A DNA stretch of 57,860 nt, taken from NCBI GenBank assembly GCA_903918045.1, contig CAIXCY010000004.1:1-57860 (forward strand), given 5' to 3'. The notes below the pieces were generated by a model, which was given only the letters and a program-made list of their open reading frames with translations, was not told the origin of the DNA and did no database searches. Numbering within the stretch: position 1 is the first letter of the stretch; each line of letters opens with the position of its first letter. A program made the position numbers and the translations under genes. Source of the stretch: an uncultured Bacteroidia bacterium. GTDB lineage: Bacteria > Bacteroidota > Bacteroidia > Bacteroidales > Prolixibacteraceae. Positions 1-57,860 of this stretch are shown in pieces.

Positions 1-1
1 C

Positions 2-1192
2 GGACAGAGCTCCGAGTTCCTTATGCATTACAATATTTTATGCGGCGCCTGGTCACAACGGTGGAAGGAGGATGGCTCCATCCGTTCCCGCTACCCTACC
101 GACTGGCTACTGGGGAAAGGGACTTCGGCATACCTTGCTGATTATGAACTCGAATGGGTCATCATGCTGGGTGAGTATTACCAGTATTTCGGGAAAAAGG
201 AGCTGATCCGGCAGGTTTATCCGAATATGAAAAAATTAATGACTGTTTTCGATCAGTACCTAAGCAAAGAGCATGGACTTTTATCCAAAGTCCCAGGCTG
301 GATTGTGCTCGATCATCCCAAGACTTTTCCAATTGATCAGCGCGAAGAGATTGCGGGGTTAAATTGCCTCTACTATGCTGCCTTAAAACAAGCTGCGGAG
401 ATTGCCGCCAACCTGGCCTCAGATCCGGAACAGGCAGCCCTCTGGACAAAAAAAGCAAACCAGGTAAAAGAAAATATCCGAAAATGGTTGTGGTCGCCCG
501 AAAAACAACTCTTTATGGACAGCTTTGGAAGTGAAAAATGCGGACAACAAACGCAGGTTTATGCCTTACTTTATGGATTGACGGATGAAACACAGCAGGA
601 GAATATGATCAATTCAATCGCTGCCGGAAACCGGAGCAGTGAACAATCATTCTCCTATTATGTGGTGAGTTCCGTATTCGACAGTAAACCTCAGTGGGCG
701 CTTGACTTTATCCGCAAGAACTGGGGTGGACAGATGAAATCGCCCTTCTTTAACGGGGCATGGCACGAATGCTGGGATATTGAACATTTCCTAACTGATT
801 TGATGACAACCTCTCATGCCTGGTGCTCCGGTCCGACGGCGCTGCTGCCGCAAAAAGTGCTTGGGGTTGAACCAATCTCCGCAGGGTGGAAGACCTTTTC
901 GGTGAAACCAAACCTGTGTGATCTGAAATGGGCAAAGGGAGTTGTCTCAACCTCGTTTGGGCCAATCGCTGCTGAATGGCACCTCGATCCGAACGGCGAT
1001 TTCAACCTTTATCTCAAAGTTCCGGAAAACACGACTGCAACTATTGCCGTTCCCGGGAATGATCCCAAAAAGATAAGGATTAACGATAAACCTTTCGCAA
1101 ACCTGCCGGAATCGAAGTCTTCTGCAATCAAAAACGGAAGGGTCAGTTTTAAGGTTACAGGGGGTGAATACCGGATTGAATTATCAAACTGA
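2..1192 (+). CDS. GH78 alpha-L-rhamnosidase, C-terminal part (5' end outside window)
   Basis: This is the C-terminal portion of an alpha-L-rhamnosidase, which hydrolyses terminal alpha-L-rhamnose from pectic or other rhamnose-containing glycans. The reading frame is open to the window edge, so the ATG at 23 is internal and the N-terminal beta-sandwich domains lie outside. Counting from that ATG, helical (alpha/alpha)6 barrel sequence runs to about residue 280. GAWHECWD at 245-252 matches the region carrying the family's catalytic base, with E249 as candidate. SHAWCSGPTALL and VLGVEPISAGWKTF mark the barrel end, followed by a short C-terminal beta-sandwich. The general acid region (DERxGW-type) is not in the window. 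The next gene downstream, a secreted beta-helix protein, is on the same strand after 206 bp. Family assignment is firm; substrate is inferred. Confidence 0.85.
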   Translation, partial: GQSSEFLMHYNILCGAWSQRWKEDGSIRSRYPTDWLLGKGTSAYLADYELEWVIMLGEYYQYFGKKELIRQVYPNMKKLMTVFDQYLSKEHGLLSKVPGWIVLDHPKTFPIDQREEIAGLNCLYYAALKQAAEIAANLASDPEQAALWTKKANQVKENIRKWLWSPEKQLFMDSFGSEKCGQQTQVYALLYGLTDETQQENMINSIAAGNRSSEQSFSYYVVSSVFDSKPQWALDFIRKNWGGQMKSPFFNGAWHECWDIEHFLTDLMTTSHAWCSGPTALLPQKVLGVEPISAGWKTFSVKPNLCDLKWAKGVVSTSFGPIAAEWHLDPNGDFNLYLKVPENTTATIAVPGNDPKKIRINDKPFANLPESKSSAIKNGRVSFKVTGGEYRIELSN

Positions 1193-1257
1193 AATTTTAA
1201 CTTTGGAAGATAATAATGCCAAATTAGAGAATTTAGAGACTGTATCAAAAGTCTTTT

Positions 1258-1361
1258 ACCGCGGAGAAACGCAAAGAATGCGCAAAGAAACGCAGAGTTA
1301 TTCTGCTAAATTCTAATACTTTGCGGTTCTCTGCGGTTTTTCTTAGCGGATCTCTGCGGTT
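1258..1361. repeat. Imperfect inverted repeat built of CGCAGAG-like units
   Basis: Left arm 1258-1297 and right arm 1319-1361 are imperfect reverse complements, separated by about 21 bp. Each arm is itself a run of short units related to CGCAGAGA or CGCAAAGA. The element fills much of the gap between the GH78 gene and the beta-helix gene. It codes for nothing visible and looks like a dispersed intergenic repeat. A different-sequence element of similar design lies at 30522-30660. Confidence 0.5.
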
Positions 1362-1398
1362 GAATTTTTTATATTATGTACTTCTATATAAATATTTT

Positions 1399-2655
1399 AT
1401 GAAGCCCAATCTCATTCTTCTCCTGCTAGTTCTCTCCTTAATTCCCAATCTCTTCGGACAGGAGGGCAATCAATCCCTTTTGAAAAGTATCCGCTCCTTT
1501 GGAGTATTGCCCGAAAACTCGCCCGAAATGAATAAAGTAAACCTGCAAAAGGCGATCGACTGGGCCACATCAAGCGGTGCAGCTCTATTTGTTGAGCCAT
1601 CCGCAGACCCCTATTCGATTGGCAGCGGGATCATTCTAAAGAAAAATGTTTCTTTAATTGGTGTTAATAGCCCTGTACCCCGGGGGACCAAACATCCGAT
1701 GAAAGAACAACCTGTCGGATCGGTTCTGGCCGTTCGAGATGCCCTTTCTCCATTTATAACCGTTGAGAGTGCCACCCAGATTAAAGGTATTCAGTTCTGG
1801 TATCCCGATCAGGTTCTCAATGAACCGTCAAAAGTAATTGCATATCCTCCGACAATTCAGGTTTCACAGATCTCCAGTACCGAGGGGGTCACACTTACGG
1901 ATCTCACCTTCTATGGTGAATATATCTCAATGGATTTCAATGCAGCACCTCAACATCCCTGCGAACTGATTCTGTTCCAGAATTGCTACGGCTATCCCCT
2001 TGGAGGTGAGTTTATCCGAATTGACTATTGCTATGATATTCCAAGAATCCTCCATTGTCATGTTAACCCGGCAATTCAACGCGAAATAGGCAGAAGCTAT
2101 TCCAGACAACTTATTGATGCGGTTGTGGCGAAGCAGAAATTCTCGTATGCCATCAACCATACCGATAATGCGCAGCTCATCGACCTGTTTACCTTTGGCA
2201 GTTTTGGCGGAATATTGCTGGGGCCGGCGACTTATGGACAGCTGACAAACTTCAGTTTTGATTGCGTAAGTGTTGGAATCCACAAATATGGAGATAACTC
2301 CAAAAACCGGAACTGGATGATCGCGCAGGGATCCATAATCGCAAATACTGGTGTGCGGATTGAAGATGTTCACCCATTTCTCATTGAGGGGAAAGGACAT
2401 TGTTCCATTTCAAATGTCGAAGCATTCTCGGGTGGTAACGGCGCTCTCACAAACTTTGGGAATTCGTGGGATTATATGACGATTCTCGGAAATGAAAAAT
2501 GTTCGGTGAGTATGTTTGGATGCCGGATGCGGGATTATAAGGCAGCCATGCCAATAACCATAGTGAATCCCAATGCCATTGTTCAGGTGATCGGCTGTCT
2601 GGATAAAAATGAAGTCCCTTTTTCAATACCGGGGGAAACAAGAAATATGCCTTAG
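1399..2655 (+). CDS. Secreted right-handed beta-helix (pectate-lyase-like) protein
   Basis: The protein has 418 residues. The ATG at 1399 is chosen because it starts a clean signal peptide (MKPNLILLLLVLSLIPNLFG). The longer frame from a TTG at 1321 would add 26 residues in front of that signal and run into repeat sequence. After the signal, IRSFGVLPENSPEMNKVNLQ followed by AIDWA resembles the start of Pectate_lyase_3-type beta-helix proteins, where a short motif precedes repeated beta-strands. Later residues are rich in G, N and V strands consistent with a solenoid. No catalytic residues could be assigned, so it may be a polysaccharide lyase, a glycosidase or a non-enzymatic binder. Its position after the GH78 gene suggests a role on rhamnose-containing pectin-like material, by inference. 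Confidence 0.6.
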   Translation: MKPNLILLLLVLSLIPNLFGQEGNQSLLKSIRSFGVLPENSPEMNKVNLQKAIDWATSSGAALFVEPSADPYSIGSGIILKKNVSLIGVNSPVPRGTKHPMKEQPVGSVLAVRDALSPFITVESATQIKGIQFWYPDQVLNEPSKVIAYPPTIQVSQISSTEGVTLTDLTFYGEYISMDFNAAPQHPCELILFQNCYGYPLGGEFIRIDYCYDIPRILHCHVNPAIQREIGRSYSRQLIDAVVAKQKFSYAINHTDNAQLIDLFTFGSFGGILLGPATYGQLTNFSFDCVSVGIHKYGDNSKNRNWMIAQGSIIANTGVRIEDVHPFLIEGKGHCSISNVEAFSGGNGALTNFGNSWDYMTILGNEKCSVSMFGCRMRDYKAAMPITIVNPNAIVQVIGCLDKNEVPFSIPGETRNMP

Positions 2656-2680
2656 GTAGTGAGCGGGTACCGCGATAACT

Positions 2681-2725
2681 AGTGAGCGGGTGACTCTTCA
2701 TTTCCTGAACAGTCACCCGCTCACT
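2681..2725. terminator. Perfect 15-bp hairpin between convergent genes
   Basis: AGTGAGCGGGTGACT at 2681-2695 pairs perfectly with AGTCACCCGCTCACT at 2711-2725 across a 15-nt loop. It sits between the convergent ends at 2655 and 2753, so a bidirectional terminator is likely, although neither side has a strong T-run. An extra direct copy of TAGTGAGCGGGT lies just upstream at about 2657-2668. Confidence 0.55.
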
Positions 2726-2752
2726 TCTCGCTGAGACGCCACACCCAATTTT

Positions 2753-5254
2753 TCAACGGGTCACTTCCTTAACAACTATCTCATTATTAATTCCTAAACA
2801 AACAAAATTAAGATTACCCTTTTGATCAGGCTTCGATACTTTAACCGGGGAATTATTGGTAAGAATGGTGTATTTTTTCCCCGGATTTAATCCATTCATC
2901 ACATATTCCACCCTTACCTTCGCGTTTTCAGAAGTTTGTATCCACCGGATTTCGGAATCAGTTTTCGACACTAGTTCAATAGTACAACGATCCTTTGATC
3001 GGGCACTAAATGTTTTTTCGGATTCGTTTCCAAAGAAAACAGAAATCTCACTTTTACCCGGATTAACACTAAAAGGTCTTGAGGAATTGATCGTAAAACC
3101 ACCTGTACTAACCGTCGTTTTATCCGTTTTAAGACCAATTAAATAATTTTGATCCCGAAGGTTGTACTTGACTATTGTGCCGTTCAATTCGGCTGTGAGG
3201 TGCGGTTCCAGATATAAACGGTTCCATTGCGGACGGATGCCATAAATATTCCGGTACAAACCAACAATGGCCATGGCATTGTTGGCAAGGATATCCTCCC
3301 CTGCACCGGTTTGCGATTTACGCAAATACCTTTGGTGTGCAAGCCCATCCATTTCGTATTTTGCAATCACATTTTGAATGTACTTAACCGCTATTTCGGG
3401 ATTTTTTTCGGCATAACATCGTGTCCCCAATTCTGCCCAACCCAGGAACATATCTCCGTTTTCGTAATTTGGCCAGGGATAGTTTACATTTTTCAGACCC
3501 ACATTTTCTTCATAAGGAAAATAGCACGCGGGCCAGACAAACAGATTCTCTTTTCGCGTTAACACTTCCATCTTCGCCAAAATGGACTCCTTCCGGATCG
3601 GATCATCGCATAGGCCATAGCCAATAGCCATAAAGTTGACTACACTCACGAGGTTATTTCCATAGACCGATCCGTCTTTTTCGCGCCAGTGGACATACCA
3701 CTGTTTTTTAGGATTCCAGAAACCACCATCGGCAATATTTTTGTTATAGGCTGTTTTTAGTTTATTGGCGAGCGACAAATAGCGGTCAGCCATTTTGTGA
3801 TCTCCGAGCAGAATCTCCAATTCCGACCACCGTGTCAGTGCCTTATACATCAAAGCGTTGATTGTTGCCGCTTCATAGGAAGCCCAGACAACATCAAGCC
3901 AATCGGTCCCTTTTTGCTCACTGTGGGTGTTCTGAATCACCTCGAACAGCCCGTTCCCATCAGAATCACGCCGGATCATATATTCAAGTGCTTGCTCACA
4001 ACTTTGCTTAAACTTACCCAGCCAAATCCTGTCGCCGGTCATGTCAAACTGTTCGGCTACATCAATCGCATAAGCGGGCTGCGAGTCGAGCATATAACCC
4101 CACTGACATTCGTAATAACCGTCTTTTGTAAATGTATTTGGCATCCCATCACCGGCATCATGGTGCCACCTGGGCAACACCCTTCCGTCTGGTTGAATGG
4201 CATGATCCTTTTCATATTCAAGTGTCTGCGAATAACCACGAATATATTCCGGGTCATCGATAGCCAATCCGAACAGTGCAAGCCATTGCTCCTGAAGAAC
4301 GGCGAATCCTGTTCTCCATCCATTCGAGCCGTATAAATTCTGATCAACAACAGAATAACGGGCTATTGTATTGAGGATTTCGTTCACCGAACCTTCATTA
4401 ACCCCGTTCAGGGTTCCACGGTCGTAAGCCTCATCATAACTCAATGATTCAAGGAAATAGCCGATATTAACCGATGATTTTTTCACTGAAACAGGTTTAA
4501 AAACATCGCTTCCGGTTTCAATAAATCTTCGCAATCCGTACCTGGTGGTTATCGCTGAGTCGGAATAGGTCTGGACAACTCCCAAAACATCATTTTGGGA
4601 ATGAGTAAAGGAAACAGCCGGAAAAATATCCTTCCCGATTTCAGGAATAATGCGGAAACAGCTGTTATTCAACTTATTCCAAAACGTTATTCCGGAAGCA
4701 TGAACACCATAGGTGAAATTCTCCTTTTCAAGAAAACGGCACCAGGCAACCCCACCGTTACTTAAGATCGCTCCATCCCAGGTTTGCATGGAATTGAACC
4801 TCCAGGCCGGAAGGAAATTCTGATCCATTGTACCCTCATTCAGATAGTCCCTTTTGATTTGCCAGTGAAGACTGCTTTTTAGGACAGTGAAAACCCACGA
4901 TTCTACCATTCCAAAAGTGTTTTTCCCATAGCTGATATTAGCAATGGTTACCACATTTTTTGCAATTTTAATCACTGGAATTGAGGAGGATACTGCAGAT
5001 GAAAAAAATTGTTTCCCCTGTGTAAAACCTGTAATAACACTATTGCCATTACTCACGACCTGGTTGCCCTTAATAGTAAGATTTTCGATTTCACAACCTT
5101 TTCTGCAATTTAAACGGACAAAAATACTACCGATACTGTCGGAAACAGAAATCGTCTTTAATGCTTTGTCATACTCAATAATTGATTTAGTTTTTTGAGC
5201 TTTGCCGATGAGCGAAAAACAAATAAGAAGAATGAACAGGGTTATATTTTTCAT
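2753..5254 (-). CDS. Secreted (alpha/alpha)6-toroid glycoside-hydrolase-like protein
   Basis: This is a predicted secreted protein of 833 residues. The ATG at 5254 opens a typical signal peptide (MKNITLFILLICFSLIGKAQ). The GTG at 5272 overlaps the stop of the upstream gene and would add six residues before the signal, so it is less likely. The N-terminal third looks like a beta-sandwich. Residues of about 270-690 are helical with aromatic and acidic motifs (RWHHDAGDGMP, GTDWLDVVWASYEA, YPWPNYENGDMF) typical of six-hairpin glycosidases related to GH78 and debranching enzymes. A short beta-domain ends the protein. No GH family number can be assigned by eye. It is the last gene of the TonB receptor, DUF4249, propeller and toroid cluster, which suggests action on the same imported glycan. 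Confidence 0.6.
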   Translation of the reverse strand: MKNITLFILLICFSLIGKAQKTKSIIEYDKALKTISVSDSIGSIFVRLNCRKGCEIENLTIKGNQVVSNGNSVITGFTQGKQFFSSAVSSSIPVIKIAKNVVTIANISYGKNTFGMVESWVFTVLKSSLHWQIKRDYLNEGTMDQNFLPAWRFNSMQTWDGAILSNGGVAWCRFLEKENFTYGVHASGITFWNKLNNSCFRIIPEIGKDIFPAVSFTHSQNDVLGVVQTYSDSAITTRYGLRRFIETGSDVFKPVSVKKSSVNIGYFLESLSYDEAYDRGTLNGVNEGSVNEILNTIARYSVVDQNLYGSNGWRTGFAVLQEQWLALFGLAIDDPEYIRGYSQTLEYEKDHAIQPDGRVLPRWHHDAGDGMPNTFTKDGYYECQWGYMLDSQPAYAIDVAEQFDMTGDRIWLGKFKQSCEQALEYMIRRDSDGNGLFEVIQNTHSEQKGTDWLDVVWASYEAATINALMYKALTRWSELEILLGDHKMADRYLSLANKLKTAYNKNIADGGFWNPKKQWYVHWREKDGSVYGNNLVSVVNFMAIGYGLCDDPIRKESILAKMEVLTRKENLFVWPACYFPYEENVGLKNVNYPWPNYENGDMFLGWAELGTRCYAEKNPEIAVKYIQNVIAKYEMDGLAHQRYLRKSQTGAGEDILANNAMAIVGLYRNIYGIRPQWNRLYLEPHLTAELNGTIVKYNLRDQNYLIGLKTDKTTVSTGGFTINSSRPFSVNPGKSEISVFFGNESEKTFSARSKDRCTIELVSKTDSEIRWIQTSENAKVRVEYVMNGLNPGKKYTILTNNSPVKVSKPDQKGNLNFVCLGINNEIVVKEVTR

Positions 5255-5268
5255 CTTAAATTTACCTT

Positions 5269-6297
5269 TCACTTTGGTGCGACCAGCGGCAGCTTAAGAA
5301 AAGCCAGACCGATACTCCTACGCATGTGGCTTGTGCTGGTTCCTCCGGGGGCATCATACAATACTGCCAGCCTGTTCTTGTATTTTACAACCGAAGGGAG
5401 TCCGATGCATCTTTTTGACCATTTGCAATTTTGTCCGTCAAGCACCACGGCCTTGTGGTCAGCATCCCATTTATTCAGGTTTTTCGACCAGTAAACCCAT
5501 ACCGCGTCGGTATATTCCCCATCGTTATCAAAACCAATATGATTTGTAAACAGGAACCAGGTCTGAATTGATGGTTCGTAATAGATTGAGGTATTCTCAA
5601 CCTGCTCTTCAGTCGGGACAATTGGTGACTGATCTATTGCCCACGGTCCATCCAGATCTTTGGTTCTCGCAATACAAATGGTTCGTTTAACGGTAAAATC
5701 TGCTGCAGAAAAGAACATCAGGTATTCATCCTTATCTTTTACAATAAATCCGGGAGAGGCCGTTGAGCTATAAAAGGAATTCGCTTTGGGCTTGAAAGGG
5801 ACGATGTCCTTTCTTTTTATCCATGGACCAAATGGAGAATCTGACTCAGCTTTCATGTTCAGGTATGGAAATGAGGGGATCAGATTTGGGAATGAGGAGA
5901 CATTCGGCGTTCCAAGGTAAAACATGTGCCATTTTTTTCCGTCAAAATAAGTTGTTCCATAACTCGCACTTTTGGAATCAGGATCATTCTTTCCCCCCAA
6001 CTGAAGCACAGGACCCCGCTTTTCCCAATGAACCAGGTCTTTACTAACTGCCAGGGAGGCTAACCACCCTTTGGGTCCTGCCGCATCGTAGTGCATGCAG
6101 AACGTTGAATCATCCGATTTAAACACCCAAAGATCGCGGGCGCCAAAAATATCGCACGAATCGGGGCCATCACCAAAAGGCATAACCAGACCGAGATCCT
6201 CAGCATCCATCCGAAATTTACATTCCGGTCTTCCATCTTTATACTTCGGAAGTACTGCGATGAATAAGAATAGCGCCAAACAGAACAGCTTTATCAT
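5269..6297 (-). CDS. Five-bladed beta-propeller glycosidase-like protein (GH43/GH117-like fold)
   Basis: This 342-residue protein has a hydrophobic N-terminus (MIKLFCLALFLFIAVLP), so it is probably exported. The rest shows repeating propeller features of the GH32/GH43/GH62/GH117/GH130 fold: GARDLWVF, LAVSKDLVHWEKRGPV, KKWHMFYLGTP, EYLMFFSAADF, YEPSIQTWFLFTNH and a late RLAVLYDAPGG strand. The phrase 'SKDLVHWEKRG' is characteristic of these glycosidases. Acidic residues that could act in catalysis are present (GARD, YEPS), but the exact family cannot be fixed without a profile search. It lies 15 bp downstream of the DUF4249 gene, and its stop overlaps an alternative GTG of the next gene, so it is clearly in an operon. 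Confidence 0.6.
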   Translation of the reverse strand: MIKLFCLALFLFIAVLPKYKDGRPECKFRMDAEDLGLVMPFGDGPDSCDIFGARDLWVFKSDDSTFCMHYDAAGPKGWLASLAVSKDLVHWEKRGPVLQLGGKNDPDSKSASYGTTYFDGKKWHMFYLGTPNVSSFPNLIPSFPYLNMKAESDSPFGPWIKRKDIVPFKPKANSFYSSTASPGFIVKDKDEYLMFFSAADFTVKRTICIARTKDLDGPWAIDQSPIVPTEEQVENTSIYYEPSIQTWFLFTNHIGFDNDGEYTDAVWVYWSKNLNKWDADHKAVVLDGQNCKWSKRCIGLPSVVKYKNRLAVLYDAPGGTSTSHMRRSIGLAFLKLPLVAPK

Positions 6298-6312
6298 TAT
6301 CTGGGAATTAAC

Positions 6313-7101
6313 CTATGGGACTTTTGAGGATAAGGATCTGACAGAACATGCATTGAAATAGCCTAATGCACCGTTGCTGATATTGGAGGTCGGATTAGCG
6401 GGCGATGCAGACTGCCCCCCTTCCCTGCCTGCCGTGCGAAAATATTCGTATACCCCCTTATCAACCGATTCAAGCCAAATCGCAACCAGATCACCCGTAA
6501 TAAGCTTAATATCAGTGTCGCGAAGCCTGATCAGATAGGTTATTGTCTTTCCTTCGCTTAGCCGGTCATCAGTAACGTTCATATCGGGTTGTCTGACGTT
6601 ATTCAGAAAAAGGACCAGGCGGTAATAATTGCTAATATTAGCGGGATCAGCAAACGTAATCCCCGGATAAATATTGTGTCCTATAAGACTATTCTGAAAA
6701 TAAATCTTCCCGATTGAGACAGGATCAGGCATTGTGGAATTGGCAGTGTAACTCTGACCGTCAGTGGTTGTAACTGAGAGTGAATAGGATTCGCCAGGCA
6801 TCCCGGTCGTCATTGAGGTTAAGTAACTCCCTGGCTGATTTTCGGTTAACTGATCTGAATGTCCGGAGCTATCGCGAATGATAACCGTCGCCCCGGTAAC
6901 AGGAGGATAGATGCTGGATTGGTCAAAATTCACCGATTTAAAGATCTTCACAACGTATGGACCGGGTTGATCATAGATATTACCCTCAATTACAATCTGC
7001 GGGGTAGCCGTATTTAATTCCAGTTTGATAACTTTCTTGCAGGCGTTTAGAAGCGGGATTAAGACAAGAAGCGAGACCATGAAAACTATACTATTTCTCA
7101 T
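6313..7101 (-). CDS. DUF4249 outer-membrane lipoprotein
   Basis: The protein has 262 residues. The ATG at 7101 is chosen because it places a lipobox (LNAC, Cys21) after a hydrophobic stretch. The longer frame from 7140 would overlap the receptor gene. After the Cys come beta-rich repeats: ATPQIVIEGNIYDQPGPYVV, then an Ig-like GATVIIRDSSG segment, as in DUF4249 proteins. In Bacteroidota these lipoproteins are usually encoded next to a TonB-dependent receptor and are thought to help ligand capture at the cell surface, although their function is not established. Here the gene begins 4 bp after the receptor's stop, so the two are translated together. The pair stands in for the missing SusC/SusD system. 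Confidence 0.75.
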   Translation of the reverse strand: MRNSIVFMVSLLVLIPLLNACKKVIKLELNTATPQIVIEGNIYDQPGPYVVKIFKSVNFDQSSIYPPVTGATVIIRDSSGHSDQLTENQPGSYLTSMTTGMPGESYSLSVTTTDGQSYTANSTMPDPVSIGKIYFQNSLIGHNIYPGITFADPANISNYYRLVLFLNNVRQPDMNVTDDRLSEGKTITYLIRLRDTDIKLITGDLVAIWLESVDKGVYEYFRTAGREGGQSASPANPTSNISNGALGYFNACSVRSLSSKVP

Positions 7102-7105
7102 TTGA

Positions 7106-9424
7106 TCAGAATTTAAAATTGTAAGTAAACGATGGGACAAATTTGAATAATGTAGTCTGAACTGCCTCTGTCCTGGTTGGATCTGTCTTATTATCCTGGA
7201 ACGTGATCATATAAGGGTTTTCGTGTCCGTAGGCATTGTAAAGGGAGAAGGTCCAGCCCGATTCAAATTTGGCCGTTTTTTTCCTGATCCAGGTTGCCCC
7301 GATGTCAAGCCGGTGATAGGCAGGCATTCTGTTTGCGTTTCGGTCTTTGTAGTAAAACATGGTCTTACCGTCAATCTCATATTTTCCACTTGGAAAGGTT
7401 ACTGCATTTCCGGTATAATAAACCCATGTAGCCGAGAGAGTCCACCGTTTGCTCAGGTCATAAATTCCAACAATCGCAATATCGTGAAGGCGATCCTGCC
7501 TGGCCGGGAAATAAGCCCCTTTATTGATTTCGTCAAATTTACGTTCCGTACGCGAAAGGGTATAACTGATCCAACCATTGAGCCTTCCGGATTTTTTCTT
7601 CAGGAAAAGCTCCAATCCATAAGCCCTCCCTTTCCCGAAGAGGATTTGAGACTCCACATTTTCGTTAAAATTAAGTTCCGCCCCATTCTTGTAATCAATC
7701 TGATTCTGAAGACTCTTGTAGTAAATCTCTGTCGAAAACTCATATTTGTTCTCATTAAAATTCCTGTAATATCCAAATGAAACCTGATCGGAAATTTCAG
7801 GCTTTACATTGTTGCTGCTGGGAATCCATAAGTCGGTGGGATTTCCTGAGGTTGAATTGGAGAGCAGGTGGAGATTCTGCACATTTCGTGCATAGGATCC
7901 TTTTAACGAATTCTGCTGATTCAGAATGTGGTTTAATGTAAAACGGGGTTCGGGATTAAAATACGATTTGACAAAATCCCCTGAGCCCATTGTTGCCGTA
8001 TTTGTTATGTCCCCTGCCTTGTTGTAGGTGTAAAAATTCCCGGGCCCCATGAGGTTGAACAAGCCAAATCTCAGGCCATACTCAAGGCTAAACTTTTCCG
8101 TAAAACTATAAAGATGGGAAATATAGAGCGCATGTTCGAGGGCATATTTATTGGTAAGGCTTTTGAGGCTGACATTGGTGATTGCCGTAATTGCCCCCGG
8201 AATAATCTGGTGGTAACTCTCACTGAATCCAAATTTAAGGGAGTTGTTTGTCCCGCCAAAATATTGAAAATCCTGCTTCACTGTATAATCCCGAATCCTG
8301 GAGATGATATTCATTTTCACACCGCTGTTGATGTTAATCTGGTAATCATAATTACTGAATATCAGTGAAGTATTGGAGAATAGCCGTTCCGAAAACAGAT
8401 GATTCCAGCGAAGCGTACCAGTACTGTTTCCCCAGTTAATTCCAAAGGTATTGCCAAATCCAAGGACGTCTTTGCCAAAATATCCGCTAAGGTAAATTCT
8501 GTTCATATCGTTAATCCTGTAATTAGCCTTTGCATTCAGATCGTAAAAATAGAGTCTGGCCTGATTTATTGAAGTATCCTTTGAGGCTTTAAGGAACAGA
8601 TCGGCATAGGTTCGTCTGGCTGAAATAATAAATGAGCCTCTCCCCTTAACAATCGGACCTTCAAAAAGCAAACGCGAAGAGATCAAGCCAATCCCTCCAC
8701 TAAGACTGAACTTTTTGTCGTTGCCATCGTTCATCTTAATATCCAGGACAGAAGAGAGCCGTCCACCATATTCAGCGGGTTCGTTCCCCTTATAAACCGA
8801 AATATCCTTTATTGCATCAGAATTGAAAACCGAGAAGAAACCCATCAGGTGTGAGGCATTGTAAACGATCGCTTCGTCGAGCAGGATTAAGTTCTGATCG
8901 GCAGACCCCCCCCGTACATTAAACCCGCTTCGCCCCTCCCCTGCAGCCTGAATCCCAGGAAGCAGCTGAATGGTCTTTAAGACATCCTTCTCACCAAACA
9001 AAACCGGAATATTCTTTATCTCCCGGGTATTGAGCTTCTGAAGCCCCATTCGGGTTTTAGTGACATTTTCATCTTTACGCCTCCCATAAACCACCACTTC
9101 ATCCAATTCGCGGGGCTGCTCAGTAAGGGAAAAGTTCAGTTTTAGGGAGCGATCCAGTTTTATTTGCTGAACCTGTGGCTTATACCCGGTATATTGAGCA
9201 GTAATTTCATAGGAACCTTCGGGAAGGGTCACCGAATAGAACCCATACGTGTTGGTTCCGATACTCTTTGTAGGTAAATCTTTGATTGACAATACCGCCC
9301 CAATCAAATCCTCTCCGGTTACGGCATCTTTTATTTGTCCGCTGATGGTCAAACGTTGCTGAGCAAAAACTGGCAAAACAAGAACCAGAAAAAATAAGGC
9401 AAAAACTCCGGTTCTTCTATTCAT
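7106..9424 (-). CDS. TonB-dependent outer-membrane receptor with carboxypeptidase-like N-domain
   Basis: This is a predicted outer-membrane transporter of 771 residues, energised by TonB. The start at 9424 gives a clear signal peptide (MNRRTGVFALFFLVLVLPVF); the frame from 9475 would add 17 unlikely residues. Residues of about 24-103 form a carboxypeptidase-regulatory-like beta-sandwich (SGQIKDAVTGEDLIGAVLSI). DEVVVYG at 108-114 is a TonB-box-like segment. A plug domain (FNVRGGSADQNLILLDEAIV) precedes a barrel that ends in aromatic residues (FTYNFKF). This is shorter than SusC-type receptors of about 1000 residues, and the partner is DUF4249, not SusD. The ligand is unknown; the glycosidase-like genes downstream suggest a glycan fragment. 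Confidence 0.88.
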   Translation of the reverse strand: MNRRTGVFALFFLVLVLPVFAQQRLTISGQIKDAVTGEDLIGAVLSIKDLPTKSIGTNTYGFYSVTLPEGSYEITAQYTGYKPQVQQIKLDRSLKLNFSLTEQPRELDEVVVYGRRKDENVTKTRMGLQKLNTREIKNIPVLFGEKDVLKTIQLLPGIQAAGEGRSGFNVRGGSADQNLILLDEAIVYNASHLMGFFSVFNSDAIKDISVYKGNEPAEYGGRLSSVLDIKMNDGNDKKFSLSGGIGLISSRLLFEGPIVKGRGSFIISARRTYADLFLKASKDTSINQARLYFYDLNAKANYRINDMNRIYLSGYFGKDVLGFGNTFGINWGNSTGTLRWNHLFSERLFSNTSLIFSNYDYQININSGVKMNIISRIRDYTVKQDFQYFGGTNNSLKFGFSESYHQIIPGAITAITNVSLKSLTNKYALEHALYISHLYSFTEKFSLEYGLRFGLFNLMGPGNFYTYNKAGDITNTATMGSGDFVKSYFNPEPRFTLNHILNQQNSLKGSYARNVQNLHLLSNSTSGNPTDLWIPSSNNVKPEISDQVSFGYYRNFNENKYEFSTEIYYKSLQNQIDYKNGAELNFNENVESQILFGKGRAYGLELFLKKKSGRLNGWISYTLSRTERKFDEINKGAYFPARQDRLHDIAIVGIYDLSKRWTLSATWVYYTGNAVTFPSGKYEIDGKTMFYYKDRNANRMPAYHRLDIGATWIRKKTAKFESGWTFSLYNAYGHENPYMITFQDNKTDPTRTEAVQTTLFKFVPSFTYNFKF

Positions 9425-9472
9425 CCCTGTAATTTGAAATAAAATTTCATATATGACACGATTATTTATCTG

Positions 9473-9505
9473 CAAGGATACGAATTATCAGAGGATAAAT
9501 CCAAG
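9473..9505 (-). promoter_or_regulatory. Candidate promoter of the TonB receptor operon
   Basis: Read on the minus strand, TATCCTTG (plus 9473-9480) fits the Bacteroidota -7 consensus TAnnTTTG with one change. A TTG (plus 9502-9504) lies 21 bases upstream, where the -33 element is expected. The predicted start is about 40 nt before the ATG at 9424. It lacks the GAAGT and AATATTTAATGTGC elements of the three matched promoters elsewhere. Confidence 0.4.
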
Positions 9506-9547
9506 AATATTGTTCAATTATATCTGAAATCCACGGAGCAACATTAG

Positions 9548-10789
9548 CTAATCATCCGTTTTATTGGCTGTCGTGGGATGAAGCATTGTCAATTGAAGGA
9601 CAACTGCGGCAACTACAAAGATAGCCAGCAGCGCAATATCGCGGCTGAGATTTCCCGAATCTGCAGATTTACCCAGAAAGGTGGTTATTAAAGCGCCGGT
9701 AGAGATCCCGGCAAGATTCATCAACCCATACCCTGTAGCCCGATAACGTGGCGAGGCAAACTGACATAAGATAGGCATACAGTTAACATCAAAGATACCA
9801 AATCCTAAACCAAACAGAGAGGCACCTAACATTATAGGGAGAAAATTATGGCCAAATCCGATTAGCAATACTGCCGGAATAGTCATTGTCAGACCCAGGG
9901 CTCCTGTAAATATCCGACCACGCATATTACGCTGAATCCACCGGTCTGAGACAAACCCACCAATCAGAACCCCCACCAGTGACGACATCGCCATGGTGAT
10001 TGTGGAAAGTGGCCCTGCATGCGACATATCAATATGCAGATTATTGGCAAAAAGGGTAGGCAGCCAGCTTTTTGTAGCCCAACCGGGTAAGCTGGGCGCG
10101 GAGAAATAGAATAAAATAACCCAAAAAGAGACGTTGCCCAGTAAAATACCCATCCCTTTGAATAACTCTTTGAACTTCCTGGCCAAAGAAAGGGTTAGAT
10201 CCTTCGTAAGGATATAGGCTTTTTTCTCCCTTAAGAAAAGCATAAGTATAACGCTATAAAGAACACCTATTAATCCAAACACGTGAAAGGTGGTTTGCCA
10301 CGAGAAATTTCCGGCAATCGTAGCGCCAAAGCCACCTAACGCCTGCCCAAGATAAATTCCTGTCATGTGCAATCCCACTGCCAGTGAACGGGTTTTCCCC
10401 TGGTGATAATCTGCGATAAGCGCCAGCCCGGCCGGCATGTAAAATGCCTCGCTAACCCCCATCAATGCTCGCAACATATAGAGCTGATCGAAGGTTTTTG
10501 CAAAACCCATCAACAAGGTAACCGACGACCAAATAAACAAACTTCCCACAATCATCCATTTCCGGTTAAGCCGGTCGGCAATAATCCCGGAGATAGGGCT
10601 CATAAGGGCATAAATCCAGAGGAAAATAGCCATTAACCGGCCAAAATTCGCAGCTGTTTCCAGTTCTGCGATATCGATCATCATCGATGGCTTCATCGTT
10701 GAAAGCATTTGCCGGTCAAGATAATTAAGTAGCGCAACGACCCATAATAAGCCTACCACTAACCACGGGTACCATTTCTTTTCTTGCAT
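9548..10789 (-). CDS. MFS transporter (anion:cation-symporter-like)
   Basis: This inner-membrane permease has 413 residues and about 12 hydrophobic segments. It opens with WYPWLVVGLLWVVALLNYLD, a first helix typical of the sugar-acid and anion symporter branch of the major facilitator superfamily. The loop motif GIIADRLNRKWMI between helices 2 and 3 matches the family signature (G-x-x-D-R-x-x-R). A cytosolic mid-loop with basic residues (SLARKFKELFKG) separates the two halves. The gene follows two esterase-like genes (37-bp gap) and is probably the last of that operon, so it likely imports a monosaccharide or sugar acid released in the periplasm. The substrate cannot be read from the sequence. 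Confidence 0.82.
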   Translation of the reverse strand: MQEKKWYPWLVVGLLWVVALLNYLDRQMLSTMKPSMMIDIAELETAANFGRLMAIFLWIYALMSPISGIIADRLNRKWMIVGSLFIWSSVTLLMGFAKTFDQLYMLRALMGVSEAFYMPAGLALIADYHQGKTRSLAVGLHMTGIYLGQALGGFGATIAGNFSWQTTFHVFGLIGVLYSVILMLFLREKKAYILTKDLTLSLARKFKELFKGMGILLGNVSFWVILFYFSAPSLPGWATKSWLPTLFANNLHIDMSHAGPLSTITMAMSSLVGVLIGGFVSDRWIQRNMRGRIFTGALGLTMTIPAVLLIGFGHNFLPIMLGASLFGLGFGIFDVNCMPILCQFASPRYRATGYGLMNLAGISTGALITTFLGKSADSGNLSRDIALLAIFVVAAVVLQLTMLHPTTANKTDD

Positions 10790-10826
10790 ATCGTTTAGTT
10801 AATTTGATCTCTGTTCAGGAAAGTTT

Positions 10827-11816
10827 TTATTTAAGGTACCTGTCGAAAAAATCATTCATCTTTAATTGGGAATAATCATTTACCCGCTGAACCACATCCA
10901 TTGCATGGGGCCAGAACGGAACCTTATAATAGACATTTGGAACCCCCGCACTGTCAAGCCTGGCTTTTAACTGATCAGACTGACTCACAGGAACAAGCTC
11001 ATCCGAGGTGCCGTGAAGGATCATTGTGGGAGGATTGTTTTTATTGACGTATTGGATTGGAGAGGCTTCCTTATAAAGAGCAGGCATCTCCTCATAGGTA
11101 TGATTCAGAAACCGCGTTATCAAGGGCTGATTCCTGGCATAATCAGTAGTAAAATCAATTGGACCGTAGATATCTACAACAGCTTTTATCCGATGGTTCG
11201 CCTGCACGATTGTAGTTGTGTCACCGCTGACATTTGGTTTCTTCCACCCATAAGCGGCCAGAAGGGCAAGATGGGCGCCTGCTGAACCTCCGATTAATGC
11301 AATCCTGTCGGGATCGTACCCATAATTGTTGCCATTTTTAAAAAGCCACTGCACGGCATCAGTAACATCTTCCACACAGGCAGGATAAAATCCATCCTTT
11401 AAAAGTCTGTAGGATATCGATGCAGTCATATAACCCTTTTTTGCGAATGCAACGGTATAAACCAGATAATCGGATCTTTTTCCCTGACTCCATGAACCGC
11501 CATGGATAAAGACAAGCAACGGAGGCGGCTTTACACTGTTTTTAGGGCGGAAAATATCGAGCTGAAGTGATTTTCCATTGATATTTTTGTATTCAACATC
11601 CTTAATCTCTTCAATATCAGAAGTAATAACAGGATTATTATCAATTATTCTTTCCAATCCAACGCCTAAAGCCATGTATCCTGGTATGCTAAAATGATAA
11701 CCAATCGGCGGATTATCGGGGTTCATGGCTGACCAGACCCTGGGAGTAATCAACAGCAAAGCAGCAAATGCGATGATTATCAATAAGCCAAAAAGAATAC
11801 GCTTGAGAATCTTCAT
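10827..11816 (-). CDS. Membrane-anchored alpha/beta hydrolase, BD-FAE-like esterase (copy 2)
   Basis: This 329-residue protein has one N-terminal transmembrane segment (about residues 6-24), so it is likely held on the periplasmic face of the inner membrane. The fold is alpha/beta hydrolase of the carbohydrate-esterase/dienelactone type. HGGSW at 105-109 forms the oxyanion hole. S178 in GGSAGAH, D272 in HGTSDELVP and H304 in WPHAMD form the expected triad. Such enzymes remove acetyl or feruloyl esters from polysaccharides in characterised relatives, but this substrate is unknown. It is a close paralogue of the gene immediately upstream (11-bp gap), colinear over the full length, with the MFS gene 37 bp downstream. 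The pair looks like a recent tandem duplication. Confidence 0.8.
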   Translation of the reverse strand: MKILKRILFGLLIIIAFAALLLITPRVWSAMNPDNPPIGYHFSIPGYMALGVGLERIIDNNPVITSDIEEIKDVEYKNINGKSLQLDIFRPKNSVKPPPLLVFIHGGSWSQGKRSDYLVYTVAFAKKGYMTASISYRLLKDGFYPACVEDVTDAVQWLFKNGNNYGYDPDRIALIGGSAGAHLALLAAYGWKKPNVSGDTTTIVQANHRIKAVVDIYGPIDFTTDYARNQPLITRFLNHTYEEMPALYKEASPIQYVNKNNPPTMILHGTSDELVPVSQSDQLKARLDSAGVPNVYYKVPFWPHAMDVVQRVNDYSQLKMNDFFDRYLK

Positions 11817-11827
11817 TGGGGACCTGT

Positions 11828-12823
11828 TTATTTTAAATATTTTTCAAAAAATGCAGTCATCCTGGCCTCAGAATAGGTGTTAACACGTTTTATAATGTCC
11901 ATGGTGTGTGGCCATAACGGAACTTTGTAATAGACATTTGGAACCCCCAGGCTATCAAGCCTTTTCTTTAAAAGGTCAGACTGGCTGATCGGAACAATCT
12001 GATCCGAGGTACCATGTAAGATCATCGTCGGAGGATTATTTTTATTCAAATAATGGATAGGTGATGCTTCCAAATAAAGTTCAGGTGCCTCGGCATACGA
12101 TTTGGCCAGGAATCCTGTTACAGTTGAATTTGTTCTCGAAAACTCGGTCGTGAAATCGGTCGGACCATAAATATCAACCACTGCCTTAATATGATGATTA
12201 GACACAATTTGAGCAACAGTTTCCTTTAAATTCACATTTTTCTTCCACCCATACCCGGCCAGAAGTGCCAGGTGAGCTCCTGCTGACCCACCGATAACCG
12301 CGATCCTGTCGGGATCATAGCCATAGTTTCCCCCGTTTTTATAAAACCATTGAACCGCATCGGTAATATCTTCAACACATGCGGGATAAGGGGCGTCTTT
12401 CAAAAACCGGTACGAAACGGTGGCTGTCATATACCCCTTCTTTGCAAATGCAATAAGGTAAACCAGATAATCGGACCTGTCACCGCTTCGCCAGCCTCCG
12501 CCATGAATAAAAACCAGTAATGGTGCAGTTTGATTGAGATTTTTGGGTTTATAAATATCGAGTTGTAACGATTTTCCGTTAATGCGCTTATATTCGATAT
12601 TCTTAAATTCCTGGATATCTGACGGAACTGCCGGTCTTCTGTTAATCATTTGTTCCAGTCCAACACCAATTGCGAGATAAGTTGGTGGAAGAAAATGATA
12701 ACCAACAGGGGGTTTGTCCGGATTTAAAGCCGACCATACCCGCGGTGTAACCATGAGCGAACCCACGATTATAAGAACCCACAAAAAACCAGATAATATA
12801 CGTTTAAGAATTTTCGATTTCAT
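11828..12823 (-). CDS. Membrane-anchored alpha/beta hydrolase, BD-FAE-like esterase (copy 1)
   Basis: The protein has 331 residues and the same architecture as its downstream twin: an N-terminal membrane anchor (about residues 8-26), then an alpha/beta-hydrolase domain. HGGGW at 107-111 is the oxyanion-hole motif. S180 in GGSAGAH, D274 in HGTSDQIVP and H306 in WPHTMD make a complete triad, so the duplicate appears active. The two copies share motif order and length with no gaps near the active site. They differ in the oxyanion segment (GGGW against GGSW) and in surface segments such as residues 195-215. As first gene of the esterase-esterase-MFS unit it may start its own transcript, because 193 bp separate it from the ceramidase-like gene upstream. 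Confidence 0.8.
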   Translation of the reverse strand: MKSKILKRILSGFLWVLIIVGSLMVTPRVWSALNPDKPPVGYHFLPPTYLAIGVGLEQMINRRPAVPSDIQEFKNIEYKRINGKSLQLDIYKPKNLNQTAPLLVFIHGGGWRSGDRSDYLVYLIAFAKKGYMTATVSYRFLKDAPYPACVEDITDAVQWFYKNGGNYGYDPDRIAVIGGSAGAHLALLAGYGWKKNVNLKETVAQIVSNHHIKAVVDIYGPTDFTTEFSRTNSTVTGFLAKSYAEAPELYLEASPIHYLNKNNPPTMILHGTSDQIVPISQSDLLKKRLDSLGVPNVYYKVPLWPHTMDIIKRVNTYSEARMTAFFEKYLK

Positions 12824-12860
12824 CTGTTTATACTTTGTTTTTTAATAGCCATATAGCTTG

Positions 12861-12876
12861 CCCCGATCCATCGGGG
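12861..12876. repeat. CCCCGAT/ATCGGGG palindrome
   Basis: CCCCGAT and ATCGGGG form a seven-pair stem with a two-base centre in the 193-bp gap between the ceramidase-like gene and the esterase pair. It could be a weak terminator stem for the long upstream operon or part of an intergenic repeat. No T-run follows on the minus strand. Confidence 0.35.
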
Positions 12877-12964
12877 GAACTCGCCATTGATAATCATGCT
12901 TCTGTGTGAGAGGAACGCTCATGGCTCATCTCATTCTTTCATTTTCTTGCACTTGCCGAATTAT

Positions 12965-13012
12965 CGAATTCTCACATTGGCGAATTGTCACATTGGCGAA
13001 TTGTCACATTAG
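12965..13012. repeat. Three tandem copies of a 16-bp unit
   Basis: The unit CGAATTGTCACATTGG occurs three times head to tail (12965-12980, 12981-12996, 12997-13012), with one change in the first copy and one in the last. The array ends four bases before the stop codon of the ceramidase-like gene. It is outside any gene and may vary in copy number between strains. Confidence 0.75.
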
Positions 13013-13016
13013 CACA

Positions 13017-14576
13017 TCATTTCTGATTCAACTCCCCCAAAATCTCTCTGATATTTTTATGGAGCAATGGTGCCGTTTCTGATCCCAATGAATTTACTTC
13101 ACCGTAAGGACCGCTATCCCGGCCATAGGTAAATGGTGCTTTTTCATCCCATTGGCTTTTCGGCACGATATAACCAATCTCATCGTTGGCCAGGCCAAAC
13201 ACGAACTTGTATTTTCCCTGCATTAAATCCCTTACACAGGGAACTTCAACCGGTGAAATTTTAAAATCCTGCCCTTCAGGAGCCTCAATACCGCCATTCA
13301 GAATTTCGGGATAAACCTCACCGGGAAAGCTAGCAAAGGAGAGAGGCCCGATGTTAAAGGCCGAGATCTCGGAACGCATCTTCATCCAGCCGGTAGTCCC
13401 ACGATCCAGAACACCAGTTGCTGTTCCAAGTTCAAACATTACATTGTCGATGGGTAAAAAAAGTGTCTTGACAATCAATGAAATGGAGGCAGAAGTTATT
13501 GTATCTGTCGGCTTTTCCATTGCATTCAGGGCCACTAAGGCGAGTTGTTTGCCTTGCGCCTCAGCCTTTTCAAAAGTAGGTTCCTTAAATTCCTGACCTG
13601 TGAAAGGATCTTTGATTGTAAGTCGTGGATGGGTAGTCATCAAACCGCCTACGGCGCCGTTAATGTAGACACAAACGCCGCCAATCCCAGGTTTTACAAG
13701 GCTATCCCCTTTAAAAAGCCCTTTTTCAACCCCCTGGCGAACATAATGGCAGAAGTCGGAAGAGATGAGTAAATTATCACTCCATAAGGTTTCAGGATGG
13801 TCAGCCCATTCAACCAACGATCCGAGGATGGCGCCATTCTCTTTGTCAACCACCTTGATCATCCGCATACCCGAGTCGAACACCTCCGGTTTGCGGGTAT
13901 CTATGGCAAAGGGGAGTGCGCCAGTAAGATCCTGCGAAATTTCCAGTCTTGCCGGACGGATACCCTTTACTGCAGTTACGATCGATTTGACTACCTGAGT
14001 TTTTACATACTCCATGTATTTTTTGTTAATCCCGCTCCTAAAATGGGAATCGCCCCAGAGACCCAATAAATCGGCGCTCTCGTGCGTATGAGTTGAAGTT
14101 ATTATGGCATAGGTAACTCCGGCTTCAGATGGAATCCGCCCACGAATATCAATAATATCGTCATTCATAAACCCAATCGCGTCAAGTACTACGATTGCAA
14201 GTCGTGTCTTACCATCATCAACAACCATTGTCCTGGCCCATGTATCGTCATGAATGCCATTGGCTGCCCTTGAATTACCGAATCCTGCAATCCAGACACC
14301 ATCAAAGACTCCGTTTCCATTGCCGTCTGTAAATGTATCGCCATCTTCGGGATGATATTCTGCATCCTTGTTTTTGTCAACCCAGCGGTCCGGAACTTCC
14401 GGCGTAATCGGGAAAGCCGCAAACCCGGCCTTAAGAGGGGCTGGTGCAGTGTTTAATATTTTCAGATCGGCCTTATAACCCGGATTACGGTCTTTAAGAT
14501 TGGAATGAACCCAAAATATCACAACCACAATAAAGCCAAGTAGAAGGTAGGCCAATGCCTTAAAGAATTTTTTCAT
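13017..14576 (-). CDS. Neutral/alkaline ceramidase-like hydrolase, membrane anchored
   Basis: The protein has 519 residues. One N-terminal transmembrane helix (about residues 6-24) would anchor it with the enzyme domain in the periplasm. The body matches the N-terminal catalytic domain of neutral ceramidases: LKAGFAAFPITPE, GIHDDTWARTMVVDD, and zinc-ligand candidates in THTHESAD (H163, H165). It is shorter than typical neutral ceramidases (about 650-700) and lacks their C-terminal beta-domain. The usual SHTHSGPGG motif is altered, so ceramide specificity is uncertain. An insertion at residues 67-92 rich in D, N and G, spaced D-x-N-x-D and D-G-N-G-N, looks like an EF-hand or dockerin-type calcium loop. 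It is the last gene of the five-gene operon, 25 bp after a phosphoesterase fusion. Confidence 0.7.
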   Translation of the reverse strand: MKKFFKALAYLLLGFIVVVIFWVHSNLKDRNPGYKADLKILNTAPAPLKAGFAAFPITPEVPDRWVDKNKDAEYHPEDGDTFTDGNGNGVFDGVWIAGFGNSRAANGIHDDTWARTMVVDDGKTRLAIVVLDAIGFMNDDIIDIRGRIPSEAGVTYAIITSTHTHESADLLGLWGDSHFRSGINKKYMEYVKTQVVKSIVTAVKGIRPARLEISQDLTGALPFAIDTRKPEVFDSGMRMIKVVDKENGAILGSLVEWADHPETLWSDNLLISSDFCHYVRQGVEKGLFKGDSLVKPGIGGVCVYINGAVGGLMTTHPRLTIKDPFTGQEFKEPTFEKAEAQGKQLALVALNAMEKPTDTITSASISLIVKTLFLPIDNVMFELGTATGVLDRGTTGWMKMRSEISAFNIGPLSFASFPGEVYPEILNGGIEAPEGQDFKISPVEVPCVRDLMQGKYKFVFGLANDEIGYIVPKSQWDEKAPFTYGRDSGPYGEVNSLGSETAPLLHKNIREILGELNQK

Positions 14577-14601
14577 AATTTTTATTTGGTGTTAATAATT
14601 T

Positions 14602-17325
14602 TCATTTTGCAGCCTGTTTTTTATAATGAGCCTCCCTGGCGTCATCTTCATCGTCCATATCTGGCCCTTTTTCGATTTTACGCCAGTCGATGGTCCGGTT
14701 ATAGCGTTTCATTGCCTTTTCGGCATCGAATATCCGGGGATCATTTTTTTCGAGCGTATATGGGGTATAATCGGGTTTTGAAGTGAAGAAGTCCTGTAAC
14801 AGCGAAGCTGTCACATCAAACTGATTGACACACTTAACATTCAGGATATTATAGATTGTTTTCAGAATAGACCCGAAATTGGCATGGGTATGGGATACAT
14901 ATCCCCGCTTCACATACGGCCCCTCCATCATCAGGATAGAGCGATGCGCATCGATATGATCGACACCACCCTGCGGATCATCTTCGGTAATGATCACGAG
15001 CATATTTTTCCAGTATTTGGTTCTTGAAAGGAAATGCAAAATCCGTCCTACTGCAAGATCATTATCAGCCATGAAGGAATGGGGGTAATAGTAACCATCC
15101 TCAGGTCTGCTTCCTGCACCATGATCATTGGGAACCTGCATCGTCAGAAGAGAGGGGAGCTTCTCCTTTCCCTTGATCCATTTATCGGTAAACTCTTTTT
15201 CGAATTGATCCATGCGGTATTGATCCGGAATATTGGTATTAAAACCGGCATAGTTATGACTGGTTCGGTGAAAGAGCGCTTTTTGCATTGGAACCATCAC
15301 GCCATGTGCGCCACCGGTATTCACATCATACCACTCCTCGCGGTTATGAGCCGTTTCGTTGGCTTCACCAAAATTATAAAATTCAACTTTTGCCCGGTCG
15401 AGGGCCTCCCACAATCCACCGGTTTCGGCATAATCCTCAGGATCCATACTACCTGTTGTACCCGGGTTACGTCTGCCCGGGGCACTGGAGAAAATCTTTG
15501 CTGTTTTGGAAACGCTCGAATTTGCCTCAACCCATTCATTGGGAATAACACCTGCTAACCAGTGATGGCCATGGATCGATGCATCGCTGTCGCAATAATA
15601 ATTATCTGAAAATGCATATTGTTTGGCTGCCTTGTGGTGATTTGGGCTTACCCGAAGCTTTGGAAATTTCTTTTTAAGCGAGTCGGGCAAGGTATATTCG
15701 TTGTTTACTCCAAAACGGGCAATCGTGCTGTCGCCGGTTGCATTTTTCAGCTGACCAAAAACCTCGTCATAGGTCCGGTTCTCCTTGGTGATGTAAACAA
15801 TGTATTTGATTGGTGATTTCCGGATTCCCGGAAGCGGAGGTAATGGATTTTTCACATCATCGATAATCCGGATACTTTTAAAGGTATTGTCAATCGATTG
15901 TTTGGTATAAATTGCCAGTTGAGCGGCATCAGGCACCGAAACCTTCTGAAAACTTCCCAGCTGGATATCGCCAATATAATTTCCTTGCGGAGGTGACACA
16001 AAACCTTTCCCCCCATTTGGTCCGGCACCCAGACCACGGCAGGTGATAATATAAATTTCTTTTTCATCGTTCGATAGCTGAACCCTGGTTGGTCCCCAGC
16101 CTGAAGGGATTAATCCTTTGGTAGTTTTGGAAACCAGATCGAGCACGGCTACCGCATTAAACCCCAGAAGTGCAACATAGAGTGTCTTTTCATCCTTGCT
16201 TAGTGTCAAACCAAAGGGGAGTAATCCGCGGAACTTATCGATCCTGGAGTCAACCTTAATCGGAATATCGCCAAGCAACTTATGATTCTTATAGTCGATA
16301 ATTGAGATATTGTCATTTGTGGCGTTTGAGACATAGGCGAACCGCTCTCCAACAACAATTGAATTGGGACTGGCTCCACCAACAACTTCAGCGCCTTCAA
16401 TCATATGACCAATCTGGTGTCCTGTCTTAAATTTATCAACAACTTTGTTGGTGTTCAGATCAATTGTAAAAACACTCATTGCATCAGGGTTATGCGGACT
16501 CCCGATGCCGGGGACCTTCCGCCCTTCTACAATTGTTCCGTTGATTGATTCCTCTGTATTATCGCCATAAGGGTGGTGGGAGATCATTAATGAGTCGATA
16601 TTCGCCGGTGTTGCACCGGTTATCAACGGATAGGAATAGGCACCTACATTAGCGACAAGTGCTGTTTTTTTATCGGGGCTCAAAGCAAGGCCAAAAGGTT
16701 GGCGTCCCACAGGAATAGAAGCCGTTATTTTTTTTGTGGCAAGATCAATACGTACCATCCTGAAATTACCACGGTCCAGTACGAGAAGTTCATTATTCGA
16801 TTCATTCAATACAAGGTCGGAAGTAAAACTGTCGACAAATTTTGTTCCATCAACAACCCCATCCAATGAAATTGAGTCAAGACGGGCCAGGTTCTGAATG
16901 TCATAAATAATCACAGCGCCATTATCGCCACCACTAAGGTAAACTGTTCTGGAGTCTTTTGAAAAGGCAACACCTAAAAATGATCCATGGGATAAGGGTG
17001 ATTTTATTTTGTTATCATAGCTCGGAACCCTGGTGGTGCCCATCGATTGAAGGTCAACAATTGTAATTACCCCGTTATGCAGGGCAACCGATTTTTTTCC
17101 GTCGGGCGAGAGGGCCATTCCGAAGGGATCATGGGTGATACGGACAAAATTACCTGCAGGGGTTAAAAATCGTCCGCTGGCCAGAATTGAGGTACCCGCC
17201 TCGTTGATTACTGCAAATTTATCCCCTGCAGGGACTGTCAATATTTCAACCGGGGTTTGTGAGAATCCGGTTACGCGGATTAGTACAAAAGCAAGAATCA
17301 GAAAAGAACGTGAAAGTAATCTCAT
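14602..17325 (-). CDS. YncE-type beta-propeller / phosphoesterase fusion (copy 2)
   Basis: This is a secreted protein of 907 residues. The start at 17325 gives a signal peptide (MRLLSRSFLILAFVLIRVTG); the longer frame to 17430 overlaps the upstream gene and is rejected. Residues of about 25-465 form a seven-bladed YncE/YVTN-type propeller with repeats such as PFGLALSPDKKTALVANVG. Residues of about 505-860 are an alkaline-phosphatase-superfamily phosphoesterase. TKENRTYDEVFG (about 512-523) is the metal-binding and nucleophile region, with DSDASIHGHHW and EDDPQGGVDHIDAHRS further on. The combination matches proteins annotated as bifunctional YncE/alkaline phosphatase family. It probably cleaves a phospho-ester or phosphodiester outside the cytoplasm; the substrate is unknown. 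A near-copy lies at 18741-21452. Confidence 0.85.
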   Translation of the reverse strand: MRLLSRSFLILAFVLIRVTGFSQTPVEILTVPAGDKFAVINEAGTSILASGRFLTPAGNFVRITHDPFGMALSPDGKKSVALHNGVITIVDLQSMGTTRVPSYDNKIKSPLSHGSFLGVAFSKDSRTVYLSGGDNGAVIIYDIQNLARLDSISLDGVVDGTKFVDSFTSDLVLNESNNELLVLDRGNFRMVRIDLATKKITASIPVGRQPFGLALSPDKKTALVANVGAYSYPLITGATPANIDSLMISHHPYGDNTEESINGTIVEGRKVPGIGSPHNPDAMSVFTIDLNTNKVVDKFKTGHQIGHMIEGAEVVGGASPNSIVVGERFAYVSNATNDNISIIDYKNHKLLGDIPIKVDSRIDKFRGLLPFGLTLSKDEKTLYVALLGFNAVAVLDLVSKTTKGLIPSGWGPTRVQLSNDEKEIYIITCRGLGAGPNGGKGFVSPPQGNYIGDIQLGSFQKVSVPDAAQLAIYTKQSIDNTFKSIRIIDDVKNPLPPLPGIRKSPIKYIVYITKENRTYDEVFGQLKNATGDSTIARFGVNNEYTLPDSLKKKFPKLRVSPNHHKAAKQYAFSDNYYCDSDASIHGHHWLAGVIPNEWVEANSSVSKTAKIFSSAPGRRNPGTTGSMDPEDYAETGGLWEALDRAKVEFYNFGEANETAHNREEWYDVNTGGAHGVMVPMQKALFHRTSHNYAGFNTNIPDQYRMDQFEKEFTDKWIKGKEKLPSLLTMQVPNDHGAGSRPEDGYYYPHSFMADNDLAVGRILHFLSRTKYWKNMLVIITEDDPQGGVDHIDAHRSILMMEGPYVKRGYVSHTHANFGSILKTIYNILNVKCVNQFDVTASLLQDFFTSKPDYTPYTLEKNDPRIFDAEKAMKRYNRTIDWRKIEKGPDMDDEDDAREAHYKKQAAK

Positions 17326-17332
17326 AATTTCA

Positions 17333-18712
17333 TTAATTAGAATCCAAATGTATAACAAAGATCTGTTGTTTTTGATCTTTCTTCCCCTCAATTGGGAGTA
17401 ACCGGTTAAAAGCCATTGTTTTTCCGTCATTCGACCATACCAGATTTGAAGGTGCAGTTACGGTCCTGGCTGTTATCCGCTTATATCGCTGCTCAAAAGG
17501 ACGATTAGCTATTTCAGTAATAACAATGCTGTTATCCCAAATATAGGCAATCCGGCTATTATCTTTACTCCATCTAACCCCACTCTGAACTCCGGAGGTG
17601 TGTTCAGTAACCTGAACAGGGTCGCCTCCTGCAGGAGAGATCAGGAAGATCTGCTGAATGCCATTTTTATCTTTGGCCTGGAAAGCGATATATTTCCCAT
17701 CAGAGGAGGAACGAACAACACCACCGCAACCGGGATATTTCGTATCCGCAGTATGGGTCAAACGTCGCTGAATGGTCCCTTTGGGCGGCATCATGGCTGT
17801 CGTCCGGGTCCCTTCAAGTGGACCGTATTCACCGGGAACATTTATCGAATCGGGAATATCCACCACAAAAAGCTCATCCACCGGGTTTCCATCCCTGTTG
17901 TTCACCTTCCCAATAAAGGCCCTTGCAATCTGGATCGTTCCATCAGGTTTCGTGTAACCGGGCATTCCGATCCAGCTATCCGAAGCGGCATTGCTGATCT
18001 CATCGCTTCCCGGCCTTGGAGTTGGGACAACCCTCACAACCACCGCGCTAAACCATGAACCCGTGACAGTCTCATCGGGATTATTATTTCGGATAACAAC
18101 AGGATGGCGCTGATTGGAAACTGCGATGGTCCTGAGATTCCATTTAACACCCGTCGAGTCCTCGAGCTTTTTCATGATGGCATCATTGTAGGTGTAACCA
18201 ACCCATTTCCCATCACGGCTCCATTCATGACGGTGGGTTCCGCCACGAAGTGCACCCGGAGTATACGGGAAAGTGACATCTCTGGCATCCATAAGAATCG
18301 GAATATTGGGTTGATTATCGTTCACAATCACACCCGTCCTGCGCCACTGCTGATAGGGATTTTTCTCTGTACAGATGGGGAGCCCATGAATAAAAATCAC
18401 CTTATTTTCAATCGGATGATAACTCGCGGCTCCTGCTCCCGGTCCGTAGTCATGGTTATCCGGAATGCCGAAAAGAACCTGATTCTCACCTGTTTCAACA
18501 TTTACCCTTTCAACGGAAGGGCTTCCGCCGATTCCGCCCACTCCTGTCCTGGTATCGTAAACCAGCCATTTCCCGTCTGGTGAGAAGTTATCATTGTTAT
18601 CCAGATCGTGGTTCTTTGAAAGATCCTTCGTTAATTGAATTTCCGGTTTATACGATTCAGAGGTCGTGCACGCTCCAAAAGTCATTAGTACAATCAGCCA
18701 CTTATAGTTCAC
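17333..18712 (-). CDS. TolB/PD40-type beta-propeller lipoprotein
   Basis: This 459-residue protein has a lipobox (FGAC, Cys15) after a short hydrophobic stretch, so it is likely anchored in the outer or inner membrane. The body consists of TolB-like PD40 repeats: DNFSPDGKWLVYDTRT, HEWSRDGKWVGYTY, VRSSSDGKYIAFQAKDKNG, VRWSKDNSRIAYIW and LVWSNDGKTMAFNR. Such propellers bind ligands or partner proteins, and some relatives are oligogalacturonate lyases. No catalytic set was recognised here. The gene lies between the two phosphoesterase-fusion copies (28 and 7 bp gaps), so it is almost certainly part of their operon and may deliver or bind the same substrate. Confidence 0.75.
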   Translation of the reverse strand: MNYKWLIVLMTFGACTTSESYKPEIQLTKDLSKNHDLDNNDNFSPDGKWLVYDTRTGVGGIGGSPSVERVNVETGENQVLFGIPDNHDYGPGAGAASYHPIENKVIFIHGLPICTEKNPYQQWRRTGVIVNDNQPNIPILMDARDVTFPYTPGALRGGTHRHEWSRDGKWVGYTYNDAIMKKLEDSTGVKWNLRTIAVSNQRHPVVIRNNNPDETVTGSWFSAVVVRVVPTPRPGSDEISNAASDSWIGMPGYTKPDGTIQIARAFIGKVNNRDGNPVDELFVVDIPDSINVPGEYGPLEGTRTTAMMPPKGTIQRRLTHTADTKYPGCGGVVRSSSDGKYIAFQAKDKNGIQQIFLISPAGGDPVQVTEHTSGVQSGVRWSKDNSRIAYIWDNSIVITEIANRPFEQRYKRITARTVTAPSNLVWSNDGKTMAFNRLLPIEGKKDQKQQIFVIHLDSN

Positions 18713-18740
18713 AATACTTGGTTTTTATCGGTTATACAAT

Positions 18741-21452
18741 CTATTTCTTGGTATGCTCTTCACGTTCAATAGTTTCATCATCCATATCGGGTCCCTTTTC
18801 AATCTTGCGCCAGTCGATCGTCTTATTAAAACGTTTCATCGATTTTTCGGCATCATAAACGCGCGAATCGTTTTTCTCAAGTGAATAAGGGGTATAATCT
18901 GGAGACGCGGTGAAGAAATCCTGTAATAAGGAGGCAGTTATGTCAAACTGATTTACATATTTTACATTCAATATGTTGTAAATTGTTTTCAGGATGGATC
19001 CAAAGTTTGCATGCGTGTGTGAAACGTATCCCTTTTTCACATAAGGCCCCTCCATCATTAAGACAGAACGGTGCGCGTCGATATGATCAACCCCTCCCTG
19101 CGGATCATCCTCTGTAATGATAACCAGCATCTCCTTCCAGTATTTGGTTCTGGATAGAAAATGCAAAATCCGACCGACAGCCAGATCGTTATCAGCCATA
19201 TAACCGTGGGTGTAGTAATAGCCATCCTTCGGGCGGATGCCGGTACAATGGTCATTGGGAACCTGCATCGCTATAAATGCCGGCATTTTTTCTCTCCCTT
19301 TGATCCATTTATCGGTGAACTCCTTTTCAAACTGATCCATTCGGTACTGATCGGGAATATTCACATTAAATCCTGCATAATTCAGGCTGGTTCTTTTAAA
19401 AAGCGCCTTTTGCATCGGGACCATCACCACATGCGATGCTCCTGTTTTGGTATCATACCATTCGTCGCGTACATGCGCCGTTTCGTTTGCCTCGCCAAAA
19501 TTATAAAACGGTACATTTGCCCGCTCGAGCGCTTCCCATAATCCGCCGGTTTCGGCAAAATCCTCCGGATCAACAGCTCCGCCGGTCCCGGGCCATCGTC
19601 TGCCGGGCGCCTTCGAAAAAAGCTTTGCAGTTTTTGTCGTTGCAGCATTTGCCTCAACCCATTCGTTGGGTAAAACACCCACCATCCAGTGATGGCCATG
19701 AATGGAAGCATCGCTGTCGCAATAATAATTATCTGAAAAAGCGAATTGTTTGGCTGCTTTGATATGATTTGGTGAAATCCTCAGATTTGAAAGTTTCCGT
19801 CGGAGTGAATCGGGGAATGTATACTCACAATTGATTCCAAACCGTGCCAGGGTGCTGTCTCCTGTCCCACTTTTCAACTGACCAAAGATCTCATCGTAAG
19901 TGCGGTTCTCCTTCGTAATGTAAACGACATATTTGATTGGTGATTTCCGGATACCGGGAAGAGGCGGTAATGGATTCTTACGATCATCTGTAATAGTTTC
20001 ACTTTTAAAAGTATTGTCAATTGACTCCCGGGTATAAGTTGCCAGTTGCAGGGGGTCAGGCATTTGCACTTTCTGGAATGTTCCGAGCTGTATATCAATA
20101 ATATAATCACCCTGAGGCGGTTCCACAAAATCTTTCCCGCCATTCGGCCCGGCACCCAGGCCCCGGCAGGTAATCACATAGATCTCCTTTTCATCTTTGG
20201 ATAGCTGAACCCGGGTAGGTCCCCATCCGGATGGAATTAATCCTTTGGTCGTTTTGGAAGCCACATCTATTACAGCAACGGCATTAAATCCCAGAAGAGC
20301 CACATAAAGTGTTTTTTCATCTTTACTTAATGTGAGCCCAAAAGGGAGTAATCCGCGGAATTTATCTATTCTGGAATCAACTTTAATCGGAATATCGCCC
20401 AGCAATTTATGGTTTTTATAGTCAATAATTGAGATATTGTCGTTAGTCGCATTCGATACAAAGGCGTAATGCTCGCCAACTGCAATCGAATTTGGGCTAG
20501 CACCTCCCACAACTTCAGCTCCTTCGATCATATGACCAATCTGATGACCAGTCTTGAATTTATCCATCACCTTGTTGGTATTCAGGTCAATGGTAAAAAC
20601 ACTCATGGCATCGGGATGCAGAGGGCTTCCCACGCCCGGAATCTTACGCCCCTCGATAACCGTTCCGTTAATCGACTCTTTGGTATTATCGCCGTATGGA
20701 AACTGAGAGATCATGATCGAATCAAAATTTGCAGGGGTGGTGCCGGTAATCAACGGGTAGCTGTACAGCCCGACATTGGCAACAAAAGCCGTTTTGTTAT
20801 CAGGGCTAAGCCTTAATCCGAATGGTTGGCGCCCCACCTTGATTGATGCAGTGATTTTTTTGGTATTTATGTCGATACGAACCATCCTGAAGTTCCCGCG
20901 ATCGAGAACGAGTAATTCATTTTTTGATTCATTTAAAACCAGATCGGAGGTAAAACTATCCTGGTAATCAATACCCCCCACTGCTCCATTGAGGGAGATT
21001 GAATCGAGTTTAGTTAAGGTTTGGATATCATAGATAATCACCGAACCATCATCACCACCGCTCAAATAGACCGATTTGGAGTCTTTGGAAAAGGCTACGC
21101 CAAGAAATGATCCATGAATTAAGGGAGACTTTATTTTTTTATCATAACTTGGAACCCGCACATTAACAAGTGTTTGCAGGTCGATAATTGTAATCACGCC
21201 GTTGTGCAGGGTTACCGATTTTTTCCCATCGGGGGAGATGGCCAAACCGTATGGCCCATCTGAAATCCGCACGTATTCACCGGCAGGTTTAACAAATCGT
21301 CCGCTGGGTAAAATTGAGGTGCCGCCAACATTTAATTCGGTAAATTTATCTCCGGCAGGTACCGTGAGGATCTCCACCTTATTTTGTGAGAATCCGGAAA
21401 AACTCAGGAACAGAAAAAAACCGGAAACAAAAAAACTGCAGAAAAATTGCAT
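18741..21452 (-). CDS. YncE-type beta-propeller / phosphoesterase fusion (copy 1)
   Basis: This secreted protein has 903 residues, with a signal peptide in the first 22 (MQFFCSFFVSGFFLFLSFSG). Layout equals the other copy: a YncE-like propeller to about residue 460, then a phosphoesterase domain with TKENRTYDEIFG (about 512-523), DSDASIHGHHW and EDDPQGGVDHIDAHRS near residue 785. The two copies can be aligned end to end with almost no gaps and long identical blocks, so duplication is clear. Differences cluster in the linker (residues 460-505) and around the metal-site approach (for example PNDHCTGIRPKDGYYYTH against PNDHGAGSRPEDGYYYPH). Both copies keep the recognisable catalytic motifs. It starts 9 bp after the esterase gene, giving tight co-expression. 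Confidence 0.85.
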   Translation of the reverse strand: MQFFCSFFVSGFFLFLSFSGFSQNKVEILTVPAGDKFTELNVGGTSILPSGRFVKPAGEYVRISDGPYGLAISPDGKKSVTLHNGVITIIDLQTLVNVRVPSYDKKIKSPLIHGSFLGVAFSKDSKSVYLSGGDDGSVIIYDIQTLTKLDSISLNGAVGGIDYQDSFTSDLVLNESKNELLVLDRGNFRMVRIDINTKKITASIKVGRQPFGLRLSPDNKTAFVANVGLYSYPLITGTTPANFDSIMISQFPYGDNTKESINGTVIEGRKIPGVGSPLHPDAMSVFTIDLNTNKVMDKFKTGHQIGHMIEGAEVVGGASPNSIAVGEHYAFVSNATNDNISIIDYKNHKLLGDIPIKVDSRIDKFRGLLPFGLTLSKDEKTLYVALLGFNAVAVIDVASKTTKGLIPSGWGPTRVQLSKDEKEIYVITCRGLGAGPNGGKDFVEPPQGDYIIDIQLGTFQKVQMPDPLQLATYTRESIDNTFKSETITDDRKNPLPPLPGIRKSPIKYVVYITKENRTYDEIFGQLKSGTGDSTLARFGINCEYTFPDSLRRKLSNLRISPNHIKAAKQFAFSDNYYCDSDASIHGHHWMVGVLPNEWVEANAATTKTAKLFSKAPGRRWPGTGGAVDPEDFAETGGLWEALERANVPFYNFGEANETAHVRDEWYDTKTGASHVVMVPMQKALFKRTSLNYAGFNVNIPDQYRMDQFEKEFTDKWIKGREKMPAFIAMQVPNDHCTGIRPKDGYYYTHGYMADNDLAVGRILHFLSRTKYWKEMLVIITEDDPQGGVDHIDAHRSVLMMEGPYVKKGYVSHTHANFGSILKTIYNILNVKYVNQFDITASLLQDFFTASPDYTPYSLEKNDSRVYDAEKSMKRFNKTIDWRKIEKGPDMDDETIEREEHTKK

Positions 21453-21461
21453 AAGAGTAAT

Positions 21462-22640
21462 TTACTTAAGATTCAGGTATTTCAATACTGCATCATTACC
21501 CATAAGGGCATTTGCAGGAAATGGATGATCACTGTTAAAGACCCGAAGTTCGTCTTCCGGAAGAAAGGTTATAAAGCTTTCGTCGAAACCGTTTTTATAG
21601 GGGATCTTCCCGATATTTAAGTTCAGATGGTGGGCTAAAAAAGTATAGGCCACCGATCGTTTATTAAAGCCGTAGTCATGTACCTCGGCTGGGAAATGGA
21701 CATTTTCAACCCGGTTTTCACCATTGTATAAGGCATAAACTTTCTGAATATAAGGATATTCGACACGTGGGGTATTTCGGGTCCAGTCGCTGCCGTCTGA
21801 AATAAGCAACATGGGTCTGGGAGCACACAAGGCGGCGATCTCTACATTGTTGGTCTGATGATTCTTGCTCCTGTGGATTGGCATTCCACTCTCGCATGTA
21901 CAGCCACCAAAGAAATGTGCTGAAACCATCACTGCCGGAACAGAAACTTTAATCCGCTTATCAATGGCTGTTATCACAATGGTTTGCGTACCGCCTCCTG
22001 ACTCACCTGTTATTCCAACACGTTCAGGATCGACATCGGGCCTTGAAAGAAGATAATCCAGCACCCGTTTGCTGTTCCAGGTCTGCAATAACAAGGCAAT
22101 CGGAATATCGTGAGTAACCTGCTTTGAATCAACATATCCAACCATATCGTATACGAAGACAATTGCCCCCATTCGGGCAAAAGAGGCACATCGCGCCTGT
22201 ACTTCAGCCATTAAACGTCTGTTTTTCCAATGTCCGTGAGGACTCAGTATCGCAGCGTTTTTAACTGCCGGATTAAGTGGTTTATAGATATTCCCCGTTA
22301 CATAAAATCCCGGGAAACTTTCAAAGGCGACATTTTCAACCACATATCCATCACCCGTAAAAGTATGGGTAACGATAAGTTTAAAATCATTTGAAACCTT
22401 TGGCATTTGATTGAACTTTAACCCGGTTAAAATACCGTTACGAATAACATCTGCCCGTTTTTCCCACGATTCAAGGTTATTCCACTCCGAGGCAAACTGT
22501 TTCATCTTCTGATTTCCCTCATCTTCAGTCCAATACTTGTCGCGACACAAATAATTTTCCTGAGAAAATACATTCATACTCAAAACAAAGAACAAAAAAA
22601 AGATCAGGTATTTTACAGTTTTGTAAATCTTCATAACCAT
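21462..22640 (-). CDS. Secreted alpha/beta hydrolase, acetyl-xylan-esterase-like
   Basis: The protein has 392 residues and starts at the first ATG, 22640; a second in-frame ATG at 22634 would also give a good signal peptide. The mature part is an alpha/beta hydrolase resembling secreted acetyl esterases: VTGNIYKPLNP, AILSPHGHWKNRR, then the nucleophile elbow TGESGGGTQT (Ser about 214). CAPRPMLLISDGSDWT probably carries the acid, and a late VHDYGF the histidine. It is the first gene of a five-gene operon that continues with the phosphoesterase fusions, TolB-like lipoprotein and ceramidase-like enzyme. Its promoter is one of three identical-architecture promoters in the window (22712-22773). 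The substrate is unknown, probably an acylated glycan or lipid. Confidence 0.75.
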   Translation of the reverse strand: MVMKIYKTVKYLIFFLFFVLSMNVFSQENYLCRDKYWTEDEGNQKMKQFASEWNNLESWEKRADVIRNGILTGLKFNQMPKVSNDFKLIVTHTFTGDGYVVENVAFESFPGFYVTGNIYKPLNPAVKNAAILSPHGHWKNRRLMAEVQARCASFARMGAIVFVYDMVGYVDSKQVTHDIPIALLLQTWNSKRVLDYLLSRPDVDPERVGITGESGGGTQTIVITAIDKRIKVSVPAVMVSAHFFGGCTCESGMPIHRSKNHQTNNVEIAALCAPRPMLLISDGSDWTRNTPRVEYPYIQKVYALYNGENRVENVHFPAEVHDYGFNKRSVAYTFLAHHLNLNIGKIPYKNGFDESFITFLPEDELRVFNSDHPFPANALMGNDAVLKYLNLK

Positions 22641-22711
22641 CAATTGTATTTAGTTATCAAACAGTTTTTAACGGATAATTTGCCCCCCAATTTGGACTGT
22701 TGGAATTGAGC

Positions 22712-22773
22712 TAAAAATATAATTGCCAGATGCCAAAAACTTCAGCTATTTTGGATAATGCACATTAAATATT
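22712..22773 (-). promoter_or_regulatory. Conserved regulon promoter, copy A (esterase/phosphoesterase/ceramidase operon)
   Basis: On the minus strand: AATATTTAATGTGC (plus 22760-22773), 16 bases, GAAGT (22739-22743), 19 bases, then TATTTTTA (22712-22719), a near-consensus Bacteroidota -7 box. The same blocks with exactly the same spacing occur at copies B (32863-32924) and C (45452-45513). A CAA at the same offset inside the 16-base spacer is also shared. The ATG lies about 70 bases downstream. GAAGT sits where the -33 box is expected, and AATATTTAATGTGC is probably an activator site. Confidence 0.75.
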
Positions 22774-22864
22774 AACTCCCTCTGGAGTTTCATGTAAATA
22801 CCCCCCAGTGCAAACCAGGGGGTGACAAACGATACCGCGCGAACACAGAAACCCTGTCGGGGTT
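22774..22864 (-). repeat. REP-like cluster of three hairpins
   Basis: Three short perfect stems follow one another: AACTCC-CTCT-GGAGTT (22774-22789), ACCCCC...GGGGGT (22800-22823) and AACCC-TGTCG-GGGTT (22850-22864). This hairpin-spacer-hairpin layout resembles REP-like intergenic elements. It directly abuts the operator block of promoter A. The rest of the 355-bp gap up to the GH20 start (22865-22998) is AT-rich and holds the GH20 promoter, with no other recognisable feature. Confidence 0.55.
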
Positions 22865-22998
22865 GCCCAAAAAACAAAGTTGATTATACATAAAATATTT
22901 ATTTGAAAAAATTAGTGAATACTTAAGCAATAATCGCGTATTCAGAATTTCCACAAAATCATTTACTTTTATCCCCTAACTTAATAGAGACTCACACT

Positions 22999-24663
22999 AT
23001 GAAATTTCTCCATTTAATAGCACTGCTTATTCTGCTGTTCGGTGCTAAAACTCAAATATCTGCCCATGAAGAGAGCCCCTTATCTATCATTCCGGCACCC
23101 GTTTTGCTGACACCTCATACGGGAAACTTCACCTTTTCAACTAAGACAAGGATCATCGTTTCGCCGTTGAACAGTGAGACTCGTTTATCAGCGGACCTCT
23201 TTGCTCAATTGGTAAATAATCCCTCGGGTTATTCCCCTGTAATTTCAGAAGGAAAAAAACCGGCAACCGGTTCAGTATTGATGATTCTTGACAATTCGAT
23301 AAAAAACGACGAAGGATATACTCTTGAAGTTACTCCCAAAGGGATAACCGTTAAAGCAAAAACGGCGGTCGGATTGTTTTATGCTGTCCAAACCATACGT
23401 CAGTTACTGCCTGTCGAAGTTGAAAAATCGGCTTTAGTCCATAGAATAGAGGTCACTGTTCCGGCTTGCACAATTGCCGATGAACCACGCTTTGCCTATC
23501 GCGGTATGCACCTCGATGTGGGGCGTCATCTGTTTCCGGTTGCAAGTATTAAACGCTATATCGATATGCTGGCGCTTCACAAGATGAATACCTTCCACTG
23601 GCATCTTACTGAAGATCAGGGATGGAGAATTGAAATCAAAAAATATCCCAAACTAACCGAAATTGGCGCTTACCGCAAGGAAACCGTAGCCGGTGCACAG
23701 AAAAAAACAAATAATACCTTCGATGGAAAACCGTACGGTGGATTTTATACCCAGGCTGAAGTGCGCGAGATCGTAGCTTATGCCGGCACGAAATTCATAA
23801 CCGTCCTTCCCGAAATTGAAATGCCGGGCCATGCCATTGCAGCTTTAACCTCCTACCCCGAATTATCCTGCACCGGAGGTCCATTCGAAGTGCGGAAATT
23901 ATGGGGAGTCGATGACGATGTTTTCTGTGCAGGAAACGAGCAGGTTTTCACCTTTCTTGAGGATGTTCTGACAGAAGTAATGGACCTTTTCCCTTCAAAA
24001 TATATCCATATCGGGGGGGATGAATGTCCGAAGAAACGGTGGGAGAAATGTTCAAAATGCCAGAAACGGATCAAGGATGAAGGACTCAAAAACGAATTTG
24101 AACTTCAGAGTTATTTCATTCGTCGGATTGAGAAATTTGTAAGCTCAAAAGGGAGAAATATAATTGGATGGGATGAAATCCTCGAAGGGGGACTGGCACC
24201 CGGAGCAACTGTAATGTCGTGGCGAGGTGAAGAAGGCGGCATCGAAGCAGCCAAATCGGGCCACAATGTAATTATGACTCCCGGAAAATATACCTATTTC
24301 TGCTATTATCAAAGTGAGAACCATGACGGACAACCACTTGCCCTTGGCGGATATGTGCCGCTCGAACTGGTTTACGGCTATAATCCGACACCAAAGGAAC
24401 TGACTGCAGAAGAGCAAAAGCATATCCTTGGTCTTCAGGGATGCCTATGGAGCGAGCAAATTCAGACCCCGGAGATACTAGAATTTATGGCCTATCCCCG
24501 CACCTTTGCAATCGCTGAAACCGGATGGACTGCAGATAATCAGAAAAACTTTGAGGATTTCGTTACCCGCCTCAAGATTTTGAATAAAAGATATGATGCC
24601 ATTGGAATAAATTATTTCAATGGAGAATACAGGGATACAAAAGCGCTGAAAGAGAAAAAATGA
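22999..24663 (+). CDS. GH20 beta-N-acetylhexosaminidase
   Basis: The protein has 554 residues and a signal peptide (MKFLHLIALLILLFGAKTQI), so it acts outside the cytoplasm. Residues of about 30-160 form the GH20b domain. The catalytic TIM barrel starts at FAYRGMHLDVGRH (about 171) and contains FHWHLTEDQGWRIEIKKYP. The catalytic pair is D341-E342 in HIGGDECPKKRW, as expected for substrate-assisted removal of terminal beta-GlcNAc or GalNAc. A late WTADNQKNFEDF matches the family end, and there is no C-terminal extra domain. It is divergent from the esterase operon and shares with it a 355-bp regulatory gap. With GH29 and GH92 enzymes nearby, N-glycan or glycoconjugate trimming is plausible. Confidence 0.93.
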   Translation: MKFLHLIALLILLFGAKTQISAHEESPLSIIPAPVLLTPHTGNFTFSTKTRIIVSPLNSETRLSADLFAQLVNNPSGYSPVISEGKKPATGSVLMILDNSIKNDEGYTLEVTPKGITVKAKTAVGLFYAVQTIRQLLPVEVEKSALVHRIEVTVPACTIADEPRFAYRGMHLDVGRHLFPVASIKRYIDMLALHKMNTFHWHLTEDQGWRIEIKKYPKLTEIGAYRKETVAGAQKKTNNTFDGKPYGGFYTQAEVREIVAYAGTKFITVLPEIEMPGHAIAALTSYPELSCTGGPFEVRKLWGVDDDVFCAGNEQVFTFLEDVLTEVMDLFPSKYIHIGGDECPKKRWEKCSKCQKRIKDEGLKNEFELQSYFIRRIEKFVSSKGRNIIGWDEILEGGLAPGATVMSWRGEEGGIEAAKSGHNVIMTPGKYTYFCYYQSENHDGQPLALGGYVPLELVYGYNPTPKELTAEEQKHILGLQGCLWSEQIQTPEILEFMAYPRTFAIAETGWTADNQKNFEDFVTRLKILNKRYDAIGINYFNGEYRDTKALKEKK

Positions 24664-24666
24664 AAC

Positions 24667-24693
24667 ATTGAAAGATTGAAAGATTGAAAGATT
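24667..24693. repeat. Short tandem repeat ATTGAAAG x3
   Basis: Three perfect 8-bp units ATTGAAAG followed by ATT start right after the GH20 stop codon. The array is non-coding and may mark slippage. A second small duplication, ATGAAATCTA at 24736 and 24758, brackets the start of the next gene. Confidence 0.7.
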
Positions 24694-24757
24694 TTCATTA
24701 AATTTAGGTTGTAAATACTGAATGCTATTGAGACTATGAAATCTAAAACTTAATACA

Positions 24758-25816
24758 ATGAAATCTATAGCTATAACCACTTTTTTTATCGTGATATCGA
24801 TAGGATTAACAGCACAAACTGTTATAACCTATTCCAATAATGGCTTGATCCCGGGAGATTCCTATAATTTTAAAGAGATTCAATTTCCCGATCCGGGTAG
24901 TGCCGGACCAAATCAGATCTGGGATTTTTCAAAGGTTCAATTTACAGGCAAGACCCCTGCTGGAAACCTGCAATCCCCCGCTATTCCTAAAACGGATGGT
25001 ATTGGCGACTATAATTTATCGCTGCTTGAGAACGGTTATGATTACTTTTTAGATTGTACAGAGACTGATTTACAAGAACTTGGATATGTGAATAGCGACC
25101 TTAAAATAACCCTCAAATATTCTGATCCGGTGGTAAAGATGAAATATCCATTTTCGTTTGGAGCCTCATTTACAGATCATTTCATAGGTATTGGAACCTA
25201 TTCTGAAACAAATACAATTGATTTCTTTGGCGATCATACCGTAACTGCAGATGCTTACGGCACCCTTATCCTGCCTGACCGGACTATCGAAAATACCCTT
25301 CGTGTTAAATCGGTAAAAACCGGCATTCAAATTAATATGTGCGGTACAGCCGATGTTAACATCACCAAATACAACTGGTATGCAAATGGGTACCGGTATC
25401 CGGTGTTAAGTCTCACTACGGTTGAAAACCACCCAAACATAGGGATGCCCCAAATCACGCAGACAGCATTTACAAATACGCAACAGCCAAATAAAAGCAT
25501 AACAATTCCAGGTGTCAAAGCCGGAATTAAAGCCGCTGATCCATCCAAATCAAATGTTACTGTCGTTATTTCGCCAAATCCGTTTAATGACAAACTGACC
25601 TATCAGTACGATCTTGGTGTATCGACAACTGTTTCAATCGAACTTTACAGCATAACCGGCAAAAATATCAGCTGGATTGTTAAAAATCAGAATCAACCGG
25701 CAGGATTACAAACCGGGGAACTTAAGGCCTCGACCTATGACCTGACACCAGGAGTCTATTTCATGCGATTTACTTTTGATAGGCAGATTGTTATTTGCAA
25801 AGTGGTTAAACTATAG
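24758..25816 (+). CDS. Secreted protein with type IX secretion C-terminal domain
   Basis: The protein has 352 residues with a signal peptide (MKSIAITTFFIVISIGLTAQ). The central part (about 25-265) is a beta-rich domain with no recognised family. The last 80 residues (VVISPNPFNDKLTYQYDLGV onward, with VSIELYSITGKN and TYDLTPGVYFMRFTFDRQIV) match the Por_Secre_tail/T9SS type A sorting domain. The protein is therefore likely exported through the type IX system and released or attached at the cell surface. The chosen ATG is preceded by another ATGAAATCTA at 24736 that opens only a five-codon frame. It follows GH20 by 94 bp. The function is unknown. Confidence 0.75.
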   Translation: MKSIAITTFFIVISIGLTAQTVITYSNNGLIPGDSYNFKEIQFPDPGSAGPNQIWDFSKVQFTGKTPAGNLQSPAIPKTDGIGDYNLSLLENGYDYFLDCTETDLQELGYVNSDLKITLKYSDPVVKMKYPFSFGASFTDHFIGIGTYSETNTIDFFGDHTVTADAYGTLILPDRTIENTLRVKSVKTGIQINMCGTADVNITKYNWYANGYRYPVLSLTTVENHPNIGMPQITQTAFTNTQQPNKSITIPGVKAGIKAADPSKSNVTVVISPNPFNDKLTYQYDLGVSTTVSIELYSITGKNISWIVKNQNQPAGLQTGELKASTYDLTPGVYFMRFTFDRQIVICKVVKL

Positions 25817-25840
25817 AAGCCAGATTGGATACAATTCATA

Positions 25841-25882
25841 TTCCGGGAGTAATATCGTTTTATTACGATATTATTCCCGGAA
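25841..25882. terminator. 18-bp hairpin terminator between convergent genes
   Basis: TTCCGGGAGTAATATCGT (25841-25858) pairs with ACGATATTATTCCCGGAA (25865-25882) with a six-base loop and a single G-T pair. It lies between the plus-strand end at 25816 and the minus-strand end at 25889, so it probably stops transcription from both sides. Confidence 0.7.
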
Positions 25883-25888
25883 TCACTC

Positions 25889-27823
25889 TTAATTTCCAGG
25901 AAGAACTCTCATCGGTTTTGGATCAAGGAGAAGGTATTCATTTGAATGTATAATTCCCATTCTGCGGTCCATTTCTTTTTCTACCGGGTCTGTACCCTGC
26001 AGCTTAAGCCTTTTACGAACTTCCCGCCTTAACCACCAGTAACCCGAATTCCAGGAATACAAGTGATGCCCATGCGGTTTTCCGGTTACTGTGCTGATCG
26101 ATTCATGGAATGCCGGCATAAATGCAAGTTCCTTTTCCATCCGCCATACCAGCTGGTCGTCTACCCATTTGGGATCCATTCCATGAATTAAACCATCCAG
26201 ATAATTCGCTGCATCGTTTAAAAACCAGGAGCCTCCATTCGTATAAACACCACTGTGGCCATCGAGCAAATCACCGTTTGCCTTAGAGATTACGCGCATT
26301 CCATAGGGCGTTTGAATACGCATCGTAGTTTCAAGATGCTTTTTTACAATCTCGTCGGATAAAAGCTTTCTTCCAAATACGACAAAAGTCAACACCTCAC
26401 CATACAGGGCATCCTGGCCAATATTTTCCTGCTGTTTAAGACTCGTGGCCATATAACCGCACTCCTTATTAAACATCTGTCGGTAACCCGCAATCGCTCT
26501 GTCAATTTCAATATCGGTTACCGGAAAGCCAAGTTCTTTTGCTGCCATTAAGGCCCCGCAATGAAAGCCCTGATCGGAGGACGGAGAATCGTCATCCTCA
26601 TAATTTAGCTGATCGTGATAGGTTTTAAAGCATTTTAATTCCGGCTTTAGCCGTGGTGGTATATACAATCCATTAACCTCATGTTCACGGATAAAGCGAT
26701 AAGCTCTTCCCACAGTGCGCATATCGGGAGTTCCCCCGGCCCGTTTAACAAGTAATGACCAGATCAGATAGTACTGAGAATTATCCTCATAGTTCAACCG
26801 TTCGAAAAAGATACCGGCAAGCGCCTCCCTGTCGTATTTCACATCATCAAGCCCCCTGCTCATATAAAAACCGTCAGAGACCCATTGTTTCCAGCCATAG
26901 CCCACGCCGGAAATGAAAATATAATCACTTTCGGGCCTCCCCAAATTCCGGCGCAACAAGAGATATGAGGTATTCCGCAGAATTGCCTCAATGCCTGATT
27001 GATTAAAACCCCTGGCATTTGCCAGCGCTAAATGTGCCGCTAACTGAATGTCGTATAGCGATTTCACTTCAGATGAGAAAATCCAGGTCGTCCATGACTG
27101 TCTTTCACCCTGTTCGATATGTTGCCACCCATCAAATGAAGTGCGATAAACAGAGGTTGCATCGACATTGGGTGGAATCATCACACTCCTGCGCACCGAT
27201 CCATCACCGTTGCTCAATGAGAGGGTATTGTTCTCCTTGTCAAAATTCATAAAACTCCGGTTTTCCCACAACCCTGGTGAATCTCCGATAATTCCGTAAA
27301 GCTGATTCCCAATACGACATCCCATAAACGGGAAAGTCTGTCCGGCTACCCCTTGGCCAAACTCAGGACCGGAACATCCGGGTGAATATTTTGCTGAGGA
27401 TTGTTCTTCTCCCATAAAAGAATAAAAAGTTCCACCCGTAGGAGCTTTCCACCCAAAATCAAAATAATAACGTTGATCGGACTCCGCTTTTACAGTAACG
27501 ATCCGCTCAATTAACCCGGTGGTAATTTCCCGGTAAGATTCAGAAATCTGAAGGCCGTTTCCTTTTCCACCCAAAAGAGTTAAAATTCCATTTTTGCCGA
27601 TACTTTGTTTTTTGTAAACGACCTCCATTTGACCTGAAGGCTGTTTAACCAGTAAACTTCCATTTTGTATAATTGGTGAAAAAATGGCTTTCCCTCCATC
27701 TTCAATCCGGACGGCCAAACATGAATGCAATGGGTAAATGACAGGATGTATGGCACCTATTGCAGCATCAATAGAGCAAAGGATATGAAAGCCTAACAGC
27801 AAAAAGCAACTAAATGACTTCAT
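25889..27823 (-). CDS. Secreted (alpha/alpha)6-toroid protein, probable glycosidase or lyase
   Basis: The protein has 644 residues and a signal peptide (MKSFSCFLLLGFHILCSIDA). The first 260 residues look like a beta-sandwich with aromatic patches. From about 270 on, the sequence is helical (IEAILRNTSYLLLRRNLG, YYLIWSLLVKRAG, NYLDGLIHGMD). Motifs DDDSPSSDQGFHCGALMA and HHLYSWNSGYWWLRREVRKR are consistent with an (alpha/alpha)6 toroid of the kind found in glycosidases and polysaccharide lyases. No family could be assigned and no catalytic residue is certain. It ends the minus-strand group that starts with the toroid-GDPD fusion, 68 bp after a TolB-like gene. Confidence 0.5.
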   Translation of the reverse strand: MKSFSCFLLLGFHILCSIDAAIGAIHPVIYPLHSCLAVRIEDGGKAIFSPIIQNGSLLVKQPSGQMEVVYKKQSIGKNGILTLLGGKGNGLQISESYREITTGLIERIVTVKAESDQRYYFDFGWKAPTGGTFYSFMGEEQSSAKYSPGCSGPEFGQGVAGQTFPFMGCRIGNQLYGIIGDSPGLWENRSFMNFDKENNTLSLSNGDGSVRRSVMIPPNVDATSVYRTSFDGWQHIEQGERQSWTTWIFSSEVKSLYDIQLAAHLALANARGFNQSGIEAILRNTSYLLLRRNLGRPESDYIFISGVGYGWKQWVSDGFYMSRGLDDVKYDREALAGIFFERLNYEDNSQYYLIWSLLVKRAGGTPDMRTVGRAYRFIREHEVNGLYIPPRLKPELKCFKTYHDQLNYEDDDSPSSDQGFHCGALMAAKELGFPVTDIEIDRAIAGYRQMFNKECGYMATSLKQQENIGQDALYGEVLTFVVFGRKLLSDEIVKKHLETTMRIQTPYGMRVISKANGDLLDGHSGVYTNGGSWFLNDAANYLDGLIHGMDPKWVDDQLVWRMEKELAFMPAFHESISTVTGKPHGHHLYSWNSGYWWLRREVRKRLKLQGTDPVEKEMDRRMGIIHSNEYLLLDPKPMRVLPGN

Positions 27824-27891
27824 TCTTATAAAATCAATTTTTCTTGTTATTTATTAGATTTTTGAAAAGTAAGAAATTCTAATTGAATCTA

Positions 27892-29124
27892 TCATTGCAA
27901 ACTATTTACGGGCCGCCAGTGTCCCCACATTGCGGCCGAGCCTTTTACCAGATTTGTAACCTGCATTTCAGCGTGATCCGATAATCGCATCACACAAATC
28001 TGCCGAACCCCATCGCGTTTAGACCCGTATAACAGCCAGTTACCATCGGGGGAAGGTTCGGGGTGATAATGCAACGTTCCCGGTTTTGATCTGGTGAGCT
28101 GCTGTACATTACCCTCCAGATCAGACTGAAATAACTCTACAGTCGCGCCAACCTGTACGGTGTAAAAAACGGATTTACCATCAACTGACCATACCGGTAT
28201 ATCGCTGCTTCCTTCATGAAAATCGTAAACATCCAGAAATTCAATGGACCCTTTATAACCACCCCGATCGGCAAGTTTTTTCAGTCCTGACCCATCGGCT
28301 CTTACCAAATAAGGGTTGCACTTCGTATTTCGTTCCCCGCTTACAAATAATAACCAGTTTCCATCACATGACCACTGGGGTCCAAAATTAAAATGATTTC
28401 CTGTAATGATTTGGTTGGCATTTGAACCATCAGAATTGGCAATAAAAACCTGATAATCTTTATGGTATGCAATCCTTTTCCCGTCTTTTGAAGCATTGAA
28501 TCCATATGTGAATTCTTTCGATCCATTGGTCAGGTCAACTTTATTCCGGCCATCGAGGTCCATCTTAAACGGGTGCGAACTATCATTGATCAATGCTGTA
28601 AATCCCAGTTTTGACGAATCACCCGGCCAGTAAAACAGACCACTATTATAGCAACTAATTCGCTCAATAGCAGTTACGTTAAAAATTCTTCCGGTTTTGA
28701 TGTCGACAAGGCAATTGTCGTATAAAACCTCACCCTTAATATTGCGAAATTGCTTGTGCTCCTCTTCCCAGCATGCATTTTGAGCGCTTTTCCACCCTCT
28801 GCCAATAATAGCTGTTTTCCCATCGGGCGACCAACCTGCGAACTGTGTCATTGAATCCTCTCCCTGAACCAGGGATTCAGCAAGGACTTTTTTGCCTGTA
28901 CCATCCGGCTTTATAACCATAGCCCGCATGGTAACGACATTGGCCTGCCGTCCTCCAGGGAGATTTGTTTGTAACTCAGTGTAACCGATCAGCAGGTCCG
29001 GAGGTGTCAGTGAAAGTGAGGGTTGTCCGTTTGCAAGGAATACACTTTGAGAAATAGTAAATCCGATAAAACAGTCCCGTCCAATTTTCGGAATTCTTTT
29101 ACAAAATACGCTTAATCGATTCAT
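27892..29124 (-). CDS. TolB/PD40-type beta-propeller protein
   Basis: This 410-residue protein is made of TolB-like PD40 repeats: FAGWSPDGKTAIIGRG, FNASKDGKRIAYHKDYQVFI, PQWSCDGNWLLFVSG, VPVWSVDGKSVFYTVQ-like and PEPSPDGNWLLYGSKRDG. The overall order resembles oligogalacturonate-lyase-like and TolB C-terminal proteins. The N-terminus (MNRLSVFCKRIPKIGRDCFI) is not a clear signal peptide, though a weak hydrophobic stretch follows. The true start might lie slightly downstream, or export may use another route. It sits between the GH29 gene (101-bp gap) and a toroid protein (68-bp gap). It may bind or process a sugar ligand, but catalytic residues are not evident. Confidence 0.6.
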   Translation of the reverse strand: MNRLSVFCKRIPKIGRDCFIGFTISQSVFLANGQPSLSLTPPDLLIGYTELQTNLPGGRQANVVTMRAMVIKPDGTGKKVLAESLVQGEDSMTQFAGWSPDGKTAIIGRGWKSAQNACWEEEHKQFRNIKGEVLYDNCLVDIKTGRIFNVTAIERISCYNSGLFYWPGDSSKLGFTALINDSSHPFKMDLDGRNKVDLTNGSKEFTYGFNASKDGKRIAYHKDYQVFIANSDGSNANQIITGNHFNFGPQWSCDGNWLLFVSGERNTKCNPYLVRADGSGLKKLADRGGYKGSIEFLDVYDFHEGSSDIPVWSVDGKSVFYTVQVGATVELFQSDLEGNVQQLTRSKPGTLHYHPEPSPDGNWLLYGSKRDGVRQICVMRLSDHAEMQVTNLVKGSAAMWGHWRPVNSLQ

Positions 29125-29225
29125 TTAAAAATAATTAAACATAAGGCAATTTGAATACTATCCACGAAAAAGCTGAATTTGCATGGCAAATCATATTGTT
29201 TAAATGTACCTTACCCATTGCGATC

Positions 29226-30506
29226 CTATCGGTAAGCCGGAACCGACTGGCGCGGCTCTTCTTCAAACGTTAGTTCAATAACGCTTAACCACGGATCAGG
29301 TGGATACTGCGGCATATCGTGAAGCCAAACCCGGTCACCTTTTTGCTCTATCCGGGCATATTGACCCGTTGCCAAAAGGCAGGCAGACTTAACCTTGGAA
29401 CCACACCAGGCAATAGGCACCGTTGACCCGGGCCAGCGCTGAATCAGCAGATAAACCCTATCCTTAACCCGTGTGGCCATTCCCAGGTTTGGAGCTCCAA
29501 CGGGCGAAGGACCGGCGCCGTAAACCGCTTTTCCGTTAACTTTCATCCATTTGCCGATATTGCTTAGAATTTCAGCCTGTTCCACAGGAATAACTCCTTC
29601 TCCGTCAGGACTGACATTCAACAGGAAATTACCACTTTGTGAAGAACATGATGCAAGTAACCTCAAAATCTCGTGAACAGGTTTATAATTCCGGTCATAC
29701 CGGGCATATCCCCAGGTCCGGTTCATACAAAAACACGACTCCCATGGCCGGGGTTGCGCGGTTACCACATTTTCAGGAGTCGAGAAATCGCCCGGAAGTG
29801 AAGCGCGGTCATTGACCAGGATATCGGGTTGCAGCTTTCGCGCTAAATCGAGAATCTTCTGCGATTGCCACCTGATCGGATCATCCGGATTACAACCATC
29901 AAACCACAAAATATCAACTTTGCCATAATTGGAAAGCAATTCCTTTACCTGATCATAGGCCTGATCTGCAATCAGTTTCATCGTTGGTTCAGAAACCGAA
30001 GTACCAATCGGCAAAACTCCCGGAAAATGCCAGTCCATCAGGGAGTAATAAAATCCCATGCGCATACCCGCTTCATGGCAGGCATCAGCAAACTCCTTAA
30101 CCAGATCGCGTTTTGCACCTGTTTTAACGGACGTAAAATCGGAAACTTTGCTGTCAAACAGGCAAAAACCATCGTGGTGACGGGTGGTAAGAATGACATA
30201 TTTCATACCTGCCTCCTTCGCCTTTGCAACCCACTCTTTGGGATTAAATTCCTTCGGACTAAATTGATCTGCAAGTGCCGCATATTCTGAGATGGGGACA
30301 TGCTCCTGGTACATCAGCCACTCTCCGCGTGCCGGGATTGAGTAGACACCCCAGTGAATAAACATTCCAAACCTGGCCTCCTGCCACCATTGCATATCGG
30401 GATGGTTCTGAACGGTTGGGACCGGAGCCTTTGAATTTTGGGCGAATATATTGCATGTCCAGACAAATGCAATTAAGGTCAGGAGCAATCTGAATTTAGT
30501 CTTCAT
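29226..30506 (-). CDS. GH29 alpha-L-fucosidase
   Basis: The protein has 426 residues and a signal peptide ending near MKTKFRLLLTLIAFVWTCNI. The barrel shows the GH29 signature order: WWQEARFGMFIHWGVYSIPA, YVILTTRHHDGFCLFDS, MRMGFYYSLMDWH, then the nucleophile D203 in VDILWFDG. The general acid is not fixed in position in this family and was not assigned. The length is near that of compact GH29 proteins without carbohydrate-binding domains. The enzyme releases alpha-L-fucose from glycoconjugates outside the cytoplasm. It lies 159 bp downstream of the toroid-GDPD gene, separated by a repeat element, so it may be transcribed with it or from its own promoter. Confidence 0.92.
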   Translation of the reverse strand: MKTKFRLLLTLIAFVWTCNIFAQNSKAPVPTVQNHPDMQWWQEARFGMFIHWGVYSIPARGEWLMYQEHVPISEYAALADQFSPKEFNPKEWVAKAKEAGMKYVILTTRHHDGFCLFDSKVSDFTSVKTGAKRDLVKEFADACHEAGMRMGFYYSLMDWHFPGVLPIGTSVSEPTMKLIADQAYDQVKELLSNYGKVDILWFDGCNPDDPIRWQSQKILDLARKLQPDILVNDRASLPGDFSTPENVVTAQPRPWESCFCMNRTWGYARYDRNYKPVHEILRLLASCSSQSGNFLLNVSPDGEGVIPVEQAEILSNIGKWMKVNGKAVYGAGPSPVGAPNLGMATRVKDRVYLLIQRWPGSTVPIAWCGSKVKSACLLATGQYARIEQKGDRVWLHDMPQYPPDPWLSVIELTFEEEPRQSVPAYR

Positions 30507-30521
30507 TGGTAAGTTATATTA

Positions 30522-30660
30522 GGAACAGAACACAGATAAAACTGATGGTCACAGATTAAAGAAAGAACATTGATAATACGGTATTTAAAGAGAATCATAG
30601 ATCTGTTAATTCGCGAAGAAGATCTGTGAAAATCTGTAAGATCAGTGATATCAGTGTTCC
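30522..30660. repeat. Imperfect inverted repeat with CACAGAT-type units
   Basis: Left arm 30522-30557 and right arm 30621-30660 are imperfect reverse complements of about 36-40 bp, both built from short units related to ACTGAT and CACAGATT. The element fills the gap between the GH29 start and the end of the toroid-GDPD gene. It is similar in design, though not in sequence, to the element at 1258-1361. Confidence 0.5.
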
Positions 30661-30665
30661 ATTTT

Positions 30666-32810
30666 CTATTTCCTGTTATTTAAAAATTCAATCAGCCCCT
30701 GGGGGTTATCGGTCTGAATTCCGTCAGTTCCCCAGCTAATGATTCTTTCCCACTCCTCAGGAGTCTCCTTTTTATCATCTACAAACACTTTAGCATTAAA
30801 GGAATGAGCCGTTTTAACAAAACTTTCGGTGAGTTGGCCCATATCACTGGCCAAAATCCTTGGTCGGACCTCGCCTGCTAAATCCGGAATATTTTTCTCA
30901 GCTCCCGGATCGGGCATCGGAATACATTTATAGCATAAAGATTGCAACAGCTTTACCTGATCTATTTGTGATGGATAGATGTACCAGACAATAGCACGCT
31001 CCATATCATATTTATGAATGATCTTCAATAATTCCGGCACCAAGGGCTCCTTCAGATCGAGATAGATCCCAATCTGACCACGGCATAATTGCAGAATATC
31101 CTCAATCCCTGGGATACGGGTATTCTTCCACTCCCCACCCAATTTTTCGCCGATATCCAGTTTTTTGATCTCCTCAAGGGTGAAATCCTTAACCTTTCCT
31201 TTGGTTCCAACGACATAATTATCTACTGTTGAATTGTGTACACTTACGATTCTTCCATCTTTTGTAGCTCTTGTATCAATTTCTACGAAATCGCAACCGA
31301 TATCAATAGCTTTCTGAATCGCAGCCAATGAGTTTTCCGGAATGCCGATATGAGCCCCGCGATGGGCAATCACATAGGTATTTCCATGTCTTGGTTTAGG
31401 GAAATAATCCTGAATGGCAGCCTTTGTTTTACCACCCGGAGTTTTGGCTGTCGCCCATTCAGGAACTGCATTGATAGCATCCATGAAATTGTGTATTACA
31501 TCGGTATGACAATCTTCAACCCATCCGCCCTCTCTAAGCCAGTGCCATTGACCGGTCTGGTCACAAACGATTCCGTCCTCACGAATGAAATAAGTTATCC
31601 ATGAGAGGTTTCTGAATGCGATATCCCGGTATTGTTCACCACCGCCGGCGGCATAAAACATTGCTGTTACAGCGCCAAAAGTTGAATTAATTCCACCCCA
31701 GGGATTCCGGTCGGTATCCTGCTCCCCAACAACTGTTACACCACCGGGCCGTTCACTTCCCATATTCCGGATCGCAAACTGAATGCATTGCTCCGCGTGT
31801 TCTTTCCATTGGGGATCAAGTTTCTCTTTCTTTTCGATCAGGTACCGTGCCATATTCAGTGGGGTCCAGGCATTGCGGTTATCTTCCTTTGGCTGGTCCT
31901 CAAAGAACTGAACCCAGAGGCAATGATCAGGGTCTTCAGGAGCTTTGAACTGGAAATTGGTAATCCAACTCCATAATTCAGTGCGAGGATTTTTAAATTC
32001 AGAGTATCCCATTTCAAGAAGGCTATCCCAGAGCCTCAGGATATAGACCATATTTCCACTCCGTTCCCCCTTGTATTTTCCCGTGATGGCATCAACCCTG
32101 AAGGGCCATGGAGAGTGCATCGCATCACCCTTTCGCATATTTCCTGATAAGACCTGTGCATTATGAACAGCCTGATCGAGATAGCGTTGATCTTTAGTAA
32201 CCTTAAAGAGTTCCAGAAGTGCAAATCCGGCAATACCCCCCTTGTCGGGCTCGATTGTATTCTTTCCACAATCGGCATCGTTCTGGGAACATTGTGTCAG
32301 CGGCCACTCTCCATAAACACCGGTTGAACGGGTAAACCCGGGATACATCCCTTCGTTGGGTGTATTCGCCTCTTTAACAAGACAATCGCCCATCTTTTTA
32401 GCAATTTCAAGCACCTTCGGATTCGATTTCCCTTTGTAATTCCAGTATTTCAGGTAAGAGATAATGCCCATTCCGTCCTGGGTTGCAGGGATAAAATCGT
32501 TGCGGTATGGTTGATAATTTTCATCCATAAAAGTAAAACAGACGTATGACGGATAGCCATGATCATTTACCGGCGCTTTCATAAACCAGTTCATCTCACG
32601 CTCAATAGCATTATCCCAGGTGGTCCATGGAGTTAGTTTGGGTCCGGTTTTTTCATCGTCATGGATTGCCTCTGTATTGTCATCATAAACGGCATCGTGC
32701 CAGCCGATTTTGGATGGCATATAGTTGAACACAGGTTGGGCCTGGGAACCGAAAGTCAAAGATATGACTGCGATAAGGAAGAATAAAAATCTACAAAGGA
32801 GGGATTTCAT
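30666..32810 (-). CDS. Fusion of (alpha/alpha)6-toroid domain and glycerophosphodiester phosphodiesterase
   Basis: The protein has 714 residues and a signal peptide (MKSLLCRFLFFLIAVISLTF). Residues of about 25-460 are a helical toroid with WTTWDNAIEREMNWFMKAP, TQDGMGIISYLKYW and GGWVEDCHTDVIHNFMDAI, resembling AGE-like or six-hairpin sugar enzymes without a clear family. Residues of about 475-714 are a GDPD domain. HRGAHIGIPENSL supplies the first catalytic histidine, DFVEIDTRATKDGR the metal-binding E-x-D, VHNSTVD the second histidine, and GIQTDNP closes the domain. GDPD enzymes cut glycerol-phosphodiesters. A fusion to a sugar-type domain suggests a phosphodiester-linked glycan or glycolipid substrate. 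Its promoter is regulon copy B. Confidence 0.78.
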   Translation of the reverse strand: MKSLLCRFLFFLIAVISLTFGSQAQPVFNYMPSKIGWHDAVYDDNTEAIHDDEKTGPKLTPWTTWDNAIEREMNWFMKAPVNDHGYPSYVCFTFMDENYQPYRNDFIPATQDGMGIISYLKYWNYKGKSNPKVLEIAKKMGDCLVKEANTPNEGMYPGFTRSTGVYGEWPLTQCSQNDADCGKNTIEPDKGGIAGFALLELFKVTKDQRYLDQAVHNAQVLSGNMRKGDAMHSPWPFRVDAITGKYKGERSGNMVYILRLWDSLLEMGYSEFKNPRTELWSWITNFQFKAPEDPDHCLWVQFFEDQPKEDNRNAWTPLNMARYLIEKKEKLDPQWKEHAEQCIQFAIRNMGSERPGGVTVVGEQDTDRNPWGGINSTFGAVTAMFYAAGGGEQYRDIAFRNLSWITYFIREDGIVCDQTGQWHWLREGGWVEDCHTDVIHNFMDAINAVPEWATAKTPGGKTKAAIQDYFPKPRHGNTYVIAHRGAHIGIPENSLAAIQKAIDIGCDFVEIDTRATKDGRIVSVHNSTVDNYVVGTKGKVKDFTLEEIKKLDIGEKLGGEWKNTRIPGIEDILQLCRGQIGIYLDLKEPLVPELLKIIHKYDMERAIVWYIYPSQIDQVKLLQSLCYKCIPMPDPGAEKNIPDLAGEVRPRILASDMGQLTESFVKTAHSFNAKVFVDDKKETPEEWERIISWGTDGIQTDNPQGLIEFLNNRK

Positions 32811-32862
32811 ACTTATTGCTCTTAAATATACTGATTGGTTAATATAATGGGGAAACTATATT

Positions 32863-32924
32863 CAAAAATAGTTACCCTTTCGATCAATAACTTCTGTAAT
32901 CTTGGGAAAAGCACATTAAATATT
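32863..32924 (-). promoter_or_regulatory. Conserved regulon promoter, copy B (toroid-GDPD fusion)
   Basis: On the minus strand: AATATTTAATGTGC (plus 32911-32924), 16 bases, GAAGT (32890-32894), 19 bases and TATTTTTG (32863-32870), an exact Bacteroidota -7 box. Blocks and spacings equal copies A and C. The ATG at 32810 lies about 50 bases downstream. The rest of the 320-bp gap (32925-33104) is AT-rich with no other recognisable feature up to the terminator. Confidence 0.78.
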
Positions 32925-33104
32925 ACCATCTCATAATTTTTATTAATTGGTAATCAATAGAAAAATGGGAGTGACAATGGTATCAATTATTGCAGGAATA
33001 CGAAGATTTCATGAAAATTTTTCAATAAGGTAATAAGGTTAGGAATTTTCTTTCACTGAATCTTTCTACGAAGGTTCTGTTCGAAAAATAAGGTTTGTTT
33101 GAAA

Positions 33105-33136
33105 AAATAAGGTCTGAAAAACCAAAAACCTTATTT
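33105..33136 (-). terminator. Rho-independent terminator at the end of GH92 copy 1
   Basis: Read on the minus strand, AAATAAGGT (plus 33128-33136, including the stop codon) pairs with ACCTTATTT (plus 33105-33113) and is followed by a T-run. A second ACCTTATTTTT lies just beyond, at about plus 33086-33095, and could act as an alternative 3' arm. Confidence 0.7.
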
Positions 33137-36037
33137 CCCCATATGGACCAACGCCCCCGCCGGGATCTCCTGTTTCGGAATCCCCGGCCCTTCCCAGCTC
33201 ACAATATTGAATTTTCTGGCACCTAACTGGAAATACTTTTCGAGTACCTCGTACTTCCCCTTTCGCAGTGCAACTGTTCTTAATCCACCGCCCAAAAAAG
33301 GCTTCCCGCCGAGATACAACATACACCTGTCATTCACCTTGATCGAAAAGGTATAAATTCCATCTTTAGGGACATCCAGAAATCCCGAAAAGATATACCC
33401 GAAATAATCTTCCCGCTTACGGTGGTCAATCGTAAAATTCGCAATGATTCCGGTTTCAAGAGGTATTAACTGATCAAGATCATCAACATCCATCACCTGT
33501 GCATGGAAATATTTATAATTCAGACCTTTAATAAACTGGCCTTCTCTGTTCCAATTTTTAAAGTTTTCAAATTCAAGCTTATTGACCTGAACAGAAACCG
33601 GCAAACTGGGCAAGATTCCGGGTTTAAAAGCGGCAAATCGGATATTGGTCGTTTCCGCTACTGTCACAGGGTTTGTATAAGGTAATGATTTCTCATTGGG
33701 CCGGCTTCCATCAATAGAGTAAAAGATTTTAGCCTCATGATCATCACAATAAAGGGTCACTGTGCCCTTCTTTTGAAAATACTCGTCCGATGTTACAGCG
33801 TATGGGAGTGTAACAGCCTGTTCAAATTTTTCGCTTGAAGGACGATCCTTCATTTCAGATCCCCAACTTTTATTCGGAGAGGCTCCCATTGTAAAAACAA
33901 ACTCAGCTCCGTCGAGAATGTCCTGATGGGTAAAATAAGACTTTGTATAGGATGTTCCGTTAAGTGTAACTGACTGAATATATTTATTTTCCGAAGATGG
34001 ATTAATGGCTTTGACTGTAAACTTCTTACCGTTTTCAAGATTGATGGTGACCTTATCAAAGATCGGCGTTCCAATCACATAATCGGGGGTGCCCGGACAA
34101 ACCTGATAGAATCCCATCGCACTGAGGATATACCACGCCGACATCTGACCACAATCTTCATTACCGCTCAGACCGTTAGGCTGATCATCATAAAGGGTGT
34201 CGAGAATTTGCCTTATGATAGCCTGGGTTTTCCAGGGTACTCCTGCATAATTATACAGGTAAGCCATGTGATGACTCGGCTCGTTCCCATGTGCATACTG
34301 GCCAATGAGTCCTGATGCGTCGATTACATTCCCGTCATGCTTCGACTGCTTTGTGAAAAGAGTGTCCAGCCAGCCAATAAATTTCTTATCTCCACCGATA
34401 AGATCAATCAATCCGTTCACATCGTGTGGTGCAAACAAGCTATACTGAAAAGAGTTCCCCTCAACAAAATGCTCACTTCCCTCTGACGGATCAAAGGGGG
34501 TCACCCATTCTCGGTCACTACTTTTAGGGCGCATGAATCCTGTCGAAGCATTGAACATGTTTTTATAAAACCGAGAACGATAGCTATAATCGTGAAAATC
34601 CTCGGCTTTATTGAGCAGTTTTGCCATGCGCGAAACACTCCAGTCGTTATAGGAATATTCCATCACTTCCGAGACTGATCCACCCTCCTTATCTGCAGGA
34701 ATATAACCGAGATCTTTATAATATCCGATATCCTGAACCCGCTTTTTCATCGCTTCGAAAGCCAAATTCTCATCAAATCCCCGAATTCCTTTCATATACC
34801 CATCCAGAATTACTGAATGGGTATGGTAACCAATCATCGTTGCGGTATTATTTCCTGCCAGTTCCCATTGAGGAAGTACACCACTGATCCGGTACATTTC
34901 AAGAAATGTTTTAATAAATTCCTGATAACGGGCAGGATCTATTATCGTATAAAGGGGCATGTTTGCACGGAAGGTATCCCACAAGGAGAACACCGTGTAA
35001 TTTGTAAATCCTTCTGCCTTATGAACCTTGTGATCAACACCACGATACCGGTTGTCAACATCCATGAAAATATTAGGTGCTATTGCCGTATGATACAAGG
35101 CCGTATAGAAAATTCGCTGCTGTTTCTCCGAACCCCCTTCAACTTCAATCTTCGACAAAAACGTATTCCATTTTTCTTTTGCCGCGTTAGCTACTTTCTC
35201 AAAATTCCATCCCGGGTTTTCTGTTTCAAGGTTTTTTCGGGCACCTGCAATGTCAACTGCCGAAATACCTATTTTGACAAGGACTTCCTCCTGATCTTTA
35301 GTCCGGAACTGAACAAATGCCCGAATATTGGTCCCCTGAGCTTTTTTTATTCCGGCCACAAGACTATCGTTCAGTGCAATACCTGTCTTTTTAAAAGGTT
35401 TTGAGAACTTGGCGTAGAAATAGACATACTGATCGTCAGCCCATCGTTTTGATCTGCGTAAGCCCTGAATTTCGGTATCGCTAATTATTTCAATATTGGA
35501 TTCAATCACATGATCCCTGTTTTTCAGATCGATAATAATGTTTGAACTGTCTGATGCAGGGAACGTATAACGGTGGAATCCTGAACGGGTAGTGGCTGTA
35601 AGTTCGGCTTTGACGTTATTATCATCGAGAATAACGCTGTAATATCCGGCTGTAGCATGTTCATTGTTATGGCTGTACGCAGAACGGTAACCTGACTTAG
35701 GATTGTTTTCATCACCGGGTAAGATTTTCACCTTACCAACAGTGGGCATCAGCAGCACATCGCAATATTCGGGAGCGCCTGTCCCGCTGAGATGGGTCTG
35801 GCTAAATCCCATAATGGTCTTGTCCGAAAAATGGTACCCCGAGGAGCCGTCCCAGTCCTCCCAACGTGTATCCGGGCTGATCTGCACCATCCCAAAAGGA
35901 ACAGTTGCGCCGGGAAACGTATGACCATGGCCGCCCGTTCCGATAATCGGATCAACAAGGTTCACATAATCATGAGTACGGATTTTTGACGTACACGAAA
36001 AAAGGAGAATCAGCAGTAAGGAGAGAAAATTTTTCAT
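33131..36037 (-). CDS. GH92 alpha-mannosidase lipoprotein with C-terminal CHB_HEX-like and PA14 domains (copy 1)
   Basis: This 968-residue lipoprotein has a lipobox (LFSC, Cys15). It opens with the GH92 signature VDPIIGTGGHGHTFPGATVP and FGMVQISPDTRW. The calcium-dependent exo-alpha-mannosidase core includes FVEGNSFQYSLFAPHD with candidate general acid E526, GNEPSHHMAYLYN (about 582) and GNEDCGQMSAWYILSAMGFY (about 624) carrying the base region. Residues of about 760-810 form a chitobiase-C-terminal-like segment (YSIDGSRPNEKSLPYTNP). Residues of about 830-968 form a PA14-like domain (YIFSGFLDVPKDGIYTFSIK). GH92 enzymes trim alpha-1,2, -1,3, -1,4 or -1,6 mannose. It follows the nuclease gene by 19 bp and ends in a terminator. 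Confidence 0.92.
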   Translation of the reverse strand: MKNFLSLLLILLFSCTSKIRTHDYVNLVDPIIGTGGHGHTFPGATVPFGMVQISPDTRWEDWDGSSGYHFSDKTIMGFSQTHLSGTGAPEYCDVLLMPTVGKVKILPGDENNPKSGYRSAYSHNNEHATAGYYSVILDDNNVKAELTATTRSGFHRYTFPASDSSNIIIDLKNRDHVIESNIEIISDTEIQGLRRSKRWADDQYVYFYAKFSKPFKKTGIALNDSLVAGIKKAQGTNIRAFVQFRTKDQEEVLVKIGISAVDIAGARKNLETENPGWNFEKVANAAKEKWNTFLSKIEVEGGSEKQQRIFYTALYHTAIAPNIFMDVDNRYRGVDHKVHKAEGFTNYTVFSLWDTFRANMPLYTIIDPARYQEFIKTFLEMYRISGVLPQWELAGNNTATMIGYHTHSVILDGYMKGIRGFDENLAFEAMKKRVQDIGYYKDLGYIPADKEGGSVSEVMEYSYNDWSVSRMAKLLNKAEDFHDYSYRSRFYKNMFNASTGFMRPKSSDREWVTPFDPSEGSEHFVEGNSFQYSLFAPHDVNGLIDLIGGDKKFIGWLDTLFTKQSKHDGNVIDASGLIGQYAHGNEPSHHMAYLYNYAGVPWKTQAIIRQILDTLYDDQPNGLSGNEDCGQMSAWYILSAMGFYQVCPGTPDYVIGTPIFDKVTINLENGKKFTVKAINPSSENKYIQSVTLNGTSYTKSYFTHQDILDGAEFVFTMGASPNKSWGSEMKDRPSSEKFEQAVTLPYAVTSDEYFQKKGTVTLYCDDHEAKIFYSIDGSRPNEKSLPYTNPVTVAETTNIRFAAFKPGILPSLPVSVQVNKLEFENFKNWNREGQFIKGLNYKYFHAQVMDVDDLDQLIPLETGIIANFTIDHRKREDYFGYIFSGFLDVPKDGIYTFSIKVNDRCMLYLGGKPFLGGGLRTVALRKGKYEVLEKYFQLGARKFNIVSWEGPGIPKQEIPAGALVHMGK

Positions 36038-36056
36038 AAAAACACCTTGTATTTTG

Positions 36057-36677
36057 CTATTTCAATAAAATGATGGAAGAGTTAAGTCTTTTTTCCAATT
36101 CAGATGGGGTAATCTCCTCTAAAGTAGCCTGAGAAGTGTTACTGAACCATCCGCAAAAAAGGACTTTTTTAGATGAAACCGACTGTACAACTTTCCAGCA
36201 ATAAGAAGGGACGGCAATTTTGCCAATCTTTTTATTTCCAAAGAAGCCGCCGCAGATGATATACAATTTTTCAGATTGAGACCATTTTCTGATTTGCGTT
36301 TCGTTTTTCTTCCATAAACCCCGGTTTAAATTGGCTGTTTGAGGCAGACAATTATAATATCTGAAAGTAAGTTCATCTTTCTGGCAATCAAAAGCAAAAT
36401 CTTCAGCATTGGCCAGATGTCCCTTATCATAGTGGCTCCCTTTATAATCTTCATCCGTAGCGCATTCGAGCTTTGGTTCATCATTTTTGAATCGCAGATT
36501 TTTCCGGTCGCAATCTCCCCCTCCCTTAAACAGAAAGTAGCTTACAAAATTAGATTCATGATAGCTATTGCTGAAATTCGCCTTGTATATTCCTTTATCA
36601 ACAATGAGTTGAGCAAAGGCCGAACCCCATAAACAGAAGACAAGAGAAAGTGTCAGAATTATTCTTTGCATTTTCAT
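36057..36677 (-). CDS. Secreted DNA/RNA non-specific endonuclease
   Basis: The protein has 206 residues from the ATG at 36677, which gives a signal peptide (MKMQRIILTLSLVFCLWGSA). The longer frame to 36704 is less likely. The core has the beta-beta-alpha-metal nuclease pattern: DKGHLANAED with catalytic H87 (usual form DRGHxxP), YNCLPQTANLNRGLWKKNE supplying the N-x-x-PQ and metal-binding Asn, and an E-x-x-x-R-x-W helix. Cysteines at several positions (C56, C72, C98, C110) suggest disulphides and extracellular action. It probably degrades nucleic acid for phosphate or nucleosides. It lies 19 bp upstream of a GH92 gene, an unusual partner, and 5 bp after a small lipoprotein frame. Confidence 0.78.
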   Translation of the reverse strand: MKMQRIILTLSLVFCLWGSAFAQLIVDKGIYKANFSNSYHESNFVSYFLFKGGGDCDRKNLRFKNDEPKLECATDEDYKGSHYDKGHLANAEDFAFDCQKDELTFRYYNCLPQTANLNRGLWKKNETQIRKWSQSEKLYIICGGFFGNKKIGKIAVPSYCWKVVQSVSSKKVLFCGWFSNTSQATLEEITPSELEKRLNSSIILLK

Positions 36678-36682
36678 GTTTT

Positions 36683-36862
36683 TCAGATAAGTAAAATGAG
36701 CCATATAAAGTCGTATTTATTTCTGCCCAAATTCAAAAGGGTGTTTGATCCAACAGCTTTAGTCCGATCTTCCTTACAACCGGTTAAGAAGTTAAACCCA
36801 AGTGTGGAAATAATCAGCATTGCTACTAATAATTGAACATAGAAATATTTGTTAGTTTTCAT
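36683..36862 (-). CDS. Small putative lipoprotein, function unknown
   Basis: This short frame of 59 residues starts at ATG 36862. It has a hydrophobic stretch and a lipobox-like LTGC (Cys29) followed by KEDRTKAVG, then a second hydrophobic patch at the very end (FIWLILLI). It could be a genuine small lipoprotein leading the nuclease-GH92 operon or the remains of a longer gene. Spacing to the nuclease (5 bp) favours co-translation. No family was recognised. Confidence 0.35.
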   Translation of the reverse strand: MKTNKYFYVQLLVAMLIISTLGFNFLTGCKEDRTKAVGSNTLLNLGRNKYDFIWLILLI

Positions 36863-37035
36863 AAATGTATTTTTCAATCGTCCGTTAGTATTGTGAAATT
36901 AGCGTTTTTCGGTATAATCTTATCTTTCTGATTCTTTTTTGTAATAAAAATCCATCTATTTTAAAGTTAACCCCTGATTATTCCTATTTCTTAACATATC
37001 TTTGAAAATCATATTCTAACGATAATCCTATATAA

Positions 37036-37857
37036 ATGCCATACTTTGACAAACGGGTTTACCAATATACGAGGATAATTGCGACCCTTGCAGTTTATAT
37101 AATCGGGACGATCCTGGCCATAGACAGTCAGGCACAAAAGATTGTAAAAAAGGCAATCCCGGATAAACTGGTGGTCCTCACCTTTGATGATGCACCTGCT
37201 TCTCAATATTCCATTGCCGCCCCTTTATTGAAAAAATACGGTTTTAATGCCACATTCTTTGTCTGTGAATTCCCTAATTTTAAAGATAGCACCAAATATA
37301 TGACCTGGTACCAGATACAGCAACTGGGTTTAATGGGATTTGAAGTTGCCAATCATACCAAGACACATCCCGGAGTCAGCCACTTAAGTAAGGATCAATT
37401 CCTAAAAGAATTAAAATACATTGATGATCAGTGTGATTCATTAAAAATTGGGAAGACTCAGACTTTTGCTTACCCGGGCTATGATCTGGATGCAAAAACG
37501 TTGGTTATCCTGCAGGAGCAGAACTTTCTTTTTGCACGTGCGGGGGGTGACCGCGCCTACGATCCTAAAACCGACCATCCTTATCTGATTCCCAGCTGGG
37601 CGATGAATTCGGAGAATATAGAAAGTATTCACACTGCTATTCTTCAGGCAAAGGATGGGAAAATAGTAGTTCTAACCATCCATGGTGTGCCGGACATCGA
37701 ACATCCCTGGGTAACCACGACCCCTGAAGTTCTGGATGAACATCTGAAATTCCTGTACGACAATCATTACAAGGTAGTTTCTCTGAAAGATCTCGCTCAG
37801 TATATGAATATAGAAAACGCATTAAGCCAGATTAAACCGGTTTTCGTAAAAAAATAA
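37036..37857 (+). CDS. Secreted polysaccharide deacetylase (CE4/NodB-like)
   Basis: The protein has 273 residues with an N-terminal hydrophobic segment ending near AIDSQAQK, so it is exported. The NodB domain shows LTFDDAPASQYSIAAPLLKK (metal-binding D52), NHTKTHPGVSHLS with H107 and H111 as zinc ligands, AYPGYDLD for the next motif, and VLTIHGVPD for the last. These enzymes remove N- or O-acetyl groups from sugars such as GlcNAc. The final motif here is I-H-G-V-P, close to the usual L-x-H. It is cotranscribed with an esterase-like gene 13 bp downstream. The two suggest a deacetylating pair, for example acting on acetylated glycans ahead of glycosidases. Confidence 0.82.
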   Translation: MPYFDKRVYQYTRIIATLAVYIIGTILAIDSQAQKIVKKAIPDKLVVLTFDDAPASQYSIAAPLLKKYGFNATFFVCEFPNFKDSTKYMTWYQIQQLGLMGFEVANHTKTHPGVSHLSKDQFLKELKYIDDQCDSLKIGKTQTFAYPGYDLDAKTLVILQEQNFLFARAGGDRAYDPKTDHPYLIPSWAMNSENIESIHTAILQAKDGKIVVLTIHGVPDIEHPWVTTTPEVLDEHLKFLYDNHYKVVSLKDLAQYMNIENALSQIKPVFVKK

Positions 37858-37870
37858 TTGAATTAAAACC

Positions 37871-38785
37871 ATGCATAAACAAATTACGCTATCACTCATT
37901 CTGACTTTAATCTTTTTCTGCAATCTTCAGGCACAGGTAGTTATCCCCTTGTACAATGGAGATATTCCCAATTCTATCGCCTATCCGATGAAGGAAGTGA
38001 CCCTGAACTGGGATGGTCAGTTCGGGGGTTACCGGAATATCTCCAAGCCGACCCTGGAAATTTACCTTCCTTCAAAAGAACAAGCCAATGGTTCGGCAGT
38101 CGTTATTTGTCCCGGCGGTGGTTACGGAATGGAGAGCTACCGGCTGGAGGGGCTAAACATTGCCAAAACATTTATAAATCATGGGACTGCTGCATTTATT
38201 CTCAAATACCGGTTGCCCTACGATTCAATCATGCCCAATAAATCGATTGGTCCGTTACAGGATGCGCAACAGGCGATTAAGGTTGTTCGGCAGCGGTGTT
38301 CCGGATGGAATATTGAACCGAACAAGATTGGGATTATGGGCTTTTCTGCAGGTGGACATCTGGCTTCGACTGCCGGTACCCATTTCGATACTTGTCTGGT
38401 CGCTAATGATAAACACACCAGTATTCGCCCCGATTTCATAATCCTTGTCTATCCGGTGATCTCGATGACAGATAAGCTCACTCATATCGGTTCGAGGAAG
38501 AATCTGCTGGGAGCAAATCCTACTGCTGAACAAATTAATTTTTTCTCGAATGAGTTCCATGTAACTGATAAAACGCCTCCAACCTATCTGACTCATACCG
38601 GTGATGATAACGTGGTGGATGTTGATAACAGCATTGTTTTTTACGAGGCATTAAGGCATCATAACGTAGCCACAGAGATGCATTTGTATCCGAAGGGTAA
38701 CCACGGTTTTGTGTTGTCGATACCCACCGAAGAGTGGATGAGCCCGCTATTTCTTTGGATGAAGAGTAATAAATGGGTGAATTAA
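37871..38785 (+). CDS. Secreted alpha/beta hydrolase, acetyl-esterase-like
   Basis: The protein has 304 residues and a signal peptide (MHKQITLSLILTLIFFCNLQ). It is an alpha/beta-hydrolase of the BD-FAE/acetyl-esterase type. CPGGGYGMESYRLEGLNIAK has the oxyanion G-G-G-Y. GFSAGGHLAST contains nucleophile S159, THTGDDNVVD an acid near D245, and YPKGNHGF histidine H278. Related enzymes remove acetyl esters from xylan or other polysaccharides. It follows the deacetylase by 13 bp and is convergent with the DUF3089 gene, whose stop is only 22 bp away. It is less related to the membrane-anchored pair at 10827-12823 than those are to each other. Confidence 0.82.
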   Translation: MHKQITLSLILTLIFFCNLQAQVVIPLYNGDIPNSIAYPMKEVTLNWDGQFGGYRNISKPTLEIYLPSKEQANGSAVVICPGGGYGMESYRLEGLNIAKTFINHGTAAFILKYRLPYDSIMPNKSIGPLQDAQQAIKVVRQRCSGWNIEPNKIGIMGFSAGGHLASTAGTHFDTCLVANDKHTSIRPDFIILVYPVISMTDKLTHIGSRKNLLGANPTAEQINFFSNEFHVTDKTPPTYLTHTGDDNVVDVDNSIVFYEALRHHNVATEMHLYPKGNHGFVLSIPTEEWMSPLFLWMKSNKWVN

Positions 38786-38807
38786 AATTCTTCATTATAA
38801 ATCCTTA

Positions 38808-39869
38808 TCATTCATGCTTCTTTGAAAGAAATTCATCAATTCTTAGTTTGATATTCCGCCGGATATTCATCCAGAATAGGTTGTAATCGTAAACATGGAG
38901 GTTCCTGATTCGTGCTTTTTTCTCATCCAGGACCCCCTCCGTGTCGACCCACAAAATCTTGGCATTTGGTTCAATTTCTGTTCCAACCGTATGGGGAATT
39001 ATCTTTCTGAATCCCATCATAATCCCTTCGTGTAAATCAGGTGATGCAAGCCCTCCGGCGGTTGTCCACGTCAAAGGGTTTACGCAAACCGAATTCCCCT
39101 TTTCGGCTGCAGCACCTTTGGGAATCTCCCCCTTCGCGTAACTGCGCCATCCGACATAACATCCCGTCTGATTGGCATGATCACCAATCGGGAGTTTCTT
39201 AAAAGCGTCTTTTTTGATCTGATATCCGATCACATAGGCACAAACCAGTCGTTTCCTCAAAGGTTTGCCGTCGAAAAACTCCTGCAAAAGCCTGATTGCA
39301 TGAAGACTCCCCTGACTGTGGGAAGCAATAATTATCGGACGGTTTTGGTTATAGTTTTTGAGAAAATAGAGGAATGCTTTTCGGATATCACTGTAGGCCA
39401 GATCGAAAGCCTGATTGGCTGAGGGGGTCCCATAAACATAGAACGCCTTCATATTGGCCTGACGGTACCGGGGTGCAAAGATCCTGCAGCTGCCGTTGAA
39501 CACAGTTGTCTGGAACAGTATCGACCGGGAATCGGTCTCATTATTAACTACCGTATCCCGTAGATCAGCATTCCAGGCGGCAGTTTTAGCCTCTCCAAAA
39601 AATGAGGTGGGATGGATAAAAAACACATCCGCACGCTGATCCCTTTTTTCATCTTTTAAAAAATCGGGGATACTATCGCTTGTATCTTCTTTAAACGGAG
39701 AGGCAGCCCAGTCATGAAGATTGCTGTAATCGGGTTCCGGACCACTGTTTTCAACCGCATCCCGGTCTAATCGTTTCTCAACAAGCTTTTTGAAGATCCT
39801 CCCCCGTTTTTCAGAAGGGGTAAAAGCAAGCAGAATAAGCGCTATTAAAATAAAAAGTAGTTTTTTCAT
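38808..39869 (-). CDS. DUF3089 alpha/beta-hydrolase-like protein
   Basis: The protein has 353 residues from the ATG at 39869, which begins a signal peptide or anchor (MKKLLFILIALILLAF). The upstream frame to 39950 runs through a large inverted repeat and is rejected. The DUF3089 pattern is clear: DVFFIHPTSFFGE, QTTVFNGSCRIFAPRYRQ, and a lipase-like elbow ASHSQGS with S185. Members have an alpha/beta-hydrolase fold and are presumed esterases or lipases of unknown substrate. It stands alone on the minus strand between the convergent esterase and the GH92 pair, and has its own upstream region with a striking inverted repeat. Confidence 0.72.
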   Translation of the reverse strand: MKKLLFILIALILLAFTPSEKRGRIFKKLVEKRLDRDAVENSGPEPDYSNLHDWAASPFKEDTSDSIPDFLKDEKRDQRADVFFIHPTSFFGEAKTAAWNADLRDTVVNNETDSRSILFQTTVFNGSCRIFAPRYRQANMKAFYVYGTPSANQAFDLAYSDIRKAFLYFLKNYNQNRPIIIASHSQGSLHAIRLLQEFFDGKPLRKRLVCAYVIGYQIKKDAFKKLPIGDHANQTGCYVGWRSYAKGEIPKGAAAEKGNSVCVNPLTWTTAGGLASPDLHEGIMMGFRKIIPHTVGTEIEPNAKILWVDTEGVLDEKKARIRNLHVYDYNLFWMNIRRNIKLRIDEFLSKKHE

Positions 39870-39945
39870 AAAATTCAAGGTAATTAGAAGGTATGGAGTA
39901 CCGCAAGATTTGTAGAAAAGATGAGTTCGCATTTTAAGGAGGTGG

Positions 39946-40003
39946 AGCATACCGCTATATTAATCTTTCAAAAGTTTCATCGAAGTAGATATTGCGGTAT
40001 GCT
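39946..40003. repeat. 15-bp inverted repeat AGCATACCGC...GCGGTATGCT
   Basis: AGCATACCGCTATAT (39946-39960) and ATATTGCGGTATGCT (39989-40003) are reverse complements with one mismatch, separated by 28 bp. They lie 77-134 bp upstream of the DUF3089 start and downstream of GH92 copy 2. It may be a regulator-binding site for the former or a terminator stem for the latter. No T-run was seen. Confidence 0.55.
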
Positions 40004-40095
40004 GTAACTTGTTGGAATATAGTTTATCCCTGATCTATAACTATAAACGGTGCTCTGAACCTTTGATTGCTCACCCTCAGATATTTAATTCAAAA

Positions 40096-42447
40096 TCATT
40101 GATGGACCGGCAGATTAGTCATCTCAAAACGCAAAGTCCCGCCTTTGGCAATCTCTGAATGAACAAGCCAGTAACGATCAAGAAGAACATCATTCAACCA
40201 TACTGTCTTGACATATTTATTTTCCGGACCATAATTATTTGCAATAATAGTCAAAACTTTATCTCCAATTTTTATCGATGACTTTTGAAACAACGGGGCT
40301 CCGATCTGATACCTGTCTGATCCGGCTACCGGATAGATTCCCATTGAACTCCAGATATACCACGATGACAAAGTCCCCGCATCATCATCACCGTCAATCC
40401 CTTCGTAGCCGGCACCATACTTATTCTCAAGAATCCAGCGAACCCATTTCTGAGTCAGATCGGGTCGTCCTGCAGTATTAAAGAGGTAAGCGGAATGCAG
40501 ATCCGGCTCATTCCCATGCCAGTAATACGAACCAGGGCTGAAGGTTCCCCGCTTCGGATCGGAAAGGGCGAAGAAATCGTTAAGCTCATTCACAAAATAT
40601 TCCCTGCTCTTAAAAAGAGATATCAACCCTGCAGGATCAAAGAAAAGGGCATATCTCCATTGCAATGCACTTCCTTCAACATAAGCGTTGGTATATTCAT
40701 GGTCAAAATCGAGATAGGTTAATTTTAAAGGGTCAAATTTCTTCACAAATTCGCCTGCAGTTGTCTTCGGGTGAAAATACTGTGTCGCAGGATTCCAAAT
40801 ATTTCGGTAAAACTGCGAATGATCGGCAAATAACTTCACATCATCTTTGTGACCCAGGGCATTTGCAAGCTTCGAAATGGCATCATCGGCATAGCAATAT
40901 TCGAGGGTCTTGCTCACGGACTTATCCATCAAATCATCGGGACAGTATTTATATTTTAAACAATCAGCCATTCCTCCCCTTGGATTGTACCCCTCCTTCC
41001 TCACTTCAATACCCAGGGCTGCCTTACGCATTGCCTGATAAGCAGTTTCTGCATCGAAATTTTTAATCCCTTTAAGATATGATTCAGTGATCACAATATC
41101 GGCAGAGGCGCCCAACATGGAGCCGGTATAACCACCACCCGAAGGCCAACGTGGCAGTGAACCACCCTGCTCACACATTTTCACAAGCGATACCATCATA
41201 TTGCGCTGCTCTGTTGGTGCGATAAGCGTATAAAGCGGATGAATAGTCCGAAAAGTATCCCACAATGAGAGATCGGTATAATAATTAAAGGCTGATGTTT
41301 GATGAATCTTCTTGTCAAAGCCAAGGTAGTCGCCATTTACATCGTTAAAAATGGTGGGCATCTGCAAGGAGTGATAAAGCGCGGTGTAGAATATATGTTT
41401 CTGATCATCTGTTGCCCCTTCAATCTTTATGGTTGCAAGTTTATCTTCCCAGAGCTGTTTGGTACGGCTTACGATTGTATCAAAAGTGACTACGCCGGCT
41501 TCTGCGTCCAGATTTGCACGTGCATTTTCAATGCTCACATACGAAATTCCTAGTCTTAGTTCAACAACCTGATCCTTTCCGGCTTTATTAAAACTGAGAT
41601 CTGCCCCTACTTTATCCCCTGATACATTGGTTTGGTTTTTGAAGATTTTTTCTCCGGACCAAAGGTCATGTCCTGTGAAGGGTTCACTAAACCTGGCCAG
41701 AAAATAAGCTTTTAATCCACCATAACGACCCGAAAATGAGTCGAATGTTTTTATCGTTCCGGTAACTTCATGCTTCTCCGGATAGACATTCACCGCTCCA
41801 TCAGCAGACCGGGCATGCCCCAATCCGCTTGAGACATCAATCAGGATATGGGGGACCTCATCTTTGGAAAACGTATAGCGATGGACTCCAACGCGGGCGC
41901 TTGCAGTCAACTCTGCCAGTATTCCCTGCTCCGGAAGCTTTACCGCATAATATCCCGGAAAGGCTACTTCATCTCTATGCGAAAATTCACTGTAGTGCCC
42001 ATTCCTGTAATCCTTTTGACTCTGTTCGCCAATAGAGGGTACCACTCTGAAGAGTCCTCCTTCATAGGCGCCCGTACCCACGAGCCGTGTATGACTGAAT
42101 CCCATTATCTTATGATCGCCATAATAATAGCCTGCAGTACTGATACTTCCCCCCTCTGCCCACAATGGATTCATGAAAAATTCGGTATCCGGGCTTAACC
42201 TCACCATCCCAAACGGGACGGTTACCCCTGGAATATCATCCGCACTCGTATAGGTTGGAAAACCACCGGTACCAATGAAAGGATTAACCCATTTACCAAA
42301 TGCTCCCGGTTTGGCAGAAACCACCATCTGCCCCTGCCTAACCCCTACGGTATGCTGATATCTCAAAAAGAATCCAAAGATCACAAGCGCACCAATGGTC
42401 ACGAGTAATAGGATCGTTAGCAACAGGTATTTTAATATTTTCCTCAT
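40096..42447 (-). CDS. GH92 alpha-mannosidase-like protein, divergent and membrane anchored (copy 2)
   Basis: The protein has 783 residues. Instead of a cleavable signal it has a long N-terminal membrane helix (about residues 5-28). VNPFIGTGGFPTYTSADDIP begins the GH92 N-domain with an insertion relative to the other copies. YVEGSALQWRYALFFDPAG keeps the candidate acid E590. The next motif is GNEPDLHSAYLFN rather than GNEPxHH, and the base region reads GIDGDDDAGTLSSWYIWSSM rather than GNEDCGQMSAWY. It therefore belongs to a different GH92 branch, probably with another linkage or substrate. The CHB_HEX and PA14 extensions are absent. It follows GH92 copy 3 by 34 bp and is probably driven by promoter C. 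Confidence 0.88.
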   Translation of the reverse strand: MRKILKYLLLTILLLVTIGALVIFGFFLRYQHTVGVRQGQMVVSAKPGAFGKWVNPFIGTGGFPTYTSADDIPGVTVPFGMVRLSPDTEFFMNPLWAEGGSISTAGYYYGDHKIMGFSHTRLVGTGAYEGGLFRVVPSIGEQSQKDYRNGHYSEFSHRDEVAFPGYYAVKLPEQGILAELTASARVGVHRYTFSKDEVPHILIDVSSGLGHARSADGAVNVYPEKHEVTGTIKTFDSFSGRYGGLKAYFLARFSEPFTGHDLWSGEKIFKNQTNVSGDKVGADLSFNKAGKDQVVELRLGISYVSIENARANLDAEAGVVTFDTIVSRTKQLWEDKLATIKIEGATDDQKHIFYTALYHSLQMPTIFNDVNGDYLGFDKKIHQTSAFNYYTDLSLWDTFRTIHPLYTLIAPTEQRNMMVSLVKMCEQGGSLPRWPSGGGYTGSMLGASADIVITESYLKGIKNFDAETAYQAMRKAALGIEVRKEGYNPRGGMADCLKYKYCPDDLMDKSVSKTLEYCYADDAISKLANALGHKDDVKLFADHSQFYRNIWNPATQYFHPKTTAGEFVKKFDPLKLTYLDFDHEYTNAYVEGSALQWRYALFFDPAGLISLFKSREYFVNELNDFFALSDPKRGTFSPGSYYWHGNEPDLHSAYLFNTAGRPDLTQKWVRWILENKYGAGYEGIDGDDDAGTLSSWYIWSSMGIYPVAGSDRYQIGAPLFQKSSIKIGDKVLTIIANNYGPENKYVKTVWLNDVLLDRYWLVHSEIAKGGTLRFEMTNLPVHQ

Positions 42448-42481
42448 AACAGCTAAAATTTATTGTCTGAATTTACCAGAT

Positions 42482-45403
42482 TCATTTATCGGTAAACAAC
42501 TCCTCTGCCTTAATCTCATGTTTTTCCATTCCGGGACCTGACCAGCTAACCTTTAAAGCCTTACCACCGCCACACTGAAAATATTTCACCAAAATTCTGT
42601 GCATTCCTGCTTTAAGCCCCACTCTTCCGGGCTCCTCCACCGCGCCATGATTGGCATCATTTTCAATTAGTTCGGCACCGTCAATATAAAGTTTGCTTCC
42701 ATCGTTAGAGATCAGGTAGAAATTGTAGAGTCCATCTTTGGGTACATTTATGTAACCAGCATAACGATAGCCATAATAAGTTTCTCTCGGAGCAATTTTA
42801 ATGCTGAATATATCAATGGTACCTGAACTTATCGGTTTGCAGATTTCAAAGTCATCGGTTGTAACAAAAAACCGTTCAAAATAATCATACGCTAATCCCT
42901 GTTTTACGTTTACATTTCCCGCTGATTCGCTTAAAACGGCCTTCTTAAACTCAATTGGAATTGAAATACTGGCCATTTTATTCTTTTCGAATGATTTCAT
43001 CTTCAACACACAAGATTCTTTAATCGTAATTGGGGATGAGTAAGCTGTTGATCCCTCAACAGGTTCAGAACCATCCAGTGTGTATCGGATGGCTGCATTC
43101 TTGGACTCGCAGCCAAGTTCAGCGGTGGTTGACTCTTCGAATAATGTTTCCCCCGATTTAATATACGGAAGCATTGTAACAGGGTCACCATTTTCGGAAT
43201 AAGGACGATTCATTGTTCCGGCTCCCCACTGTTCGTTCGGTCTTGGCCCCATTTCGAAAACAAGTTCGGAGCCATTCATTATATCATCGTGTCGGAGATA
43301 GGAGTTTGAATATTTCTTCCCGTTTAAGGTTGCTGACTGAATATATTTATTTTCGGGTGAATTATGATTTGCTTTCACAACAAATTTCTTTCCATTCCCG
43401 GGTTTAATTGTCGCCTTTTCGAACAAAGGGGAACCAATTGCATAGATTTTCTGTCCCGGAGCGACTGAATAAAAGCCTATTGCACTTAAGATATACCACC
43501 CCGACATCTGTCCGCAATCTTCATTTCCCGCCAGTCCCTCAGGTTTGTCTCTATAAAGTTCGGTTAGGATTTGGCGAACTAATTTTTGTGTCTTCCAGGG
43601 CTCTCCCACATAATCGTAAAGATAGGCCAGGTGATGGCCCGGTTCGTTCCCGTGCCAGTACTGGCCGATCGAGCCGCGCTCGTCGCTACCCTTTTTTAGC
43701 GTAAACAGTACATCAAGCCATTTTGAAAACTTCTTGTCACCACCTTCCAGTGCAATCAGTCCCTTTGCATCATGCGGAACAAACATATACTGATACGCAT
43801 TCCCTTCCGAATATGCGGAGTTAACCAGGGGATCAAACGGAGTTAGCCAGCTGCGATCCATCTTCTTACCCCGCATAAAACCGGTGGAACCATCAAACAC
43901 ATTTTCGTAATTGTGGGCGCGCTGGTGATAGGTCAGATAGTCCTTTTTCGCTCCCATCTCTTTTGCCATTTGTGAAATACACCAGTCGTCATAACAATAT
44001 TCGAGCGTTTTTGAGACTGACTCTCCCTGGCGATCACACGGGAGAAACCCAATTTTTTTATAGTATTTGAGCCCCAGTTTATCCAATTCTGCACTGTGTT
44101 TTATGGCTGTGAAAGCTTTTGTAAGATCATAATTGCGTATTCCTTTCATATAGGCATCAACAATTACAGGAACAGAATGATAGCCAAGCATATCATCGGT
44201 ATAGTTTCCGGCAAGGGGCCACATTGGAAGCCTTCCACCATCATCATAAATCTGCAAGAGGGTTTTGACAAAGTCGTTGGTACGTTTATGATCGATAATC
44301 GTAAATAAGGGATGCAAGGCACGAAAGGTATCCCACAGCGAAAAGACTGTATAATTTGTAAACCCCTTTGCCACGTGGACCTTATGATCTGTCCCGCGGT
44401 ATTTGCCATCAATATCCATAAACAGGTTCGGATTTAAAAAGGCGTGATACATCGCAGTATAGAAATTCTTTTGGTCTTCAGCCCTACCCCCCTGGACATC
44501 GATTTTCGCCAGTTCATCGTTCCATGCTTTTTTCGAACCGGCAACAATTCCGTCAAAATTCCAATCTTTGATTTCGGCACTTAAGTTTTTCCGGGCACCA
44601 TCGACACTAACTGCAGATGTTCCAACCTTTATGAATATTTTTTCATCCTTTTTCGTCTTAAAATTGACTGAAGCTTTTACATTTTTTCCACTTGCCTCTG
44701 ATTTACCTGTTAAAATAATATCATCAATGGCCAGATCAACGGATAAAAAAGGTTTGGAAAACCTTGCTACAAAATAGACATACTGGTCCCATGCCCATCC
44801 ATGAGAACGGCGTAAACCTTCAATCTCGGTATCGCTGACTTTTCTGATGTATAACTCTTCGGCACCTCCCGGATGTTGAAGATCGATAATTACATGTGCG
44901 CTATCCGATTGAGGGTATGTATATTTATGAAATCCACACCTTGGTGTAACAGTAAGTTCGGCCTTAACCTGATAATCCTTCAGAAAGACAGCGTAATAGC
45001 CCGGAGAGGCTGATTCCTGTTTATGATCATAAGTTGATTTATATCCTGACTTTCCCTTCTCAATACCGGGAATTAGGTTGATCTTTCCGACAGTGGGCAT
45101 AAACAGGATGTCACGGTATTCCGGTTCTCCCACTCCGCTTAGATGGGTATGAGAAAATCCCAGAATGGTAGAATCGGGATAATAGTAACCTCCGCAAATT
45201 CCGCCACCGGTTAATTTTGTATCGGGGCTAAGCTGGACTGATCCAAATGGAAAGGCTGCACCGGGGTAGGTATTTCCGTCTGCGGCAGTCCCCATAAAAG
45301 GATTCACGAGTTTGCTATAATCCGGGGTCTGACCATGGAGCTGCAGTATAAAACTGGATAATAAGCATAAAGAAAGCAATGCCAAAAATTTCTCGGATTT
45401 CAT
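42482..45403 (-). CDS. GH92 alpha-mannosidase with CHB_HEX-like and PA14 domains (copy 3)
   Basis: The protein has 973 residues with a signal peptide ending near SSFILQLHGQ. The GH92 core is complete: VNPFMGTAADGNTYPGAAFP and FGSVQLSPDT at the start, YSEGNAYQYMFVPHD near 530 with the candidate acid Glu, GNEPGHHLAYLYD near 583, and GNEDCGQMSGWYILSAIGFY near 625. A chitobiase-C-like segment (YTLDGSEPVEGSTAYSSP) near 770 is followed by a PA14-like domain (YRYAGYINVPKDGLYNFYLI) to the C-terminus, probably for glycan binding. Trimming of terminal alpha-mannose outside the cell is expected. It leads a two-gene GH92 operon and has promoter C directly upstream. The kinase gene cluster ends 119 bp further upstream. 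Confidence 0.93.
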   Translation of the reverse strand: MKSEKFLALLSLCLLSSFILQLHGQTPDYSKLVNPFMGTAADGNTYPGAAFPFGSVQLSPDTKLTGGGICGGYYYPDSTILGFSHTHLSGVGEPEYRDILFMPTVGKINLIPGIEKGKSGYKSTYDHKQESASPGYYAVFLKDYQVKAELTVTPRCGFHKYTYPQSDSAHVIIDLQHPGGAEELYIRKVSDTEIEGLRRSHGWAWDQYVYFVARFSKPFLSVDLAIDDIILTGKSEASGKNVKASVNFKTKKDEKIFIKVGTSAVSVDGARKNLSAEIKDWNFDGIVAGSKKAWNDELAKIDVQGGRAEDQKNFYTAMYHAFLNPNLFMDIDGKYRGTDHKVHVAKGFTNYTVFSLWDTFRALHPLFTIIDHKRTNDFVKTLLQIYDDGGRLPMWPLAGNYTDDMLGYHSVPVIVDAYMKGIRNYDLTKAFTAIKHSAELDKLGLKYYKKIGFLPCDRQGESVSKTLEYCYDDWCISQMAKEMGAKKDYLTYHQRAHNYENVFDGSTGFMRGKKMDRSWLTPFDPLVNSAYSEGNAYQYMFVPHDAKGLIALEGGDKKFSKWLDVLFTLKKGSDERGSIGQYWHGNEPGHHLAYLYDYVGEPWKTQKLVRQILTELYRDKPEGLAGNEDCGQMSGWYILSAIGFYSVAPGQKIYAIGSPLFEKATIKPGNGKKFVVKANHNSPENKYIQSATLNGKKYSNSYLRHDDIMNGSELVFEMGPRPNEQWGAGTMNRPYSENGDPVTMLPYIKSGETLFEESTTAELGCESKNAAIRYTLDGSEPVEGSTAYSSPITIKESCVLKMKSFEKNKMASISIPIEFKKAVLSESAGNVNVKQGLAYDYFERFFVTTDDFEICKPISSGTIDIFSIKIAPRETYYGYRYAGYINVPKDGLYNFYLISNDGSKLYIDGAELIENDANHGAVEEPGRVGLKAGMHRILVKYFQCGGGKALKVSWSGPGMEKHEIKAEELFTDK

Positions 45404-45451
45404 ATCATTACGGTTTAATCAATTGCGAAAATCAGTTGGTTGGAAGATCAC

Positions 45452-45513
45452 CAAAAATACAATTGGAAATCACTCAATACTTCTTTTATATTGAATAAAG
45501 CACATTAAATATT
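45452..45513 (-). promoter_or_regulatory. Conserved regulon promoter, copy C (GH92 pair)
   Basis: On the minus strand: AATATTTAATGTGC (plus 45500-45513), 16 bases, GAAGT (45479-45483), 19 bases and TATTTTTG (45452-45459), an exact -7 box. Architecture is identical to copies A and B. The ATG of GH92 copy 3 at 45403 lies about 48 bases downstream. The operator block starts only 8 bp after the stop of the histidine-kinase gene. Confidence 0.78.
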
Positions 45514-45521
45514 GATCCTGA

Positions 45522-46832
45522 TTATACGATCTGACCACTTTCGGCTTCAACAGGGATATTAAAAAAGAAAGTGGATCCTTTTCCCTCTTCACTTTCAACC
45601 CACAACTTACCGTTATGTCTTTGTATAAAATCCCTGCAAATTATCAGCCCTAATCCGGTGCTTGATTCACCCGCGGTACCCTCCCTTCCAGTTTTAATAT
45701 CCAGTCTGAAAAGATTACTAATCAAGTGCTTGCTCATTCCGATACCTGTATCTTTCACTGATATTTCAAGTTGTGTTTTAGAAACTGTACGTGCCGAGAT
45801 CGTAATTCTGCCACTTTTGGGAGTAAACTTCACCGCGTTGTTCGCCAGATTCCGAATAATGGTTTCAAACATTTTTTTATCGGCATAGGCAACCAAATCA
45901 GGGGCTATATCTACCTCTATTCCAATTACTTTAATTCGTGCCGCTTCGATTACTAACAGGAGAGTTTCAGAAATTGCCGGAACCAATAAGAAGGATATTG
46001 GGGAGAAGGATATTAAACCTCTTTGCATTTTTGACCATTCCAGTAAGTTCCCAATTAATTCATATAGTTTTTCAGCTGAAACATTTAGCATGGATGTTGC
46101 ATCCTGAATCTCCTCCGGCGACATTTCAGAGGATTCTTTTGAGAGAATTTCAGTATACCCTAGCAGGACATTGAAAGGGCTGCGTAAATCATGGGCAATG
46201 ATAGAAAAAAGCTTGTCCTTTTCGGCATTTAATTGAACTAACTGAATTTCATTTGCTTCAGCTTTTAGCCTTTCGATGGTATAATGTCTATGAAAAAATA
46301 TGATTATCAAATAAATGCAAAACGAGGTATAAATTGTAGTTGCAAGACTGTCAATCCAGAGGGAAGTTTCGGAGGGATAATTAACGATTAAGTCTGGTTT
46401 GTAATATTGGATAAGGTATACAAAAATTACAAATGTGATAAAAAGTAGTATAAAATACTTTTTCCTCTTTTCAGGTACAACAATCAGCGAAAGGATCAGA
46501 ATTGCAAATGCAGGCATTAAATTCGGTCCTTTCATCCCTCCTCCAAAAATCCAGATTGTAAACACCCCTATGAATGAAGCCAGAATTACCGGAATAATGA
46601 ATGGCTTCACGATCCCTTTGGTCCTCCCAAGATAATATATAGCAAATAACACTAGAGACATTATAACACTGACAATCGATGGAATTACAGACCCTGCCAA
46701 AAAAACTGCCATTATTGAACCGAATGCACTAATCAGTAATCCAATCAATATGGCAGATAGAAAAAGGCGATGCTCGAGCGGAATACTTACATCTTCGGTA
46801 AACATGTTATACAGGTTCTCTTTAAACTTCAT
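45522..46832 (-). CDS. Membrane histidine kinase
   Basis: This sensor kinase has 436 residues from the ATG at 46832; a longer TTG start at 46865 would overlap the upstream gene. The first 190 residues hold five or six hydrophobic helices with little periplasmic sequence, so the signal is probably sensed in the membrane or cytoplasm. A coiled linker (IERLKAEANEIQLVQLNAEK) leads to HisKA with H214 in IIAHDLRSPFNVL. The ATPase domain has IIRNLANNAVKFTPKSG (N box), VKDTGIGM (G1) and STGLGLIICRDF (G2). No receiver or DNA-binding domain is attached. It lies 25 bp after a hybrid kinase, so both are co-expressed, and immediately upstream of promoter C. Confidence 0.88.
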   Translation of the reverse strand: MKFKENLYNMFTEDVSIPLEHRLFLSAILIGLLISAFGSIMAVFLAGSVIPSIVSVIMSLVLFAIYYLGRTKGIVKPFIIPVILASFIGVFTIWIFGGGMKGPNLMPAFAILILSLIVVPEKRKKYFILLFITFVIFVYLIQYYKPDLIVNYPSETSLWIDSLATTIYTSFCIYLIIIFFHRHYTIERLKAEANEIQLVQLNAEKDKLFSIIAHDLRSPFNVLLGYTEILSKESSEMSPEEIQDATSMLNVSAEKLYELIGNLLEWSKMQRGLISFSPISFLLVPAISETLLLVIEAARIKVIGIEVDIAPDLVAYADKKMFETIIRNLANNAVKFTPKSGRITISARTVSKTQLEISVKDTGIGMSKHLISNLFRLDIKTGREGTAGESSTGLGLIICRDFIQRHNGKLWVESEEGKGSTFFFNIPVEAESGQIV

Positions 46833-46857
46833 CACCAGATTCCTAAGAAGATTTAAA

Positions 46858-49800
46858 TCACTCAAAATTAAGATATTTCGTCAGGGTTCTCCTAAATTCA
46901 GCTCTATTGATTGGTTTTGTAATGTACCCGTCAAATTCGCTTTGATAAAGCTCTTTTTCGCTCTCGAGGGCGTAAGTGGTTTGGGCAATAATAATCAAAT
47001 CAGGACGAAGTGATCGGATATGTTTTGCAGATGAATGACCATCCATAACAGGCATTTCAATATCCATTAGAATCAAATCAATCAAATCATTGGTTTTAAC
47101 CACCTCAATAGCCTGTTCACCATTCGCGGCATAGAGTATTTCCAGGTTTTGCCCTTGTAATAATTTCAATAAGTATTTGTAATTACTATATTCATCCTCT
47201 ACAATTAAAATTGTATTAATTGAATACTTTTTACCTGGAATAGCCTTTTCACTTTTGGGAGCTATTCTTTCAACTGCAGGAATTGTAATGACAACTGTTG
47301 TTCCCTCATTAATCCTTGATTTCAAAGAGATCGAACCGTTCAAGGCTTCGGCATAGGCTTTGGAAATTGATAACCCCAAACCATTCCCCTCAAAGTTTCG
47401 ATGGTTACCATAATCTCCCTGACGGAACGGTTCGAAGATTATCTTTTGCATCTCTTTCGAAATTCCTATTCCGTTATCAGAAACGGTGATTTGAAGATGC
47501 TCATCCGCCAGCCAGTAACTTATTTGGACACTCCCGTGAGGAGTAAACTTAAATGCATTATCAGTTATTTGTGATATAATTTTCTTTATTTTTTCGATGT
47601 CTGATTTGATAAAATATTCGCTGAATGGGATATTCAAATCTGAGCAAAATCCAATATTCTTAACCTGAGCTATTTTGGAAAAATTGGCCGACAGCTCATT
47701 GAATAATGGAATTATGTCAAATTCGGAGAGGATTGGCTTGGTTTGGTTTGCATAAATATGCGAAATTTCAATAATGTCTGTAATAATTCGAAGTAATTTA
47801 TCACTACTCTGAGTGATCAGCCCCGAAATTTCACTCAATTCTGCTGCAGTTTGATTTGGCGCAGCAATGAGGGCTGAAAAACCGACGATTGCATTTAGCG
47901 GAGTCCTGATCTCATGCGACATATTAGCCAGAAAGGATGACTTTAATTTGTCGCTCTCTTCGGCCCTCTCTTTAGCGATTATTAATTCTTCTTCTACTAA
48001 TTTCCGTGCTGTAATATCGCGATGAAATGCCTGAACAATAGTTTTATCACCGATTGTAATTAATCCGGTAGAAACTGCAAGTGGAAAAATATGGCCATCC
48101 TTATGAAAATGTTCCACCTCGAATTCGAGTATTTCTCCGGCCAGGATTCGGGGCATACGCTCCTTCATCAGGCGGGTTCCCAAAGGGGTATCCAAATCCT
48201 GCAGATGAAAACCCCGCATCTCCTCAACGGCATATCCGTGCATTCTTGCAAATGACTCATTTACAGCTAATACCTCACCATCCGTAGAGAGATAGAAGAT
48301 TCCATCACTTGCCTGCTGGAATAATGTACGATAACGCTCCTCACTTTCACGTAATGCCTCTTCAGCTACTTTGCGTGATGTAATGTCAACAGAAACGCCT
48401 AATACAGAGGGGAGGTTTGTGCCCGATGCAGTAAAAGGAATCTTGGTTGTTTCAAGTATTCTTTTAACCCCTTTCGCGTCTGTAATAGTTTCTTCAAAAT
48501 TATATTTGCTAATACCACTCTCGATAACTTTCCTGTCCTCCGAGAGGAAATAATCTACCTCATTGTGATTCGGGTCAAAATCTTCATCCTTTTTACCGAT
48601 TAAATTTGCAACTGTAGTTCCATATAAATTTGCAACTGCTTTATTTGCAAGAACAAACCTCCCACTGATATCTTTGGCAAAAATAAGGTGGGGAACTAAA
48701 TCCATAACCTGCCTCAAGCGCATTTTACTCTGTTGGAGTTGCAGCTCTGCCTGCTTGCGTTCAGTAATGTCAATAAAAGCGCCAATTATGCCTGCAACAG
48801 TGCCGGTTTCATCATAGAACACATCTTTTGCAAAGATAACATCGTGCAACTTTGAGTTTTTATCAGAAATTCTGGTCTCATAAATTTGATGTTCAGGATT
48901 TTCAAGTAGCTGCAAATCTTTTTGATGATAGATCTCAGCAAGGTCGCCAGGCCACAATTCAATTGCACTTTTCCCCTTAATTGCTTCTGCGCTCACTCCC
49001 ATTTTCTGGCTAAATGCCTCATTACATCCAAGATACATCCCATTGATATCTTTAAAGTACACCGGCGTCGGTATTGATCGCAGTAATGCCTCAGTAAACC
49101 GGTGATTTCTTCTTCGGATTGCATCACCATTTTTGCGCTCGGTAATATCCCGAATAATGGTTAGTGTATAATTTTCACCCTTCAGATTGTATTGTCCAAT
49201 CTTAACTTCCAGCGGAAATTCTTCCCCATTTTTCCGTAATCCGATCGTTTCATGGATTGTTGGAGCAGGTTCGCCGATGGATCTCATTTGGACATATTGA
49301 GAGATCCTTTCCTGCTCCTTTGGAGCGATCTGAGTTAATAAAGATTTTCCAATAAGCTCATCTTGATCGATATATCCGAATAACTTCAGATAGGCACTAT
49401 TAAATAAAACATTGATTCCATTCTTTGTAATTCCAATTGCATCAAGGGAATGTTCAAAAATTGCCCTGAAATTTGCTTCGTTTTCTTCTGCCTTTTCCTT
49501 TTCCCTGAGTAATTCCAGTTCTGCTGTTTTACGCTTGGTAATGTCTGTTAATGAGGTAACCCGTACTGTTTTCCCTTTGTAGTGCATCATTTTACCGCAT
49601 AACATGCATGGGAAAATCGTGCCATCTTTCCTTAAGGCCCTGGCCTCATAGGGTTCTTCATACCCCGAAATCATGTTATTCATAACCATTTCCCGATCTT
49701 CAGGGACAATCCATTCGGTTCCATACCGTCCTAAAGCCTCGTTTATCGTATAACCAAACATCCTTTCTGCTGCGTTATTCTGCTCAATACATATCCCTTT

Positions 49801-50364
49801 CTGTGAAAGGAAAATTGATTCGAAGGCAGCTTCACTTAATCCAAGATATCGCTCCCTGCTCTCCTCAAGTTCAAATTCGGTTTGTTTGCGTTCCGTAATA
49901 TCTCTTCCAAACACAAGAATCCCAAGAATAGTCTTATTTTCAGTAATGACATTAAAGGTTAAATCAAGTATCCTGGAAGTATTAATACACTGATATTCTG
50001 TGACAAAAGAACCTTCTTTAAGCGCCCTATTATACAAATCATTCCAGGCGCCTGCTGTTTCTGAAACCTTGAAAAGATCCTCCGGGCACTCCCCGACTAT
50101 TGGGATATGGTAGGGCGAAAAATGATTAATAAAAGTGCTATTAAATGTCTGAAGTCCAAAAGTCTCAGGATCGACAGACCATACCAGCTCATGTAAACTC
50201 TCAGCCAGCTTACCAAGGATTTTCTGAGAATCATGAGACCCAACTGTTGTTTTTTGATCCGCTATTTTGGAGTTCTGATGCAGAGCCAAAAGAACATTAT
50301 AATTATATTGTAATTCCTCTATTTCAGAGATTAGGTCTTCTTTGGATTTATTCTGATTATTCAT
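46858..50364 (-). CDS. Cytoplasmic hybrid histidine kinase with six PAS domains and receiver
   Basis: This 1168-residue kinase shows no signal peptide or membrane helix. A short coiled coil (residues 8-30) precedes six PAS domains in series, each closed by a D-I-T-x-R-K-type linker: GRDITERK, LTDITKRK, IRDITERK, IDITERKQ, VDITSRKV and RDITARKL. HisKA carries the phosphohistidine in NMSHEIRTPLNA (about 816). The ATPase domain has ITDNAFKFTPHG, VSDNGIGIS and GNGLGLSISKAY. A receiver domain at about 1045-1168 has ILIVEDE and the phospho-Asp in LILMDIEMPVMDG (about 1099). No DNA-binding output domain is present, so a separate regulator must act. It could govern the neighbouring GH92 operon, by inference. 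Confidence 0.9.
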   Translation of the reverse strand: MNNQNKSKEDLISEIEELQYNYNVLLALHQNSKIADQKTTVGSHDSQKILGKLAESLHELVWSVDPETFGLQTFNSTFINHFSPYHIPIVGECPEDLFKVSETAGAWNDLYNRALKEGSFVTEYQCINTSRILDLTFNVITENKTILGILVFGRDITERKQTEFELEESRERYLGLSEAAFESIFLSQKGICIEQNNAAERMFGYTINEALGRYGTEWIVPEDREMVMNNMISGYEEPYEARALRKDGTIFPCMLCGKMMHYKGKTVRVTSLTDITKRKTAELELLREKEKAEENEANFRAIFEHSLDAIGITKNGINVLFNSAYLKLFGYIDQDELIGKSLLTQIAPKEQERISQYVQMRSIGEPAPTIHETIGLRKNGEEFPLEVKIGQYNLKGENYTLTIIRDITERKNGDAIRRRNHRFTEALLRSIPTPVYFKDINGMYLGCNEAFSQKMGVSAEAIKGKSAIELWPGDLAEIYHQKDLQLLENPEHQIYETRISDKNSKLHDVIFAKDVFYDETGTVAGIIGAFIDITERKQAELQLQQSKMRLRQVMDLVPHLIFAKDISGRFVLANKAVANLYGTTVANLIGKKDEDFDPNHNEVDYFLSEDRKVIESGISKYNFEETITDAKGVKRILETTKIPFTASGTNLPSVLGVSVDITSRKVAEEALRESEERYRTLFQQASDGIFYLSTDGEVLAVNESFARMHGYAVEEMRGFHLQDLDTPLGTRLMKERMPRILAGEILEFEVEHFHKDGHIFPLAVSTGLITIGDKTIVQAFHRDITARKLVEEELIIAKERAEESDKLKSSFLANMSHEIRTPLNAIVGFSALIAAPNQTAAELSEISGLITQSSDKLLRIITDIIEISHIYANQTKPILSEFDIIPLFNELSANFSKIAQVKNIGFCSDLNIPFSEYFIKSDIEKIKKIISQITDNAFKFTPHGSVQISYWLADEHLQITVSDNGIGISKEMQKIIFEPFRQGDYGNHRNFEGNGLGLSISKAYAEALNGSISLKSRINEGTTVVITIPAVERIAPKSEKAIPGKKYSINTILIVEDEYSNYKYLLKLLQGQNLEILYAANGEQAIEVVKTNDLIDLILMDIEMPVMDGHSSAKHIRSLRPDLIIIAQTTYALESEKELYQSEFDGYITKPINRAEFRRTLTKYLNFE

Positions 50365-50434
50365 TGGCCGGAATTTAGAATAAGCTGAATGTTAGTGGAA
50401 AGCAAAATTTAATATCATGTCAAATATATTAAAT

Positions 50435-50782
50435 TCAACTCAGATTATCATCACCCTGTACAGCCGATTCCAAAAACCCCAATAAACCGGGCACAGGCTC
50501 AATATTCTCAGAATCCCTCACAATTTGACGATATTCTGAATCTATCTCCTCGCAAAAAGCGGTTAACTCCTCTTTTGAAAATTGACAGTTTAACAAGGTA
50601 CTTATTGCTTCACCACCCTACGTACCAAAAATATGGTCCCTGAATATTAAATCGTTCACCTCAATATCTCGCTTGCTGAAGAAATTTGTCCAGGCGATTT
50701 TATGGGATGGATTACTGTCGATTATAACACCATCCATATCGAGGATTATTCCTAATATCAGGTTTTCAGTTTTAGGAGTCAT
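50435..50782 (-). pseudogene. Truncated HAD-superfamily hydrolase (beta-phosphoglucomutase-like) with in-frame stop
   Basis: Translating from the ATG at 50782 gives a clear HAD start: GIILDMDGVIIDSNPSHKIA (motif I, D15-x-D17), then a helical cap with WTNFF and DHIFGT. A TAG at 50618-50620 interrupts the frame. The same frame then continues with GGEAISTLL, FSKEELTAFCEEID and ENIEPVPGLLGFLES, as expected for the cap and the approach to motif II. It stops at TGA 50435, so motifs II-IV are lost. Two separate lesions, a nonsense codon and a 3' truncation, mark this as a decayed gene. It probably once encoded a sugar-phosphate phosphatase or mutase. The adjoining 50783-50957 holds nothing recognisable. 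Confidence 0.75.
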
Positions 50783-50957
50783 TCTTCATTAAATTAACTT
50801 ATTAATGGCTTGTACATTTCAGTGGGATTCATTTTTGAAAAGTGTTTAACCACAGAACATCATAGAAAGTAATTCATCGGCCAGATGGCGGATTCAGTAA
50901 ATAAAGCTCCGAAACCATGTATGCTGGCACGTCATTGTCCTGGTGTATGGATGGATG

Positions 50958-51257
50958 TTATTTAAATGTCAAAGTATTGGGATCTTGTCTGGTGTCATAA
51001 ATACGAAGTATATCAACCGAAGAATTACAGACCCGATAGAACAATGTATTATGCTTTGTTAGGACACACTTTCTGATTTTTTCCTTTTTGTAAATCAGAG
51101 GGAATTGTCTGGGATTTATAGAAATTTGCTCCAGAATATCTTCTGTTAAATCGATGAATTGGTTCGCAACTCTTTCCTCCCAATTTTCCTGGAGGTATTT
51201 AAGTATATTGGCAAAATCACTTTCAGCAGAAGGTGACCAGACAATTTGTTTAGACAT
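50958..51257 (-). CDS. RelE/ParE-family toxin
   Basis: The protein has 99 residues from the ATG at 51257, which overlaps the antitoxin stop by 8 bp; the longer frame to 51314 would lie inside the antitoxin. The sequence fits the ParE/RelE fold: VWSPSAESDFANILKYLQEN, VANQFIDLTEDILEQI, NPRQFPLIY, IRKCVLTKHNTLFYRV and ILRIYDTRQDP. The final R-I-Y-D-T-R-Q motif is typical of Bacteroidota plasmid-stabilisation toxins. Members poison either translation or gyrase; which applies cannot be told here. It is translationally coupled to the antitoxin upstream and neighbours a decayed HAD gene. Confidence 0.85.
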   Translation of the reverse strand: MSKQIVWSPSAESDFANILKYLQENWEERVANQFIDLTEDILEQISINPRQFPLIYKKEKIRKCVLTKHNTLFYRVCNSSVDILRIYDTRQDPNTLTFK

Positions 51258-51498
51258 GGGAATATTTCTTGCGGAATTTATCCAGTACTTCTTTATTGGG
51301 GTTTCCTTTACCAACTTCTATTTCGTCAATGGCATCAAGAATTCCACTTTTTTGATTGTCAGATAATTTTCCCCATTCAGAAATATCATTTTGTCCATTT
51401 AAATAATTAATCAAAACGCCATAAATTTCCTCAAGCTTACTCTTGTCAAGGGTATCTATCTGGCGAAATAGCTTAAGTTTTAAATCAGAAACCGACAT
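51250..51498 (-). CDS. Antitoxin of RelE/ParE pair
   Basis: This antitoxin-like protein has 82 residues from the ATG at 51498; the frame to 51516 begins with a TTG and is less likely. The sequence contains LKLKLFRQIDTLDKSKLEEI followed by a linker and WGKLSDNQKSGILDAIDEIE and GKGNPNKEVLDKFRKKY, a pattern common in small Bacteroidota antitoxins where the C-terminal helix wraps the toxin. Its stop overlaps the toxin start. A TATCTTTG (-7-like) lies about 25 bp upstream on the minus strand. The pair probably autoregulates, as is usual for such modules. Confidence 0.8.
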   Translation of the reverse strand: MSVSDLKLKLFRQIDTLDKSKLEEIYGVLINYLNGQNDISEWGKLSDNQKSGILDAIDEIEVGKGNPNKEVLDKFRKKYSHV

Positions 51499-51634
51499 AG
51501 TCCAATGTTTTTTCAAAGATAATAAAAAGTTAAAATTAATATTCAGATCCTTCTATTTGAATAACCTAATAGTTAATAGGTAATTTATTTTATGAGACTT
51601 TTAATTATGCTCCGGATTTACATTAATGATATGC

Positions 51635-54496
51635 TCAATGAAACAACACCTCTGCGGGAACCTCCTGACTTTTAACACCCGGCCCTTCCCAGGTAAGATT
51701 CAGGCTTTTGGCTCCTCCCTGCTGGAAATAGTCCACTTTAATAGGATGCCACCCTTTTTTAAGACCTATCTTAGTATCGAGTTTCTGAGTCCTGTGCCCT
51801 CCGTCATTATCTATGATCATCCGGTCATTAATCAGCAGAACCGCGCCATCATTCGCTTCAAGCGCAAAGGTATAGACACCTGTTTCAGGAACTTTTAAAT
51901 AACCCGAGAAATTATATCCGAATTGCCGGTCATCTTTAATCTTATTTAAATTAAAAGTCTCCAGAACTCCGCTCTCCAGCACAGGAAGATTCTTCATGTA
52001 TCCCGTATTCATCATATCTCCCTCCTTGTATAAATAGTTCACCCCCGGTTTCAGATCTGAAACATCAACCGGTTCGAGCATATCAATCTTTCTGAAATGG
52101 ATGGTTTCCGGATAACTTGGGGCAATCCCTTTAACAAAGCTTTTCGTTTTAAGAACAGATGTTTTGGTTACTACAATTGGCGATTTGAAAGGTGTCGAAT
52201 TTTCAGTGGGTTCAGACCCATCCAATGTATAATAGATCCTGGCTCCGGATTCTGCAGCAGAAAGGGTTATCGTTCTGTTTTCAAGGAAAAGAATATCCGA
52301 AAAATCAATTTTAGGACTTTCTGCATAATTGAATTTATGAGCCGGAGAATAAGGGCGATCTTCCTTCCTGGATCCCCATTCCTTATTTGGGGCATCCCCC
52401 ATTTCAAAAACAACCTTTCCACCATTCTGAATTTCACTGTCTTTCAGAAATGTTTTTGAATAAAGATGCCCGTTGAGAGTTGCCGATTGGATATATTTAT
52501 TGTTTTCACTATTCTTTTTTGCTGTAATTTCGAAGGTTTTGCCGTTTTCGAGATTGATTCTGACTTTATCAAACAGTGGGCTTCCGATCACATAATAATC
52601 CATACCCGGAGTTACTGAATACAATCCCATAGCGCTCATCACATACCATGCCGACATCTGTCCGCAATCTTCATTGCCATCAATCCCTTCGGGTTTATTG
52701 AAATAGAGGGACGAGAGTATCTGCCGCACCATTTTCTGTGTCTTCCAGGGGGTTCCAACGTAGTTGTATAAATATGCAATATGGTGACTCGGCTCATTCC
52801 CGTGGGCATATTGACCGATCAACCCCGTAACATCCTTAAGATTAATCTTTGAATAATCGGTCTTAACAGAGAAACAGGAATCGAGCCACGATTCAAATAC
52901 TTTATCTCCACCCATCAGTTTAATGAGCCCCTCAATATCCTGCGGGACAAAGGTAGAGTATTGATAAGCATTGGCTTCGGTATAATGGTTGATCGTTTCC
53001 ATGGGATCGAACCCCGATACGAACTCAAAATTACTTTTACGCCCTCTCATGAAATTGACCTCTTTTGAGAAAACATTCTTATAAAAGTTACCCCTTTGGC
53101 TGTAATAAAGGAAATCTTTCTGATTAAGATCCTGCGCCAATCTTGTCACGCACCAGTCATCGTAACTGCATTCCAAAGTACGTGAAACTGACTGCCCCTT
53201 AAGGTCGGATGGGATAAAGCCGTATTGTAGATATAGGTCTTTCTCCGGACGGATACTGTCATTAGTCACCTTTTTCATTGCCTCATAAGCCTTTGGGATA
53301 TCGTAGTTTCGGATTCCCTTTACATAGGCATCTGCAAGAACCGATAACGAGTGGTAGGCGATCATGGGTGGTTCCGATCCTTCAACGCCGTCAAATTCCA
53401 TGATCAGCATTCTGCCGTTATGATCATATCTTTCAAGAAAAATACGGATAAACTGTGATGTTTTTTCCCGGTTAATGATTGTGTACAACGGATGCAAAGC
53501 CCGGAAAGTGTCCCAAAGGGAGAAGTTGGTATAGTTATCGAAATCGGTTGCAGTATAAACCTTTCCGTTTGTGCTGCGGAATTTCCGGTCACAATCCATA
53601 TAGATATTGGGATGGATCATCGCATGATAAAGGGAGGTATAAAATAGGGTTTGCTCTGTTGGGGTTCCCCCTTCGACTTCTATTTTACCCAACTCCTTAT
53701 TCCATATTTTTTGAGCATCTTCCTTCACCCGGTTAAAATCCCACCCCTTTAATTCAGTTTCGAGGTTATTGCGGGCCCCTTCAACACTGACCATCGAAAT
53801 ACTAACCTTTAGGAGTATTGGTTCGTTCGATTTGGTGTCAAAACGGAAGAAACCGTTAAGATGATCACCCTTAATTTCACTGGTTTCTTTAACAGGTTTG
53901 CCATCACTGGTACAATCAAAACTCTTAAATGGTTTTGAGAATTTAGCAACAAAATAGACCCGGTTATTATTGCATCCGGAGATCTCATCCCCATCAACGG
54001 TCAATAAACCTTTTTCGAGTTTTAAAACGAAGGTCCCATTTTTTGATTCGGGGAAAGTGTATTTGTGGAAGCCCACCCTTGTTGTGGCTGTCAGTTCCAC
54101 CAAAATTTTAGAATCCTCAAGTTTCACTTTATAATATCCCGGAGAGGCGGTCTCATTGCTATGCAGAAACCTGGAAGTTAAACGGTTATCCTCCAGTACG
54201 GGCATAAAGGTTATATCCCCAGGAGTACCGTTTCCGCCGCCGGCCATTCCGCTCAGGTGGGTATGGCTGAAGCCGTAAATTGTGCCTGATTGCTGATCAG
54301 CATCATAATTTAAATGAGGCCCCAGCTGAACCATTCCGTAGGGAAGGACCGGACCGGTAAAGGTATTTCCGCTGCCGATAGTTCCAACGAACGGATTAAC
54401 CAGTTTGGTGAAGTCACGGGATTTGGGTTTATTTTGGGCAAAGGAAGGGATTGTTATCAGGCATAGAAGTAGGAAAAGATATCTGGCTGTTCTCAT
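51635..54496 (-). CDS. GH92 alpha-mannosidase with CHB_HEX-like and PA14 domains (copy 4)
   Basis: The protein has 953 residues from the ATG at 54496, which gives a clean signal peptide (MRTARYLFLLLCLITIPSFA). The frame to 54547 would run into the probable promoter. The GH92 core has VNPFVGTIGSGNTFTGPVLP, YGMVQLGPHLNYD, YTEANAYQYSTFVPQD near 505 (candidate acid Glu, with Ala replacing the usual Gly), GNEPSHHIAYLYN near 567 and GNEDCGQMSAWYVMSAMGLY near 607. A chitobiase-C-like segment (YTLDGSEPTENSTPFKSP) and a PA14-like domain (YNFSGYLKVPETGVYTFALE) complete it. A TATTTTTG at plus 54545-54552 is a likely -7 box, but GAAGT and the operator block are absent, so this copy appears to lie outside the three-promoter regulon. 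Confidence 0.92.
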   Translation of the reverse strand: MRTARYLFLLLCLITIPSFAQNKPKSRDFTKLVNPFVGTIGSGNTFTGPVLPYGMVQLGPHLNYDADQQSGTIYGFSHTHLSGMAGGGNGTPGDITFMPVLEDNRLTSRFLHSNETASPGYYKVKLEDSKILVELTATTRVGFHKYTFPESKNGTFVLKLEKGLLTVDGDEISGCNNNRVYFVAKFSKPFKSFDCTSDGKPVKETSEIKGDHLNGFFRFDTKSNEPILLKVSISMVSVEGARNNLETELKGWDFNRVKEDAQKIWNKELGKIEVEGGTPTEQTLFYTSLYHAMIHPNIYMDCDRKFRSTNGKVYTATDFDNYTNFSLWDTFRALHPLYTIINREKTSQFIRIFLERYDHNGRMLIMEFDGVEGSEPPMIAYHSLSVLADAYVKGIRNYDIPKAYEAMKKVTNDSIRPEKDLYLQYGFIPSDLKGQSVSRTLECSYDDWCVTRLAQDLNQKDFLYYSQRGNFYKNVFSKEVNFMRGRKSNFEFVSGFDPMETINHYTEANAYQYSTFVPQDIEGLIKLMGGDKVFESWLDSCFSVKTDYSKINLKDVTGLIGQYAHGNEPSHHIAYLYNYVGTPWKTQKMVRQILSSLYFNKPEGIDGNEDCGQMSAWYVMSAMGLYSVTPGMDYYVIGSPLFDKVRINLENGKTFEITAKKNSENNKYIQSATLNGHLYSKTFLKDSEIQNGGKVVFEMGDAPNKEWGSRKEDRPYSPAHKFNYAESPKIDFSDILFLENRTITLSAAESGARIYYTLDGSEPTENSTPFKSPIVVTKTSVLKTKSFVKGIAPSYPETIHFRKIDMLEPVDVSDLKPGVNYLYKEGDMMNTGYMKNLPVLESGVLETFNLNKIKDDRQFGYNFSGYLKVPETGVYTFALEANDGAVLLINDRMIIDNDGGHRTQKLDTKIGLKKGWHPIKVDYFQQGGAKSLNLTWEGPGVKSQEVPAEVLFH

Positions 54497-54623
54497 ATGT
54501 GGAAAGTCAATTAAATAAAGAAAAATGGCTGTTGGGACATCGGCCAAAAATATAATATTCCTTGTGAATTCTAATGGATCAAGGTCGTATAACTGATCGG
54601 TTTAGATTTTGTCTGCAATCCCA

Positions 54624-54658
54624 AAATGACAATACAACTATCTCATTAGTTGTCATTT
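54624..54658. repeat. Nested inverted repeat upstream of GH92 copy 4
   Basis: AAATGACAA (54624-54632) pairs with TTGTCATTT (54650-54658), and inside it ACAACTA (54634-54640) pairs with TAGTTGT (54647-54653) as an alternative stem. It lies about 75-110 bp upstream of the GH92 -7 box and downstream of a lone antitoxin gene. It may be a terminator for the latter or an operator for the former. Confidence 0.4.
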
Positions 54659-54724
54659 AATAAATAATTAGATAGTCTTCCAAGATTCTTATCCTCACAT
54701 TCTCTTTGTTTGATGGTTTTCCAA

Positions 54725-54955
54725 TTAAAGGATACTTACAATTTCTTTATCTGCTTGTTCTCCTTTTAAAAATTGTCCGGTTTCAAATTGTTGTTGTCCT
54801 TCCTCTACTGCAGAAATCTGATCATGGGATAGTTCATAAATTTCGCTCCCGGCGTCCTCTTCTGTAATTAAAGGGAACATCACTTCAAACAGTTCACTAT
54901 TTTCAGTTTGATTGATTTTCCCAATCAATTTTTTCTTTAATTCTAAGACTGTCAT
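54725..54955 (-). CDS. Orphan antitoxin-like small protein
   Basis: This 76-residue acidic protein resembles Bacteroidota addiction-module antitoxins: an N-terminal helix (VLELKKKLIGKINQT), ELFEVMFPLI, then YELSHDQISAVEEGQQQFE and a closing GEQADKEIVSIL. No complete toxin gene follows. Downstream on the minus strand a short open segment (about 54660-54722) reads NVRIRILEDYLIIY before a stop, faintly like the strand region of a RelE/ParE toxin. The toxin may have been deleted. A TAAATTTG -7-like box lies about 20 bp upstream. Confidence 0.6.
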   Translation of the reverse strand: MTVLELKKKLIGKINQTENSELFEVMFPLITEEDAGSEIYELSHDQISAVEEGQQQFETGQFLKGEQADKEIVSIL

Positions 54956-55053
54956 GAAAATCCTTTTTACAAATTTAATTAAAATTTTGCGGATTGACTA
55001 AATCTTCACTGAACAGTTATTTTCAAGCTCTTGTGAGAGCTACACTATTTTTG

Positions 55054-55890
55054 CTATGGATCCAACGGCTCATCAAAATCAATCTGTAACGATGACACAA
55101 GCGGATAAAATTCGGCCTCTGTCTCCGAGATTCTGTTCCCGTTTATATAAGCCGGATAACCTAGTTCTTCAATACAGCGATTCTCCATCCCTTTACCCGA
55201 AATATAATGACTTTGTTCCTTGTTGCTGGAGCTTAAACAGGGCTTATCCATTGGAATACCATACCGGAAAATTAATCGTGCACAATTGCGCATATTGGTG
55301 GAGGTATGACGGGCATGAGGCTCCATAAGAATCACATTTTCGGGAACGTGCAACGTTTCGATCAGGAACCTTTTCATCTCCTCCGCTTCGCTGAATTTTG
55401 TTTTAAACGGATGGACTTTGCCTCCCGAGACCATGATAAACGGGGCAACACCCTCCTTCCAGCGATAAGCGGCTGACCGGCATCTCAACATTCCGATCGG
55501 GCTAATCTGCTGATCATAAACTTCGGGTCCCTCGCCCGGAACAAGGATCAGAGAATATTTAAAATCTGCCCATTTAACAGTTTTTATCCTGTCGTATGCC
55601 TGCTTGTTACACCCCGATTCCATGGGTTCATAATCGGCTGCACGGTTACGCTCATTAACTTCAATGGCGTGTAACGCAAATGTCATGGAGGGCATAAAAA
55701 ACAGTGGGCTATTTTCAACTTCTTTGAAGATTGTAGAGGAAAGAAAATCAATAAAATTGGGGTAATATTTCCAGTGCACATCAATGCTAACTGAGTCGAT
55801 GGCGGGATAATTCGGTCTTGCACCACCCGCATAAACTTTGATTGCCTGGTTTACCGCCCTGGCATCCTGTTCCCATGCTTTTCGGAGCAT
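55054..55890 (-). CDS. YdcF/DUF218-family protein, C-terminal part of a split gene
   Basis: This 278-codon frame carries the DUF218 (YdcF/SanA-like) domain: LILVPGEGPEVYDQQISPIG, MLRCRSAAYRW, IMVSGGKVHPFKTKFSEAEE, VILMEPHARHTSTNMRNCAR and FRYGIPMDKP. The fold is a Rossmann-like hydrolase or binding domain of unclear activity, with conserved G-x-G, S-G-G and H-A-R-x-T-x-x-N motifs all kept. The ATG at 55890 is almost certainly internal. The same reading frame continues upstream through a TGA (55909-55911) into the N-terminal half at 55909-56310. The segment around the stop aligns without gap to what I recall of the family. The gene is therefore probably inactivated by a nonsense change, unless the TGA is a sequencing error. 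Confidence 0.72.
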   Translation of the reverse strand: MLRKAWEQDARAVNQAIKVYAGGARPNYPAIDSVSIDVHWKYYPNFIDFLSSTIFKEVENSPLFFMPSMTFALHAIEVNERNRAADYEPMESGCNKQAYDRIKTVKWADFKYSLILVPGEGPEVYDQQISPIGMLRCRSAAYRWKEGVAPFIMVSGGKVHPFKTKFSEAEEMKRFLIETLHVPENVILMEPHARHTSTNMRNCARLIFRYGIPMDKPCLSSSNKEQSHYISGKGMENRCIEELGYPAYINGNRISETEAEFYPLVSSLQIDFDEPLDP

Positions 55891-55908
55891 TTCCTGTGGT
55901 TCAAGATT

Positions 55909-56310
55909 TCAAAAAAGATTATAACAACCGGAGGCGATGAGATGGTTTTGTACCAAAGTCTTAAACTCTTTCTGTGTGCCATATAAAGCGACCAGTCTGG
56001 CGCCGATAGTTTGAATCTCAGAGGTGTTGAATTTGATACTTTCGAGATAGCAATTCACACTATCGCTGCAGCTCTTCAGTTTAGACCTAAGATTCTCCTT
56101 CTTTAGGATGGAAATTTTCAGCAACGCTTCATCATTTGAAACCAGCTTGTTTAACTCAGGTAACTGCTGAAGTAGGGTAAGCAGGTAATAATTTTTGGAT
56201 TGGACATAGCTTTCAGCCTTTATCAGGGAATATTTGGGATCTGGAAGCCCACCCGCGAATGAAATGATACCAGCAACAATTAGGAACAGAAAAATACTAT
56301 AATTCTTCAT
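55909..56310 (-). CDS. YdcF-family protein, N-terminal part of a split gene
   Basis: This frame of 133 codons starts at ATG 56310 with a signal peptide (MKNYSIFLFLIVAGIISFAG). A helical domain follows (NYYLLTLLQQLPELNKLV, LESIKFNTSEIQTIGARLV, KEFKTLVQNHLIASGCYNLF), then TGA at 55909-55911. This is the typical N-terminal helical region that precedes DUF218 in large Bacteroidota YdcF-like proteins. The codons after the stop (N-L-E-P-Q-E-M-L-R-K-A-W) continue the same frame without shift, so both halves once formed one protein of about 418 residues. The fragment alone would be a secreted protein without the catalytic-like domain. Confidence 0.7.
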   Translation of the reverse strand: MKNYSIFLFLIVAGIISFAGGLPDPKYSLIKAESYVQSKNYYLLTLLQQLPELNKLVSNDEALLKISILKKENLRSKLKSCSDSVNCYLESIKFNTSEIQTIGARLVALYGTQKEFKTLVQNHLIASGCYNLF

Positions 56311-56467
56311 GGTCAGTTTAATAATAAATAGTTCAAATTGAACGCATATCAATGAAACCTTTATTTGGATAAAAAGCTTTTCTAAAGAAACTTAGAATTT
56401 GATTTAACGATTCAATTGCAAAGGCTCATCCCGAATATCCGTAATTCATTTCCAATTGCAGTGAAAG

Positions 56468-57856
56468 TCATTTTTCTGAAAAATCAATCATAACGTTGGT
56501 TTCCTTAAACCCTTTGGAGCGAAACGCAAGGTAAATAATCCCCGCGAGCATCCAGGTTCCTCCGATTACAAAAGTCTTGAGCGGCAGGTTAAGCCAGATG
56601 CCAAGACAAAAGACGAATCCTATCCCTGCTGGCAAGAAATCGATCAGGAACCCTTTAACTGTTTTTACCTCAGCCTTCAGGAAGTATTCCCTAAGGGATG
56701 CTACATTCACCCCCATAAATGCAAAGAAAGCCCCGAAATTGATCAGCAAGGCAGCCTCCTCATAATTCAAAGAGACTGCGCCAAAGAGTACGAGACCGCC
56801 GACAATCATGATATTATAGTTTGGGGATGAGTGTTTATCGAGGTGACCAAAGACTTTTTTAGGGATTACACCATCCCTTCCCATCCCAAAAAGAAGCCTT
56901 GAGGCACCAAGCTGACCAGCTGCGCCTGATCCAATACTGGCAAGAAGGAGGATGATCGAAAGGGACCCGTCTAATAACGGTCCCCCAACGCGGTGTGCGA
57001 CCGACATAATTGCAGTATCCAGTGCATCATTTTTTGCAACGGCATCTGGCAATCCCTGAGTAAATGACGCCCAGTCAGGCCACGATAATTGTGCAAGGTA
57101 AATCTGTGACCCACTCCAGACACCGGTTATCAGGCAGGTCAGCACAGCACCAATCATAATGTTTCTCCTTGGGTTTTTCACCTCTTCAGATAAAGTGGTA
57201 ATGCCATCAAACCCGATGTAGGTCAATGAAGCGAGGGCAGTTGCAGATCCCATGGCCCCTAAAGAAAAGGTTTCCGGATTATAAAACGGATGAATTGAAA
57301 ATAATCCTCCAAATCCGTTCTGAATAAGGACATAACGGATTGCAGCTGCCATAAAGTAGAATACAACAACGCTCATTACGATCATCAAAATCGTGTTGGT
57401 CCGTGATGCCATCCTGATTCCCATAAGATTTAGCCATGTAAAGCTAATGACAAAGAAGATGATCCAAAACGCATACGGAATAAAAGGCAACATATGATTT
57501 GCGGTTATACTGGTATAAATGACGCAAATAATAGGTACAAACATATAATCCATAAACATAGACCAGCCGGAGACGAATCCCAGATAGGGGTGCAAACCCT
57601 TTCCGACGTAGGTGTAAGCCGATCCCGCCGAAGGGTACCTGTTTGCCATCCTGCCATAACTGATAGCGGTAAATATCATGGCAACCATAGCAATCAGGAT
57701 TGTCGTTACAGCATGTCCTTTTGATATGTCGTTGGCATGGCCAAACAAAGGCAATGCTGCAACCGGTTGAATGAGAATAATTCCATAAATGACAATATCA
57801 CGTAAGGATAAAACTCGTAGTAATTTAGTTTCTGAATTGGTTTCTTGATTGGACAT
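56468..57856 (-). CDS. APC-family amino-acid/polyamine permease
   Basis: This inner-membrane permease has 462 residues and about 12 hydrophobic helices. The APC superfamily features are clear: RVLSLRDIVIYGIILIQPVA at the first helix, SYGRMANRYPSAGSAYTYVG for helix 2, YIGFDGITTLSEEVKNPRRN for helix 6, and ASRLLFGMGRDGVIPKKVFG between helices 8 and 9. The motif order resembles putrescine importers of the PuuP type as well as general amino-acid permeases, so the substrate is uncertain. Its ATG is four bases from the window end, and upstream partners are not visible. It is unrelated in function to the glycan genes. Confidence 0.88.
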   Translation of the reverse strand: MSNQETNSETKLLRVLSLRDIVIYGIILIQPVAALPLFGHANDISKGHAVTTILIAMVAMIFTAISYGRMANRYPSAGSAYTYVGKGLHPYLGFVSGWSMFMDYMFVPIICVIYTSITANHMLPFIPYAFWIIFFVISFTWLNLMGIRMASRTNTILMIVMSVVVFYFMAAAIRYVLIQNGFGGLFSIHPFYNPETFSLGAMGSATALASLTYIGFDGITTLSEEVKNPRRNIMIGAVLTCLITGVWSGSQIYLAQLSWPDWASFTQGLPDAVAKNDALDTAIMSVAHRVGGPLLDGSLSIILLLASIGSGAAGQLGASRLLFGMGRDGVIPKKVFGHLDKHSSPNYNIMIVGGLVLFGAVSLNYEEAALLINFGAFFAFMGVNVASLREYFLKAEVKTVKGFLIDFLPAGIGFVFCLGIWLNLPLKTFVIGGTWMLAGIIYLAFRSKGFKETNVMIDFSEK

Positions 57857-57860
57857 TTTC

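Follow-up and report, generated by a model that had tools for sequence, protein, structure and literature searches.

Three promoters of common architecture in an uncultured lake Bacteroidota genome and a candidate AraC-family regulator

Results and discussion

Conserved elements in front of three gene groups

The window analyzed here is a 57,860-nucleotide stretch of DNA from an uncultured Bacteroidia bacterium of the family Prolixibacteraceae. It contains three gene groups that are each preceded by a similar 62-bp element, as listed below; the half-site limits are predicted.

13017..14576, minus strand: neutral/alkaline ceramidase-like protein (Pfam 1.3e-8, 34.4 bits, cut-off 32.1)
14602..17430, minus strand: Phosphoesterase (PF04185) B (Pfam 6.8e-9)
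17333..18712, minus strand: DUF3748/PD40 (TolB-like propeller) protein (Pfam 9e-36)
18741..21452, minus strand: Phosphoesterase (PF04185) A (Pfam 1.8e-9)
21462..22643, minus strand: glucuronoyl-esterase/AXE1-like esterase, first gene after site 1 (Pfam GCE_fung 1.8e-9, AXE1 1.7e-8)
22712..22773, minus strand: putative promoter/operator 1 (62 bp, esterase operon), exact pattern match; half-site A 22757-22773, half-site B 22736-22752 (period 21), -7 box TATTTTTA 22712-22719
29226..30506, minus strand: GH29 alpha-L-fucosidase, next after the GDPD gene (Pfam 3.7e-92)
30666..32810, minus strand: toroid-GDPD fusion, behind site 2 (Pfam GDPD 3.3e-27)
32863..32924, minus strand: putative promoter/operator 2 (toroid-GDPD), exact match; half-site A 32908-32924, half-site B 32887-32903, -7 box TATTTTTG 32863-32870
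40096..42447, minus strand: GH92 alpha-mannosidase, second gene after site 3 (Pfam 6.5e-152)
42482..45403, minus strand: GH92 alpha-mannosidase with PA14, behind site 3 (Pfam 1.3e-180)
45452..45513, minus strand: putative promoter/operator 3 (GH92 pair), exact match; half-site A 45497-45513, half-site B 45476-45492, -7 box TATTTTTG 45452-45459

A sequence-only reading of this DNA had proposed three promoters with the same architecture and identical block spacing, whose recurrence by chance was thought very unlikely. The observation was confirmed. The motif AATATTTAATGTGC-N16-GAAGT was found exactly three times, always on the minus strand (22739-22773, 32890-32924 and 45479-45513), with no further copies in the window at up to three mismatches, and all three sites continue with GAAGT-N19-TATTTTTR and have a CAA in common in the spacer. 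In 100 dinucleotide shuffles, matches with up to three mismatches averaged 0.03 and never numbered three. Downstream of sites 1, 2 and 3, the first ATG follows 71, 52 and 48 bp after the element, respectively; the sequence-only reading had given 45-75 bp. For the esterase gene, a TTG is found slightly closer to site 1 than the ATG.

The transcript starting at site 1 probably extends as far as the ceramidase-like gene, and GH29 is presumably transcribed together with the GDPD gene. The best GDPD stretch of the fusion protein covers residues 483-575, and GDPDs in the PDB align from residue 477. No Pfam match was obtained for the N-terminal ~470 residues, which were called an alpha/alpha-toroid in the sequence-only reading; the structure model of the fusion had a pLDDT of 48.6.

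Distribution of the sites in the genome and the genus

A scan of the whole genome returned four exact matches and one with a single mismatch, all 26-77 bp before a gene; the two matches with three mismatches were at noise level. The two sites beyond the window precede a gene for a fucose-permease-like MFS transporter and another GH92 gene. The MFS operon also encodes PIG-L-like and inositol-dehydrogenase-like enzymes. With a profile search of the genus, 48 sites with E<1e-6 were detected in 13 of 18 genomes. Together with two weaker sites, 48 of 50 profile sites directly precede the same few gene families: GH92, GDPD, the esterase operon, MFS and one membrane protein. The pattern scans of the genome and its relatives did not produce the outcome that would have refuted the sequence-only reading, with the pattern scattered inside genes or ahead of unrelated genes. 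Sites were located before the orthologue of the site 1 esterase in 11 genomes, before GDPD genes in 8 and before the site 3 GH92 in 10, each count including the genome studied here. When 84,980 species genomes were scanned, ten MAGs matched, all from this genus. The three window promoters belong to a larger set of genes for the breakdown of glycans rich in mannose, including the phosphate and ester components of these glycans. The genes first assigned to the regulon are retained, but the list was too small, as MFS, aldolase, GH2 and SusC/SusD operons have to be added.

The high identity of the copies could also be explained by a mobile repeat or recent duplications without a regulatory role. 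Such an origin is extremely improbable, as the copies precede orthologous genes in many genomes, and conservation is limited to the blocks, the stretch that separates GAAGTATTTG from the -7 box having diverged across the genus sites. No Rfam match was found in the window at gathering scores, and the consensus fold (-0.4 kcal/mol) gave no supported RNA structure; an RNA element was rejected on these grounds.

Architecture of the sites

In a matrix of the 48 genus sites, the three originally described blocks did not prove to be the natural units. Positions 1-17, 20-23, 25-26 and 31-41 are conserved and positions 54-62 strongly so, with zero conservation at positions 42-46. The best direct-repeat offset in this matrix, with all offsets tried, was 21 (z 2.88, p(max) 0.033; 0.053 unnormalised), while in the family matrix offset 14 ranked first and 21 second (p(max) 0.057). 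A direct repeat with a period of 21 is therefore only suggestive. Read as an inverted repeat, the site did not outscore shuffled columns (p 0.64). A second half-site, located 21 bp after the first and at the -33 position, probably ends with GAAGT, which stands there in place of the housekeeping TTTG. The last block had been assigned to the Bacteroidota -7 box, and TATTTTTG indeed fits the housekeeping consensus TAnnTTTG (PMC7366714).

The fixed 19-bp spacing would also be expected if an ECF sigma factor read GAAGT as -35 and TATTTTTG as -10, and ECF sigma/anti-sigma pairs are associated with Bacteroides glycan genes (PMC3878776). We consider this very unlikely: the last block fits the housekeeping -7 consensus described in PMC7366714 rather than a distinct -10 element, GAAGT is altered to CAAGT, TAAGT, TAGGT or GAAGC at some sites, and conservation covers most of the 30 bases in front of it, more than recognition by a sigma factor would require by itself.

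A candidate regulator of the AraC family

The likely regulator, judged from sequence comparisons, is a one-component AraC-family protein of 283 aa encoded outside the window (G000:C230:95874-96722). Its counterpart in genome G004 has a C-terminal AraC HTH (HTH_18 4.7e-21, HTH_AraC 2.4e-12) and an N-terminal Cupin_2 match (2.6e-4) that, at 21.1 bits, lies below the Pfam cut-off of 27.2. It is the sole HTH_18 match in G004 and in G016, two close kin of one lineage that are 97% complete with three sites of E<1e-6 each. No AraC HTH fused to a hybrid histidine kinase, the hallmark of HTCS regulators, was found in these two genomes, because HTCS are AraC-like and the only HTH_18 match is the 283-aa protein. 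Other regulator families were checked by crude sequence patterns in the fetched loci; patterns for AraC, LacI, GntR and LuxR regulators gave no match in 43 loci, and a rerun for LacI likewise gave none. Two histidine kinases adjoining site 3 (45522-50364) were rejected as candidates, having no DNA-binding domain and not lying beside this GH92 in G011.

Orthologues of the AraC protein (77-100% identical) were present in all 14 genomes with sites, the copy in G012 being cut by a contig end, while nothing above 46% was found in the four site-less genomes of the genus. However, these four form one branch (96/94) in a LeuRS tree of 17 of the 18 genomes, so the co-occurrence (14/14 versus 0/4) counts as one event and supports the assignment weakly. 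The GDPD gene is likewise missing from these four. A joint change of regulator and site, suggested by the variant AACGYT in G012 and G015 (AraC 77 and 84% identical to that of G004), was not counted as evidence: the search pattern was drawn up once these sites were known, and G009 (81%) keeps AATGTG.

In many relatives, araC is divergent from a gene for a DHDPS-family aldolase. Of 13 such loci read in the genus (11 genomes, with G007, G010 and G016 not among them), 12 have a site of the same layout in the intervening gap, facing the aldolase. In most genus loci read, araC is also neighbored by GH78 and another GH92; no own site was found above the thresholds used for the GH92/GH78 genes behind araC. 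Outside the genus, 35 araC loci were read. By eye, a site was present in 23 of the 24 with a divergent aldolase and an araC at least 63% identical. No site was seen in the 400 bp before araC at four loci (66-69%) with no aldolase found alongside, and at seven loci with araC below 61% it was absent or at best diverged.

For an independent matrix, the 24 out-of-genus gaps, from 24 genomes of other genera, were aligned and the 62 columns with the highest conservation were taken as a block, a choice in which the window motif was not used. By this computation the window sites resemble the araC-side block: they occupy ranks 1-3 of 115,598 positions (site 3 first, site 1 second, site 2 third), and none of 500 column permutations placed any of them in the top 3. 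When 1.3 million positions in 43 loci of the genus were ranked, the top 48 included 44 of the 47 distinct known sites and the top 68 included all of them; with the matrix trimmed to 38 columns, the top 48 included 40 of 47. A ranking based on araC-side sites picked by the window motif was discarded as circular, since random stretches so picked gave ranks 1-3 in 100 of 100 runs. A further profile, R2, was built from the out-of-genus aldolase sites and gave 18 further matches at E<=0.001 in 11 of 18 araC genomes searched and none in the four genomes without the orthologue (best 0.018). In local alignment R2 reached two window sites weakly (45513, E 0.0047; 22773, E 0.12); site 2 (32924) was not listed up to E 1, and no window site was listed in the whole-genome search.

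The weak R2 matches would also be expected if a different transcription factor bound the genus-specific sites and AraC controlled only the adjacent aldolase operon. The two kinds of site differ at positions 12-21 (TGCTTTATCC versus CAAATAGAAC in G011), and in the loci read araC does not adjoin those GH92, GDPD, esterase or MFS genes that have a site, except for a 66% esterase relative near araC in G009. Against this stand the ranks from the non-circular matrix, the equal spacing to the -7 box in both kinds of site, the single HTH_18 protein in G004 and in G016 and the lack of another candidate in the crude pattern search of 43 loci, and we regard a separate factor as improbable.

Proposed mechanism and comparison with known systems

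We hypothesize, with a probability of about 0.8, that all three elements serve as operator-promoters within a single AraC-controlled regulon with class II activation. The regulator, probably as a dimer, would bind two head-to-tail half-sites 21 bp apart, AATATTTAATGTGCTTT and AATATTA..GAAGTATT. The second would occupy the place expected for the -33 box, with the standard Bacteroidota -7 box 19 bp past its GAAGT. Together with an inducer, the protein would recruit RNA polymerase, and the promoters would therefore be class II activated. The ancestral target was probably the divergent aldolase operon. Related sites in other genera of the family stand before GH2-type operons and SusC/SusD pairs, and in the lake genus a sharpened form of the site precedes GH92 mannosidases, toroid-GDPD, the esterase/phosphoesterase/ceramidase-like operon and the FucP-like MFS operon. 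The site family would be spelled differently from genus to genus.

AraC itself is capable of repression, and a protein over the -33 region could also block the polymerase. Nevertheless, repression or action in both directions at these sites is quite unlikely, as the promoter looks weak by itself because GAAGT and not TTTG is found at the -33 position.

The regulon is new, but its kind is already known. HTCS regulators of Bacteroides are AraC-like, with predicted sites described as direct repeats of a mean period of 21 bp, and HTCS_Man-1/2/3, which act on alpha-mannans, have two 16-bp sites with a 5-bp spacer (PMC3878776). The type of HTH and the mannosidase targets are shared with the HTCS regulons of that account, and the suggested 21-bp repeat would be as well. 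In contrast, the candidate here is a one-component cupin-AraC protein (with a sub-cut-off cupin match), and its regulon is scattered over several loci. The AraC/XylS activators of carbon metabolism described in PMC4514859 (AraC, XylS, MtlR) are similar in their 250-300 aa and C-terminal AraC HTH, and a dimer binds their consecutive half-sites near the core promoter, as proposed here, but they use -10/-35 instead of the Bacteroidota -7 box. SusR-like regulators also control glycan genes through direct repeats, as predicted here, but with a predicted distance of 67 or 77 bp between the repeats, and the regulator is a membrane protein (PMC3878776). The findings suggest that a one-component AraC protein takes the role of the Bacteroides HTCS/ECF systems for glycan genes. 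They provide a candidate regulator that can be named, a model of its putative sites and a list of genes for a multi-locus glycan regulon in uncultured lake Bacteroidota.

A possible common substrate

With GH92 mannosidases, GDPD, phosphoesterases and a ceramidase-like enzyme under putative shared control, it becomes possible to test whether these enzymes have a common substrate. One doubtful answer is that the regulon dismantles a eukaryotic glyco-phospho-lipid conjugate of lake algae or fungi, i.e., a GPI-type anchor or mannosyl inositol-phosphoceramide, along with N-glycans. Mannosidases would strip the glycan, GDPD and phosphoesterases would cut the phosphodiesters, the ceramidase-like enzyme would open the lipid, and glucosamine-inositol might be handled by the two enzymes encoded in the MFS operon, one PIG-L-like and one inositol-dehydrogenase-like. 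If so, one AraC sensor would coordinate the harvest of sugar, phosphate and lipid from the same molecule. However, the enzyme families are broad, a bacillithiol deacetylase model is the nearest one to the PIG-L protein, and the ceramidase-like protein scores barely above the Pfam cut-off (34.4 versus 32.1 bits). The broader link first drawn between mannosidases and phospho- and acyl-ester hydrolysis was strengthened by operons behind sites of the same candidate regulator in two further genomes from this family: in G027 a GDPD gene (57% to that of the window) is divergent to GH92, and in G152 a ceramidase-like gene (57%) is divergent to GH92.

Sites in the window and across the genus

The sequence-only reading had claimed that three promoters of the same architecture define an apparent new regulon joining mannosidases with phospho- and acyl-ester hydrolysis. 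A pattern scan of the window recovered three exact copies of AATATTTAATGTGC-N16-GAAGT, all on the minus strand, and reading of the sequence bore out GAAGT-N19-TATTTTTR and a common CAA at all three. No fourth match to AATATTTAATGTGC-N16-GAAGT was found in the window at up to three mismatches, and shuffled windows gave a mean of 0.03 pattern matches. The sites of the own genome (G000) and the genes behind them (window genes by Pfam) are:

22712-22773, minus strand: site 1; glucuronoyl-esterase-like gene, then phosphoesterase, DUF3748/PD40, phosphoesterase and ceramidase-like genes
32863-32924, minus strand: site 2; GDPD fusion, then a GH29 gene
45452-45513, minus strand: site 3; two GH92 genes
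C12:1119-1153: exact match; precedes an MFS gene
C25:18439-18473: one mismatch; precedes a further GH92 gene

Two histidine kinases, of 447 and 1168 aa, lie directly upstream of site 3 (window 45522-50364). The larger has a receiver and several PAS domains but no DNA-binding domain, and a relative (76%) of it adjoins the GH92 cluster in G002 (L075:16989-20000).

The whole own genome (5.36 Mb, 281 contigs) held seven matches at up to three mismatches, versus none for the reversed pattern; two of them, with three mismatches each, were at noise level. A profile built on the five own-genome sites (R1) was searched in 18 genomes of the genus, the lake lineage of G000. Thirteen of the 18 had sites at E<1e-6, 48 in all, and two lower down (G012 at 7.6e-4, G009:C145 at 0.0025) made 50; the remaining matches listed up to E 0.05 were treated as noise. 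All but two directly precede a homologue of an own-genome reference gene: 17 GH92 genes (four paralogue groups), 11 esterase operons, 11 MFS genes, 8 GDPD genes (that of G009 without its N-terminal part) and one membrane protein gene. One exception (G010:C451) runs into the end of its contig; the other (G015:C379) precedes a calcineurin-like phosphoesterase gene heading DUF3748, phosphoesterase and ceramidase-like genes. In the aligned genus sites the blocks are constant and variable bases lie between GAAGTATTTG and the -7 box. R1 gave no site at E 0.05 for the window genes GH92-970 and GH92-c, whose G002 orthologues have sites, and the G012 MFS gene had none above the matrix threshold used.

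The models nearest the G011 MFS orthologue were FucP and GluP, with scores below their cut-offs. The operon of this orthologue continues with a phosphohexomutase, an RmlD-like reductase, a DegT aminotransferase, a galactokinase-like GHMP kinase, an inositol-dehydrogenase-like GFO/IDH oxidoreductase and a 3-keto-disaccharide-hydrolase-family gene. A PIG-L-family gene comes next, for which the bacillithiol deacetylase model was closest, below cut-off (G007 orthologue scanned).

A candidate AraC-type regulator

A search for HTH_18 (AraC-type) proteins gave 24 matches in the own genome and three in G007. G004 and G016, both small (2.9 Mb, 97% complete) and each carrying three strong sites, gave a single match per genome. 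The sole HTH_18 protein found in these two has 283 aa, with HTH_18, HTH_AraC and a weak cupin match. It is the candidate one-component regulator, AraC, encoded in the own genome at G000:C230:95874-96722, and its orthologues (77-100%) occur in all 14 genus genomes with sites (the G012 copy is cut by a contig end), and nothing above 46% was found in the four genus genomes without sites. These four form one branch of a LeuRS tree covering 17 of the 18 genomes, so the co-occurrence counts as one event, not fourteen. The four also lack the GDPD gene, and they and two other genomes lack the MFS gene. Outside the genus, AraC orthologues of 56-85% are found in ten other genera of the family.

Where a genus locus extends far enough, a DHDPS-family aldolase gene stands divergent to araC, which is mostly followed by GH78 and another GH92. 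Thirteen araC loci from 11 genus genomes were read (G007, G010 and G016 left out), and 12 carried a site of the same layout in the araC-aldolase gap, oriented toward the aldolase and with 57-76 bp between it and the start of araC (AAAATACAATGCAAATAGAACAAGATTATAGAAGT-N19-TTAATTTG in G011). This gap site was the top match of its entire locus in every case but G009 (11 of 12); the locus without a site was a third araC copy of G006. Among 35 out-of-genus loci read, a site was seen by eye in 23 of 24 with araC of at least 63% and the divergent aldolase. Four loci with araC of 66-69% and no aldolase found had no site, and seven with araC below 61% had a diverged site or none.

G006 carries three araC copies (L202, L203, L204; C162, C512, C147), one of which (81%) has an unrelated neighbourhood with no aldolase and no site. 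At some G012 and G015 sites AACGYT replaces AATGTG (L107:13573-13634 and L281, G012:C323 and C376; L098:3091-3152, G015:C379). The AraC orthologues there share 77% and 84%, yet G009 (81%) retains AATGTG; the argument for the regulator from this variant spelling was dropped.

Independent tests of the proposed link

A first ranking test, with araC-side sites chosen by the window motif, was circular and was discarded. The gaps of 24 out-of-genus genomes were instead aligned motif-free, and the most informative 62 columns taken as a family matrix. This placed the three window sites at ranks 1, 2 and 3 of 115,598 positions. With its columns permuted, any window site reached the top three in 0 of 500 cases; run backward, it ranked them beyond 45,000. 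Blocks from other starts in the same alignment placed 0-1 site in the top three with little overlap and 2-3 with much overlap. When the matrix was run on 43 genus loci spanning 1.3 million positions, its first 48 ranks took in 44 of the 47 distinct known sites, and every known site came within the first 68; cut to 38 columns, the matrix placed 40 of 47 in the top 48, the last at rank 123. Two extra sites scored highly, L088:2789-2850 (G006:C250) and L108:6741-6802 (G009:C145), the latter ~90 bp ahead of a 1116-aa SusC-like gene.

A gapped profile of 21 out-of-genus aldolase-side sites (R2) was less sensitive, with site 3 at E 0.0047, site 1 at 0.12, C25 at 0.18, C12 at 0.43 and site 2 not listed up to E 1; one C12 stretch that is not a known site came at 0.71.

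Proposed regulation

The window elements are probably (roughly 80%) operator-promoters of one regulon driven by AraC, with binding and activation both predicted. A half-site over the -33 region together with a -7 box is the layout of class II AraC-type activated promoters. The predicted second half-site would occupy the expected -33 box position, and by this layout the window promoters would be of that class. TATTTTTG agrees with the -7 consensus TAnnTTTG given in PMC7366714. For the genus matrix, 21 was the best direct-repeat offset (z 2.9, p 0.03-0.05 after all offsets tried), like the mean period of 21 bp given for predicted HTCS sites of Bacteroides (PMC3878776); for the family matrix the leading offset was 14.

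Because a DHDPS/NanA-family aldolase adjoins the regulator gene, there are hints of a sialic-acid-like or 2-keto-3-deoxy sugar as inducer. The best NCBIfam model of the aldolase is DapA, below its cut-off, and its nearest solved structure is 4xky. AraC-type sugar regulation is already known, and the present regulon is new within it; searches of titles and abstract starts in open-licence PMC (HTCS motifs, GH92/AraC/N-glycan, Prolixibacteraceae/AraC, AraC direct repeats) brought up no publication on it among the papers listed.

Distribution and further members

When the three-mismatch pattern was run on 60 relatives plus the own genome, exact and one-mismatch matches were confined to the genus among the matches listed, with two 2-mismatch matches outside it. 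Scanning 84,980 species genomes, possibly without the own genome, for exact copies of the core plus -7 box gave 31 stretches from ten MAGs, all of the genus; their titles read uncultured Bacteroidia, Bacteroidia or Prolixibacteraceae. Isolate names of site-bearing MAGs (Kiruna, Umea, Loclat, Lac Pavin) point to lakes and groundwater.

R2 was run on 22 genomes, with 150 candidates scored per genome. Each of the 18 araC carriers yielded its aldolase site (16 by construction, the exceptions being G000 and G081), and 11 of them yielded 18 additional sites at E<=0.001. No site at this threshold was found in the four orthologue-less genomes G001, G008, G023 and G061 (best 0.018), and no window site was among the matches listed for G000. 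We inspected 22 further sites at 20 loci, 17 of the 18 (without G081:C97) plus five weaker ones. A GH2-type gene lies behind nine of the sites, in six cases divergent to GH92 (domains scanned in G000, other genomes called by first-residue resemblance); the G000 gene combines GH2 with Ig_GlcNase and mannosidase Ig domains and has ROK kinase and MFS genes after it. Seven precede SusC-like genes (the one scanned, G000:C30, is a SusC/SusD pair; another is cut short) and two PKD proteins (scanned for G000). The others precede a BNR_2 gene, a 760-aa protein, a 463-aa protein, and one of 436 aa that lies upstream of the 423-aa membrane protein family.

Behind GH2 there is a GDPD gene in G027 and a ceramidase-like gene in G152, each 57% identical to its counterpart in the window. 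The proposed tie between mannosidases and phosphodiester and amide/ester cleavage thus holds up beyond the own genome. Sites of the araC-side spelling in G000 precede SusC/SusD (L348:679-5728, C30), GH2-ROK-MFS-DegT (L347, C57) and 760-aa/GH57 genes (L349, C75), which suggests that two site spellings are in use in the own genome. In several genomes two proteins recur beside regulon genes, one a membrane protein of 423 aa whose single match, to DUF3464, is weak (L077:16814-18085), the other of 463-474 aa with no Pfam match (L361:4368-5759).
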